64,000 bases of DNA from Tetradesmus obliquus (Eukaryota > Chlorophyta > Chlorophyceae > Sphaeropleales > Scenedesmaceae). How positions within the stretch are numbered: position 1 is the first letter of the stretch; each line of letters opens with the position of its first letter. Made by a program: the position numbers and the translations under genes. Positions 1-64,000 of this stretch are shown here, piece after piece. The notes beneath the pieces were generated by a model. That model was not told where the DNA came from. It made no database searches and was given only the letters and a program-made list of their open reading frames with translations. Location of the stretch: NCBI GenBank assembly GCA_030272155.1, contig CP126191.1, positions 1,076,501 to 1,140,500 on the forward strand, given 5' to 3'.

Positions 1-667
1 CCGCCGCTTCCCCGCTAGCAGCCTTAGCAGCGGCCTCTTCCAAAGCAGCTGCAGCAGCAGACGTCTCCTTCTCTTGCTTCGCTGCCGCTGCTGTGTCTGC
101 CGCCGCTGCCTCCTCTTCCGCTGCTGCTGCTGCTGCCGCATCCCTGTCTGCAAGCGCAGATCCATCTGTGTAGATGCTGGCATTAAGGTCCCAAAACCCA
201 AACTCCTTCACCTCTCCATACAGCCTCCCTGCAGATCCGCCACCCACAGATGCACCCCAAGCACCAAACAGCCCCGTCACTGCTGCAGTACCCGCAGTGC
301 TGCCAGCAGCAGCCGCCACAGCTGCTGCTGTCGCTGCACCGCCATGCACAAGCGTCACTGCTGCGCCGAGCCCAGCAGCGATAGCAGGTGCTGCTAGGCC
401 GCCTGTAACAGCCAGCAATGCACCGCCGCCTACCGCTGCTGCTCCCACCTTCAGGTATGTGAGTGCTCTGCTGCCGCTACTGTACGTGGGTTGAGCGCTA
501 GGGTCCACACTGAGTGCTTGTGCAGCCCACATTTGCTCAAAGGCCCGCACTTGAGGCCATGGCACGCGCAGCCAGTGTGCCACTCGCTTCACTGCCACAC
601 GCGCCCGTGCATCGTACCACTGCAGCACTGCAAGGCCTTGCTGTGTGGCCTGCTGCTGCTGGCTGAG

Positions 668-701
<34 letters not shown>

Positions 702-2984
702 GAGGCTGGTGCACTGGCAGCAGCTGCATTCGCAGCTTCGCTGCTGCTGTTGCTGCTCTGGCTGCGCGCTGATGGCCCAGCTGCTGTCTGATCGTCATCA
801 CCTGCATTTGCTTCTGGAAACCATGCAGCGGACGGACGCTTCGTCAGGCTGCTGCTGCTGCCGCTGCTGCTGTCAGGCGGAGCTGCTGGCACAGCAGCAC
901 TGTCTGAGACGCCGCCGCCTGACTGCTGCCGCTGCTGCCGCTGCTTCTGTGCAAGCTCTGCTGCTGCAGCACTCTCTGCCTCCCTGGCTGCTGCCCCGTT
1001 CACTATCGCCTCAATCAGTGGCTCTGAGTTGCTGCTGAGGCAGCCGCCAATCAGCTCGTACACAGCAAGCACTGCTTTGTGGCTGGTGCTGTGCTCGTAG
1101 TGCTCTGCAGGAGTGAAGGTGGCTGCAGGAACAACAGTGCCTTCTGCTGCTGCACGCGGCAGCTGGTCCACAGTCTGCCGCAGCTCATCCAACTCTGCGG
1201 CTGCAGAGCTTGCGCGTGCCAGCGCTGCTGCTGGCCCTGCTGCGGCACCACTTGACTCGTCCAGGTGCTGCTGCTGCTGCTGCTGCTGGCTGGCAGCATC
1301 TGCAGCCGCATCTGCTCCTGTGACTGCTGCTGCAGGCCTGTGTGAGGTCGCCTTTGAGGCCTCTCCAGCTGCTGCCACAGCTGCTGCTGTAACAGAAGCT
1401 GCTGCTGCAGCAACAGCATCAGCTGCAGGCGCGCTGGCTGGGGCTGCTGCTGCAGCCTGTGTTACAGCACCTGCACCATCAAGGTTGCCTGCATCTGCAG
1501 ATTTGGCTTCTACACCTTGCACAGGCGTCGCACCTGCTGTGCTGTCTCCACTGCCACTGACAGCACTGCCAGCCACAACGCTTGCTGCTGCTGCTGCTGC
1601 TGCTGCTTGCGAGCAGCTGCCAGCCGCCTGTTGAGTTGCAGCCCCAGCAACACCAGCAACGGGCGCTGCCGTGCTGCCATCCTCTACATGCTCTTCGCCA
1701 GAGCTTGCAGAGCATCGCCCCTCCTGCTGCTGCGGCTGCTGCTGTGCTGCATCCTCTGCTGGTGCGTTTCCTGCAAGCAGCGAGAAGCGCTGCTGCAGCC
1801 TGGCAGCGTGGCCTGTGGTGAAGGCCAGCTCAGGGTCCAGGAAGGCAGAGTACCTGAGGCCACACAGCAGCAGCAGCAGCAGCACATCACCACGCAGCTT
1901 AGCAACCTGGGCATCAGCTGTGACATGCTGCAACGAGTCCCGATGGGGCAGCATGCGATAGTGTGGTATCGGACGAGCTGCAGCTACGCAGCTACGAAGC
2001 TACTCCTAGGCAGCCTATAAAAACTGCTACTGTGCATCCGCGCTGGGACAAGCAGCAGCTCACCTGCGCACTAGTGCCACAAACGCCTCCACTGCTGCTG
2101 CCGAGCCTGCGCCACTTCCTGCCAGGTCAGGCATGCGCAGCAGCCCTGGCCATGCCTTGCGCGGAATCTGCAGCATCGGAAACCACACAGCAGATTATGC
2201 ATATGATGAGCATGCCGCAAACGCACGTCTGCTCCAGCCTCTGCTACCGCTCTGGCGCAACTGCCATCCTGCCCCTGCAGGAAGCTCCACAGCAGATACC
2301 TCCTGCTAGCGCACATTGTACAGGCCATGAGTAACAACACACAGTCCCCAGCTGGCTGTCACACTGTGCGTGCAGCGCAGATGGTGCACAGGCTCCACAC
2401 CTTGAGCCAGGCATAGAGCCGTGGCGCCAAGCCTGCATGCGCCATGCAGTCATGCCCCCAGAAAATGTCCTGCAAGGCTGCCGGCAGCTTCAGCGGCTCC
2501 TGGGAGGCCAGGTACTCGTCAAACAGCTCCTCACTGGGGCAGCTGCAGGCAGTTGGTTTGACCAGGTCAACGGGTGAGTTTGAAGAGGACAGCAGGGTCG
2601 CAGCAGAGTGCTTGCAGGACAGTTGAAGGGGCAGGTACTTGGGCGGTGCTGCTCTTGCACACGCATGCATCAGTTGCAAGCTGATTGCCAGTGTGTTAGG
2701 AATGGTGACAGTGTATCAGAGCCGTAGATGTGCTGTAGCAGCAACGAGGCATTTGCAGGAGAGCAGCTGACACTGAGCAGCATGCAGCATGCAGCAGCAA
2801 CAGCAGAGACTGGGTTGGAGCTGCGTGCAGCTGCACTGCTGATCGTTGATTCCCACCCCCATGCGATGTCGCTCTCCGACAAGCTGTTCCCGTTCTTGTC
2901 CACGCCTGTCTCCACGTGCGTTGAGTGCAGAGCAAGTGTGAACAGAGCTGCCACTGCATAGCGCTCTGCATCGTTTAAGTCCAT
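1..2984 (-). CDS. TMCO4/Mil1-like DUF726 family protein, 5' part (3' end outside window)
   Basis: Exons by phase continuity: 2984-2857, 2542-2401, 2167-2072, then 1927 to the window edge, giving about 764 codons without a stop. The start ATG at 2984 opens MDLNDAERYAVAALFTLALH, which resembles the N-terminus of plant DUF726 proteins. After a long Ala/Gln/Ser linker (CTG repeats), about residues 613-690 form the Gly/Ala-rich hydrophobic segment typical of TMCO4/Mil1 (VGGGALLAVTGGLAAPAIAAG, later TGLFGAWGASVGGGSAG and VKEFGFW). In the family this segment precedes an alpha/beta-hydrolase domain, which here would lie left of base 1. Known: yeast Mil1 and animal TMCO4 are membrane-associated and poorly characterised. 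Inferred: a membrane-bound serine-hydrolase-like protein. The donor of exon 3 is taken as GTGCGC because only that keeps the frame. The long linker is unusual and may be partly strain-variable. Confidence 0.82.
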
Positions 2985-5007
2985 CGCGGACTACGATGCA
3001 GCCACAGGCCACCAGCTACAAGCGTACGGACATTAAGCAACCATCAAGCCGAGCGAAGGGGAGGGCCAACAGCTTCTTGCAGCATGTGCAATGGTCGCAA
3101 CTTTCTAGCTGGAAATGTGCATCAACTTCGCTGGTTTTCTTCGATTCCCACAAAACCACCAGCAGAAGCAACACATTGAGCATTAGCGCAACTGCCTCAA
3201 TTGAGCAAGCGTGGCTCAAGTTCACACGACCTTCATGTGACAACCGGTACTGTACAAGGTTTGAACTACTGCCAGCCTGGCCGCAGTGCCACAGTTACTA
3301 TGCAGATACCACTCAAACACGTGCAGGGAGGTGGTAAATTGCTCTCCAGAACAACTATGTTCACTGCATGTCCACCAGGAGTGGCGGTGGAGTAAGCATG
3401 CTGCAGGGGTGCATCTGCTGTGCAAAGTCTCATGGCCTGTGAACCCAGAATTCTACCACTAGCCGCTACTGACAGTAGTGCTGCACGACCTAGCAGGCAA
3501 CCTTGAAGATATGACAACATGCCACCCAAAACAGGTGACCCCACCTGGCCAATGCTATCCATCTTGCATCACACATTGTCAACCGCAGCTGTACTGTAAG
3601 AGGCACAAATAAATCTTCGCCTTACGTCTGGCGCATCACACTTGACAGCAAAGGCAATTGCTTAACTGCATGCATTGACACTGTGAAGCGTACCAAGTAC
3701 ACCAGGCCAGGCTATCGCCTAGCTGGGCCACCCGCTTTGCAACACTGTCACAACGGTTGTGATGATGACTAGACAGTACGGTTCCGCTCCCCCTGATAAA
3801 CCAAACACAACTGTTGTAGATTATACGAAGCCACAGTGGTTGCAGCCTCCCGATAACGAAAAAGGTGGTTGTAGCACAGCACAGCATTAAGCTCCTGCAA
3901 TGACAAAGCACAAAAAAACGCCACAAACCTGGCATGCAGGGGCTGGGGCAGGTGAAGGGATGGTGACTTTGCCTGCATTGTGCGATGCCCTGCATGCAGT
4001 CAGTCTGGGTTGCGTGCATTGTTGTGTTACTATCAATCTGCCAGCCTGGCATCACTGAGCGACGATGCACATGTACCCAAGGCATGGTGACACTTGCACT
4101 GCAGTACCTCAGGTACCGGTCAGAGTCTGACTCCTGCGTTTTCCCTTGATTCATTTTCGCCTCTTCGGACTCTTATGCATTCTGTGACGGGCTCTAGTGC
4201 CCATCAATGGGTCCAAAATGCTGCACCTCAGTACATCCATCCCGCCCATGGACCCCTAACGACCCTGCCCTGTAACCTTCTCTGTGCCTACAGGTGAGAA
4301 CTTGGCATGATGCTATGGTGCCGGGCAGCCGTGCCTACATGAGCAGCCCACCACTCGGAGTGCCAGGAGACTTTGGCGGGGTCTTCTGGCTCAGCATTGC
4401 TTGAAGGTGCGCAGCTGTGCATGACCAGCGTGCTTCGGCATCCTGGATTTGTCTAGAATTCGTCATTTTACATCCAAACTTTGGATGATTTGATCTGCAG
4501 CTGCTTTATGGTGGGTGGGCATCCTGACGCGCTGGCACGTCTAACACTTGGTCTTGCTGTTTTTGCTGTTTTTGGCATGCCATGCGGCCTGCATAGACCA
4601 GGCTGAGCGGCACACCCTGCCAGGCAACATTGGTCCCCTGCCTGTGCGGAGGAAAACCTCCGGACCGGTGCGGCGATGACCTGCGGTACTCATGCCAGAA
4701 TTAGGTGATGACCTACAGCGAGCAAAGTAAGGCTGCAATGAAACTTTTTTGGGACCGCACAAGCGGCTCACAGCATCTCAAGTGGCTTCTGTGGCGCTTG
4801 GAAGCTGGGGTTTGGGTTGCTGGGCCTTCTCCCAAACGAAGACACAGCAGGATATAACATCCGCTCTAAATGATTTTGCTACTCACAGTGATAACAGTGA
4901 CACTGCTGCTACAAAGATATACGCTCGGCCCAGGCGCGGGTGCGAGCAGCTCTGCTGCGTCCTCCATCCATCCCTTGTTCCGCTCTCCACACCAACCCCT
5001 GCGCGTT
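2985..5007. other. Divergent intergenic region
   Basis: No coding exon is supported between the start of the minus-strand DUF726 gene and the plus-strand TMEM53-like gene. It must hold both 5' regions. A 17-base palindrome centred near 4479 (catccaaa, c, tttggatg) is the only ordered element seen. The short open frames here lack family resemblance and plausible splice partners. Confidence 0.6.
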
Positions 5008-6814
5008 ATGCTTGGTGTCTTATCTCCTTGGCAGCTGTTGAGCGCTAGCTCTAAGCGCGTGGCTCTGCAGTGGGTGACAGCAGCGTTCCCCCGCTCTTCC
5101 GTGCCCATCAGGCATATCCCAGCCGGCTTTGGGCCATCCAAGCAGCTCCATCGCGCCTTACAGCTAACACCTACACAGCCAAGCAGCAATATGCCTCGCC
5201 CACTTACCTCTGGTGCCACCAGGGCATCTGGCCTGATATCCAAGCACAGCAGCAGCAGCAGAAGGGGGAGTCAGCGCGGCCGCAGCACCACAACCCGCGC
5301 ATACGCAGCTGTTCCATCTGTTGTGGATGAATCTAGTGATCCCATCATCGTGGCTGCAAGCTGGCTGGGAGCCAAGCAGCGGCCGTTCAGCAAGTGAGTG
5401 CAGCGCAGTGTGTGAAGCCATGCTTGCATGCATGCAAAGCATGTCCTGCAAGCCTTGCCGCAATGCGGGCTGTACTGTTGTCGATGCTGCAGCTGGCATG
5501 CACACATCAGCCGCGCGTGCTGGGACCTGCATTCATGTCTGCACTCTACTTCTGCTAACACTGTGTTACTGGCAGCAAGTGCAAGCGCGCATGAATGCGC
5601 ATGCAGCGTGTATGCATGCGCCAGCCTGCCATGTACCCTCTGTCTCACATTCCAACAATGCTGCCTTTCCTCACTGCCTGTGCCTGTATTTGCTGCCTGC
5701 AACCGCCAGGTACAAGCAGCTGTGGCAGTCCCTGGGCTTCCATAGCATCATCTCAGCGCGGCCCCCAATGAGCAGCATTATGGTGCCCGCTGCGGGGCAG
5801 CTGCTAGCAGCCAAGTTCACGCACAGGCTGCTGCAGACAGCGCAGCAGCGGCCAAATGCACCCATCCTGGTGCACCTGTTCTCTGGCGGCGGCTTTATTT
5901 TCATGGGCTGGGTGTTCCAGATATTGTCGGAGCTGGAGCCACACAATGCGGCAGCGGCAGACGTGCGGTCACGCATCCGCGGCGTCATCTTTGACAGCAG
6001 CCCAGCAGACGTGACGGCAGGTGCGGCGCATGCTGTGGCTTCGGACGGCGCACAATGCATTCATAGCATGTGACAGCAGCAGCAGCAGCAGCAGTGGACA
6101 CGGCAGTTTCCTGTGTGCCTCAGGCAGCTCTGTGCTGATGCAAACCAAACCAAGCAATCATCCTGCTCATTGCTCGCTGCTGCTGCTGAACCTCGTGCCA
6201 CCCTGCAGATGTGTCGTCGCGAGCGCTGGTCGCTGCTGCCCTAGGCCGCCCTGCTGAGGGCATCGAGGATGAGCTGGGCTGGCTGGTCAAGCTCACAGCA
6301 TGTGTGTCACTTGCAAACTCAACAGTGCTGCTTGCCTTCTGCTAATTGCTTTTTCTTGCCACCTGCAGATGTGTCGTCGCGCGCGCTTGTAGCTGCTGCG
6401 CTGGGCCGCCCCGCTGAGGGCATCGAGGATGAGCTGGGCTGGCTAGTCAAGCCCACAGCAGCAGTCGTAGAGGGCTACCTGAAGCTGCCTTTCATCCGGA
6501 CCTCGCTGCTGGGTATGGAGCAGTCATGGCTGCAGCAGGCCCCTGCGTGCCCGAAGCTGTTTCTGTATAGTGAGGCAGATGTGCTGATTCAGCCGGGGGT
6601 GGTTGAGGGCTTTATGGCTGAGCAGCAGGCGGCTGGCAGTCAGACGTACTGCTACAAGTGGAGTGATTCGGCGCATGTAGATCATTACCGGAAGTATCCG
6701 GAGGAGTATAAGCAGCAGCTGGCGCGGTTTGTGCAGCAGGTGCTACCGGAGCAGCAGCAGCAGCAGCAGCAAGGGCAGCAGCTGGGCGGCGCTGGTGCTG
6801 ATGAGAATGTATGA
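5008..6814 (+). CDS. TMEM53/DUF829-family alpha/beta-hydrolase
   Basis: Three exons: about 5008-5393, 5710-6020 and 6369-6814 (TGA at 6812). The frame is open from an ATG at 4870. ATGs at 5008 and 5191 are also possible starts; the one at 5191 gives a Ser/Arg-rich transit-peptide-like N-terminus (MPRPLTSGATRASG). Family features in order: IIVAASWLGAK (strand 1), LVHLFSGGGFIFMGW (nucleophile elbow, Ser before GGG), VIFDSSP, LFLYSEADVLI (acid residue) and SAHVDHYRKYPEEY (His), so a Ser-Asp-His triad can be proposed. The C-terminus is a Gln run. Known: DUF829 proteins are membrane or organelle associated in plants and animals and their substrate is unknown. A partial second copy of exon 3 lies in intron 2 (6209-6300). 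Confidence 0.86.
6209..6300 (+). repeat. Upstream copy of TMEM53 exon 3 start with its acceptor
   Basis: These 92 bases repeat 6369-6460 almost exactly, including the preceding CCTGCAG acceptor. The copy is in the same phase: joined to exon 2 it would read DVSSRALVAAALGRPAEG, then run through a Lys-Leu change into a stop. It has no good donor before that stop, so use of this acceptor would truncate the protein before the Asp and His of the triad. It could be a decoy acceptor or a recent tandem duplication scar. Distance between the two acceptors is 160 bp. Confidence 0.85.
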
Positions 6815-8341
6815 GCTGATTTGCTGCTGCTGGGTTTGTGGAAGAGATTGCTGTAGCACCGCTTGGTGCTGCTGTTGTTGTTGCTGCTGCTGCAGGCCTG
6901 CCACTTGGGCAGGTGCTGCTGTGAGTTCTGCATTGTGTGATTGCGTGTGAGTGAGCGATACGATGTGGAAGTTGCCTGTGAGGGTGCATCACATGGTTGT
7001 GGAGGGAGTTGCTGAGGGGCGAGTCTGCTGGGCGTGTGTGCTGTACCAAGTGCCGCTGCCGCGCAGTGTGATGATGAGAATGATGCAGCATGCTGCAAAG
7101 AGAACAATAAGGTAGGTCTTCAGGCCTGTCAACAACGTTTGCAACCAATGAGGAGTGTGAGCGATGGGATGGTTGCTGTGGGGGTTTGTTTCAGAGGTGA
7201 CATTTTGGCTGCTGCGGCGCAACTGCGGTAGCGCAGTCGCTATTGCAGCAAGTTTTGATGAGTTTCCACAAGGTGTTCCTAGCACCAACGGCTTGGCGCT
7301 GAGGCATGCGACATTGCTGCAGAAATTGCAGCTGTAGGAACCCAGGTGGCAGCTGTGCTGCTGCACAAGCAGGTGCTGCATGCCATCAAGGATCGAATGA
7401 TGCGGTTTCTAGCTGACTCGAGCTCACTTAATGAATCAGGAGGTTGCCTTAGGAACCCCTGCGAACTGGCTTGAAGCTGGCGGCATCCACGTCATGTAAC
7501 GCGCAGACATGCAGCATGGTCACATTCAGCAACAGCGCCACTGACGCAACACATAAGCGCTTGCATGATCAGCGCTACAGACCTGAGGTGTGTACAACCA
7601 TATGCATGCATGTGCGCATGGCATAGCTGGAACCAATCGGACGGTGAGGGTAATTGATTACGTCATTGCGCCCTCAGGCTAGAAGGCTGCTGGACACGTG
7701 TACAGGCATGTTACAGGCTGTCATGCTGCCCATCCAGCGAGCCATTGACAGGCTCATCTGGCAAAAAAGGGAAGCAACAACAAGACAAAGCCACGAGGCA
7801 GAGGAATACACAAACACACATCACGTCACCGTCACTGTGACGGCGCCACAACTCATCCGGTCATTCTTCGCACGCCAATTCCAGCGCGGCGTGTACAGCA
7901 CCCCGTGATGTATACATCGCCAGATGGCGCTCAGTAACCAGTTGGTTGCTGCTGTTGACAACAGCTTTAGTAAAGCAGGCCTTGGGGCCCAGCTGGCCCA
8001 CCTCATCGCCTGATCAAGCCCACCTCCTCATCCAATGCCGATCAGCCGATTCGATCCCAGTCAGCATCAAGACCAGCAGCTCGAAACAACCGGCGCCTAC
8101 ATGCGCCAGCCAGTTACAGCCGACACTGGGGTGTAAAGGGGTGTGTGCTGGCTGCTGCTCCCTGCACCACACCTCGACCCAACTGCCAACAACATGCATG
8201 TGCCAGTCACCAGCACCACAGCTCAAAACTATGTGTGCGAGGCGGATGACACTGCCATGGCGCTAGATGAATATGTCCGCAACCTTCTCAGCGCGCTGCC
8301 GGGCGACACAAACTTAACCCCACTTTCTGATACAACCCGGC
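6815..8341. other. Convergent intergenic region
   Basis: This holds the 3' regions of the TMEM53-like gene (plus) and the DUF4202-like gene (minus). No exon is supported. A TGTAA pentamer at about 7495, the usual poly(A) signal in chlorophycean nuclear genes, could end the TMEM53 transcript and would give a 3' UTR of about 680 bases. The triplet runs near 6750-6900 are the poly-Gln coding end and its shadow. Confidence 0.4.
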
Positions 8342-11300
8342 TTACTCGTAGTCGAAGTTGGCGTAGCGCCAGTCCCCTGGGTGCGTGCTGGCTGCCGACA
8401 CGCCCTCCACATCCATCATGATGCTCGCAAACTTGCCCGGCACAGGCAGCACCTTCTGCAGCAGCCGCTGCTGCACGGGCGACCAGCGCTGCTTCAGCAC
8501 CGTGACGATGCCATTCTGCATGGAGGGCGGGAGAGCAGTAGCAAGAGTTAGGGAACCTAGAGTAAGCGCAAAAGAGACCCAGGAGCAAAGTGCGCTAGAG
8601 TGAGCTGATCTGTCGAGTGACATCCTGTACTAATATGCATGCAAGCAACAGCCTGCCAGGCTCATCACACACGCCAGGTAAGCAAGATAGCCAGGAGCGT
8701 TACTGCCCCATCAAGCAGTCCTATAATGCGACCCAGCTGCCAATCTGCAAGGTATCAAATCAATTTCAAGGCAGAAAGCGCCAGACACAGCACCTGGGAG
8801 AGCCTGCTGAGCTCGCGCATGCACACCGCCGCCACCTCGTCAGCCGGCATGCAGGATGGTGTCATTAAACATAGAGCAAACACAGCCGAACAGCGCACCT
8901 GGGAGGGCCTGCTGAGCTCGCACATGCACACGACCGCCACCTCGTCAGCCGGCATGCAGATTGGTGTTAATAAATATAGAGCAAACACCGCCGAACAGCG
9001 CACCTGCGACAGCCTGCTGAGCTCGCGCTTGCACACCGCCGCCACCTCGTCAGCCGGCATGCGGTTGAACATCTCCTCAAAGTTCTTCTCCAGGAACAGC
9101 AGCGCCTCCGCATCATCCAGCGTCTGCATCATGTTAACGGCCTGCGGGTGCAAAAGCAAACCAACCAAAGCATGCGGCGTTATTAATGGTGTGATGCATC
9201 AGCGCGTCCGCGTCATCCAGCGTCTGCATCATGTTCACGGCCTGCAACAGTGATGCACAAAATGAAGGCAAAGGCACGTGTTGAAATGATTCAGCTGTTA
9301 CCAGACCTGCGTAGCGCCCAGCGATTGCATGATGGCCATCGCCTTTGACGGCAAAATAGCAGGCATGACACCAGCAACAACAGCAGTTGTGACTCAAAAT
9401 TGTATGGCTGCTGACACACTCAAGATGTCATGAAATAATGCATGTGACGCCGCACCTGCAGCTTCTTGAAGTCTACCATGCCGAGGTTTCCGATGAGGTC
9501 GTACTTGCGCACGTCGCGCGGATCAGGAAGGTTCTTGCCCATCATGATGTTCTCGATCAGCGTCTGCGTGGCCTCATCATAGCCGGCCTCCTGCAAAACA
9601 ACAAATGAAAGCAGTGCGAGCAGGCAAGGCCGAGAACAACGTGGGCAGGAGATTGCAGCACATGATCAGACGGTTGATCAGCGTCTGCATGGCCTCGTCG
9701 TAGCCGGCCTCCTGCAACACAAAAAAGCCAACAGCCATGCAAGCAGGGCCGGGTTAGGTATGTACACAGGAGAGACGAGCCCATCATCGCGTTCTCAATG
9801 ACCGTCTGAGTGGCCTCTTATATAGCAAGCCTCGTGCAGGAGGAAGTCAACAGCAGCGCAAGCAGGGCAGGGGTAGTAAGGCGCGCAGGAGGAAACAGGC
9901 CAGCTTCACACGCGCAGTTAGCGCCTATGCAGCCTTATCATAACTGCCCTTTGCAAGGATGACAGGGCGGCATTGCAACAGCAATACAGTGCGTGTTTTT
10001 CACAAAGCAGTGCACCTTGACCACCGCCAGCAGCCTGTTGAGTATAACACATTGCAAGGGAGAGATAATGCGTGTACACATGTATAACATGATTAGTGAA
10101 AGGGGAACGCACCTTGACCACCGCCAGCAGCCTGTTGGCCAGCCACTTCTTGCGGTCCATCTCCCACTGCCGCATGCCGGGCGTGTTGGGCGCGTAGTCG
10201 TCACGCTTGATCTGGGACAGCTGCCAGCTCTCGATGCTCCTGCAGATCACCAAGCACACAGTCTTTTCAGCATAATATACTTGACGAAAAGCAGCGCACA
10301 CATGCAGTCACAGCTGTGAGCCTCAGCAGTGGTGGTGTGGGGCTCCAGCTTTGGGACAGCTGCCAGCTCTCAATGCTCCTGCAGATCACCAAGCGGCAGT
10401 CTTTTCAGCATAATATACTTGACGAAGAGCAGCGCACACATGCAGTCACAGCTGTGAGCCTCAGCAGTGGTGGTGTGGGCTCCAGCTCTTGGACAGCTGC
10501 CCGCTCTCAATGCTCCTGCAAATCACCAAGCACGCGGTCTCTTCAGTATTGTATTGGATGAAGAGCAGCGGACACATGCAGTCACAGCTGTGAGCCTCAG
10601 CAGTGGTGGTGTGGGGGTCCAGCTCTGGGACAGCTGACAGCTCTCAATGCTCCTGCAGATCATCCCAACAGGTGAGTGAGTGAGTGAGTGACTACCCAGG
10701 CGGCTCTGCAGCTCTTGGGTAAGTTAAGGCTAAGAGGGTGTGTGTGGCCAGGGGCGGCGCCCGTGGGCTCCACATCCTCTACCTGTCTGCTTGCGCCCTA
10801 GGGCACAAGCGGGGCGAACAGGTGACACAAAGGAGTGACGGATCTACCAGGCTTCATTCAGTTTCACGCGACAGATACATCGCACTTGGTCAGCTAGCAG
10901 CTGCATTGCTCCTGCAGATCGCCAAGCAAGTTTTGTGACAAAGAGCAGGCATGCGGTCGCCGCGCAGTAAGCCTCAGTGGTGATGATTGGGCTCCGAACC
11001 GTTGACTTCTTCTTGTGCCGTGTCACTGGCCGTGGCATAGCAGCCCCAGGCGCATCAGCAGTAAACAAAGGAGCCTCTTTGATTCCCGCAGCTATCAACT
11101 TGCATGCAGTGGTTGTTGTGCTTGTAGCAATCGCCCCGCAGATTCCGCCAGAGCCAAATGCAGACCACACACAGGCCGCCCGCGGCTGGTTTCCTTGAAT
11201 CACGCATATATCCCCAATGCACTCAGACACTTACTTGCCCCGCGCCAGGATGAGCAGCTCATCTGACGCTTTTGGGTCCAGCCGCTTTACCCACTCTGTC

Positions 11301-11753
11301 AGCCAACGCGAGTAGGCCAGCCTGGTGCAGCAACAGCAGCAGCAATGGCGAGTTGGCTGGCTTGACTGGCAACAAGCTGAGCATAACATGATAATAATTA
11401 ATGAACGCTATACTTAATGGTCATTTGCACTTTCCCCAGGGAGCTCTTGCGATGCTGGGTTTCAGCATGCAGTGCACTGCTGCATCTCCCGCTGGTAGCG
11501 CTGCTGCTGCTGCTGCTGCAAGCATACTGCCATTGTTCAGTTCCCCATGCCTGGATATGCTTGCCCTGCCCTTGCCCCCCACCCCCACCGCCATCGTTGC
11601 TGCTGTTGCTGCTGCTTCTAGCCGCTGCTGACCTGTAAGGTTCGCTGCCGCTGTCTGTTGGCACTTTGGTGGGGTCCTGTGCATTGACCTCGTCTATCAG
11701 CGCAATGGCCTTCTCTAGCTGCGGACGCTGCGCTGGTGGGTCCGGCGTCTGCG

Positions 11754-11784
<31 letters not shown>

Positions 11785-12621
11785 CACAGCAGCAATAGCA
11801 GGGATGCAAGAAATCAAGCAGTTGGCTATTATATTGACACAAGCACATGGTTGCACTGTGGAGCACCTCACATATGCTTGCAACAAGCCCAGGTTGCTGT
11901 GCAGAAGTGTGGCGAAGGCTCTGCATATGCCATACCAACAGCAGTTTTTTTGGCTGTTGAGGTGTAGCGCATGTCTGCAGGATGCAGGGCTAGCTGCTGC
12001 GAAGTTGATGTTGCCGGCATGCACATGCGCAGCACTGCGCACTGCTGACTGATAATCCGACCGACAACGGTGCAAATGACACACTGCAGTAATGAAACAG
12101 TTGCCCGGCAGTGTATCAATGCACCATAGTATTATTGATATGGTGTCAGTATACTTGCTGCACTGTGCAAGCATGCATGTGTGCATGGCTGCAGCACTCA
12201 CCATCTGCTTCAGCTGCTGCACCAGCTCCTGAATCTCTGGCTCATCAATCGTTGCTCTGCACACATGGCTGCAACGCTGCTGCTGAGGCTGAGAAAAGGT
12301 ACCTTCTGCGACCTGCAAAGTGTTCAGAAGCCGATCAGCGCCTGATCAGCAGCAGTGCATGCAGGCTGAGGTATGTGGTCATGCCTGTACCTGCTGCAAC
12401 TGCTGCAACCTGCGTCCATCCCGCCCTGTCCTAGCCTGGGAGACTATGCTAGTCCTGCGAAACAAATTCAAAGGTTCAATAACAATAGTAGGGGTGGGTT
12501 ATGCTCCGCAAACGCCTAGGATCTGGTCATACCGAGAGCAAGTGCTAGGCGCTACTGTAGAAGCACCGCGACAGACGGTGCTAGACGAGCCCAGTCCATG
12601 CACGGCTTGGAGTTTTAGCAT
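8342..12621 (-). CDS. DUF4202-like protein with plastid transit-type N-terminus
   Basis: Eight exons join in phase: 12621-12533, 12256-12202, 11748-11633, 11321-11235, 10239-10113, 9590-9456, 9141-9004 and 8515-8342 (TAA), giving 306 residues. Residues 1-29 (MLKLQAVHGLGSSSTVCRG) look like a transit peptide. The core matches DUF4202 by pattern: IALIDEVNAQDPTK, then YSRWLTEWVKRLDPKASDELL, GMRQWEMDRKKWLANRLL, AGYDEATQTLIENIM, and LDDAEALLFLEKNFEEMF. Known: DUF4202 is widespread and of unknown function. Odd: as I recall the family, it has His residues after the ARxQ stretch, in the FHA position and in LEHYF. Here these read SIESW, WLA and LEKNF, so any metal site would be lost. This comparison is from memory. 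Introns hold many partial exon copies. Confidence 0.74.
8794..9066 (-). repeat. Three copies of the DUF4202 exon 7 end plus donor, 105-bp period
   Basis: The true exon 7 end (donor boundary at 9004) is followed on the minus strand by two further copies with boundaries at 8899 and 8794, exactly 105 bp apart each time. Each copy holds the RMPADEVAAVC-type coding end and a donor-like junction (GTGCGC, or a degenerate form). The intron spacer (AGAGCAAACAC...GCCGAACAG) is copied too. Confidence 0.9.
9196..9241 (-). repeat. Upstream copy of DUF4202 exon 7 start with acceptor
   Basis: This repeats the first roughly 45 bases of exon 7 (AVNMMQTLDDADA) with a TTGCAG acceptor. It lies 100 bp upstream, in transcript direction, of the true acceptor at 9141. 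The differences are a few substitutions, one of which changes Glu to Asp. Confidence 0.85.
9670..9836 (-). repeat. Two upstream copies of DUF4202 exon 6 start
   Basis: The true exon 6 begins at 9590 (EAGYDEATQTLIE). Copies begin at 9711 (nearly perfect, with a good CAG acceptor) and about 9833 (decayed: AG acceptor kept, coding frame broken by TATA). Spacing is about 121-122 bp. The decay gradient suggests the outer copy is older or less constrained. Confidence 0.82.
10270..10680 (-). repeat. Three upstream copies of DUF4202 exon 5 start, about 137-bp period
   Basis: The true exon 5 begins at 10239 (SIESWQLSQIKRD). Copies with CTGCAG acceptors begin at 10378, 10515 and 10652. The spacings are 139, 137 and 137 bp. 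The intervening intron sequence (cagtcacagctgtgagcctc and following) is copied as well, so the unit is intron plus exon start. Confidence 0.9.
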
Positions 12622-13171
12622 AATCACGTCTTGAGGATTCTGTTTTGTTGATCACCAGGGATAAGGACGCAAATGCGAAAAGCAGGGTTGTCTTGCTGTT
12701 GCACACAGAAGATCGGGTGGAGAGACAGTGAAGCAGGCTGAGCAACAGCTGGAACGACTTGTGCAAATTCCTGCACGTTGATAGAGCCGCGTACGAAGTG
12801 CTCAGCAGGGTCTGCTTGTGTGTGTTACATGATGACCTGGACAAGGGTTCATAGGCAAAGACACACTGCGGAAGTGCGCACGCTGCACAGGCTTGGAGTC
12901 CACATCCTGAGCTCCACAACTCCTGAAGTTCACTCAAACAACTACAACTTGACGTAACAACGTCATGCGCGCTTTTCCATGCCTTGTCCATGCACCAGCT
13001 CATAGGCAGTGACTCGGCACTTTGCAGCTCAGACAAGGTGCCATTCTACAATCATAACCGGCTTAACTGCTGCCAGCAATGCCAAACAACCTCCACAATT
13101 TGCGTTGCCAGATCATACCATACCGCAGACAAAACTGCAACCTCCTACAATTGCCATCGCGCACAAGCGCG
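12622..13171. other. Intergenic region between two minus-strand genes
   Basis: This lies between the start of the DUF4202-like gene and the end of the Nei-like gene. A minus-strand open frame (13036-12581) covers it but has no family resemblance and overlaps the first exon of the DUF4202-like gene in another frame. I see no supported gene. Confidence 0.5.
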
Positions 13172-13817
13172 TCACTCCTGCTGTTCCCCGCCAAACATCA
13201 TCGCCTCAGTTGCTGCGTCAGCAAACAGCGCCACATGCTCCACTGCCCTGTTCTCACCAGCCGCTGCCTTCTCAGCAGCAGCAGCACTCGCACTAGCAAT
13301 GTCTGGATCGTTGCCACCAGCTGGCACTGCCGCTGCTGCTGGTGGTGGTGAGGCTGCTGTTGAGCGGGGACGCCGCCGCCTGCTGGCAGTGCTGCTGCTT
13401 GGCTTGGGGCTGGGTGTCACTGGCGCTGCTGCTGCCGCTGAGTCTGCTGCTGCTGCTGCTGCTGCTGCTGCAGTAGGCTTGCGTGCTACCCGCCTGCGCT
13501 TGGCAGCTGGGACTGCAGGGGCAGCAGCACCGGCAGCAGCACCAGCAGCAGCAAGGGCAGCAGCAGTTTGCATGTTTCAGCTTCGAGTGAGCTGTGTGAC
13601 CCTGCACCTGACAGAGACACAGCACCCAAATGCCCCATTTCCCTCATTGGTTTTTGTAGTATAAACAAACTAAATAAAAACGAAGCACCAAGCCCTAGAT
13701 TCAACACAATGAAACCATGTACCACGCACCTGACAGGTTGCCTGCCAGCCGCTCCTCTGCCCTGTCCAGCTCATCCTCACTGCTGCTGCTGCCAGCGCCT
13801 TGCACAGCCACACCACC

Positions 13818-13853
<36 letters not shown>

Positions 13854-16800
13854 TGCAGCAGCCATGGCGGCCTGTGCAGCCTCTAAGCGCTCCACTAGCC
13901 GCTGCTTGGTGCCGCGGGCATCCATAGATAGGGCCAGCAGCGCTTGCCGCAGCAGTGCGCAGGTCATCTTGGAGGGAGGCAGCTCAGCGGGGTCGTCTGG
14001 TGCGCAGTGGCTCACAAACTCCTGCAGGCAGTCGCGGCAGTTTCAACGGTTATAGACGATTGGAAGCAGCGAACAGGTCATCTTGGAGGGAGGCAGCTGG
14101 GCGTGGTCCCCTGGCGCGCAGTGGCTCACAAACTTCTGCAAGCGGTTGCGGCACTTATGTGAACAACAGAACGGTGCTGGCACTGTTACGATGGTTTTGG
14201 CACTTGAAGCAGTTGCCAGTGGGTGTCAACATCTCTCAACGGACATATACACATACACACAACAACATCAGCTGCTGTCAGTTGATGCAGCCGCATGCCC
14301 ACCTTTGCCACTTGTGCTGCTGCCATGCTCTTGAGCCTGCTGGGGCTCAGCAGCTGCTTGGCCGCAGCAGCAGCATCTGCCCCTGCTGCTGCCCCTGCTG
14401 CTGCAGTGCTGTCCTGCTTGCTGCTCTTGCTGTCAGGGCGCTTCCGGCTTTTCGACTGCTTGCCAGCCTCAGCAGCAGCAGCTGCTGCTGCTGTGCCAGA
14501 GGCAATGTCCAGCTGTAGCGGCTGGCAGGTGGAGCAGCAGTACACCTGCAGACAGATGAGATCCAATTTGCTGTTAGAGTAGCGTGTTGGCGACATTGTA
14601 CTGTGACAGTGCCAAAGGTGGTGTAGCCGCTGCCCAGGCAGAACAGCAGTAGCACGCGCTTCACGTGTGCAAAACAGCGAAGAATGCTGCGACGGCGACC
14701 TAGCAACTGATGATGCTGGCACCCTCTCGTCATCTCTGCAATCCCACGCAGATGGCTGCAGTTGTTACCTCAAATCATGCAGTGTCATGGTGACCGCCAC
14801 AAAGCATGCGCGACACATCAGGCGCTGCACACACTCACCGTGCGTCCCGCCATGTCCCACGTGGTGACGGGCCCTTTGCAGAAGCCGCACTGGCGCTGGT
14901 TGTAGATGTACCTGCATTGCAATGCGGCAACGTGGATACGCAAGGCTAGGATTCATTAACATCACTGCTGGCAAGTCCCAGGGCATGTGGAATCATGCAA
15001 ACCTGGCTGCCAGCTGAGCATGAAGTCAGATGATGTGCCTCAACAGGCATCAGATGCACCAGGCACAGCGTTACTTGCGCTGCGGTTGCCAGCAGCTGAA
15101 AGTAACGAATTGATTCATGAACATCACTCAGCTAGCCAGCTAGCCAGCCGGCTACAAGCCATGCCAAACCCCTCACCTGCGCGTCCAGGGCTTGCCCAGG
15201 GTTTTGGCGTCCTCTGGATCAACCGTCAAAATGCTGCCGCTGCTGAACCCTCGCTGCAGCAGCTCCGCGCAGTGGGCCGAAAAAGGTTTGAAGCACGACA
15301 TGCCTTGCCATGTACCACCTGCCAGCTGACAATGCCAACCCAAGCTCTGTCCACATACCAGCAGTCAACCAAAAGTCAGCACATGAACACCGCTCAGATC
15401 GCCAGCCAACTACAAGGCCCCAAAGCCCTACCTGCGCGTCCATGGTTTGCCGAGGGTTTTGGCGTCCTCCGGATCAACTGTCAAAATGCTGCCGCTGCTG
15501 AACCCCCGCTGCAGCAGCTCCACGCAGTGGCCCCAGATTGTGTCAAAGGCTGCCCTGCTGATGCTGTTGCCGGGCTGCTCTGGGTGCACGCGGGACTTGA
15601 AGAGGATCTCTGCCCGGTAGATGTTGCCGACACCTGCGGGGCGGGTGACACACAACTACTAGGCCTTATGCTTATACCCTCAACTACTAGGCCTGAGCCG
15701 TGACATGGCGACTGCATGGTGGTGACTGCATCGTGGCTCTTGGGCAATGCTGCCACATTGGTGCAGTGTCAGCACGCAGCAGTCTCGCTGCAGACATGCA
15801 AGCACCCAATGTCCACTGGACACTACAGCAATGCACTGACTGGCTGCTGCAGAGACATATACACACACAGACATCCGCCCCGCACCTGCGACCGCCAACT
15901 GGTCCATCAGCAGCAGCCCAATGGGCTTCCTGCTGCTGGGCCCCGCATAACAACAACCGGCCAATGCAGCCATGTGGTAAAACAGGAGTGCTTACATCTG
16001 TTTGGGCAGTCGCGAAGCACACCTGGCTGCTTTGGCGCACACGCTGAGTGCACTGGCAGCACGCAGCGACTGCACACCGCAACCAGTCCCACCTGCGACT
16101 GCCGACTGGTCCATGAGCAGCAGCCCAATGGGCTTCCTGCTGCTGCTGACACGCGCCCAGAAGCGCTCCTTATCGTCTGATGGGCGAAGAGGGTCGGGGC
16201 CCAGCTTTGACACCTGCACCACACAAAAGGACACATTTTTGGTTTGTTTGCATCTGTACTTCAAGTGCTCGACACAGCAAGAGAGTGAAAAGGCCAGGTT
16301 GGCGCCGAAGGCGTCAAGCAGCGGTGGCTGCTGCGTTGGTGCATCTAGCAATGCATATTGAAATCATTAGGTTCAGCCGCCTGTGCATGTGCTGGTGATG
16401 CACCGCAAACAGCTGCATCAACCAACACATACACAAACATCAGTCGCTCAGCAGCCCCACCTTCTCCTGGTACAGCCCCAGCCCGCCGTGCTGCACCGTC
16501 ATCGCGCTCAGGTGTGCCATCAACTGACTAGGGCTGTGCAGCAGCCGCAGCCGCGTAGTAGCAGTAGGCTCAGGGCCAGGCAGCAGGCTAGTCCTGAAGG
16601 CACCTGACATGCCAAAGTGCACGTGCACGACCACAGTGTCCTCTCCATCACTGCTGCTGCTGCTGTTGTTATTATTGGGGCTTGTTGTGGTGGCAACTGC
16701 AGCTGCAGCGGGTTGGCGGCTGCGAGAGCGACCACCCGCTGCAGGTGTTGCGGGGGCAGGTGTAGCTGGACTTGATCCTGCTGCTGCTGCTGATGTCACT

Positions 16801-17742
16801 GCCCGGCCGATTGATGCCAGCAGTGCACCAGACTGCTCTGGTGTATCTGCTGCAGCAGCTGCTGCTGTTACTGCTGACACATTTGCAAATGGCAGTCCTG
16901 CCAGATCTTCATGACTGTGAAGTTCTGCAGTACCCCAGATTTCATCTCTGTGAACTTCATCAGGCTCTGCCAGAGGATCCTCATCCTCAGGTGACAGCAC
17001 GGCTTGGCCTGCTGCTGCTGCTGCTGCTGCTGCTGGTGGCGGCGTGGTGCCTGCTGCTGCTGCGCTGCTGCTGCCGGGGCCGCTGCCGTTGCTGCCGCTG
17101 CTGCTGCCGGTGAAAAAATAGAACAGATTCTTGCCTGCACAGCACGACAGCAGCAACAAGGCAAGGCGTCACAATGCCATAGTGATGCAAGCAGCGTTCT
17201 GCAAACGAGCGACAAAAATGCTTCAATCGCTGGACATGCAGACAGATGGGGCTTTGCTAGCCATGCGCAGGACCCACCGGCAGTATGAAACTGCAACCCA
17301 TTTTGCTGCTCTGCAACGAGCTCACTGCACAGCAGCACACTGCATACACTGCAATTCACTGCACTGCGCAATACTCCATTGGGGTGTGCTGCTCACCATG
17401 CACCTCAATGCGGCTCAGCACCTTGCCAGTGATGGCAGCAGCACCTGCAAGCAGCAGCAACAAAACCAGCACACAGCGTCCACAGACTCACAACGTGTCA
17501 GTAGTGGAGGACCCCGGCACATACTGGCATGTGTCGGCAGCTCATAGGAACTTAGCTGGTCAGCTTCCAAAAGAGCTCCTGCAGCTGCCAGGTACGCCTT
17601 TACAGCAACAAACAGGCAGAAATCCTTATGCTGACTCACCTTCCACAAATCGGCCATTAGGTGAGGTTGCCTCAAAGGCCTTTCCTATGAGCAGCCTCCT
17701 GTGTGCTGCTCCCACGCGGTGGCACTGGTGGCCCTCAACCAT
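13172..17742 (-). CDS. Fpg/Nei-family DNA glycosylase, actinobacterial type, Val2 variant with SAP-like C-terminus
   Basis: Exons in phase: 17742-17640, 17444-17397, 17134-16461, 16213-16093, 15633-15432, 14911-14839, 14545-14303 and 14031/14021-13730 (acceptor read at 14021), then a terminal exon ending at 13172 whose acceptor I could not settle. Domains: N-terminal MVEGHQCHRVGAAHRRLL, then SPNGRFVEG, VHGKNLFYFF (beta-hairpin Lys), an Ala/Ser/Asp insertion of about 150 residues, VVVHVHFGMSG, LGPDPLRP, LLMDQSAVAGVGNIYRAEI (helix-two-turn-helix), and zinc finger CGFC with GRTVYCCSTCQ. After this come a Lys/Ser/Ala linker, a SAP-like segment (PPSKMTCALLRQALLALSMD...GTKQRLVERL) and a basic tail with KRRR. 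Role: base excision of oxidised bases, nuclear by the tail. The usual catalytic Pro after Met is Val, as in animal NEIL3. Closest pattern is actinobacterial Nei, so transfer is possible. Confidence 0.88.
14073..14135 (-). repeat. Upstream copy of Nei exon 8 start with acceptor
   Basis: This repeats the first roughly 60 bases of exon 8 (FVSHCAP.D...LPPSKMTC), starting at 14135 after a TTGCAG acceptor, 114 bp from the true acceptor at 14021. The substitutions are mostly conservative in coding terms. No donor follows. Confidence 0.85.
15177..15282 (-). repeat. Downstream copy of Nei exon 5 end with donor
   Basis: This repeats the exon 5 end at 15432-15536 (ELLQRGFSSGSILTVDPEDA) through the donor GTGAGG at 15177. 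It lies 255 bp downstream of the true donor, about twice the spacing common elsewhere in the window. Confidence 0.85.
15894..15948 (-). repeat. Downstream copy of Nei exon 4 end with donor
   Basis: This repeats the exon 4 end (SSRKPIGLLLMDQ) and its donor. The true exon reads MDQSAVAG and the copy MDQLAVAG. It lies 199 bp downstream of the true donor at 16093. Confidence 0.85.
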
Positions 17743-17766
17743 CACTGGAACAATGCGGCGCGGCGC

Positions 17767-17798
<32 letters not shown>

Positions 17799-20700
17799 GA
17801 TACCTAGGAGCCTGCAAGATGCAAGCCCTGCTCCCTGTAACCAGACGTGCTGTGGGCTGCTGTGCTGAGGGTGTAGGGCGCACAGCAGCAGCTGCTGCAA
17901 GCCTCTGGTTGCGTAGTGTGAGGGAGCTGTGCACTGTTACAGGTGCTGCAGCTGCCTTGTGTTGCTGTGTTGTGCCTCTGCTGGTTATAAGAAAGCTGTG
18001 GTTTGATGAGCCTAGTAACATGCCCTACAGCCTACTCTGGCAATTGGAGATAAGCAGCAAAGGCAGCAGCACCAGCAGCAGCAGCAGTGTCAGGGCAGTC
18101 AGGGCAAAGGGTAGTTTCTGTCTGCAGACCTGCCAACAGTGACTGATTACGTAAAGCACCAATGAGCAACAAGCACGCAGTGAATGGCAGCAGCCTGAAT
18201 GATCGTGAGGACTTTCGTGTGTGGTGAGCATGTGCTGCAGGCTGTAGCTTGCAGCTGCACCTCTGTAAAGCAGGATCGCTGTGGGCTCCGCAGTGAAGCT
18301 GTGTCGACTGCTAAACGTTGGTATGCTCACCACGCGCGCGTTGCTGACAGCGCACGTTGTGCTCCAGGCCCGGCAAATCACCCGTCCTGGCCACAGCCTG
18401 AAGGGGCGTCTTCACAAACGCAACGTGGAACAAGCTCGACGAGAACAGTATCACTGATCAAACACGAGTTGTAGTGGACGATGAAACGGTTACAGAAGGC
18501 CTATGATCAGCTCGTGGGTGCTTTAAGGGTTTGGCAGGAGTTGTCAGTTGGCAGATGACATCTTGTCAGATGACATTGCGGGAGTTCACCGCAGGCTGTG
18601 GGTTCTTGACAGGCTTCATTCCTGCCCTATCACAAATGACTCACAGCGTCTCAACATGGTGCACAATTGCCACCCACAAGGGACACACTGAATGCATGAC
18701 ACATTTTGCATGACGCCACCCAGACCGTCTAGGGTGACCCTAGCCAGACTGGCTGCAGCACCAGCCCACCAGCTCAGTGCTGGCTGCAGCAGCATACACT
18801 GGAATGCAGGGTGTAGTAAGAAGCAACGGCCAACAGCTGTTCAATACGCCACTGCATTTGAGCCAGCGCTTGCCGCCTGCCAACAACCTGAGCAAGCTAA
18901 GAACTGCCAGCAATTGGCACTGGCCACAAGTCAAACACTGCCAGGGCCGCACAGCATGCACATGCACGGCACTGCATGCGGCGTGGGGTGCAAGTGCAGC
19001 AGCAGGGGCATCCCTGCGTCAAGTGTATTGCGCTCCACCCACACAGCTGAATCACGCTTTGAGACGCTTCTGGGTTGCTGCACACCCCGGTTCCTGTAAA
19101 TAAGCATGGCGGGCACGGAGGAAATTAAAATACCTGAGTGCCAGTTTCGATCAAACAATCAACCGCTTTGTTAGCGGGGCACATTATACCGGCCGGGCAA
19201 AGAATCTCACCGCTTTGGCACAGGCCCCAAGCCCTGCAGCAGTACAACTCATTGAGTGCCGGCCCCCGCTCTGAGGTGTGAGGGCGCAGTTCAGGCTACG
19301 GCAGGTGCGCACTACTGGCAGGCAGCCTTTGCAGCTTTTGGGCTGTGAAGTTCATCGTAGCAGATCGTGCAGGAGACACCACTAGTACACCACTGCACTG
19401 TCCAGCGCCACTGCAGCTGCAGCAGTGCTGCACACAGCACTGCGGCAGCCTGCCGCCACTGAGTGTGGTGAGCAGTGCTGACTGGTTGGTCTGCTGCTGG
19501 CATGCACCGCAGCTCCATGCAAGTCAAGTAACCAGCAAATAAGCTGTCTCACAGTTAGCGAGTGCTCCTGCAAACTCCAATCAACCAAGTTTGGTGTAGA
19601 CAGCCAGTCCTACTGTCGCTGTGGCTATGCGGTGCATGCCAGCTCGCCAGCGCCGTCGCCCGCTGCAAACATGCTTAATGTAGCATGTAAATAACATTGC
19701 ATGCAGTTTGTGCTCAGCAATTTCTCAGAGATCCGTCTGTCGTCATGACGACGATTCGTCCTGGTCCGTCCTGGCTGCACAGGTTCGTGAGCCCCATTGC
19801 GTTATAGAGACCACAGGTTCGTTTGAGTGGATAGAGTGCTTACTTTTGGTGTCGCACCTAGACGATCACGTAGGAGGGCGATGGTAGCAGCAGCCACGGG
19901 AAGCCGTGTGACCAGCCAGAGTGGGTGCCAGTTGACGGAAATTATGCAGTAAAGGCGATTACAAAACTTATAGCTTGCGGTTCGCAGTCAATGTGGCCTG
20001 CGGCATGCCCTGTAGCTGCAGCAGGACACGATGCACATGGTCGCGAGCAGTGCCAAGTCGCAGCACAGCACACAAGCGCAGCCTTGCCATGATCAGAGCT
20101 ATCACAAATAAAGCATTGCATGCAGCTAATTTGATTCGCCTGAGGCACATCACGTTTTGCAGCAGCAGCAGCAGCAGCAGCGCCACCAGCAGCAGCAGCA
20201 GTCACCGCCTTAGGCTCAGGGCGGGCCCAAAGTCATGGTGCCAGATTGTGGTTCTGCATGCACATATAGGTCATTTGATTTATTGTACGACGTTATGCTG
20301 GGTTTGTTGTGGCCTCTGGCACGTGCCACTAGGCATGCCGGCGCCCCCCAGAATTTTATGTTCGTCTCTCAATGCTCAGTCTGAGGTCAGCAGATGAAGG
20401 CGGCACTCATCATCATCATGTTACTCATCAAGCCATGAAGGCGGCACTGGCATCCCCCAACAGTAATGATGCATCCAAGCACTGCTGCTTGACATTGTTT
20501 GTCGGCTGATTGCATATAAGCCTTGCTCAACAGGACACATACCACACGATGCTTGCAAATACCAGCTGCATTGGTGTTGCACGCGTTGCACTGGCAACAC
20601 CGCTTGTGCAGCAGACTGAGCCGTTCAATGGTGCAGAAGCAGCCAAAGTGTGCTGCAATGCAATGTGTCACAAGTAAGAGCTCTGATGCATAGATGGCAC

Positions 20701-21542
20701 CATGCCAGCATTGCACGTTGCTGCAGGAACCAGGAGGTCGCAACAAGTCAGATGCAGCGCCAGTTCAACGCCTCTGGCACGCTGCTAGTATGCACCAGAT
20801 GCAACTTCAGATCGGCTCTATGCTGAGCGTACGCTGGTGCGCATATACATGCATGTCTCACAAGCCTCTCGGCGTTTAACATGCTGCTGGTGCATATGCA
20901 TATGCACATAGTTGCACATGATTGCTCTCAGCACACATGCCAGCATCAACGGCCAAGAAGAGTCGCTGATGCTGACTGCACACAACCAGCTGAATTGCCA
21001 TTGACCCGGCTGTCAGAACACCGCCTGACAGCCCACTACACATGCCATAGCAGCATGCACTGCTGCACGCCTAAACAAGGCTTCCAATGATCGCTGCTGT
21101 TTGTTTGCTGCCAGATGGGCGGCAAAAACAGCAGGCCAGTCCGCTCGGGCGGGGCTTCTAAGACAAAAGATTCTAATACATAAGAAGGCGATCCTGCCTC
21201 AAGTCAAACAGCGGTCTGACACAGCAGCAGGCGTGCGCACAGCAAGTACGGCAGAAAAACCTGCTGACCCCTGAAATTGCCTCAGAAGGATTATCATGCT
21301 GAGGTGACGCCCCAGCCTTTCCAAGTGCCAGTGCCAAACAGTCAAGTGCGAACCGCACATTTGCGCCGCCAATGTTGGTTCACTGTCCCGGTGCCAGTTC
21401 CACACGTTCAATCACAGCTGGCTAAACTTCAGCAATGCAGCTGCTTGATGGTTAATGCGTCTCCTGATGCCACTGCACAACACACGCGACGACCCTCCCT
21501 CACCAAAAAATTCTCTGGGCAAGCCATGCAATAAGCACTTCC

Positions 21543-21580
<38 letters not shown>

Positions 21581-21693
21581 ACAACAGCAGCAGGGACACC
21601 ATACTTCCCCAGTACCACTCCCCACCTCAACATCCAGCACAGCTGAACTCCGATCACAACTGATTGACAATAGCAGCAGCAGCAGCAGGCGCC
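17743..21693. other. Gene-poor stretch of about 4 kb
   Basis: It runs from the Nei-like start to the end of the carrier gene. Open frames here are short, Cys- or Ser-rich shadows of triplet repeats, without splice partners or family resemblance. The first few hundred bases must hold the Nei promoter. A run of CAACAG hexamers at about 21544-21590 lies just past the carrier stop. I see no RNA gene I can defend; a weak tRNA-like patch near 19795-19870 is listed among the rejected items. Confidence 0.5.
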
Positions 21694-22276
21694 TCACGCC
21701 TCTTCTGCCTGCGGTAAGTTGCGCATCGCAAATTCCCAAGCCAGCCATTGGCACGCATTGGCTGGCACAGCCCGTGCTACTGTCGGGCTGTAGCCGGCCC
21801 ACAGCCGCCGCCGCCCTCCCTCCCGCCACAGCAGCTGCAGCTGCTTGAGCACGCCAGTGTCCATGCTGCTGCCCGGCTGCGCAGTTTGGATGCGGGTCTT
21901 GGCCACGTCTAGTGGCAGCACTGCGCTCCACATCTGTGGCCACAGAGCGAGGGGCGGGAACGCCAGGGAGCAGGGTGACATGACACTAAGTGGCAGTGCC
22001 AGAGTGCAGCAGAGATGGTGACTACATGATAATAGGGCTGGGTGTAGAATGCGAACGCTCAAGCGGCTGATACAATGATCAAACTGGCCAGGGACAACAG
22101 AATTGTGGTGCTCAATTGATGGTTCCCTTGCAATACATGGCAGAGCGCACAGCATACCCCAGCATGCTGCCATACCAAAACAAGAGCAAACAGCACTCAC
22201 CACGACGCCCGCTGCCGCGCCACACAGGATGGCTCCGCCAGCATCAACCGCCACACGCCACACACCAGCCAGCGCA

Positions 22277-22311
<35 letters not shown>

Positions 22312-23714
22312 GCTGCCGCCTTCATCTCCTGCTCCTAAAGCACCCTCCTCTCTAGCGGTAGCTGCAGGTTTAGCTGCTGCTGCCGCTGCTGCAGCGCCAC
22401 GGCCCGGCAGCACGCGCCGCAGGCCTTCGTATGTTGTGAAGAAGATGGCATTGCCCGGCAGCTCCCTGCACAGGGTGGGCAGGTAGCCCCTCCAGAGGCC
22501 TGGTAGGCCTTCGGAGCTGATGATGTGGCGCAGGCAGGCAAGGGGGCTGGTGTGCTGGGCCATCTGAAAGTGATCAGAGAGGGAATGAGCAGCAAAAAAA
22601 GCAGGAGGATGCAGAATCAATGCAGCGTCAGCGGTTGGCCGGCTAACATCAAAGTGGCTGCGAGGTGAGAAAGGCATTGATGACAGGTGTCAAGAATAAT
22701 ATGGCAGGTAGCCCCTCCACAGGCCAGGCAGGCCTTCTGACTGGATTATGTGGCACAGGCAGGCCAGCGGGCTGGTGTGCTGCACCATCTGAGATTGTGA
22801 AGTACAAATAAAACGAGCAGTGAAGTGCAACACAGGACATGATGAATCAGTACCACAATCAGTATCAGGCCTGGCAGGCCTTCTGACTGGATGATGTGGC
22901 GCAGGCAGGCGAGCGGGCTGGCATGCTGCGCCACCTGAAGTTAATCGAATGATGTGGATGGCATGGTGAGTGGAGTGCAGCACAGAGCAAGATGATCCAG
23001 GCCGGAGTCAGTGTAAGGAGGTAGGTGATCGGATCTGAACAAACGGACTTGCCGGCCGGGCAAGGTGTTGATGGTAGCAGCAGCACGTGGCAAACATGGC
23101 AGGGTCTAATGCTGGTAGCTGCCGTTCGCTGCTGCAGCTTTGAAGATAAACAGACTGGCTGTCATGCTTGATAGCTGGCGAACGTATCAATGTGTAGCTG
23201 CAACAGCTGTTTACTGTATTCTGCCCCGGCATCTGCTCAGGTCTATGTGCACCGGCCTAGTTTTGCTCGACTGTGTACGACTACATCTATGGCTTGCACT
23301 GCTGCCAGCAGCGCTGCTGCGCCCACCTGCATCCTGCACTTGACCAGCTCAGTCGGGCACAGGATCAGCGGCAGCACCATGCCAGCCATGGCGCCAGCGA
23401 CTGCAGCACAGCAAACAGATCAAACACCATGTTTAATCAATAATATTTGTCATCATGCAATCAGCCGGCAACAAATGGCTGCGGTAAAGGACTGGGTCTA
23501 GCACAGCTGCTGCATGCATGCAACACTGTTGATGCATAAGTTGTTATGACGTGCATATGATAAGCCACTGCAGCGGCATCTGCTCCCAATTGCCTGCTGA
23601 ATTGCATGTGATGACCGCTGCTGCCGCTGCGGCTGCTGCGCAATCGATTTTTTTTGCTGCTGACTTGGCACTGCGTACAACGGTGTCTGGGCGCCTGGCC
23701 ACATAGCATGGCAG

Positions 23715-23750
<36 letters not shown>

Positions 23751-25054
23751 GATGACCTCCCCAGGGGCAGGGCCTGCTGCTAACTCGGCACTGCGTGCAG
23801 CAGTGTCTGGGGCACCTGGCCTTATAGCATGGCAGTACTGCTGCTGCTGCCGCTGCTGCTGCTGATGCTGCTGCTGTCGTACGCTCCCCCTACTCACTTG
23901 GCACTGCATGCAGCGGCGTTTGCGGCTCCTGGCTACCATTGCTGCCATGGTGTGGTGCCACCTCAGGCCTGAAGTACTCCATGACACGTGAAAACACGAG
24001 GAAGGACACCCCATTCTCCATTGCTACGCCACACAGGGGCGAGCTGAGCCCGCGGTACAGCCCGCGCAGGCCTTGGTGCCTGCAGCAGACATCATCAGCG
24101 CACGTGCAGCGGGACAGTGAGTACATCAGCGCATGCGCAGCGGGACAGTGAGTACATCAGCGCACATGCAGCGGGTGAGCAGTGTCATCAGCTGTGACCT
24201 GGCCCAGTGGTATGATGTATGCGGCGGCGCTGCTGATTGCGAATGTTTGATCATTTATGTGCGAGCGCTGCCATCATGGCTGCATGTGTGCTCCGCAATG
24301 TGCAGCTGGTTGGTTGATGAAGGCGCCAGTGCTGGCATTTTCTAGTGGAGCATCTTGCGCGCACCTGTAGATCTGTTTGAAGCAGTCTCCCATGCCACTG
24401 TAGGTGCCTTTGCTGCTGGCCTGCAGCCGCACCTTCACCCTGCAGGACGCAGCAAACATGCGGAACACTGTTGTCCTAAAGTATAGAAGAGGACGATGTG
24501 CAAAGGCTCAACACAACGTGTTGCAGGAGGCGTGCCAACAGATGGTGCTGCTAAGGATGCACAGCAGCTCCTTGATGACACAGTACAAACTTTCATTGGT
24601 GTTGGACTTGGTATGGTGATAGCACAGTACTTCAAGCCAGCCATCATGGCAGCTAGTCTTGCAAGCTGACACATCACAGGATTGGCATGCAGGATGCGCT
24701 GTAGCTTGAGAGCTACTGCTTGCATGATGCACGCAGGCAAGGCGTGCGCTGTATGCACCACATCGCAGATATACGGATAAACCAACGCGTTGAAGATCAG
24801 CAGCCGTGCTCTGGGGCATTATCGCAAGCCATTCGCCCATCTGCACAGAGCTTGCTGTAATCGGTCCCGGGCCGGGGAGCAGCAACTTACGTGTCCATAG
24901 GGAAACCAGAGCATGCGTTTGCAACTCCAGCAATCATCCCTGCAGCTAGATCTCGCGTGGCTGGGTGCCAAAGCCATCTCCACTGCACTTGCGTGGGTGC
25001 TTCCAGCTGAGTTGCGGAGCACCCAAGCGGCTGCACTACGCCGACCATTGACAT
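21694..25054 (-). CDS. Mitochondrial carrier family (SLC25) protein, ornithine/basic amino acid or acylcarnitine type
   Basis: Six exons in phase: 25054-24891, 24439-24365, 24079-23898, 23400-23327, 22563-22201 and 21933-21694 (TGA), giving 365 residues. The three signature motifs of the carrier repeats are intact: PMDTVKVRLQ (split by intron 1), PTELVKCRMQ and PLDVAKTRIQ. They are accompanied by RDLAAGMIAGVANACSGF, GLRGLYRGLSSPLCGVAMENG, GLPGLWRGYLPTLCRELPGN and LWAGYSPTVARAVPANACQW. Six transmembrane helices in the inner mitochondrial membrane are expected. The motif 2 style (CPTELVKCR, RELPGNA) resembles ornithine, basic amino acid and carnitine carriers. The substrate cannot be fixed by eye. 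Odd: an Ala/Ser/Gly insertion sits between repeats 2 and 3, making it longer than the usual 300 residues or so. Two partial copies of exon 5 lie in intron 4. Confidence 0.9.
22702..22934 (-). repeat. Two upstream copies of carrier exon 5 start with acceptors
   Basis: The true exon 5 starts at 22563 (MAQHTSPLACLRHII). Copies start at 22788 (MVQHTSPLACLCHII, acceptor TCTCAG) and 22934 (VAQHASPLACLRHII, acceptor CTTCAG). Both keep the frame for about 25-29 codons to GLPGLWRGYLP or GLPGL and then leave the exon sequence. Either could be spliced in phase to exon 4, but neither has a donor for onward splicing. Confidence 0.9.
23690..23900 (-). repeat. Decayed copies of carrier exon 3 end plus CTG runs
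   Basis: Downstream of the exon 3 donor (boundary 23898), the motif CTGCATGCAGTGCCAAGT recurs twice in altered form, near 23780-23800 and 23660-23680. Each copy is followed by a block of CAG triplets. The roughly 115-bp period fits the general pattern in the window. Confidence 0.65.
24089..24178. repeat. Short tandem repeat, about 30-bp unit, three copies
   Basis: The unit catcagcgcacgtgcagcgg with the following gacagtgagta is repeated about three times with small changes inside intron 2 of the carrier gene. On the plus strand each unit holds gtgagta, a donor-like string, but no exon is nearby on that strand. Confidence 0.75.
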
Positions 25055-27519
25055 GCCGCTGAGTTGTTTAGAGCACCAATAACCTTTGATTGTCTGCTTC
25101 TGTATGGAGCAAAGAGGTTGTTGGGTTACTCACGGCTGTCGCTGGGATGACGGTGAACGATTAACAACGTTTGAGCTACTAAATGGTTCGCTGACCTGTC
25201 TTGATTGAAGACATGCGTTCCATGACGCGACACACGTCGATGCTGTCGTAGTGACCAGGTAGTGACAAGCATAATGCCTGGTTACCGTGAACACAAGCAT
25301 TCAGAAACGGTACAAAGCTTCAAGATAGACGGTACATAATTTTTGATCAAACTAGTCGCCGAAACTGCTGGAGGCAAAGTATCCTTTCGCCAAGGTTTAA
25401 CCTGTAATACTCTGGACTCTGGACAGGACTACACCATCGATCAAGGCAGGCGTACTTGCTGTGAATTTGAGCCAGAATGGCATCATCCTGGGCAATACAT
25501 TGTGAAGCTTACATACCGCCTATATGACATTTGCATCGGGCTGAGCTGTGCAGCTGCACAGAGGAAGGGACAGTGCTGCTGCCACTGCTGGTCAACAACA
25601 CTCACTGTGCTGCCACTGCTGGATCAAATGTTGTGGGATTTTTGCTTGTTACATTGACCAGCCATATGCAGCAAGCATCCAAAGCAACACCACGTGCTTT
25701 GGGTGGCATGAATTTTGCCATGTGCCGCACATGTGATACCGCTTGATGTCATGTCCTGAGAACACAGGACACCAAATGCTACAGGCATGCGCCGTGCAGC
25801 CAGAGAGCTGCCACTCGCAACTTGGATAGTACGAGTGCAACATGCGAGACTGCCGATCAGCCTCTTAAGCCGGTCAAGTGTGCTGGACCAGCACGGGGTG
25901 CAAACTGAGTAACTAGGCCTAGGATTCAGAGTATTATACATGCCACACGTCACACAGCACAGAATATCTTTGCTGCTGCACCATCCTCAACCTTCGATGG
26001 ATGCAGCATCCGCACCAACATAAAACAGTGACAATGGCATTGTCGTGTGCACATGCCAGGGGAATATGTATGGGCACGAATGAGTGCAGACGCGACACAC
26101 CTATGCCTCTCACAAAACATGCCGTCAGAAGATCAGCTAGCGCATTCTGCGCTCTGTTTGGTGAAATTTTGGTGACGTCTAGTGTCAAACAACAGCCACA
26201 TCACACACATAAGGTACACATGCATACACACCACCCAAAAGGACTTCACTTGCCCTCAAAACTGTTGCGGCACAGCGGTGACTGTGCCTCACCGCGGCTG
26301 AGCACCAAAGGGGCTGGCAAGCGCCTGCAATCCCAAACACACATAGCCATGGGCATTTGCTGCCCAGCCCCGGTCAACGCAGCCCATCCACCCACCCATC
26401 TTTCTTGCTCTACCTACATGCGACACATCGCCTTCGAGGAAAAAAGATCTGGCTATTCACACTGGCTATCAAACAGGACCAGCCTGAGACTGGAGACTGG
26501 ACTGCACTGCCACATACACACCCACCCACTGGCAGCTGCTGTGCATCCACAAAAGATATTCCTCAGCCTGACTGCGGTGCTCAAAAGCATCAAGCTGCAA
26601 CAGAGCAGCGATGAAATGGCACTCAGCAGTTGCCCCAAGCCACCCTCACGTCCCAACCACATAATACTACAGCAGATTGACCACAGGGAGTCAGGCAGCA
26701 GGCGTGTGCTGCCATGCATCAAGTGTTTTCTACAGGAGGATGTACAAGTACAAAAGAAACACACATCACGCCATGCACACACACACACAAACGTTGGATG
26801 CAGCCGTGCAACTTCTGCACAGGCGTTGATGAGTTGCTGGCGACCAGAGCACACAACGATTGTGTGTCGCCAAGCAGCATGAGGCGATCAACATCAGGTA
26901 GCCAAGACAAAGCGCCGTAAGTCCTTGGCAGCAGCTCAACATTGCAGCTGAGCACAAGCTGCAGAAAGGAGCAGCGCAGTCTGAGTCGATCAGACTTGCC
27001 ATCGCATGCATGCCACCAACTGTGCCAAACAAACAGCATCCTGCACTCCACACAGCAAGGAGCAGATCACTCATCATAACTGACAGCTATCACACTCACC
27101 AGAACCCCTTGATTACAGCACAGGCTGTCTGGCTGACAGATGTTGCACTGTAGGTTACTGTGCTTCACAGCAGCTGTAACCCTCAAGTCTGAAGCCCGTC
27201 TGCAAGCTGGGGACAGCTGCAAACAGCAGTTGCTGCTGTTGCGCAACACTGAAACGCTCCACACGGACACTCAGCAGAACCAGCAACCACAGCTGTCGCA
27301 AGACGCAACACCAAGTACACAGCAACAGAAGCTGCCAGATAGCTGATAGCAGCGCCAACAACATGAAACGTACGTCAGAACAAGCTCTCAGCACTCATCA
27401 AACCACTCGAGCGACAGCTACCAGGAGTGACAGGCACACAGACCTAGTGCGCTGCACTCTCATGACACACCGGCCTGATTTTCAGATCATCCAGCCTGTG
27501 CGGTTACAGCACAATGCCT
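25055..27519. other. Intergenic region upstream of the carrier gene
   Basis: A 293-codon open frame on the plus strand (26001-26882) is rich in His, Thr and Ser, has no recognisable domain, and lies antisense to what may be the long 3' region of the CHUP1-like gene. I do not support it as a gene. The sequence nearest 25055 must hold the carrier promoter. Nothing else ordered is seen. Confidence 0.45.
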
Positions 27520-28320
27520 CGCGCATACGCCTCCACCGCCTGCACCAGCTGCAGGAAAACATCCCTGCACTCCTCACCAACACACCTAGGGCCTGCGCCC
27601 CAATCACTGTGGCTGTACCTGTGCCATAAAACCACACATCCCTCATGCAGACGCCTCCACGGCCTGCACCAGCTGCAGGAACACGTCCCTGCACTTCACC
27701 ATCACACCTATATGGCCTTAGCCACAATCACTGTGCCTGCCCTTGTGCCATCAGACCACACTCACCCTCACGCAGACGCCTCCACCGCCTGCAGCAGCTG
27801 CACGAACACTCCCTGCGCCTTAAACACACCCATAGCCTGAGCCACTGTAAGTGTACCGCCCAGTGCCCTGTGCGGTCAAAAGCACCAATCCTTCCTCACG
27901 CAGACGCCTCAACCGCCTGCACCAGCTGCAGGAACATGTCCCTGCACCTTCAACACACCTCGCACCAAATCCACAACACACCAGCAATTGCAACAAGCTG
28001 TGCACTAAAGCCTTCAAGCAGACGCCTCCACCGCCTGAACCAGCTGCAGGAACACGTCCCTGCACTCCTCATCATCACACCTCATGGCCTGAGCTACGAT
28101 AATTGTGCCTGCCCTTGTGCCATCAAACCACACCACCCTTATGCAGACGCCTCCACTGCCTGCACCAGCTGCAGGAACACGTCCCTGCACATCACCAACA
28201 CACATAGGGCCTGAGCCACAACAAGTGTGCCTGCCCGTGTGCCATCAAACAAGCAGCTTTCACGCAGACGCCTCCACTGCTTGCACCAGCTGCAGGAACA
28301 CGTCCCTGCACTCCTCATCC
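27520..28320 (-). repeat. Seven-copy array of the CHUP1-like terminal exon end
   Basis: The last roughly 50 coding bases of the CHUP1-like gene (CRDVFLQLVQAVEASA plus stop) occur seven times. Copy ends lie near 28264 (true), 28143, 28018, 27900, 27772, 27647 and 27523, so the period is 118-128 bp. The spacer, with a conserved gggcctgagccacaa-like block, is repeated too. Most copies keep the frame and carry their own stop (TGA or TAA). The one at 27772 is shifted and the last reads into a non-stop codon. Possible effects are alternative 3' ends or a repeated 3' UTR element. Confidence 0.93.
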
Positions 28321-29895
28321 AGCCCTCCCGCAAACTGGTGCAGCTTGAACACAAACGACACCGCCTCGTGCAGCTGCTGCTCGCGCCGCTGCTTGTGCTG
28401 CGCCAGCTGCCGAGCGCTGCGCTGCTGCAGGCGCTGCTGCTGCTTGGGATCCTTCACCTCGCAACCCCAAAGCATGGCAGCAGCCTGTACAGCAGACCCT
28501 GCTGCTGCTGCTGCAGGTCCTGATCCTGCTGCTGCTGTTGATGATCCAGCTGGAGTCTCCACAACTGCAGCTGCTGCTGCTGCAGCAGCTGCAGCAGCAG
28601 CCTGCTCCTTCTCCATCTGAGCCAGCAACTTCCCCTCAGCCTCCGCAAGCATCCCTAGCACTGCAGACACATAACAAGTGCCTAATGCCACACTCGCCTC
28701 TTTCACAGCAGCTACCAGCTTGCTGCTGTTCCAGGGCACGCCCTGAGCCCTCATTCGCTTTCCAAATGCAGACTCCTGGCGCTGGAATGCCTCCAGCTTT
28801 GACACAACATGGCTGTACGTCTTCTGCGCTGCTGCTGCTGCATCAGCCAGGCTCGCCGCCTTGCTGCTGCTGCTGCTGGAAGGCAGTAGCGGCGCCTGGT
28901 GCCGCAAGCACATCTGTTGAAGCTCCAGCATCTGGCCATATACCACTACTGCCTCCCACATGGCTTCCCACTTGGCTGCTGGCCAATCTGCAATGTGCTT
29001 GAGTACTGCACGCTCGTCGTACAGCTGGTCGAGCAGCTGCTGCTGTGCATCGGATACAAACTCCACCAGCTGAGTCATGCTGGAAGGTTTGAAGGCTGCA
29101 ACGGATGCTGCTAAGGCTTCTAAGGCTGTGCGGTGCTGCTGCAGGTCTGCCTCGACCTTCAGCTGGTAGCTGCCGCGGCTGAGGATCTGGTTGAAGAGCT
29201 GTTGGCAGGGGAAGGAAAGGAGAGGGTTGGGGAGGATTGGCGGGGGCAGGTGAGGAGGGTGGTAAGTATGAGGCAAGGATCAGATTGATGGGTTAGTGTG
29301 AGACAAAGTGGCTTCGGCTGAGGGCGCCCACAAGAGTGAAGCTGGGAAAAAACTGAAACGAATCACAAACCGCACAACTACTCGCCCATGTCACATCATC
29401 ATCCATACATCCCAGCGCGGCTCACCTGAGTCGCGTCAACATCCTCGCCACCAGCGCCGCCAGCAGCAGCAGCAGTGCAGCCCACATGCGCACCACCCTC
29501 GCCCCCCTGAGAGCCTCCAAACCTCGCACCAAACCTGCTGCTGCTGCTGCTGCCGCCCGTGCTGATGCCTGCTGCTGCCAGCTGCTGCCTTCGCAGCTTC
29601 TGGTACACCTCGAGCACTGCGGGGCAGCGGCCGAGCCTTCCGCTGCCGAAAGCAGACAGGTTAAAGCTTGCGCTGCTAATGCTGGGGCTGCGTGCCAGCG
29701 GTGGCGGCGACGGCGCTGCTGCTGCTGCTGCTGTGCCAGCCTTGCTTGGTGTGGCCTCTGCGTCTGCTGCGTCAGCTGGGGTGCAGGAAGCAGCAGCAGC
29801 AGCAGCAGGCGAGCAGAGCTGCCAGGCCATGCAGTCATCATCATCCAGATGCTCCTCAACCGGCCGCATCCTGCTGCTGCTGCTGGGGGTGCCAG

Positions 29896-29926
<31 letters not shown>

Positions 29927-30443
29927 CAGAGCCTCCGTGAGGTTCAGGTCTGGCGCTGACGCATTGCGGTGCAGCGGCAGCGCAGCAGCAGCAGATGAGG
30001 AGCCGCTGCGCTTCAGCGGGGAAGGGGTTGCCATTCGCGGCGGTGGTGGTGGCGGCGGCGGGGGTGGTGCAGGTGCTGGTGCTGGGGGCTTTGCCACCGG
30101 CTTGAGCTTTGGCAGCTGCAGCTGCTGCTGCTGCTGCGCCTGCGGCTGCTTCTGCTCAGGCAGTGGTGCATTCTTGAGCACTGCACGCTTGCCGAGGAGA
30201 GTTGGGGACACCCCGGGGCTACGCAGCAGCGCAGGGGGAGGGGGTGGGGGTGGCGGCGGGGGTGCCGGCTTGGGAGCTGCTGCTGGCTTTGGAGCAGGAG
30301 TGACCGGCTCCGCTGCTGCTGCTGCTGCTGCTGCTGTTGTTATTTCGGCAGGAGCTGATGTGGCAGCAGTTGCTGCAGGGGTGAGAGGCGGCACCGGACT
30401 GCAGCTAGCACAGCGGGAGATCACCACCACCTGCTGCTGCACA

Positions 30444-30474
<31 letters not shown>

Positions 30475-31973
30475 TGCGCTGGTACTGCTGCTGCCACTGC
30501 TGCTGCAGCAGCGACAGCGCCCACACCTTGCGCCGCTGCTGCAGCAGCAGCTGCTTTGCAGAAACAGTGCTGCTGCTGCTGCTTAGCAGCCTGCTGCTGC
30601 TGTTGCGGCGCAGCTTGCGGAATGAGGGGCAGCTGGCACTGCTGCGCAGACCCTTTGGCTTGCTGCTGCTGCTGCTGCCGCCCTGCAGCTGCTGCTGCTG
30701 CAGAGCGCCAGCAGACGCAGCAGATGGGTTCGCAGCATCTGCATCCTGCCTGCCCCAGCTAACAGTCCACTGCAGCTGAGGGTCTAAACCTAGGGCTTCC
30801 AAAAACCTGTCCCAGCGCTGTAGCTGACTGCTGCTGATGCTGCCAGCCTGACTACCCAGCAGCTGCAGTAGGCTGCTGGTCAGCTGCTGCAGCCTGCTGC
30901 GCTGCTGCTCATCACCCTGCTGCTGCGCCTCGGCAGCAGCAAAAGGAGAGCCTGCTGCTGCTGCGGCGGATGAGGGTGTATCAGGTGCATCCGCTGCGTC
31001 CTCGTCTTGCTGCTGCTGCTGCAGCTGCTGCCTAAACAGCTTCATGCTGCTGCTGGTAGGCGTCAGAGGAGTCAGCAGATCATCAATCGACCCGCTGCTG
31101 CTGCTGCTGCCGGGGGTATCCACCATGCTGCTGCTGCTGTCAAGAGAAGTTGTGCGGATCCTGCTGACACGCTTTGGTGTGTCCAAGCTGGTAGGCGATT
31201 CAGGACCCTGAATCTCCTCAAACTGCTGCTGCTGCTGCTGCTTTAGCAGCTTCAGGGACTGCTGCTTCTGCTGCCGTGACTGCTGCTGCTGCTGCTGCTG
31301 GGGCTGCATCTCCTCTAGGAACGACTGGATCAGCTGCAGCAGCTGAGTGGCCTCCACCAGCTTGTGAGCAGGCTCTGCTGCTGCTGCTGCTGCTGTGGGG
31401 TCAGCTGCTGCTGACTCATCCTCAGCAGCCTCCTGCTGATCATCATCAGCTGCGTCAGCTGCATCAGCAAATGTAACAGAGGGCGGCTCCGCCACAACAG
31501 CTGGCTCAGCAGCAGCAGCAGCAGGGCTGGCGCTGCTGCCACGGCCACGCACATAGGCTGTAGCAGCCACTGCAGCTGAAGCAACAGCAGCAACAGGCAG
31601 CGCCACGGCCGCTGCTGACGCAGCGGCAGCAGCTGTAGCTGTTGTGGCTGCTGCTGCTGTGGTAGCAGCTGTTGCAGCAGTAGCAGCTGTGGCGGCAGTA
31701 GCGGTGGCAGCAGTGGCAGCTGTAGCGCTTGTGCCGAGGGCTGTGGCAGCCACGCCGCCTGCTACTGCAGAGGCTGTAGCTGCCAAGGCAGTGCCCACAC
31801 TGCTCAAAGCAGAGAACCAGCCACCACTGCTGCTGCTGCTGCTGCTGCTGACAGTGTTGTCGGACGCGCTGGCATCGCCACTGCTGCTGCTGCTGCCGCC
31901 GCCAATGCTGCCGATGTATGCTGCAGGTGACAGCACAAAGCTGTTCTGCTGTGGTGGGATGCTAGCAGCAGGT

Positions 31974-32008
<35 letters not shown>

Positions 32009-32433
32009 GGGCTGCTGACCTGCAGCAGCCTCGCTACTGCTATCGGTGGTGCTGGTTGCAACAGCTGCGTCATCTGCTGCAGCTGCGGCAGGTGCACTGC
32101 TGCTGCTGCTGCTGTCAGGGCTGTCAGCTGGCTTAGCAGCACTCGGCACTGAGCAGCTCTCATACACTACTGTGGGCTCCTTCTTTAGCTGCTGCCACCA
32201 CGGCCGCACACTGAAAGCAGCAGCAGCAGCAGCAGGCTGCTGCTGCTGAGCTTGTGGCGCAGCAACATGTGCCTGCACAGGCTGGACAATAGCAGCAGCT
32301 GCCTGCTGCTGCTGCTGCTCAGCCTGCACAGTAGCCTTGACTGGCTCAGCAGCAGGCTGGGCTTGTGCCTGCTGCTGCTGTGGCTGCTGCTGCTGGGGCG
32401 CAGGCTGCTCCTGCTCCTCTTGGATGCTTGGTA

Positions 32434-32465
<32 letters not shown>

Positions 32466-33758
32466 GGCTCCTGCTCCATCACAGGTGCTGCTGCTACTGC
32501 ACGCGACTCGTCTTCAGGAAGGCTACTGCCGCCACTGCTGCTGGTTGGCTCTGGCAGCTGTGTATCAGCTGCTGCTGGAGCAGCAGCTGCCTCCGCCTTG
32601 CTGGCAGGCTCTGGTGCCTCATCCTCAGTGGAGGCCTCAGCAGCAGTGCTGCTGCTGCTGCTAGTAGGCTTGCCAACAGGCTTGCTGGCAGGAGGCTGCA
32701 CTGCTGCTGCAGTACTGCTGGTAGGCAGCCCTAGTGCAGCTGCCATGCGCGCTGCATTGGGAGCAGCAGCAGCAGCTGCTGGCACAGCAGTGGCGGACCC
32801 AGCTGCTGCAGCAGCTTCCGTCGCTGTTGCTGCTTGGCTGCTGCTGCTGCCTGCAGCATCTGCAGCCTCACTGCTGCCAGTGGCAGCAGCTGCATCTGCA
32901 GTTGCTGCACCTGTGCTGCTGCTGCTGCTGCTCATGAGCTCTGTCATGTAGCCGCTTTGAGATGAGTAGAAGTCTCGTAAGCCAGCTACTCTGCCTCGAT
33001 TCAGCACTTCACTGCCCATGCTGCTGCTGCCGCCGCTGTTCAAGCCAATACCCTGAACCCCACCCGGGCCTAACCAGCCCAACCGCCGCGCTGCGTCATC
33101 TGATGCGTCAGTTGATGTGTCAATGACGGTTACGTCATGCTGGCCTGCCCCTTCCTCGGTCAACAGGTTCTCTGTTACGTTGACCGTGGCTGCTGCTGTC
33201 ATGAAAATGCCTGCTCCCTTCATGAGCATGACGCCTGCCTTTCCTGCAGCCGCGGCTCCTTTTCCTGCAAGCGCAGCTCCCTTGCCAAAGGCGACTGCTC
33301 CCTTGCCTGCAGGACAAATAGGCCAGGCAAGGTTGGCAGTGCAAGCCAGTGCGGCAGCACAAGTGAGGTGGTATCTGGTGGAAAGAGCTGCGTTAAAGAT
33401 GGTGTGCATGTGACAGGGGTACCACTGGGATGATTCATGACAGGCGGTTCGGCAAACAGGCTGGAGGGGTGACACTAGGGTTTCGCTGCAGCAGCGCAAG
33501 GCGCTGCTGCAGAGGAGTGGCAGCCTGTGACATATTTGCCTACATTGCTGCATATCTGCAATTGCTGCAAGTGAAGCGTGTGGCGCTACTAGCGACTTGA
33601 TGATGTTGGTTGATGGGTGGTTTCATCCCAAACACCCATGCATGTTGAGCAAGGTTTGGCCCACCTGCTGCTGCCTTCTTGAGAAGACCCTTGCCACCAA
33701 GCTTAGCTGCTTTAGCAGCAAACTTGGCAGCCTTGGCTGCTGCCTGTGTGCTCGACAT
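28260..33758 (-). CDS. CHUP1-like chloroplast positioning protein
   Basis: Three exons in phase: 33758-33665, 33306-29426 (3,881 bases) and 29198-28260 (TGA), giving 1,637 residues. The N-terminus is basic and amphipathic (AAKAAKFAAKAAKLGGKGLL), followed by Gly/Lys/Ala repeats. The middle is almost all Ala, Gln and Ser with an Ala/Thr hydrophobic stretch. A poly-Pro tract (APPPPPPPPPPRM) precedes the conserved C-terminal domain: PAVLEVYQKLRRQQ, LYDERAVLKHIADWP, QGVPWNSSKLVAAVKEASV and SFVFKLHQFAGGLDEE. These match CHUP1 and its relatives in land plants. Known: CHUP1 sits on the outer chloroplast envelope and promotes actin filaments that move chloroplasts. Inferred: a similar role in plastid anchoring or movement. 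The poly-Pro tract fits profilin binding. The very long low-complexity exon is unlike plant CHUP1, where this region is coiled coil. Confidence 0.85.
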
Positions 33759-35189
33759 GCCTGCAGCTGCAGCTTAGGGCTAACTGCAATCCTGCTGCTG
33801 TTGGTTTCTGATTGGCCCGAGGTATAACAAGCAACTAAAACTTAGTTGATTGCCAACAACATGCTGCTGCCTGGGCTGTGTGTCGCCATAGCGTGGACGT
33901 CGCTCTGGATTGGCTGTAGCTGTTGATTGCTGCTGTCCGCTTTGAAACGTTTCGATCGTGCCTTGAGATCGTTCGACACGGCTGCAAAGTTCCGAGCGTG
34001 TTGTGAAATCGAACGCCAGCAAGGTACAGCGGGCTGTCACGCAGCAGCAACTTGTCAACGGGTTAACGAGGCCTGATAACTTTCGTAGCAAGAAGACAAG
34101 CGAACTGCACTTAGCGGAAAGCCAAGGACTGTGGGAGTTTCAAGTTGTTGGTGAGTGTGAGGGCCGTCGTTCGAGTTGGAGGAATAGGGTAGCGCTTATG
34201 GCGATGACCAGCATCGTCCCAGCTTCTCGTGCTTGTCAAGTCTGTTATAGTTAGACAAATGTTTCAAGTTGCATCGCGAAAGAGACAGTGGCGGTGCGCA
34301 CCGGTCAGACTCCCGAACCCAGCATGCTTCACCAGTTGCCTGCACCAAGCACCAAGTAAATCTTAGTTACGTACATGAATGTTTTTGCGCCTCTTGCGGC
34401 GATCGAAGGCGATCGGCACCGACAAGGTCTCTCTGCTCCTACACTGTACAGCTTGATGGCAACGTGGAGACATTCGCTCCCTTTTAATGAAGTAATAGTG
34501 CTATATATGTTGTTTGGTGGCTTTCATCACCCTGAATGCAGCATCGCTGCTTGCCAGGCATCGCCACGGTCGTAGTCAGCTTGGTTCATGGGAAGGCCAC
34601 CTGCAAGGTTGCATATACCTTGTCATGCAGTGGATCACGACTCAAACAACCTTGGTGATTTTGGTATGCTCGGTCAGGCCTAGAGTGCTTGACGCCCCTT
34701 TTACAAGCAGTCGCTGCTTTTCAAGAGCACAGATGGCGTTTGGTGCACCACTGATGCTGGACTCAGTTAGGGTTTGTTGAGTCGTCCTTTAAGCGCTCTA
34801 CCACTCGTTTTACATTTTCCCCTGCTTTTTGCTCAAAAGGTGCAGCAGGCAACACGCATGCATGTGCTCAGCGCTGCTACGGCAGAGGGTACGATCAGCC
34901 AGGACATCTGCTGCTTTACATGGCTAAAACCTGCGCCAATGCTGAGCTTTGAATGCATTGACAGCACAGTGTTTTTATATTGTACACGCGCTAGCAAATT
35001 CAGCTGGCCATCACAGATGGGAAACAAGTAGCGGCATCACGATTCATTGGCAGTCACTGAGTGCATACAAGTTGAGCAGCCTGAGGCAAGTGGACAGATG
35101 ACAACCGTATTACAGTAACCTTTGGTGTGCACATACACGCGTGCATACTGCTGCAGATTTCCAAAAACCACCGCGAACATCTGCGCCTC
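33759..35189. other. Intergenic region between CHUP1-like and C5orf34-like genes
   Basis: Both flanking genes lie on the minus strand, so this holds the CHUP1-like promoter and the 3' region of the C5orf34-like gene. It is the least triplet-rich stretch of the window. The short open frames have no support. A plus-strand gene starting near 34003 cannot be excluded but has no recognisable product. Confidence 0.5.
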
Positions 35190-38100
35190 TCATCCCGCCA
35201 GTTTTTGAAGCAGCCGCGCGTTTGCTTGCAGCATATCATCAACTGCCTGCTGCCACGATGCCCCTTGAGGTCCATCTGACAGCTGCAGCCCTCCAGCCAT
35301 ACTGCTGCGCAAGCTGCCAGCAGTGCACTGTTCCAGGTGCACATCGCCCAGCTGGCTGCCTCCACCTGCCCATGAGCTACGCTGACTCTCATCCCACTCT
35401 GCCACTCCTGCAGGCACTCCAACCCTTGGGCCTGCTGCACCTGCACAATCAAGATCTACTTCTTCTGCTGCTGCTGCATCATGGCCGTCATACTGGCCAC
35501 TGCATGCTGCAGCCGCCCATGCGTTATCTCCAGCTTCCATAGCAGCAGCTGCATATGCTGGGGCCGAGGCTGCTGCCTGCGCTGGCAGGCGCTGGCCTGC
35601 ACCCCACTCGCAGATCGCGGCCATGCGTGCAGAGCTGCGCAGCTCAGCAGCTACCAGAGCCTGCACAAACGCGCAAGCACAGAGCAGGCGGGTAGTGTTG
35701 GTGTGCAGCAGCAATCAACCGCTGGGATGCCCAAGCGTCACATGCTTGGCATGATCACTCGTAAAGAGATACAGCACAAGCATAGCTGTGCACTACAGCG
35801 CATTGAGGCAGGCTGCTTTTGCATGCAAGCCGCTGTGACACCCTTGCGCTCTGGATGCCAGTAAGCGGCTGCCATCCCCGCAACACGCACCTGCATCCGC
35901 AGAGCTTCTGCTCGCTGTGCTGGGCTGGTCTGTGCCCAGGCAGCAAACTCCAGGGCAGCCTGGGCAGAGCAGGCAGCAGCAGACACCATCCACAGCCCGT
36001 CGGTCAGCATCATGTCTTGGTACAGGGGAGTAAGACTGCAGGCAGTATGCTGATGCACTGCTGTGCCGGCCTAGTTCAAAATGCTGCTGGATCCGTCATG
36101 GCATCAGCTCTGCAGCAGCAGTCAGTGTTAGGCAGCCTATTATATACACAACAACCCCTGCTGCAGCCTCACCTGCACATACTCCTCGGCGCCCATCGGG
36201 TTGGCTGCTGCCACAGTGCGCCTGCTGCCGTCCCGCATCACCAGATCAGCACTGGCCCGATCAGCAGCAAGGCTCAGGATGGTGCGGTCCTCAAAGCGCA
36301 CCCGCACCCGGCCATCCATGGTGGCAGTGAAACGGCCCACATCAGGCACCTGCTGCTCTTCAAGCACCTCTGTGCTTAGGCCCTGCTGCTGCTGCTGCTG
36401 CTGGCTGTGCTGCTGGGGGTGCCAGGGCAGCTGCAAATGGGCCTGCTGGTACTGCTGCTGCTGCTGCTGCACAGCAGGCCCTGCTGAGCTGGCAAGGCAG
36501 CGCTTGACCCGCACCATCGTGCTCCTGCCGTTTTGGCAGTGGTGCAACATGAAGACATGAGCAAGACGCTGTGCTCATCACCAGGCCCCAGCGCAGCGCA
36601 AGGATATGCATACATCTGGTAGTTTGCCGTTGCTCGTTGAATGTTATCTGCTTGCAATCCTCACTGTTCCTGCACTTTGCAGGTTGCGCCACACCACTAC
36701 TTCCTCACTTCTGCTTTCCACCATCATATCTACCCTCACAATTGCACCTGCACAGCTGCACAAACCACAGCTAGCCTGCCTGCCTGGTGCAACAGCCCAC
36801 CCTCACCTGAACTTCAGTGCGCGGGCAGCCACCTGCCCCACCGGCAGCTTCAGTGCAGGGCCTCCACAGCCAGCTATGCTGCTGCTGCTGCCGCCACTGC
36901 AGCCGCTGGCCACTGCAGCAACAGGCACCTCCGGCAGGGCACTTGCTGCATACACTCTGCTCATCTGGCTGGCGTCTATGGCACCATCTATGAGGCCATC
37001 TGTCCCGCAGAGGGCAGTTGCTGCTGCTGCTGCTGATTGTGGCCTGCCAGAGGACAGAGCACCATGGTCAAGCCCGGCAGAACGGGCAGCAGCAGCACTA
37101 GAATGATGGCCATGCCCGCCCGGCAGCCTCAACTGGCGCAGCTGCAGACTGAGGGGCGCTGCTGCTGCTGCTGCTGCCATGTCATGTGCAGTGTCTGCTT
37201 CAAGCACGCGGCTGCTGAGGTCGCCGCGCACATCATGCCAGCTGGACAATCCATGCTCTGCCATGTGAGGCAGCAAGTGCTGTGCATTGCTGTTGATGTC
37301 CCCTGGCCCATCATCGGCTGCTGCTGCTGCTGATGTGGCTGTGTCCCAGGCTGCTGCTGCTGCCCTGGGCAGCAGGTGTGTGACAAAGCCGCCTGACTGG
37401 AAGCTGTACATGCAGGAGTCGTCTGCATGCAGCCACACCTCCACCTCCTCGACATCCTGCGGCAATCACATAGAAATCGGTTGAGCAGTAAGCAGTTAGC
37501 ACTGGCAGATTCAGCACACGAAAATGTTCAATGGCACAAGCAGCTTGTAGGCAAAGCAGACCTGCCTGGTGCCATACATTATCCAAGCAGGTAGGTTCGT
37601 CTGCTCTGCCGCTTCACACAGTGCCTGCAGCACCAGAGTCCAGACCGCCCTGCAGCCACAGGTTCCCACGCACCTGCACAAACAGTATGGTGGCGTCACG
37701 CATCCACACCATCTGCAGCAGCTCATCACTAGGCAGCAGCAGCGAGGGCTCCAGCCACCAGCCCCTGCCAGGCCCGGCAGCCGCTGCTGCAGCGGCTGCT
37801 ACGCTGTGCCGGTGCCCTAAGGCTCGTGCTAAGCCCGCTGCTATGCGGCCCTGGCTGCTGCTGCTGCCGTGTGCGCTGTTTCCAGCTGTCTGCTGTTGGT
37901 GCTGCTGCTGCTGTGGCTGCAGGAATGCTGGGAGTTGTTCCATGAGCTCGCTACTGATAGGCAGCTGAGTGATGCATGCAGAGCTGCCAGTCCCTGCTGC
38001 TGCTGCAGCTTGTGCATCACCTGTGGCTTCTGCTAGCCCAGCACCTAAGTGGCCAGCCTGCTGCTGCTGGAACCTCGTGGGACTGCATCGTGGCGACCAG

Positions 38101-39244
38101 GCCGCAGCCGGCGCCCGTGGCGACCCTGCTGTTGATGAATCGCAGCCATCGCAGTCCTGCTGCTGCCAGGCCCTGTGCTGCTGCTGCAAGGGGCTGCCAT
38201 AGCGCCTTGGGCTGCTGCAGGCGCTGCCGGCTGCTCTGCTGGGGCTGCCGTAGCGCCGCACAGGGCTGCTGCTGCATGCTGAGCTGGCTCTTAGCACTGC
38301 ACTAGGGCTGGCTGGTGGCCACTGCCGCTGCTGGTTTGTGAGGTCTGCAAAGAGCTGTGGTGTCTGCTGCTGCTGCTGCTGTGTGCTTTCCTGCAGCTTG
38401 AAGCCATGTGCCGCGTTGTCAGCTACTGCACAGGCGACAGCGAGTGCCGGCTGCCAACGCTGTGGGTACTGGCTGCGGGAGAAGACCTGCAGCTGCCATG
38501 AGTATGTGTAGCTGTTGCTTGCAGGATCGTATGCTACTAGCAGTGGGTAGCGCACAGCAAAGCGCAGGCCTGTGTACTCCAGCATTATGCGTGCATAGCC
38601 GCACTTTGACAGCACAGCGATACGCGTGCTGTCTGGTAGCTCGACCAGCCCTTGCTGAAAGGCCTCTGCGGCTGTTGCTGGCCAGCAGGTGTAGGTGATG
38701 GGGAAGTGCAGTGTGAATGTTTGACTGCTGCGCTGTAGCTGCTGCAGCAGTGGGCGGCTGACAGCTGGCATGTCGACGTGCTGGCTGCATGCACGCCAAA
38801 CACAGCAGTTGTCAGAAACAGCATATTAGCATGGAGTGGCTTGCAGGAGGTATAAATGCTGCAAGGAGGTGCTCCTGTTGCTGTTGCATATGCTTGAGAT
38901 AATGCCTTTGGTGCAAGATCTGCACATCTGCAGTAGTATGGCAAGGTAACATTTCAAATCCACAGACGCATGCGCTGCCTCCCTGCTCTGTTAACAGCAG
39001 TGCCCTCCACTTACTTGCGGAAGTCCAGCAGCTCTGTGAGTAATGGGACAAAGCGTGACAGGCAAAACTCGCACAGCTGCACTGTCCTGGCCCCTGCAGG
39101 GCTGATGTGTGTGAAGCTGCTGCCATCCGCTGACAGCACAAGCAGGGTGTTGTCATGGTAGACTGCCTTGACAGAGGCATCAGCAGCAACGTATATGGCC
39201 TCAAGCCTTGGAGGTTCTGGCGTGTTACGGTGTCGGTCAAGCAT
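35190..39244 (-). CDS. C5orf34-like protein of unknown function
   Basis: Seven exons in phase: 39244-39015, 38784-37674, 37624-37562, 37456-36807, 36524-36173, 36049-35891 and 35660-35190 (TGA), giving 1,011 residues. The N-terminus (ASVKAVYHDNTLLVLSADGS, then LCEFCLSRFVPLLTELLDFR) and the C-terminal half (RVRVRFEDRTILSLAADR, MRDGSRRTV, EEYVQ) follow the order seen in animal C5orf34: a polo-box-like strand pair that reads a charged, display-type beta sheet. These are linked here by Ala, Gln and Ser tracts. Known: C5orf34 has no assigned function. I inferred the family from this pattern only, so it needs a profile search. Exon 6 uses the acceptor CATCAG at 36050. No partial exon copies were seen in this gene, unlike its neighbours. 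Confidence 0.6.
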
Positions 39245-39813
39245 GAGTGATGTCAGCTGGGTGCAAGGTTGCTGCTGCTTAAGCTCAACGGCTCATGTTG
39301 CTCTATTGCTGATTTGCGAAACATGCATCAGTTGTAAGAATGCAACCCTCATAAAAAGTATCATCAGAAACACATTATCGTCGAGATGGAGAGTTCCCCA
39401 GCAGACAGACCGACGAGTTTGAACGAGCGGGTCTGTGCGTGACAGCCATAGCGTATGTCTTCCGTTATCTCATCGCCGGCCTCAGCAAACTGCATCAAAA
39501 CATGCGAGAAAGGTATTGTCAGCTGTGATTGTGGTGGCTTGGTGTGGGTGTGGCTGCTCCTCTGACATCATGAGCTGTCAAGAGCCGTGTGATCGCATCG
39601 GCAGAGGGTCGCTCAAGATAAGAACTTTACTAGGTCAAATCGTTCGTGCACTTTCACCTGCAATTGAGCTCTATCTGCATGATCTTGCAGCCTCTGACAG
39701 CACCAGCAGCAGCACTGTGCAGTGCAGCAGCACAACAGCACCTGCAGCCACAGCTTGCAATTCGAAGACTTACAGCCGTGACCAGGAAGCTTTTTGCCAC
39801 AGCATAGCCATAA
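39245..39813. promoter_or_regulatory. Divergent promoter region
   Basis: 569 bases separate the starts of the C5orf34-like gene (minus) and the eleven-exon unknown gene (plus). No TATA box stands out. Both 5' regions must lie here, unless the plus gene has an upstream non-coding exon. Confidence 0.45.
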
Positions 39814-40487
39814 ATGGCGCCCAGGGAGGACTTTGTGTGGGAGACAGATGTGGACACTGCATCGCTGACCGAGCCCAGGCAGCAGCTCAAAGCCAGCGTG
39901 TTCGAGGGCAAGCTGCACGTGCACATCAAAGATCAGACACAGTAAGTAAGACCTTTACTTTATGTGCACGAAGCGTTGGGAGCATGCCCACAATGCAGTT
40001 ATTGGTGTCAATGGTGTCGAGTCGACCTTGGTTGACGATCATTCTGTTGAGGGCCATCAAGCCGCTGTAATTTTCCCAGCATGCTTATCTCATGCGTCTG
40101 AAACATGATCTTCCGGTCCGAGCTCACCAGCCGCAACACTGCTCGCGCTTGCATCTGCTGCCTGCAGTTCTCTTAGCACACATTTCCCTGCCTACAGCAG
40201 TCGCAGCTGTGCACATTCACACACACCACACTGACTGTTCATTGTCTCGCTCCTGCAGCGACATTGATCTGCCAGAAGACGCCTTCACAGACGACATCAG
40301 CGCCAGGCTGGACAACCGCAAGCTGCACGTGCGCATTGCACGCAGGGACCCCGAGGGGCCGGCAATGCAGGTGCGGGTGCAGCTGCGCCTGCAGAACATG
40401 CTGTAGCACATGGCACTTGTGTCCACTGTGCACCTCCAGCAGCTTGTGCCCATGTGAATCTCACAATTACGTTGACAACGCATTCCA

Positions 40488-40529
<42 letters not shown>

Positions 40530-43500
40530 GCCCTTGCAGGAGAAGCGGCTGTTCAACCCTGACCGCCACCCTGTGGAGCTGGACATAGACATGCCCAGGG
40601 AGCTGGCAGCACGCGGAGCACCGTGAGTGCCTGCGGTGTGACTGGTTTCGAGTGCCATGGTTTAATTGGCTTGCAACCTTGATTTGCTTGTGATGTTACC
40701 TGCTGCACTTTAGAGAAGAATATGACCGTATCGCAAGTCTGATTTACAGCTCTCCTGCATCCTGCATGCTGGACAACTAATCCTCAACCCGGACCTTTTT
40801 GTCTCAAATGTGCTGCTGTTGCAGGCTTGCCAACCCCACTCTGTCCTCCAAGACACCTGCAGAGCAGTCTGCAGTCGAGTTCAACCCAGCGCTGTTTGCC
40901 GACCCGGCAACAGCACACAAGATGCCCCAGGTCAACATGGGCAGCTCCATTGTGACTGCCATGCCTGTAATGGTGAACCAGGTGAGCATGTGGTGCTGCA
41001 TGCGGTGCTGCATGCGGTGCTGCTGTGATCTTCTGCAACAGATTGCCGCCGGTCAACATGGGCAGCTCCATCGTAACCACCATGCCTGTGATGGTCAACC
41101 AGGTGCGCTTGCTGTGCTGCTGTGTTTGGCTGTGAGCTGTGTACGGCAACACCTCTGCATTTGCCAACTGGTGATAAACAGTTGCTGTGGTGCTGCTGCC
41201 AGGGCTGTCCTATTCTGTTCTGAACACGCACACAAGAAGGGCATAGGCCAAAGCAGGCTTGCCTGCTGTTCATGTGCAGAACCTATCAGTAGTAACACTT
41301 TGCTGTCATTAATCTCACTGCTGCAACACTGCTGCTTCCTCTCCCTCTCACAGGGCGGGGCCATGGACACTGTGAGCAAGGGTGAGACTGTGGTGCGCGT
41401 GCCTGGCAGCACTGAGACCAAGCACCTGAGCGGCCTGGACAGCAGCGCCAACCCAGAGGAGCTGGCTGCAAAGCTGAGGGACACCGTGGTGAGTGGGACA
41501 CAGCTGTGTTTTCGTTGAGACTGCCGTGAGTGGACACATATGTGGTTGGGACACTGTGGCAAGTGGAGCAGCGCTGACCCAGAGGAGCTGGCTGCAAAGC
41601 CGCGGGGCACAGTGGTGAGCAGGACAAATATGTGTTTTTAGGGAGTATGACGTGTGTGGACACACATGTGTTTGGGGGAGCAGCACTGACAAGGAGGAGC
41701 TGGCTGCAAAGCTGAGGGACACAGTGGTGAGTGGGACAAACATGTGTTCAGGGAGTATGGCGTGAGTGGACACACATGTGTTTGGGGGAGCAGCACTGAC
41801 AAGGAGGAGCTGGCTGCAAAGCTGAGGGACACTGTGGTGGGTGCACACAGTGTTGGGATACTGTGCCGAGTGAAGTAGGCGTCTGGGACACTGTGTGAGT
41901 GACAGAGGCGTCCTACTGTGGTGAGTACAGCGGCTGCGGCAGCGTGCTGGGTGAAAAAGTTGATGCACTGTGGTGAGTAGTAACACGATATGCAGTCTGC
42001 TGACCGACACATGGGACGCACCTTGTGAGGAACTCAACTGCTTACTTATGCGTGTATTTTCTCATGTACCTGCTTAGCCAGAAGAACATCTGCTGGTCCA
42101 GGTCGAGCTGCATGTGTCACACATGCAGCTTCCTGGACCAGCAGATGTGCATCTGGCTCAAGATGTGGCCGGTTTGTGGATAGATGTTGAAGCGGTGTGC
42201 ACTGGTTTGTTGTCATTCTGCTGCAATTGCGGCAGCAGCGGTGATGGTGCGCTGTCACTGCACCTTGAGCTTGCTTGTGCGAACGCAGACTTATCTGCAA
42301 GTGCTGGGCAACCTTGGGATTAGGTGTCAATGCCACAGTCCCTTTGCTCTGTCCATTGATTGCCTAGGCTGTTATTGTCAATCGCTGGTTATTGTCAATC
42401 GCTGCCTCTGGTTTCTTCTTTCACGGGGTTTGCGGCGATGCCTTTTCATGGCCTCGTTGTGGCGCTTATCGATATCCCTGCACTGCTATCACAAGCTGAC
42501 AAGTTTGCTGCCTTTTGTCACACTCACAATCGCCGCTGCGACTACACACCGCACTCGCCGTGCCGCTTACCGTGGTGCACGATGCTGCGCCGCCAGGCGC
42601 CACGGTGCTGCACGACCAGAAGGAGCAAGAGAACGAAGCACAGCGACTTTCTCACAACTATTATGAAGCTGGCATGTACGCTGTCTTCGTATACACAGCC
42701 TGTACCGCTTAAATTTAACCCGCAGGTGCACGACGCCGCACCACCAGGCGCCAAGGTGCTGCACGGCCAGAAGGAGCGCGAAAACGAAGCCAAGTTTGAT
42801 GAGCGAGCCATAACACCTGCCAAGGGCCTTGCTGCTGGCGGCGGCGATGGCGGCACGATTGGTGAAGGCAGTGGAGTGACTGGCATCGAGCGCAACAGGG
42901 CTGCTGCTGCTGGTGCGCCTGCTGGTGATGATGAGCACCTGCTGGCTACTGGAGAGAAAGGGGAGAAGATCAAGTGAGTGGACGGTGGTGGTGGTGTGCA
43001 GGAGCAGCAGGTATTGCCTGTGCGTGCTCTGTGTTTGCGGCTGCTGCTGATGCAGGTGGTGTTGTTTGTGAGACATTGATGGCGTGAACATGCGCATGAT
43101 ATGTTGCATCAGGAGTTGGAAGTTGTGGTGTAACAGCTGGTCCGGTCTAGCTTTGCGCAAGGCTGCTGCTGCTGGTGATGATGAGCAGCTGCTGGCTACT
43201 GGAGAGAAAGGAGAGAAGATCAAGTGCGTGGCGGTTACTGTTGTGCAGGAGTAGCAGTCACTGATGCATGAGGGGCGTGTGATGCTGTGTTTAAGCAGTT
43301 GTGTTTGGGCCTACTGCTGATGCTGAGCATGTGCTGGGGCACGCGGGACATTTGAACAGTTTGAAGCATGTGATGCAGTGGGCAGTGTGTTGTGACAGCT
43401 GGGCAGGTGAGCGAACGGACGTGGGACCACCAACCACCCGCTTCTTCACCTGTCCAGCAGCAACAACACAACAGGCCAACTGTTCAACACGTGTTCGGTG

Positions 43501-46500
43501 CTGTTGTTGCACGCCTGCCAGCCAGTGTATTGTCTTTGACAGCTTGCAAAAGGTGTTACAAGGTCCAGCATGACAGAGCATCTACTTTGTAATGGCCCGC
43601 ACTGCAGGTTGTGACAAGAAAGCACCTCGCAAGCCGCTGCTGTTCTATACCATGGCAGGCTCCACATACCAATCAGTTTGCCACATCTGTTGTGCACTTC
43701 AGGTCGAGCTTCACCAAGTATATGCAGCGTAGAAGGGTAGGCTGTCAGCAATGCACCCCTTCACCCCTCGAGTTTGCATGAACTGCACACATGCCACCAC
43801 TCCGACTTCTCCCGAACTTCAGCACAGTTTCACCAAGAGCAAGGTGGGCATAGAGTGCGAGGATCTGTCCGCAACCCCACCCGTCTCTCCTGACAATTTG
43901 ATGCACTTAACTTACACAAACACCTTGAAAACTGCTGTCACACAGGGCTGACTTCACCAAGAACAAGGTGGGCATGGAGTACGAGGAGCGCACCGCAGCA
44001 GCCGCCTACGTGGACTCAGAGCATGGCGAGCCCATCAGCAGCATGAAGCAGGTGAGGCCAGTGCCTGATATGCTGTACTTGATGTGAAACTGAAGCTGTG
44101 CCTGGAATGACTGGGAGCATGCTGGGCCCATCAGCAGCACGAAGCAGGTGGGGCGGGGTGCCTGAAACAGGTTTGATCAATGTGAAGTACCAGCACGAAA
44201 GCTGTTGAGCTGTGTAATTTCAGAAGCTGCAGCCAGCAACAACCAGTGATACGCGTCGATTGCATCAGCTGATGCTCTGAAATCAAGCGCCATGCAAGCC
44301 GCATGAGACTGTGCATCGATGCAGCTGCTGCCAGTTGCCGAGTGGCTGTTGTTTCCTGGCCACCTGCAGGCGGGCGTGGAGTCGTGTGTGCTGTGCGCGT
44401 GCGCGCCGTGCCAGTGCGGCCAGATGCGCAAGGGCGGCGGCTACGGCAACGACCCTTTCGAGGTGCGGCAGTTGCAGCTTATTTCCAAGGATTATGTTTG
44501 TTGTCCTTCAGCACTTCTCTTTTGAAAGCTGCATGGGCAGTTACACGTGCCTGTTGCGGGGCGCTGTTGGTGTCTGCGCATAAGGAGTGTGGTTTTGGGT
44601 TGTTCAGCTGAACAACCCAAAACCACACTCCTTACCTGCAGGCCAGTGGTTTAATATCGTGTTGTGGCAGCTTTTGCACACCAAGTGCGATGTGTGAAGC
44701 CGACAGTACAGGGTGTTGATGCGCAAGACTGGCGGCTACAGCAACGACCCCTTCGAGGTGGGCAGGGCTGTTGTTGAGCTTTGGTTGTGTAGGTGTTGAC
44801 AGAACGATTGCAGTTTGCATATGCCACTAGCCCTATATACCACACCTGCGGTTGATGTCAGCGTACAAGCCGGCACCGACCTCAGGTGTGGTATACAGGG
44901 CTAGAGGCTGACTATTTAATTGTTATCTTGGCCCATGCAAGGCTGCCTGTGAATTGCTCGTGCTCAATGATCTTTTGCCCGGACAGGGCGTAGCCTGTGG
45001 TGGATCTAACGAGTTGTTGTGGTACCGTGGGTGTTATTGCCTTTTCAGCTGTTGCCTTGTTATTGCCTTGATATTGCCTTGTTTCTAGCTGTTGCCTTGT
45101 TATTGCCTTGTTATTGCCAAACAAACTGTGGCTGCCGAGGGGCACATGGCTGTGAGCTGGAGGAGCTATTGTTGTGTTGGCTGCATGCATTGCCACTGCT
45201 GCTGCCAGTGACAGAGAAAGCCTGGGCCTGCAAGGGTGCTGGCGTGCTATTCATTAGGCTGTGCTTGTGCATGATGCTCAAGAATGGCAGCGGTGTAGCA
45301 CCCATACAGAGGTCTGCTGCTTCTCGCATTGGGGCAGCAGCTATCGTGGAGTATGCGCGAGGTGTTGCGGCTACTGTTCTGACGGCGCCTGTTGCTATCA
45401 GGTTGATCGCCAGTACCTGGGTGCGTGCCGCGCACACAGCCCCGTAGCCCCTGTTTGTGCTCTTTTTGTCTCTTTTTGTCTCTATGGAACACTGGCTCGA
45501 GGTTCTGAAGCGTGCACCGTGTCTGCAGTTCTTGCCTTCAGGACCTCATCCCAGTGTGCCTTGGAAATCGGCAGTCACTGCCAAAACAAAGCAGTTATTG
45601 ATGCAGCAGGTTATTTAATGATTGCTGCTGCTGATGCTGATGATGACGACGACGATGCCCGCCGTCCACAGCAAGCACATGTGTTGCAGGCAATGCTGAT
45701 CGCTGGTGGCATATGTTTCTGTCTGTTTGCGAGCAGATGACGCCGGCTGAGACCAAGCGCAGCGGCAAGCCCGCCATCCATCATAGCACGTTCATGGCTT
45801 TCTTCTGAAGGCTGCTGCTGATAACTTTCGCTGCTGCTGCTGCTGCTGCTGCTGCAGATGACGCCTGCTGAGACCAAGCGCAGCGGCAAGCCCGCCATCC
45901 ACAGCAAGCACAGGGAGGTCACCGGCCGCAACGCACACGACGCGCACGACTACAGGGGGCACGCCAAGCAGGTGACCGGACAGCCAGGCATGCAATTGTG
46001 ACAAGCGGTGATGCAGCAATATTGTGCTTAAATTTCATGGTATGGGTGTACAGCCGTTGCACAGCGCTGCAGTTACATGCAGCCTGCTCACCGCTGTCCT
46101 GCTTGCAGACGGACGCAAGAATCAGCTGCAATGTATGTTATGCCCTGCAACACCCACACTTGCCTGGCAGCCTATGCTAGTGACATGATATCATTGATCT
46201 TGCTTTGGCTCACAGTGCTGCTTCTGCTGCTGCTGCTGCTGCTGCTGCACCTGCAGGTCAATGAGAGCCATGTGGGCATTGGCGGCAAGCTGGCAGACTT
46301 CCAGGGCAACGTGCCTGGTGAGGCGCTGGCTGGGACGCAGCTGATTATTAGGGATCGGGACTGATAAGCAGCTGCGTGTGAGGCTGCTGCCAGCAGATGT
46401 CTAGGGTAACGTGCCTGGTGAGGCGCTGCACAGCTGCTGGCAGGGGCCGCCGCTACACGTGCCAGCATCTGTGCAAGTTGCTCAATAAGCAGAGGAGGGC

Positions 46501-46843
46501 GCTGAAATGACTGAGCTGCCTGCAGCAGCTTGCGCCTGCAAGGTCTGCCTACTCTTCATGAGTCAGATGGCATGGATGACCCAACGTCGCCGCTTATGCC
46601 AAGGCTGTACGAACCACAATTGCGCGCTAATTCCTTGCTGCTGCTGCAGATGGCGTGGGTGACCCCAACGACCCTGCCTACGCCAAGGCTGCACAGGGCC
46701 GCCCCTCACCCCACGGCGCCACACACACTGGCGGCAGTGCCATTGAGTTCCCAGGTGGCCCGGGGCAGCGTCACACCTCTGATGCTGTGGCTGGGGGGCC
46801 TATCAAGGGCGGCAGCAAGACCACCTTCACCACCATGGGCTGA
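39814..46843 (+). CDS. Eleven-exon protein of unknown family with Cys cluster
   Basis: Exons in phase: 39814-39941, 40259-40370, 40540-40622, 40825-40981, 41354-41488, 42726-42973, 43946-44051, 44370-44462, 45858-45971, 46257-46317 and 46650-46843 (TGA), giving 476 residues. I do not recognise the family. The first 90 residues hold two similar strand patterns (LKASVFEGKLHVHIKD and ISARLDNRKLHVRIARR, the second after LPEDAFTDD) that recall an HSP20/alpha-crystallin-type sheet; this is a guess. The rest is hydrophilic, rich in Gly, Ala and Lys and low in hydrophobics, like a disordered or LEA-type protein. Exon 8 holds CVLCACAPCQC, the only Cys residues seen in the protein. The end is GGSKTTFTTMG. 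Clean phase agreement over ten introns makes it a real gene. Nearly every exon has a partial copy in a flanking intron. Confidence 0.8.
41042..41102 (+). repeat. Downstream copy of unknown-gene exon 4 end with donor
   Basis: This repeats VNMGSSIVTAMPVMVNQ and the donor (boundary 41102), 121 bp after the true donor boundary at 40981. One residue differs (Ala to Thr). Confidence 0.9.
41440..41836 (+). repeat. Four tandem copies of unknown-gene exon 5 end with donor
   Basis: The true exon 5 end (EELAAKLRDTV, boundary 41488) is followed by copies ending at 41614, 41726 and 41836, with spacings of 126, 112 and 110 bp. All keep GTG followed by a GT donor. Further decayed traces of actgtggtgag run to about 41975. 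Confidence 0.92.
42073..42162. repeat. Long imperfect hairpin in intron 5 of the unknown gene
   Basis: The arms read acatctgctggtccagg and agctgcatgtgt on the left, and acacatgcagct and cctggaccagcagatgt on the right. The centre is near base 42118. After a 3-base internal loop the arms extend through agccaga/tctggct and ctt/aag. Total arm length is about 40 bases, with only small bulges. Transcribed, it would form a strong stem-loop. Confidence 0.93.
42575..43223 (+). repeat. Copies flanking unknown-gene exon 6
   Basis: Upstream: 42575-42642 repeats the exon 6 start (VHDAAPPGA.VLH.QKE) 151 bp before the true start at 42726. Downstream: 43157-43223 repeats the exon end (DDEQLLATGEKGEKIK) and donor 250 bp after the true donor. 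The same exon thus has an acceptor-type copy on one side and a donor-type copy on the other. Confidence 0.88.
43818..44147 (+). repeat. Copies flanking unknown-gene exon 7
   Basis: Near 43818-43868, FTKSKVGIECED repeats the exon start FTKNKVGMEYEE about 121 bp upstream, with a CACAG acceptor. At 44115-44147 the exon end (GPISSTKQ against GEPISSMKQ) and donor are repeated 96 bp downstream of 44051. Confidence 0.8.
44581..44634. repeat. 54-bp perfect palindrome
   Basis: taaggagtgtggttttgggt runs on through tgttcag and is followed at once by its exact reverse complement, with no spacer. The centre lies between 44607 and 44608. It sits in intron 8 of the unknown gene. It could extrude a cruciform or fold as an RNA hairpin, and such sequences are prone to assembly error. 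Confidence 0.95.
44717..44757 (+). repeat. Downstream copy of unknown-gene exon 8 end with donor
   Basis: MRKTGGYSNDPFE repeats MRKGGGYGNDPFE together with its GTG donor, 295 bp after the true donor. The palindrome at 44581 lies between the two. Confidence 0.85.
44827..44904. repeat. Inverted repeat, 21-bp arms
   Basis: ctagccctatataccacacc on the left (44827-44847) pairs with aggtgtggtatacagggcta on the right (44884-44904) with one mismatch and a 36-base loop. It lies in intron 8 of the unknown gene, about 200 bp from the perfect palindrome. Confidence 0.92.
45040..45118. repeat. Imperfect ttattgcc tandem repeat
   Basis: Seven or so short units of ttgttattgcc and gctgttgcc type follow one another in intron 8. 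No coding value is apparent. Confidence 0.8.
45735..45783 (+). repeat. Upstream copy of unknown-gene exon 9 start with acceptor
   Basis: MTPAETKRSGKPAIH is present after GAGCAG at 45735, 123 bp before the true exon 9 start at 45858. The two share about 45 bases almost exactly. Confidence 0.92.
46396..46610 (+). repeat. Copies of exon 10 end and exon 11 start in one intron
   Basis: Near 46396-46425 the sequence gtctagggtaacgtgcctgg repeats the exon 10 end and donor. At 46566-46610 atggcatggatgaccc repeats the exon 11 start (DGVGDPNDPAYAKA) 84 bp upstream of the true acceptor. Both junction types thus occur in a single 330-bp intron. Confidence 0.78.
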
Positions 46844-48449
46844 ATGATTGGATTGCTGATCAGTGATTGTGCGTGTGCGTGTGTAAGCAACAGAGTTTGT
46901 CGCGGGCGGCAGGAACTGGAGTGCCTGTCTTGCAGACAGTCAGCAGTGCAATGTAATGTTAGTGAGCGTGCTGGCAGCGCCATTGACTTCCCAGGTGGTC
47001 CTGGCCAACGCCACACCTCAGATGCTGTGGCTAGGGGGCCAATTAAGGGCGGCAGCAAGACCACGTTCACCACCATGGGCTGAACAGGACAGATTGCTGA
47101 GCAGCAGGGCCCCTGCTTGTGCGTGTGTCGGCAGGAGAGATATGAGGAGGCGCACAAGGATTGCAGGGCTTGCCTTGCGCGTCTATACCAGTTTGAGGTG
47201 GTGTGTGTCAGCTAGTTGGCAGGTTGTATGGATGCGGTGGTCGTGCCACAGCGCAGATGCTGTGGCTGGCGCGCCAATCAAGGACGGCAGCAAGACCACG
47301 TTCACCACCTTGGGCTGAGATTCTATGGCCAGTATGTGAGGGGCTATGGATGCAGAGCAAGCTGCTGCACAGCAATGGACGCAGCAAGTCAGGATGCTGC
47401 CCACGCACATGTAGCAACAAGATCTTGTTCAAGACCACCGGCGGAGGTGGGATGAGATGAGATTGTGGATGAGTGGTGGACGGGAGAGATGGATGGATGC
47501 AGCGTGCGGCAATGCGCAGCTGCTGTAGCTGTATCAGCAGGAGAGTTGGTGGAGGGGTGTACGGGGTTGTAGCGCTAGTAGTGGACGCATAGGTGAGGCG
47601 GCAGCAACATGCCTTTGTCGTGTTTCCATCCTGCTGCTATTCGGCAGCCTGGCACTGCATGGGGCTGTAAAGTACAGTGCAGGCAAGGTTTTGTGGCAGC
47701 TCTGGTCAGATACGGCGGTCTCACGTCAGTTGTGGTAGAAGGTGTGCAGAGCAGCACAATTGTGTAGCAAGTTGGTAATCAAGTGACTGTCTGACGCAGC
47801 TGCTTGAGGTGGGTTGAACATATGGTGCCGACGCCGGCATGCCATCATGCCATGCTGCGCCACATTTGTGTAGGTGTGGGTGTGTGCCATATGTTGCTTG
47901 TGCATGTGTATGAATGGCAGTAGGTGGCAGCGCAGCTGCTCGCACCATGTGTGGTTTGAGTTGTGCTGTTTGAGCTGTGTTGAAGTTGGCAAATGTTTGC
48001 ATCTGTCAGCAGTCTTCCTACTGATGGAGTCTTGTCACAGGCAGATTGTTGGTTGTGCACAACCAAAGCACGTGCTTTGAGATGAGGTAGCGGTAGCAAC
48101 TGATCTTCAATGATAGGATTGGGCCCCACCCCTTTCAAGCGACATATTCTAAACTTGCCACAGCATCATCGACAGCAGTGGCCTCTGTAACAGCAGCGCT
48201 GGCTGTTATCCAGCGAAGAGGTGCCTGCAGTCTCGTACAACTACTAGCAACATGACGTGGTGCACCACATGTGTACAGATGTACATCGCCGAACCCTGCA
48301 AGGAAGCTGAGCTGCAACGTACCAAGCACCCGCAAACCACAGTGATGCAATGCAATCAACTTCACAAGCTCAGCACAGCTCAGCTCAGCTGTGTGGCACA
48401 CACTGACTGTGTCAGGATTGAAACCAAGCCATGTTGCTGCACTGCCATA
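46844..48449. other. Two more copies of the unknown gene's last exon, then intergenic sequence
   Basis: At 46968-47083 and 47244-47318 the end of exon 11 (HTSDAVA.GPIKGGSKTTFTTMG and stop) is repeated twice past the true stop, with stops at 46843, 47083 and 47318 (240 and 235 bp apart). Between 47320 and 48449 no exon is supported. A convergent minus-strand gene ends at 48450. Confidence 0.85.
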
Positions 48450-49805
48450 TCACTTGCAGCTGAGCAGCGCCTTGGTTAGGGCGTGGTTGCCGTACCAGGC
48501 CGTGTACTTGTCAAACAGCGCCACCCAGGTGCCATCAGGCCCCAGCTCAACCCACTGCACTGCACCAGTCATGCTGCTGCTGACGTCTTGCTTTAGCAAC
48601 ATGTCGAGTGTTGGATGCACGCCATTCCAAGTCCAACCACTCCCTAACCGCACAAACCACTCGCCGTTGTGTCCCACGGACAGCTGCTGCACACCATTGT
48701 ACTTGACAAAGAGCTCGGCAAATTGATCAGTCAAAGACTTGGGAAGCCCTAGGATAGTAGTTCCTTGGCCCCGCTTCAGCACAAACCAGCCTTTGTCAGG
48801 CGCAAATGAGACTTTGACAACACGTTTGTCACCCTCGCCTGTGTTCCATATTTCCTGCAACCCGGATGCGCACTGCGGCCCCATGTATGTGGCTGCGCCG
48901 CGGTTGAGGCTCACGAAGTACACATCCCCAGGGTTCTCTGATGTTGCGTAGGTGTCACTGCCCTGGTTGCGCCCCAACGCCACACTTGTGATGTCCCTGC
49001 CAGCTGCCTTGAGTGTCTTGCACAGCCCTGCTGACAGGCCAGCGCTCCAGGCTGTGTCTCCATTTTCATAAGCAATAACGTAGGTGCTGTTGTCACCCAG
49101 TGCAACTGCCCTCAGCGGCAGGCGGCAGTGCACGTGGTGCACCTCACAGCGGCTGCCCTGCAAACATTTTTGGCAACGGTCGGAGCAGTGGTGGCGGAGG
49201 CAGTTGCCAAAGCAAGCTGACCTGCAGGTTCTACATAGTAATCATGTGCACTGCAAGCCCAGCAGTCACAACTGGCCAGGAGCGCAAGCCTGCACATCAT
49301 GCCGTGTCGGTCGGGCAATAGCGAGCACCGTGCACTGCTAGTGAAATCAGGTGCTGCTAAGCACTGCGTTTGCGCAGTCAGTGCACAGGCTGCTTGGCTG
49401 GTGTTGCGCAAAGCACGACAGCAGCTGCTGTCACCGGAGTACTGTACTAGTGCCCAATGCAGACTACACTGCAGTCTGTAGTCTGTGTATCATCTGCCAG
49501 GGCTTCTTGCAGAACGCTGCCAGCATGTCAGGCTGGTTCAACAGCTGCTGCCGGGGGACGCAGTTTGGAGGTGCAGTGCAGCAGCACTGCGCCTGCACCT
49601 GTCAATGACCAGTAGTGTAACGCACCTCGTTTTGCCCTGTGGCTCCTGCCACTGCTGCTGCTGGTGCTGCTGCAACGACCCTGGCATGCGCCAGTCGCAC
49701 GGATGCATGCCTTCTGCCGTGGGCACTCGGCACGGATAGCGCAGGATGCTGCAAGCAAGATCTCGCAGGAGCTTGAACGTTGAGGTTGCAGCGGCTGAGC
49801 AGCAT
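48450..49805 (-). CDS. Uncharacterised repeat protein, paralogue A
   Basis: Two exons in phase: 49805-49626 and 49157-48450 (TGA), giving 295 residues. The N-terminus MLLSRCNLNVQAPARSCLQH, followed by Ala, Arg and Ser, looks like an organelle transit peptide. The body holds about five related 45-60 residue units built as small-G-x-W/Y-hydrophobic...W...G: NSTYVIAYENGDTAWS, KGWFVLKRGQG, NGEWFVRLGSGWTWNG and DGTWVALFDKYTAWYG. Such spacing suggests a small beta-propeller or other repeated beta sheet; this is inference. No catalytic motif is seen and I do not recognise a named family. It has a close tandem copy at 51590-52993. The intron is 468 bp. Confidence 0.8.
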
Positions 49806-49995
49806 GATTCAGATTGTATGCCTGTATAGAACGCGGTGCGGTGAGCGGAGACTCTGCTTGTTGTGCGTAAGCCGGAGAAGCCTCAGAGTGAATTCCAGCT
49901 CGATCCAGCTTAGTCCATAAACGAAACAGTCACAACTTAGGACCTCAGAGCTTCAGAAACACAGGTTTAGACGCTTTGCTGCATCAGGCAGGCAC

Positions 49996-50406
49996 CTCTA
50001 GTTCAGGGGTGTTTTATTTCAGGTTTTTGGCTCCTCGTGAAAGAAATTTCATGAACTCTGAAATGAAATGAAAAGTGTGAACGCGGAACGTGTAATAGTG
50101 AAAGATGGCTGAGCAGCAGCAACAACCAGCGGGCGGGCAAGTTCAAACTGCAAGCTAGGAGTGGCTGGACAGCTGTCCAGCTGCAGCATCCAGCTGCAGC
50201 ATCATAGAAGACGAGGAGCAGCAGCAGCAGCAGCAGCAGGGAGAGGGGGAGGAGCAGCAGCAGGGGTAGCGCAGCATGCTAGCTGGATCATGACAAAAGA
50301 CGAGCAGCAGCAGAGTGGCACTGAGCTGGGAATGTGGCTTTGTTTTGCATATGTTCATGCTTGCTTGTGCTAACCGGTGATGTGTACAGTTGTTGTTGGC
50401 ATAAGT

Positions 50407-50484
<78 letters not shown>

Positions 50485-50813
50485 GTTGGTCTTGACAGGA
50501 GCGCCCTCCTGCCCCCCACGTGGCAGCAAGCTGCAGGGAGCGCCTTGCAGTTCACTGCAGTAGGTTGCTTTGCATGGGTTCCAGGGACCTCTGCTATGCT
50601 GTAACCCCTAAAAGATATATTGCAATGCTAATCGACTATTTCTGATATATCCTTGCGTGAGCCAACGCGTTCCTCGCTCTCCAAAAGCCCATTTCGCTGT
50701 CATTTCACTTCGCGCAGTGGAGCCCAGATCGATTGAAATTTGAAATGACATTTCAGTGAAATTACTTAATACACTAAAAGTGAAATCTGTAACGGCACAC
50801 CCCTGCTCTAGTT
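49996..50813. mobile_element. Non-autonomous hAT-type element with 8-bp target duplications
   Basis: Element 50004-50805 (802 bp) begins CAGGGGTGT and ends ACACCCCTG, which are inverted repeats in the style of hAT transposons (CAGGGGTG). It is flanked on both sides by the identical 8-mer ctctagtt (49996-50003 and 50806-50813), the target-site length expected for hAT. Subterminal tgaaat motifs recur near both ends. Inside are CAG runs and a long GAT microsatellite, but no transposase frame, so it would depend on a partner elsewhere. It lies about 200 bp upstream of paralogue A. The matching upstream region of paralogue B lacks it. Confidence 0.92.
50408..50484. repeat. (GAT)n microsatellite inside the hAT element
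   Basis: About 25-26 uninterrupted GAT units. They are not in any supported exon. The open His, Ser or Met frames across it are artefacts of the repeat. Confidence 0.97.
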
Positions 50814-51589
50814 CAAACCAAGGTCCCAAACCCTAGACATCGGTTCAACCGCTGACTGCAGTGCCGTTGCCGCTACAGCTACCCTTGCAGGCCGGCAGTT
50901 GCAAATCAAAACGCTGAGTCAGGGTAGTTGCATTGAAGAGCTAGTAAGTGATGTGGCAAGACCCTGTTCACAGGTACGACAACCATACATGACGTGCCGC
51001 GAGCCCATTCCATGGCTGCTGTGCATGCACTGCAACATGCAACATCATGATGCCATATGGCAGATGTGCTGCTAGTAAGCATGTTTCATCACTCACATGC
51101 ACTGATGCAGCTTGTGGATTGGGGCATGAGCAAACGAAAGCCTCCGAGGTTGCGTAACACATCACTTATGACCACCTCTCATCATCGAGTTCACAGTGAC
51201 ACCCGTTTGGCTATGCAACAGCAAGGCAATCAACCCCTGTACCAGTAGTGATGGCGGTGGTTCTGGGCGTCATAGACTGCTGCGACCAGCATAGTTCACA
51301 GTTGCACTTGCAGCACACACAGTCACGCATTTGTGACCGGATGAATCAAGGATTCAAGATTGTTATATGAGACCAGCTGTGCAACCACCACCTCCGCAGC
51401 GTGGATGCATAAGTCACGCCCAAGGCACCCGTTCACATTTCACATATGAAGCAAAACAAGAGCAGCATACAGCACAACAGCGCCTCTAGGCGCAGCAGCA
51501 GGCAAATCCTGCAGCCTTCGCACCGCCCTGCCGCATCACATGCAGCTCAGCAGCGCCTCAGTCAAGTCCTCGTTGCCATACCAAGCCGT
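50814..51589. other. Spacer between the hAT element and paralogue B
   Basis: The first roughly 40 bases (ggtcccaaaccctagacatc and on) match the upstream region of paralogue B at 53182-53207, marking the tandem duplication. The last part is the 3' flank of paralogue B, including the 17 codons cut off by its early stop (51589-51536). Otherwise nothing is recognised. Confidence 0.6.
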
Positions 51590-52277
51590 CTACTTGTCAA
51601 ACAGCGCCACCCAGGTGCCATCAGGCCCCAGCTCAACCCACTGCACGCCGCCAGTCCTCTTTTGGCCACGCTTGCTGTAGAGCAGCTTGTACAGCGCCGG
51701 ATGCACACCATTTGACCCGTAATGCCCATCCTGAAACAGCACAAACCACTGGCCATTGTGGCCCACAGACAGCTGCTGCACACCATCATACTTATCCCAA
51801 TATATGTCAAGCCATTCATCCAGGGAATCAGGGAGGCCGTTCCATGTGGCTCCAACTTGCTGCCGCGCAAACCAGCCATTGCTTGGTGCAAACGAGACGT
51901 TCACAACAAATCTGTCGCCCTCGCCTGCGTCCCATGCTGCCCGCAACCCCTCTTCACACTGCGAACCCATGTACGTTGCCCGTGTGTTGCGCCGCATGAA
52001 GTACACCTCTTCAGGAACCTCTGCTGTACAGTATGTGTCGTTGCCCTGGTTGCGGCCCAATGCCACGCTTGCAACTTCCCTCTTGTACTTGAGTGTTGTC
52101 TTGAGCATGTCGTGCAGCTTGTGTGACACGCCACTCCATGCGGCATCTCCATCTTCAAAGGAGACTACGTAGCTTCCGTTGTCACCCAGGGCAACCGCTG
52201 TCAGGGGCAGGCGGGAATGCACGTGGTGCACCTCGCAGCGGTCATCCTGCGATCAGCCAGTAATGATTGCACCAGCA

Positions 52278-52323
<46 letters not shown>

Positions 52324-52993
52324 CAGCAGCAGCAGCACCGAGGTTGTGCTGGGCTTTGGCATGCAGCGCCAGCCCTGCAGTGATTCATGCTTATAGTCTC
52401 AAACACCCGTCTCAGTCGCCAGATCACACGAACCTCATGAAACAGCATGCGCAATGCATTGCTGGTCAGATCCAGCACTTTAAGGGCTGCCACAATGTTG
52501 TTGGCGCCAGGTGCGAAGCTTGTGAGGGCAGCAGCATGGTGCAGCATGGTCACGGTGCCTTACAGCAGCTGCTTGAACCAGCAGAGCCTACTGCTTGCTG
52601 CAGGTGCATGACTCAACCTGGCAGCCTGGTTAATTAGTTTAGCAGCAGCAGCAGTAGCTGTGCACGCGCAGAGTCAGCACAGCAGTGCTATGCAGCTGTG
52701 CTGCTCACCTCCTCTTCGTCATCACAGCTGTCCTCTTTGTAACTGCTGCTGTCAGCATACACTGCTTGTTCTGTGTACTGCTCGTACGTAGTGCTGTAGC
52801 TGCAGCGTACGCGCCTCAAGCCTGCCTTGTGTGATCTTGCTGTTGGAGGGACCTGTGCACGCGCCCTTTCTGCAGATGCATGGCTTCTGCTGGCCCAGCA
52901 GCTGCTGGGGGCACTGGGCACAGACAGCACACGCTGTTGCACACAGGTTCGTGAAGAAACCTGGACTACGATATTGGCACGACTGAGCAGCAT
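51590..52993 (-). CDS. Uncharacterised repeat protein, paralogue B (C-terminus cut by TAG)
   Basis: Two exons in phase: 52993-52709 and 52246-51590 (TAG), giving 313 residues. It is a clear tandem paralogue of the protein at 48450-49805: MLLSRANIVVQVSSRTC at the start, then RCEVHHVHSRLPLTAVALGDN, VALGRNQGNDTY, VQQLSVGHNGQWFVLF and WVELGPDGTWVALFDK. Where A continues FDKYTAWYGN, B has TAG in place of the Tyr codon TAC. Past it the frame still reads the same ending and a TGA at 51538-51536, so 17 codons follow the stop. The N-terminal exon is longer than in A and ends in an acidic run (DDEEE). It may be functional with a short end, read through, or an early pseudogene. Confidence 0.76.
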
Positions 52994-54086
52994 CCTGTTG
53001 TGAACGTGCTTTTTAGAACGAGGTGGGGAAGAGGTCGTTCTGCTGTGAAAGTCCGGGCAACCTCAGACTTCAGTCCAGCTGGAGCGACAAAGCTCGAACA
53101 ATGCCAGAAAACCTCGGAATATGTTGGCAGAGTAGTTCAAAGCAGCGTTCCACCAAACTGGCGTGCTAAGGTTGGTTAGCAAGATCCCAAACCCTAGACA
53201 GCGGTTGCCTGCAGGAACGACAGCTGCAAGCTTCGGCATGTGCTCAGCCACGTTCAAGCCTTACATGCACCAATCAGAAGAGGTCATGTCATGCAGTCGT
53301 AGCTTGCAAACCGCACGCATCCCCACAGCACGAGAATGCAAGCTGCATGTGCGGTATTGCAGCAACCTGTGCTACTCGTCAGCCTGTCCACCTCATCACA
53401 GGTGATGCTGTGGGTAGCTGCTGCACCACCAAGCTATAAGCGTTGTAGGTTTATAGTGATTTCGGCAGGTCAGCTGCGCGCTGCTGTTGCACAGCAGCCT
53501 GTGCAGGGGCACATGTGCCGGACTGATGCAGTGCCCTGCACCCGCACGGCAGTGCCACCTGGTGCTACCAGCTGTAATGCTGCCACTTATGCGCAGCACA
53601 TCAACAGCTCTCATTGTAAAGTTCGATCAATCTGATGGTCTTGCATCAATGGCTCACTTCCTGCAGCAGAACATTCAGCTGGATGACCCAGTAGTGCACC
53701 TGCTTGGGTGTGCAGAGGCACCAGAGTGCCGATGGTACGTTGATCACCGGTATGTCAGCAGGTGTTGTCGAAGCAAATAAGCAACCCAATAAAGATGCTC
53801 GGGCTGCAATTGGGGTGCATCGCACACATGTTACGGTGGGCGCGTGGTAGGGATTCCAAGTGAGTCTGCCATGCAAGGCCTGTGCAGGTGCTAGGCCCAT
53901 TACATGCTCTTACATTAAAGCAAGCAGTCAAGTACTGTTGGCCGCTTTTCAGAAGGCCACCCAGCAGCATCCGCACACTTACGACTGATCTTGCACCCGA
54001 GTTGAAGTTGCTTCCAATTCCCTCTTTGAACGTGCACAATTCTGTAGCTCTCATAAACTTTTTCAGCTCCAGTTGGAGCGAGCATC
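52994..54086. promoter_or_regulatory. Divergent region between paralogue B and starch branching enzyme
   Basis: It holds the 5' regions of both genes. The part next to 52993 is related to the region upstream of paralogue A (shared cctcag, tccagct and ccaaaccctagac blocks in order). A tcagctccagttggagcga block just before the branching enzyme ATG resembles the cagtccagctggagcgac block near 53070. No exon is supported. Confidence 0.5.
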
Positions 54087-56657
54087 ATGCGCTCCCTCGG
54101 CAAGCAGTGTCGCGCTAACCAGGTGCAGCACAACGTTCCCAGCGCAGCAAGGATTGGCGCAGCTGTTGGTCGGAGCTGCTTTCAGACACGCAACAGACTG
54201 GCGGGAAGTGGGTCACGACACCATGCCAGCACAATTTTGAGGGCCGTGGCGGAAGCTGTGCAGGGGGAGAGCAAGGAGCTGGTGAGCATATAGTTCGTAT
54301 CATAGCACGTATTTAGTGACAATGGGGCTGCCTGGAGAGCGGCCGATTTACGGCATGCAGCTCAAGAGCCCTGCTCTGCTGCTCTACTCCTGCAAGCAGT
54401 GCACACCAGCATGCAATCGTGCTGGCATCTGTGTACAATGCTAAGCACCTAAATGTATCTGTTACAGTAGACTGTGCTGATGCCTGCTAGCTTAGCTAGG
54501 AATTTGCAGCGTGGCGTGCGCTGTGCAGGGTGCTGTCTCCTGCCAGTGCATCCTTTCCTTGCGGCGTTGCAACTAGCATCTTGTGTTGTTCATTGATGAT
54601 CACAACAGAACAATACACCAGTGCAGCGATGCATGATGCAGCTATACACACAGATCCAGCAGGGTGTGGGTTGAAGCACAGCATGCTGGCAAAGCGCCAG
54701 TTGGCAACTTCTGTGCAGCACACACCTGCAGATCAGGATATTCTGCTGCATGCTCAACCTCCTGGCAGACCTAATCTCACAAAACAGTGTGTAACACAAC
54801 CAGTGAGCAGCGCACGTCAAGCTTGCTGGCTCTTAGCATCCTTGTCCGTAGTTTGCATGTTGATCGTTGTTTCATTGGATGCTGTGCTTAGCTGCGCGTG
54901 CATTTTATGCATCCCGTGATTGCTGTGCAACAGCATCAGCCCTCTAAAGCAGACTGCACATGCACGTACCTCCATCAGCACCTCACAGCTGACACATGCA
55001 GGGAACCTGCAGCATGAAGGCACAGCGCAGGGCTGCGCTGCATTCAACACCCGCACGGCGGCAGGCAGTAACTGGAGTGCAGATCATGTGAAGAAAGCTG
55101 GGCCTCACATCTTGTAACACTACTGTTTTATCACCCAATCGTGAACGCTGCACAGGATACCAGATAGCACAATGAATAGATCACCGCCCTCACCACTCCA
55201 AGCCTCAGCATGTGCACCTCTTCCAGCATGCACCGCTGCGCTGCTGCGGTGCTGCTGCAGCTAGGGCAACAGCTGCTCGCCCATGTCCCAAAGCACTGCA
55301 GATCGCAAGCCGATGTGATGCCTCTTGCGGACCATCAACGCAAGCATGTCCTCCAACACTAGCCCTGCACTCTCTGCTGCTGCTGCTGCTGCTGCTGCTG
55401 CACGCGGTGCACCTCTTTGCAATTTGCAGGCGCTGTACAGCGTTGACCAGCAGCTTGAGCAGTGCCGCAAGCACCTCCACTAACACTTCACCTATACTCT
55501 GCTGCTGCTGCTGCTGCTGCTGCTGCCACATCACATCACATCACAGGCGCTGTACAGTGTTGACCCGCAGCTTGCGGACCACCGCGAGCACCTGGACTAC
55601 CGCTGGAACCACTACAAGTGGGTCAAGGGCAACATTGAGCAGGCAGTGGGCAGCTTGGATGACTTCGCCAAGGTGCGCTTCACAACAGTGGCTTGTGACA
55701 CCGCCTTGACTTTGTTTGATTGGCACAGTATGTTGCTGCATGTTGTCCCTACAGAAGTGTGCATGTTGTGGACATCCTCATTCATTCCTGGATTGGCCAG
55801 GACCAGCATGTCCCATGCACATACAACCATGGTTTCATGCCCACACAACCATCATATGCTACTAACTTTGTGCTGCATCCCAAACCTACCATCAACAGCC
55901 CCTCGCACCAACCTCCCTCATCTCAAACCTTCGTTTTGTTGGGGTTCCAGACCTTCCCACACTCAAGTCTGAACCCTCTGAACTGCCGCAGGGCTTTGAG
56001 TTTTTGGGGTTCATCCGCAAGGATGGCAAGCTGAACTTTTGACTCCTGGTCTGTTGATCCCTCGTCTGCTGCACCTCTAACCCCTTTCATTAAACCGTCA
56101 TACACTGAACCGCAGGGCTTTGAGTTGCTGCCTTCGTCAGTAAGGATGGCAAGACCATGTACTAATTCATCAATGTCAAACCCTCATCTGCCGCATCCCT
56201 CGTTCCAATTCCTAAACCCACGCCCACTGAACCGCAGGGCTTTGAGTCGCTGGGCTTTGTGCGCAAGGATGGCAAGACCATCTACCGCGAGTGGGCGCCC
56301 GGGGCCAAGGCTGCTGCGCTGATCGGCGACTTCAACAACTGGGAGTGCGCGTGGATGCAGAAGGACGAGTGGGGCGTGTGGAGCGTGGAGCTGCCTGACG
56401 GTGAGCAGCAGGTGTTTGCGGCAGCAGCAGCAGGGGAGGCGTGCAGCAGGGAATGGGCAGCAGCAGCAGCAGCCGCAGCAGCAGCAGCAGCAGCAGGGGA
56501 TGCATTCAAGGTGAAGGCCGAGTAGCAGTAGCAGCAGCAGCAGCAGCGCGGGATGTCAGCAGCAGCAGGGAATAGGCGGCGGCAGGGCAATGGGCGGTAG
56601 CAGCAAGGGGTGTGAGCAGCGATGGAAGAGTAGGCAGCAGAAGCAGCAGCAGCAACA

Positions 56658-56704
<47 letters not shown>

Positions 56705-59700
56705 TGTTGACGGTCCATTGCTGCGCTGGCAGAGGACCTGCAGATGTTGCAACTCCCGCGCCAGGCAATCAGCCATGCACATGCTGCGCTGCGTGCTCAG
56801 GCGGATGCAGCACTGCCTAGCAAACATGTGCAGCGTTCTCGGCCTCTATCGGCATGTTTTCCTGGGACCGTATAGACAACATGCAATCCTCCGCGCTGCT
56901 GGTTCAATTGTACTGTGCTCTGCTGCTGCAACAGGGCCCGATGGCACCCCAGCCATCCCGTACAACACCCGGGTCAAGACCAGGTGCATTGCTGGGCCAT
57001 TCGACACAATCCTGTGCATTGTATTGCTATGCTGTGTCGCAGGTCCTGATGGCTCCCCAGCCATCCCCCACAACAGCGGGGTTGAGATTGGCATGCATTT
57101 CCCTGCAATCTGACAGCTTGCTGCTTTTGTCACTTCCTGTGCTGTGCTGCCACAACAGGCCCTGATGGCTCTCCCGCCATCCCCCACAACAGCCGGGTCA
57201 AGATCAGGATGCAGGCGCATGGCGACTGGTGGTGCGACCGCGTGCCGGCATGGATCAAGTATGCGACCGTTCCCGAGGGCGAGATGGGAGCCAAGTACAA
57301 TGGAGTGTACTGGGACCCACCACGCGGCGAGAAGCACCTGTGGTGAGTGCAGCAGCAGCAGCAGCAGCAGCAGCAGCGGCAGCGTGGACAACAGCAATAT
57401 CAGCAGCAGGAGCAGCAGCAGCAGTTGGGGCAGCTATGAGGGTGCACTAGGGCCACATGACGGCTGGAAACAGCTGCGGCAGGCTGCAGCAGGCAGACTC
57501 AGCAGAGGCAATCCCAGTCCACCTGAACATGCCTTCCCTGCCCCTGCTGCTGCTGATGCTTTTCCTGCTGCTCCTGCTGTCCCTGATGCTTGCTGCTGCT
57601 GTTGTACAGGCGCAACCGCCGCCCCAAGCGCCCCTCCAGCCTCAAGATCTACGAGGCGCATGTTGGCATGAGTGGGGAGGACGAGGCAGTGAGCACGTAT
57701 GCGCAGTTCAGGGACGAGGTGCTGCCGCGCATCAAAAAGCAGGGTTACACGGCCATCCAGCTGATGGCGATCCAGGTAGGGCTCGAACCGGGGACCTGGT
57801 GCTCATTTTTTTGTTTTGGAGGCTGGGCGTGCTGGCTGCATATCAACAGGAGTCTGAGCAGCAGCAGGGCAGGGCAGTGGCCGAAGCAATGGTGATTGCG
57901 GGCCTGCTGTATAGTGCCAGCGATTGGCAGAGGCTGGTGTGTGTCAATGCAATGCAATGCAATGCAATGCAGCTGCTCAGATCATGTGTGGTGCCTGCCG
58001 TGTACTTGTGCTGCTTGCCTGCAGGAGCACGCGTACTACGCGTCATTCGGCTACCACGTGACCAACCCCTTCGCCATCAGCAGCAGGTGGGCGCTGGTTC
58101 AGGCTGTATGCTGTGTTCAGCTCTCTGAAACATTCTGCTCATTCCATTGTCACATCTCCTCTTGGCTCCGTGTCTACCCGCTTGTTTGTGTATGGCATGC
58201 AGGTTGCAACAAACATGTTATGACATACTTGTGACACATGTTACATTGTTATTTTTTTGCAGGAGCGGCACCCCTGAGGACCTGAAGAGCCTGATTGATG
58301 CTGCTCACGGCATGGGCCTGGTGGTGCTGCTGGACGTGGTGCACTCGCACATCAGCAGCAACGCCGACGATGGCCTGGCAGGTGCGCAGTAGGACATATT
58401 GTTTAGATGTATGTATTTGCTGTATTTGTAGCTTGGCTGCCTGATTGGCTAGCTACCAAGTGCACAGTGCACAGCCAGATCTCCAGCAACGCAGACGATG
58501 GCCTGGCAGGTGCGTGCCCAGCTGGTAACGACACATCAATCTACATGGCATGTGCCACCGTTTGCGCCTGGACACGCCTGCACACAGAGCTGCTTTGCGC
58601 ATCTAAAGGTAGCTTCAAAAGTCTTGGTAAAAATGTGTGTTTTACAACAATAATGCTGCAGCAGGCTCATCAAAAAGTCACAGATTTTGATGCTCAGCCA
58701 GTGCAGCAATGACCTGCATGCATGCTGCAAGCCCCCTGCTGAGCAGGTCCAAACACTCTCTCCAGGACCACCCAGCATACCAGTGAAATTGCCAACACCA
58801 GCAGCCTGAACATGGCCTGAAATGGCCTCTTTTTGCATGCAAAACACACCCAGCAGTCACACCAGCAGGAACCATGCCAACTACTCCAAGCTGCCCAAGG
58901 CTGTGCCCCACAAATGAAGTGCTTTGCAGCAAGATGCACCACTGGGCCTGCAGCACACCCAGCCACCAGTTGCCAGCCCAAACAGGACAGCACTGCAGAC
59001 ACCCCATGCAGCAGCACAGCAAAAACACAGCAGAACACAAGCAGCAGCCTCACACACACACCAGGGGCCTACAACTCAAAGTGCTGCCAGGGCATTCAGG
59101 CCAAAAAGATACCCTGTTGATTTACTTTTTTGGCTGCGGCTAAGGCTAAGGCTAAAGCTAAGGCTAAGGCTAAGGCTAAGGCGCGCGCGTGATATTTACT
59201 GTATGCACGCAGCAGGAATTGATCGTGCGATCTCTGGGATCACACGCAGGCGCGCTACCACTACACCATTGGAACACCTGGCAGAGGTTGGCAGTACACA
59301 TGTGGTATCGATATAAAACACCGACTCCATTTGAGCTGTGCTGAGACTTGGGCGGCAAAAAGCGGTATGACGCTCACTTTTGCAATAACCTTTACCCTGT
59401 TGTGCTCACTCCTTAACGGTTTCATATCTTTTTGCTGGCACACTTCTTTTTGCAGGCTTTGACATGGGCCAGGGCCAGGAGGCCAACTACTTCAGGTCTG
59501 GCGAGGCGGGCTACCACAAGCAGTGGGACTCCCGCATCCTCAACTATGGCCACTGGGAGGTGCGGGGTAGCTGCCTGTGTGGCAGTGTGATATTAGTGAT
59601 CATCAGCATTTGCTGGTTTGCGTTATGGTTGTGGTGGTTGTCACAAGCAGTGGGACGCATCCTCAACTACGGCCACTGGGAGGTGCGGCACACACAGTTG

Positions 59701-62700
59701 TTTGGTTGCAACTTGCTGTAGATATTGAAAGGGTTCTGTCAGTGAACTTGTAGTGATTGCTGGTTGTTGGTGCTCGCTATATGGGACGCTGCAGCTATAC
59801 TCTTCTGCACTGGGTGGCTGGAGCCGCTTGCGCCAACACTTCTTCCTCTGCTGCTGCTGCTGCTGTCCTTCTGCTGCTGCAGGTGCAGCGCTACCTGCTG
59901 AGCAACCTGCGCTACTGGCTGGACGAGTTCCAGTTTGACGGCTTCAGGTGGGGCCACAGCTGCTGCTGCTGCTAGCATCAGGGGATGCCTGCAGTCTGCG
60001 TTGATGCTGCTCAGCACAGCAGCAATAGCATCACTTGCCCTCTGTGTGGCAGGTGAAGCCGAGCAGTGTGAAACCTGCAGGCTTGCATGTGAGTTCTGGC
60101 ATGCCCAGCGGGCTGCTGACACTGCAGTGAGGGAGCTGCAATTTGCAGCGGAGGCATTGCTGGCATGTGCTTGTCATGTTCAGGCAGCTGCAGCAGTGTC
60201 CCTTGCATCCACTTTGCAATCGCCAGCAGCCTTGCAATTACAGCTGGCGTGTACGTCCGATGTGGCAGTGGCTCTAGCACCACACTGCCGGCCTTTTCAC
60301 CTTCAGCATTCCAGCTGGAAGTGTCTTCAAGATTGCTGAGGTTGCATGGTTGTGCATTTGTTTTGTGTTTCCTGCGTGTGCTGTGTGCAGGTTCGGGGGC
60401 GTGTATTCGATGATGTACCATGATCATGGGATTGGCATCGATCCCGCGCGCGCCTACCAAGCAAACAACATGTCAGTAACATGACACAACACCGTTACTT
60501 CACCATCCATGCAGGTTTCGCCCCCATGCTGTCTTTGCCTAACCACCAGGGTATCACACACGCCTATCACCACCATGCCTAGCACCCGGCGAGCGTTAGT
60601 AACATGTTACATTGTGTCATGTGTCATTCCTGCAGGTTTGACGGCGTGACATCCATGCTGTACCACCACCACGGCATTGACACAGCGTTCAGCGGCCACT
60701 ACCACGAGTACTTTGGCCCTCAGGCTGATGTGGAGGCCTGCGTGTACCTCATGATGGCAAATGAGGTCATCCACAAGCTGCACCCAGACGTGAGTGGCAG
60801 AAAGATACACTCAATTGATCTTTTTGCTTGTTCCTGTACTCTGTTGAGCTTGACGTAGTTGTACTGCCAGATGTAACGGGGCTTCCTGCAAGCTGTTCCG
60901 GTGTTCCTGCAAAGCATCTGCACATTGCATCTCACATACTGCACCCCTTGCTGTTGCGCACTGGCTAGGTTCATCAGCAAATTGTGCATAATTTTGATTC
61001 TACGGTTTGTTTACTGGTGCAGGCCATCACCATCGCGGAGGATGTGAGCGGCATGCCCACACTGTGCCGGCCAGTGTCTGAGGGCGGCCTGGGCTTCGAC
61101 TACCGCCTCAACATGGCCATCCCTGACACCTGGATCAGGTGCGGAGATCGATCAGATGTTGGTATTGCTATTGTTGTGGTGTTGGTGTGCTGTTATGTTA
61201 ACTACCGCCGCCATGTGGGCATCCCGGACACCTGGATCAGGTGGGCTGGCTGCGAATTTGGCTGCATCGCACGCTGTCCTGCTGTTTTCATGCTGTTATT
61301 TTGTCAAGCCAGAGCAGAGGAGTTTCTGCTGAATGCTGTGGTTCCAGGCCTGTCTGCGGCTTGCAAACAGTAGTAGCAGCATGGTTGGATGACATATAAC
61401 AAGGATCATCAACTCAACATGCGCTGCTGCTGCTGCTGCTTCGCCTGCTGCTGCTGCTGCTGCTGCTGCCACAGGCTGCTGAAGCACGTGCGTGACGAGG
61501 ACTGGGAGATGATGGACCTGGTCAACGCGCTGTGCAACAGGCGCTACACGGAGAAGACCGTGGCTTACGCGGAGAGCCACGACCAGGCGATGGTGAGCCT
61601 GCAGGCGCTGACACGCAGCTCAGCTGCAGCAGCAGCAGCAGCAGCAGTTGCAGCCAGCGTACTGCCAGGCTCCATGCAAATGTCTGTCTGGCATAGGACG
61701 AACCATTGCCTGCTGCAGCGACAGGAGACCTGCACCATCATACAGCATGCATGGCATGCACACACATCGACACCCGCGACCTCCCCTGTACCTTGTCATT
61801 GCGCCTGCACTGCCGATTAAACCTCTTTCTAACACTGTGTCCTCTCACCGCTGTTCTATGCTATTGTCAACTCTTCATTTAGGTGGGCGACAAGACCATT
61901 GCGATGTGGCTACTTGACGCTGAGATGTACACCAACATGTCCACGCTCAACGAGTTGTGACTGCTGTCTCCTCTCTCTGCTGTCTGCTGCCTGCTGTGCT
62001 AACAACAGGTGGGCGACAAGACCATTGCAATGTGGCTGTTTGACGCGGAGATGTACACCAACATGTCCACGCTCTACAAGTTGTTGACTGCTGTCTCCTC
62101 TCTCTGCTGTCTGCGGCCTGCTTTTGCCGACTGCAGGTGGGCGACAAGACCATCGCGATGTGGCTGTTTGACGCTGAGATGTACACCAACATGTCCACGC
62201 TCAACGAATCTACACCCGTCACGGAGCGCGGCATGGCGCTGCACAAGATGATCCGCATGGTCACCATGGCGCTGGGAGGTGCGGCGGCTGTCACAAAAGT
62301 TGTTACTTTTGTGTTCTTCACACTGCACTTGTCGCAGCACACGTTGTAGCCGCCTGGTGCTGCGCCTGTTTGGTTTCAAGGCTGCTTTGCTCCATGCACA
62401 CACCTGCTTGATTGGAGCTTATGTACCTTTTGTGACACGTTAATGCAACATGGTATGTAACATGTATTGCAACATGGCTGCAGGCGAGGCGTGGCTCAAC
62501 TTCATGGGCAACGAGTTTGGGCACCCGGAGTGGCTCGACTTCCCGCGCGAGGGCAACGAGTGGAGCCACAAGCACTGCAGGTGTGCAGTTGGTTGATTGG
62601 TGGTGCTGAAATGGGTTGCGTGACTGCATGTTGGGATGCATGGAGCCAGGAGCATTGCAGTTGTGGGGGTGTGTTGTATGGAAAGTGAACACTGATGTGC

Positions 62701-63402
62701 GGTGGCTGCTGGTGCAATGCAGTGCATCAGGCAGTGGAGCCCTGTTGGCATGGACCGCATGCACTTCCAGATGTGGGTACGCTTACTCTGGAAACTCTGA
62801 TGCTTCTGCTGCTGCGGATGCATATGTGCCTGCAGGCGCCAGTGGAGCCTTGTTGACACGGACCACATGCGCTACCACCAGCTCAACGAGTGGGACAGGG
62901 CCATGATGGAGCTGGACGAAAAGACAGGCTTCCTCAGCAGCAGCACGCAGTGGGTCACAGCCATCGACCAGGAGCGACAGGTGAGGGGTCGTGCCCATTA
63001 GTCGATGCCAGTTATACACAAGGAGGGCAAAGACGGGCTTCCTCAGCAGCAGCACGCAGTGGGTCACAGCCATCGACCAGGAGCGACAGGTGAGGGGTCG
63101 TGCTCATTAGTCGATTGCCAATGTCATATTTATGGAGTGCAATGACGGGCTTCCTTAGCAGCAGCATGCAGTGGGTCACAGCCATCGACCAGGAGCGACA
63201 GGTGAGGGGCTGTGCCTGCTGGCGTGTGGTGGCCATAGTTGGTGTGATGCAGATTCATAGAGACAGAGGCACTCAGGCTGCATGTCGGACCATGATGCTG
63301 GTTGAGAGTGATGTGTGCTGAACGCGCAAGCATGGATCCTGCTCTGACAATCCACCGTAGGGTGCGAAGCCGACGGTTGAACGTGCTGGTGACATTCGTT
63401 TA

Positions 63403-63436
<34 letters not shown>

Positions 63437-64000
63437 GCCAGGTGCTTGTTGCGGAGCGCGGGCCGCTGGTGTTTGTGTGGAACTGGCACCCGTCCGAGGA
63501 CTACGAGGGCCTCAAGGTGGCGGCACCAGAGCCAGGTGCGGCCCTGCACATGCAACTACAGACAACCGTAGTATCACAGCAAATTACAACGATGAGCTGT
63601 GGCTGACAAACAAAACCATGCGTCAGGCTCAGGTTGATGCAACCAAGTATGACGCAGCCAATCAACATGCTGCCCGGTACCTGCCGTTGCACTGCAGCCG
63701 ACGTTTTTGTGTTGCGATCAGACCCTTCAAACTTACCTGTTTGAGCCGCTGACACTCTTGCAACTAAACATGGCATTACTGTATGTTGCTTTGTATCGCA
63801 GGCAAATACAAGGTGGTGATGGACAGCGACGCGTGGAACGTGGGCGGCCAGGGCCGCGTGCACTGGGACGGCGAGCACTTCACGCAGCCGGCTGAGGACG
63901 GCAAGTTCAACGAGCGCGACCAGTACTTCCAGGTGCGTGCGAGGCTCGGCGTCTTTGCTTTTAAGAAAGCGGGTATCGGTTTTAGGAAAGAGTAGTGGAA
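54087..64000 (+). CDS. SBE: Starch branching enzyme (1,4-alpha-glucan branching enzyme), 3' end outside window
   Basis: Seventeen exons join in phase: 54087-54281, 55547-55672, 56238-56400, 57159-57342, 57610-57775, 58025-58086, 58263-58381, 59456-59559, 59883-59947, 60636-60789, 61023-61138, 61475-61592, 62137-62278, 62484-62580, 62836-62980, 63442-63535 and 63802-63932, giving 727 codons so far. Exon 1 is a transit peptide. Then come the CBM48-like domain ([20 protein letters not shown]), and GH13 regions [26 protein letters not shown] (nucleophile Asp), [11 protein letters not shown] (acid Glu) and [15 protein letters not shown] (Asp). [17 protein letters not shown] and the all-beta C-terminal domain follow. 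Reaction: it cuts alpha-1,4 chains and forms alpha-1,6 branches in amylopectin, in the plastid. All catalytic residues are present. At least nine exons have partial copies in flanking introns. Confidence 0.97.
55430..55480 (+). repeat. Upstream copy of SBE exon 2 start
   Basis: After [23 protein letters not shown] repeats [16 protein letters not shown], 117 bp before the true start. CTG runs precede both copies. Confidence 0.9.
55992..56163 (+). repeat. Two upstream copies of SBE exon 3 start
   Basis: Starts at 55992 ([13 protein letters not shown], acceptor CCGCAG) and 56116 ([17 protein letters not shown], frame broken by a 2-base loss) precede the true start at 56238. Spacings are 124 and 122 bp. 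Confidence 0.92.
56935..57087 (+). repeat. Two upstream copies of SBE exon 4 start
   Basis: Starts at 56935 ([17 protein letters not shown], acceptor CAACAG, then a donor-like GGTGCA) and 57043 ([13 protein letters not shown], acceptor TCGCAG) precede the true start at 57159. Spacings are 108 and 116 bp. The first copy has both an acceptor and a possible donor. Confidence 0.9.
58471..58509 (+). repeat. Downstream copy of SBE exon 7 end with donor
   Basis: [14 protein letters not shown] and GTGCGT repeat the end of exon 7, 128 bp after the true donor boundary at 58381. Confidence 0.92.
59135..59279 (-). mobile_element. Possible tRNA-derived SINE fragment with (CCTTAG)n tail
   Basis: Read on the minus strand, 59268-59216 shows a good polymerase III A box (TGGTGTAGTGG) and, about 30 bases on, a degenerate B box (CGATCAATTCC, 8 of 11). 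This is followed by a run of CCTTAG hexamers (59190-59135). A tRNA-like head with a simple-repeat tail is the layout of a SINE. It lies in SBE intron 7, antisense. The anticodon arm does not pair well, so it is not a working tRNA. Confidence 0.45.
59640..59682 (+). repeat. Downstream copy of SBE exon 8 end with donor
   Basis: [13 protein letters not shown] repeats [15 protein letters not shown] with a 3-base loss and the same GTGCGG donor, 123 bp after the true donor boundary at 59559. Confidence 0.92.
60391..60565 (+). repeat. Two diverged upstream copies of SBE exon 10 start
   Basis: The copy at 60391 (acceptor TGTGCAG) reads [15 protein letters not shown] where the true exon has [15 protein letters not shown]. 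The catalytic Asp is Gly and the frame stays open for about 28 codons to a stop. A second, decayed copy begins about 60515. Spacings to the true start at 60636 are 124 and 121 bp. Confidence 0.85.
61198..61240 (+). repeat. Downstream copy of SBE exon 11 end with donor
   Basis: [14 protein letters not shown] repeats [14 protein letters not shown] with the donor, 102 bp after the true donor boundary at 61138. Confidence 0.9.
61883..62085 (+). repeat. Two upstream copies of SBE exon 13 start
   Basis: Starts at 61883 ([20 protein letters not shown], acceptor TTTAG) and 62009 ([20 protein letters not shown], acceptor ACAACAG) precede the true start at 62137, spaced 126 and 128 bp. All three are over 90 percent alike across about 70 bases. 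The first copy reaches TGA just past the shared part. Confidence 0.95.
63030..63201 (+). repeat. Two downstream copies of SBE exon 15 end with donor
   Basis: [18 protein letters not shown] with GTGAGG recurs at 63089 and 63201, after the true donor boundary at 62980 (109 and 112 bp). The intron block gtcgatgccagt is repeated as well. The three coding ends are nearly identical. Confidence 0.95.

Follow-up and report, generated by a model that had tools for sequence, protein, structure and literature searches.

Partial Exon Copies at the Locus

The window, a stretch of 64,000 nucleotides covering positions 1076501–1140500 of contig C1, comes from the Tetradesmus obliquus genome (104.66 Mb in 17 contigs), and its genes and reading frames were read from the sequence alone. 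Pfam matched the exons of a DUF4202-like gene, a DUF829/TMEM53-like gene, and a mitochondrial carrier gene, and gave no match for the exon of a CHUP1-like gene that carries an array of copies at 27495–28311. The spliced model of a starch branching enzyme (SBE) gene at 55547–63932 aligns with bacterial branching enzymes at 47–55% identity along almost its whole length, which supports our choice of exons. Among the best 120 of 7998 matches to this SBE, the top homologue is a JGI protein (86%), and the closest sequences from named organisms are those of green algae, e.g., Myrmecia bisecta (67%). A paralog of the gene is found at another locus, L041. By eye, the two SBE paralogs seem to have few intron positions in common, which suggests fast intron turnover in the lineage. 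CTG/CAG tracts occur frequently across the whole window, and an SBE intron contains a dispersed repeat of ~790 bp (58599–59395), copies of which are 92–98% identical on contigs C5, C10, C12, and C17.

Exons of these genes have partial copies next to them. On the forward strand, an acceptor-side copy (intron edge plus exon start) of a DUF829/TMEM53-like exon is located at 6193–6300, with the true exon copy at 6354–6460 and an offset of 161 bp. On the reverse strand, two donor-side copies of the DUF4202-like exon ending at 9003 occupy 8790–8957 with a period of 105 bp. They are followed, on the same strand, by an acceptor-side copy of the exon starting at 9141 (9197–9245, offset 100), two acceptor-side copies of the exon starting at 9590 (9676–9838, offsets 121 and 243), a donor-side copy of the exon ending at 10113 (10012–10040, offset 97) in which 25 of 25 exon bases are identical, and three acceptor-side copies of the exon starting at 10239 (10352–10662, period 137–139). 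Also on the reverse strand, two acceptor-side copies of the mitochondrial carrier exon starting at 22563 lie at 22703–22938, and six copies of the last coding bases and stop codon of the CHUP1-like gene lie behind its stop codon at 27495–28240 with a period of 123 bp.

The remaining copies are on the forward strand. The exons ending at 40981, 41488, and 44051 have, respectively, one (41044–41120, offset 121), three (41567–41850, period 110–126), and one (44109–44165, offset 96) donor-side copies, and the acceptor-side copy of the exon starting at 45857 (45733–45780, offset 121) retains 43 of 44 exon bases. In the SBE gene, acceptor-side copies are found for exon 1 (within a block at 55339–55482), exon 2 (two, 55986–56162), exon 3 (two, 56916–57097), and exon 12, which starts at 62137 (two, 61881–62077, period 126–128). 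Donor-side copies are found for exon 6, ending at 58381 (58467–58514, offset 128); exon 7, ending at 59559 (59642–59688, offset 127, with a 4-base deletion); exon 10, ending at 61138 (61201–61243, offset 102); and exon 14, ending at 62980 (two, 63029–63216, period 109–112).

Junction Content of the Copies

Automatic scoring gave 47 junctions; five that had been placed on the wrong strand or within an exon were dropped as misassigned. The remaining 42 (21 donor and 21 acceptor) have a median exon part of 46 bp and a median offset of 123.5 bp, and the decoy GT or AG is intact in 39 of them. An earlier note on this DNA had claimed that every copy joins part of an exon to one intron edge. This is borne out at the scored junctions and breaks down at the 27495–28311 array, which consists of a reading-frame end with its stop codon and contains no splice junction. 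The note's arrangement of acceptor copies upstream and donor copies downstream was recovered as well, the partial copies being on the side where they remain intronic. The note had seen no convincing copy of a whole exon, and here 18 exon stretches, a few with outer ends set by hand, have 51 listed copies, none of which spans the full stretch. Tandem duplication of whole exons, or mutually exclusive exons, would place both splice sites in the copy, a configuration seen in 0 of the 51. Separately, a palindromic motif resembling TAACATGTTACA is apparently recurrent, by eye, 20–50 bases upstream of true acceptors (window 58225–58260 and 60600–60635; L041 5070–5110).

We surveyed exon edges in three chosen, nonrandom gene models, the window SBE, its L041 paralog, and the DUF4202-like gene, and recorded a copy when 23 or more of the 30 bases at an edge were matched within the adjacent 400 bp of intron. 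By this threshold, 25 of 55 edges have a copy in the adjoining intron; shuffled edge probes never matched more than 20 of 30 bases. A close copy was present for 0.45 of the probes on the terminal 30 bases of the exon, for 0.12 of those lying 75 bases deep in the exon, and for 0.11 of those immediately past the junction in the intron; the fraction rises again where the copies themselves sit. Three edges could be matched by eye between the SBE paralogs. At one, the donor of window exon 14, equivalent to that of L041 exon 8, both genes have copies; at the other two, only the L041 gene does.

Close Direct Repeats and Their Spacing

Self-comparison of the window revealed 48 direct and no inverted pairs of repeats at most 3 kb apart, and a single inverted pair at a greater distance. 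After removal of redundancy, 30 direct pairs were left, 24 of them with an offset of 90–159 bp. No close repeats appeared in five dinucleotide shuffles of the window, and bacterial loci totalling 123,430 bp contained two direct close pairs. Two further samples were taken from the genome: 19 random stretches of 10 kb on contigs C1–C5 (190 kb), and ten gene loci (46,896 bp) picked for matching the SBE, DUF829, or carrier family. The random stretches yielded 23 nonredundant direct pairs, 15 of them at 90–159 bp, and seven inverted pairs; the gene loci yielded 48 nonredundant direct pairs, 38 of them at 90–159 bp, and none inverted. Richness in close pairs was highest in the chosen genes, lower in the window, and lowest in the random sample.

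The exon-edge copies are thereby confirmed as a real feature of the window, and the narrow unit length that the earlier note had described for unrelated genes, with the predicted peak in the spacing histogram, extends beyond it. That the copies are an artefact of assembly is extremely improbable, given the divergence of their exon parts (0–22%) and the occurrence of close pairs in 14 of the 19 random stretches, all free of Ns, and in 8 of the 10 chosen gene loci (L043 has none, and L042 none closer than 1 kb). Of the spacings near 240–255 bp of the earlier note, here 240–258 bp, those at 9537, 55974, and 61881 belong to second copies; the window self-comparison placed such spacings also at 15137, 42919, and 46733. 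The repeats at 46733–47318 (73% identity) and 15137–15533 (87%) with this spacing may consist of double units or form a case of their own.

With simple repeats filtered out, copies of a full unit (60–300 bp at no less than 93% identity) numbered just two in 301 kb, both away from the scored junctions. One, of 82 bp, lies in L015 and the other, of 112 bp, in an intron of L041; both are exact and in tandem, with 5 and 4 bp, respectively, of extra match at the joint. The 112-bp copy, lying inside an intron, indicates from one case that the size class does not require a splice site. A distinct class of large direct repeats was observed at L012 (4889–8313), with 92–100% identity and offsets of 597–2573 bp.

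Exon Parts and Intron Arms

The intron arms of copy and original at the 42 junctions are more similar to each other than to unrelated arms of the same junction type (Kolmogorov–Smirnov [KS] P = 1.4e-9). For the 25 two-copy pairs, arms again rank above unrelated same-type arms (11 of 25 below 0.1, KS P = 7e-4); before removal of the five misassigned junctions, this test had given 13 of 28 below 0.1 and P = 9e-5. Dropping six further doubtful junctions gave P = 2e-6 for all and 7e-4 for two-copy arms. The residual homology indicates that exon edge and intron edge were duplicated together: the repeat unit holds both, as in a tandem duplication across the boundary.

The two parts of the unit have fared differently. 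In the two-copy pairs, exon parts within 30 bp of the junction are 88–97% identical, while ungapped arm identity is 0.38, 0.37, and 0.43 over positions +6 to +20 and then 0.24–0.29, against a null of ~0.26, so that ungapped homology is mostly limited to about the first 20 bases. Exon parts were kept while arms were lost, and an equal clock in both parts therefore fails. A plain neutral account would have random tandem duplications arising everywhere, those crossing a junction being the only ones to survive in genes, followed by simple decay. It would explain why copies are partial and lie on the side that stays intronic, why the arms are partly homologous, and why an exact intron-only copy exists. 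Under such decay, however, the 12 two-copy pairs with at least 29 of 30 exon bases identical should have arms at ~0.9, whereas their identity over +6 to +26 is 0.383 (0.319 in the 13 pairs with lower exon identity); full-unit copies of 60–300 bp are scarce and found at no scored junction; and the inner decoys of arrays differ by 5.7% in the exon part as against 20.6% in the arm. We consider the account very unlikely, and plain decayed tandem duplications were rejected on the difference in identity between the exon part and the arm. The earlier note's proposal of slippage or fill-in as a single mechanism is accordingly upheld in part: direct orientation, size class, and residual arm homology agree with it, and its continuation by simple decay is unsupported, since exon parts were kept and arms lost. 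Preservation of the exon part beyond simple decay points instead to small tandem duplications with continuing sequence exchange.

The short arm homology could also reflect a copying machinery aimed at splice junctions, which would copy the exon edge, the splice-site core, and a few intron bases. Homology often ends shortly past the junction, and the ~20-base limit in two-copy pairs fits this reading. Against it, gapped alignments match the arms of several pairs across the whole spacer, the pair at 42919 retains ~37 intron bases, and the 27495 array lacks a splice junction altogether. We judge junction-aimed copying to be unlikely; the weakening of the two-copy arm test and the shortness of the homology nevertheless raised its standing and lowered that of continuing exchange.

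Introner elements are repeated, intron-linked sequences found in many genes of a protist. The copies described here share with them the repeated, intron-linked occurrence in many genes and differ in being local to each exon: for the spacers of SBE exons 6, 7, and 10, no dispersed family appeared among the 40 of 165 candidate matches that were scored. The idea that the spacer is an element whose insertion made a long target duplication was rejected, as these three spacers have no other match among the scored candidates and the arms are partly homologous.

Silent Differences Between Exons and Their Copies

In 41 pairs from hand-chosen exons, differences between exon and copy fall 25, 17, and 82 times on the first, second, and third codon position, and 78 are silent to 46 that are not. 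The expectation for a free copy beside a constrained exon is a silent fraction of ~0.39 (estimated from 0.242). The bias is smaller in an automated set, with 129 silent and 125 other differences in 74 pairs, or 117 and 102 in the 63 pairs left after removal of a protein repeat and the misassigned junctions. Individual pairs have between 0 and 8 silent changes; in the extreme pairs, 6 of 6 and 7 of 7 differences are silent, and no silent bias is seen in the pairs at 44051, 61138, and L045. Hypermutation of CpG was rejected as the sole source of the bias, the non-CpG differences still being distributed 20, 13, and 51 over the codon positions. The silent excess may stem, for instance, from standing variation among strains.

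The codon pattern would be expected if selection kept the copies for some use, such as coding mini-exons or splice sites of an alternative or recursive kind (AG|GT ends), and the intact GT or AG in 39 of 42 junctions and the single cases with six or seven silent changes and zero others agree with this. By eye, however, most inspected copies have no clear second splice site, and offsets are not consistently multiples of three. The same contrast between parts, moreover, is found behind a stop codon. In the 27495–28311 array, copies 1–7 are 0.83–0.94 identical in the coding part and 0.58–0.88 in the spacers, and one copy has a 1-base deletion and another lacks the stop. Maintenance of the coding part there, even in the frameshifted copy, argues against coding use. 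Selection for splice or mini-exon function thus appears unlikely, and coding selection on the copies is weakened as an explanation by the array. In a related and decidedly unlikely version, the copies would be putative working parts, spare exon edges whose splice-site cores serve as ratchet points or splicing regulators, with selection following the encoded peptide. If so, nearly half of the exon edges in some genes would bear a maintained duplicate.

Silent-biased differences that are symmetric in direction (CpG losses 20 and 20), combined with diverged introns, might also arise if exon and copy came from two long-diverged versions of a gene, alleles or the subgenomes of a hybrid, joined out of register. 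For the one copy tested in this respect, that of the DUF829/TMEM53-like exon at 6193–6300, a genome search gave the copy and the true exon alone and no second version. The spread of silent changes among pairs (0–8) and the arrays of four to seven copies likewise speak against such joining, and a steady offset of 100–140 bp is not expected from it; we assign it a low probability.

Arrays and Possible Sequence Exchange

In concerted evolution of tandem repeats, inner units are alike and outer edges diverge. If exon parts exchange sequence, the inner arm would be copied or removed together with its exon part and the outer arm never, predicting a contrast between the two. Inner arms are alike and the outermost arm unlike them in seven of nine arrays; in these, inner arms align with 0–3 gaps, and pairs involving the outermost arm with 3–9, so that inner units are more alike than edge units, as in concerted arrays. 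The two arrays with no such contrast are L041 exon 5, with a CTG tract, and L041 exon 8, where the array continues; by eye, the 10239 array perhaps also continues upstream. Among inner decoys only, summed over seven rows of the array comparison, exon parts differ at 21 of 369 positions (5.7%, 4 gaps) and arms at 56 of 272 (20.6%, 13 gaps); with outermost arms included, the totals are 85 of 1153 and 171 of 801. Exchange of variants between copies is weakly shown: copies in L025 alternate CG/TT/CG/TT, violating the four-gamete rule, and such breaks occur in both of the testable arrays (two of six), a CpG site being involved in every break.

Discussion

We found a real form of junction-crossing tandem duplication that is dense in the genes examined and present in most of the sampled stretches. 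Our preferred explanation, to which we give a probability of roughly 0.45, is that the copies form small tandem arrays that evolve in concert, with the constrained exon as their anchor. Small tandem duplications of ~90–150 bp would arise in the genome, perhaps from an initial lesion such as a staggered break repaired with fill-in on both ends. Those crossing one exon edge would be nearly harmless because the outer copy ends up within the intron. Once present, the two copies may keep trading sequence through slippage or unequal exchange; selection on the working exon would keep the exon part and the splice-site core recognizable and so anchor the exchange, while the outer intron arm, staying outside of it, would diverge. 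By the same exchange, arrays could expand and contract by whole units. The direct orientation, the size class, the residual arm homology, and one exact intron-only case are observed. Anchoring by the exon and divergence of the outer arm, in turn, are suggested by the pattern of kept and lost parts.

Several observations speak against concerted evolution of the arrays. For homologous recombination, exchange tracts of 30–60 bp are short; the silent share of differences exceeds the prediction (78 to 46 in the hand-chosen exons and 117 to 102 in the automated set, with ~0.39 expected); and contraction is expected to remove copies fast, yet the arms appear old. To these are added the ~20-base limit of ungapped arm homology in two-copy pairs, the two arrays with no contrast between inner and outer arms, and the CpG site in every four-gamete break. 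The arrays resemble usual concerted repeats in their alike inner units and diverged outer edges, and differ in having as few as two units and in being anchored by a constrained exon edge.

The closest parallel that we found comes from one gene of potato, encoding RdRp. There, as its description in PMC4974935 has it, a tandem duplication crosses an intron–exon boundary with the copies head to tail; RNA evidence proved the new intron, and the copies have ten differences. The gene also has an 83-bp intron-only tandem copy (PMC4974935). The algal genes share with it the direct, boundary-crossing duplication and the additional presence of an intron-only tandem copy, and differ in that many exon edges are involved, the arms are decayed while the exon part is kept, and the case is known from DNA alone. 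The Rogers model, as described in PMC4974935, explains intron gain by duplication of an exon segment containing AGGT. Here, too, tandem duplication provides spare splice sites, but rather than being a purely exonic repeat whose copies bound the new intron, the repeat crosses an existing junction, its copies ending at the junction and sitting inside a longer intron. Fill-in by CST–Pol alpha at staggered breaks produces small tandem duplications (PMC8355091); it is a candidate for the first step, as the duplications here are likewise short, direct, and in tandem, although the passages of that work on fill-in do not deal with splice junctions, which the copies here cross. The pattern of exon-edge copies was not found in the titles and abstract openings of the papers listed by the literature searches, which covered a body with most subscription journals outside it.

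Single duplications across a junction were already known as sources of new introns. Here they are present at nearly half of the exon edges in three gene models, in a narrow size class, and in two paralogs at partly different edges. The copies offer a natural series for studying the growth and gain of introns, the way in which the splicing machinery passes over decoys that are nearly perfect, and the effect on sequence of exchange between one copy under constraint and another that is free. Gene finders and methods for dating duplications may misread genes that contain exon-edge copies.
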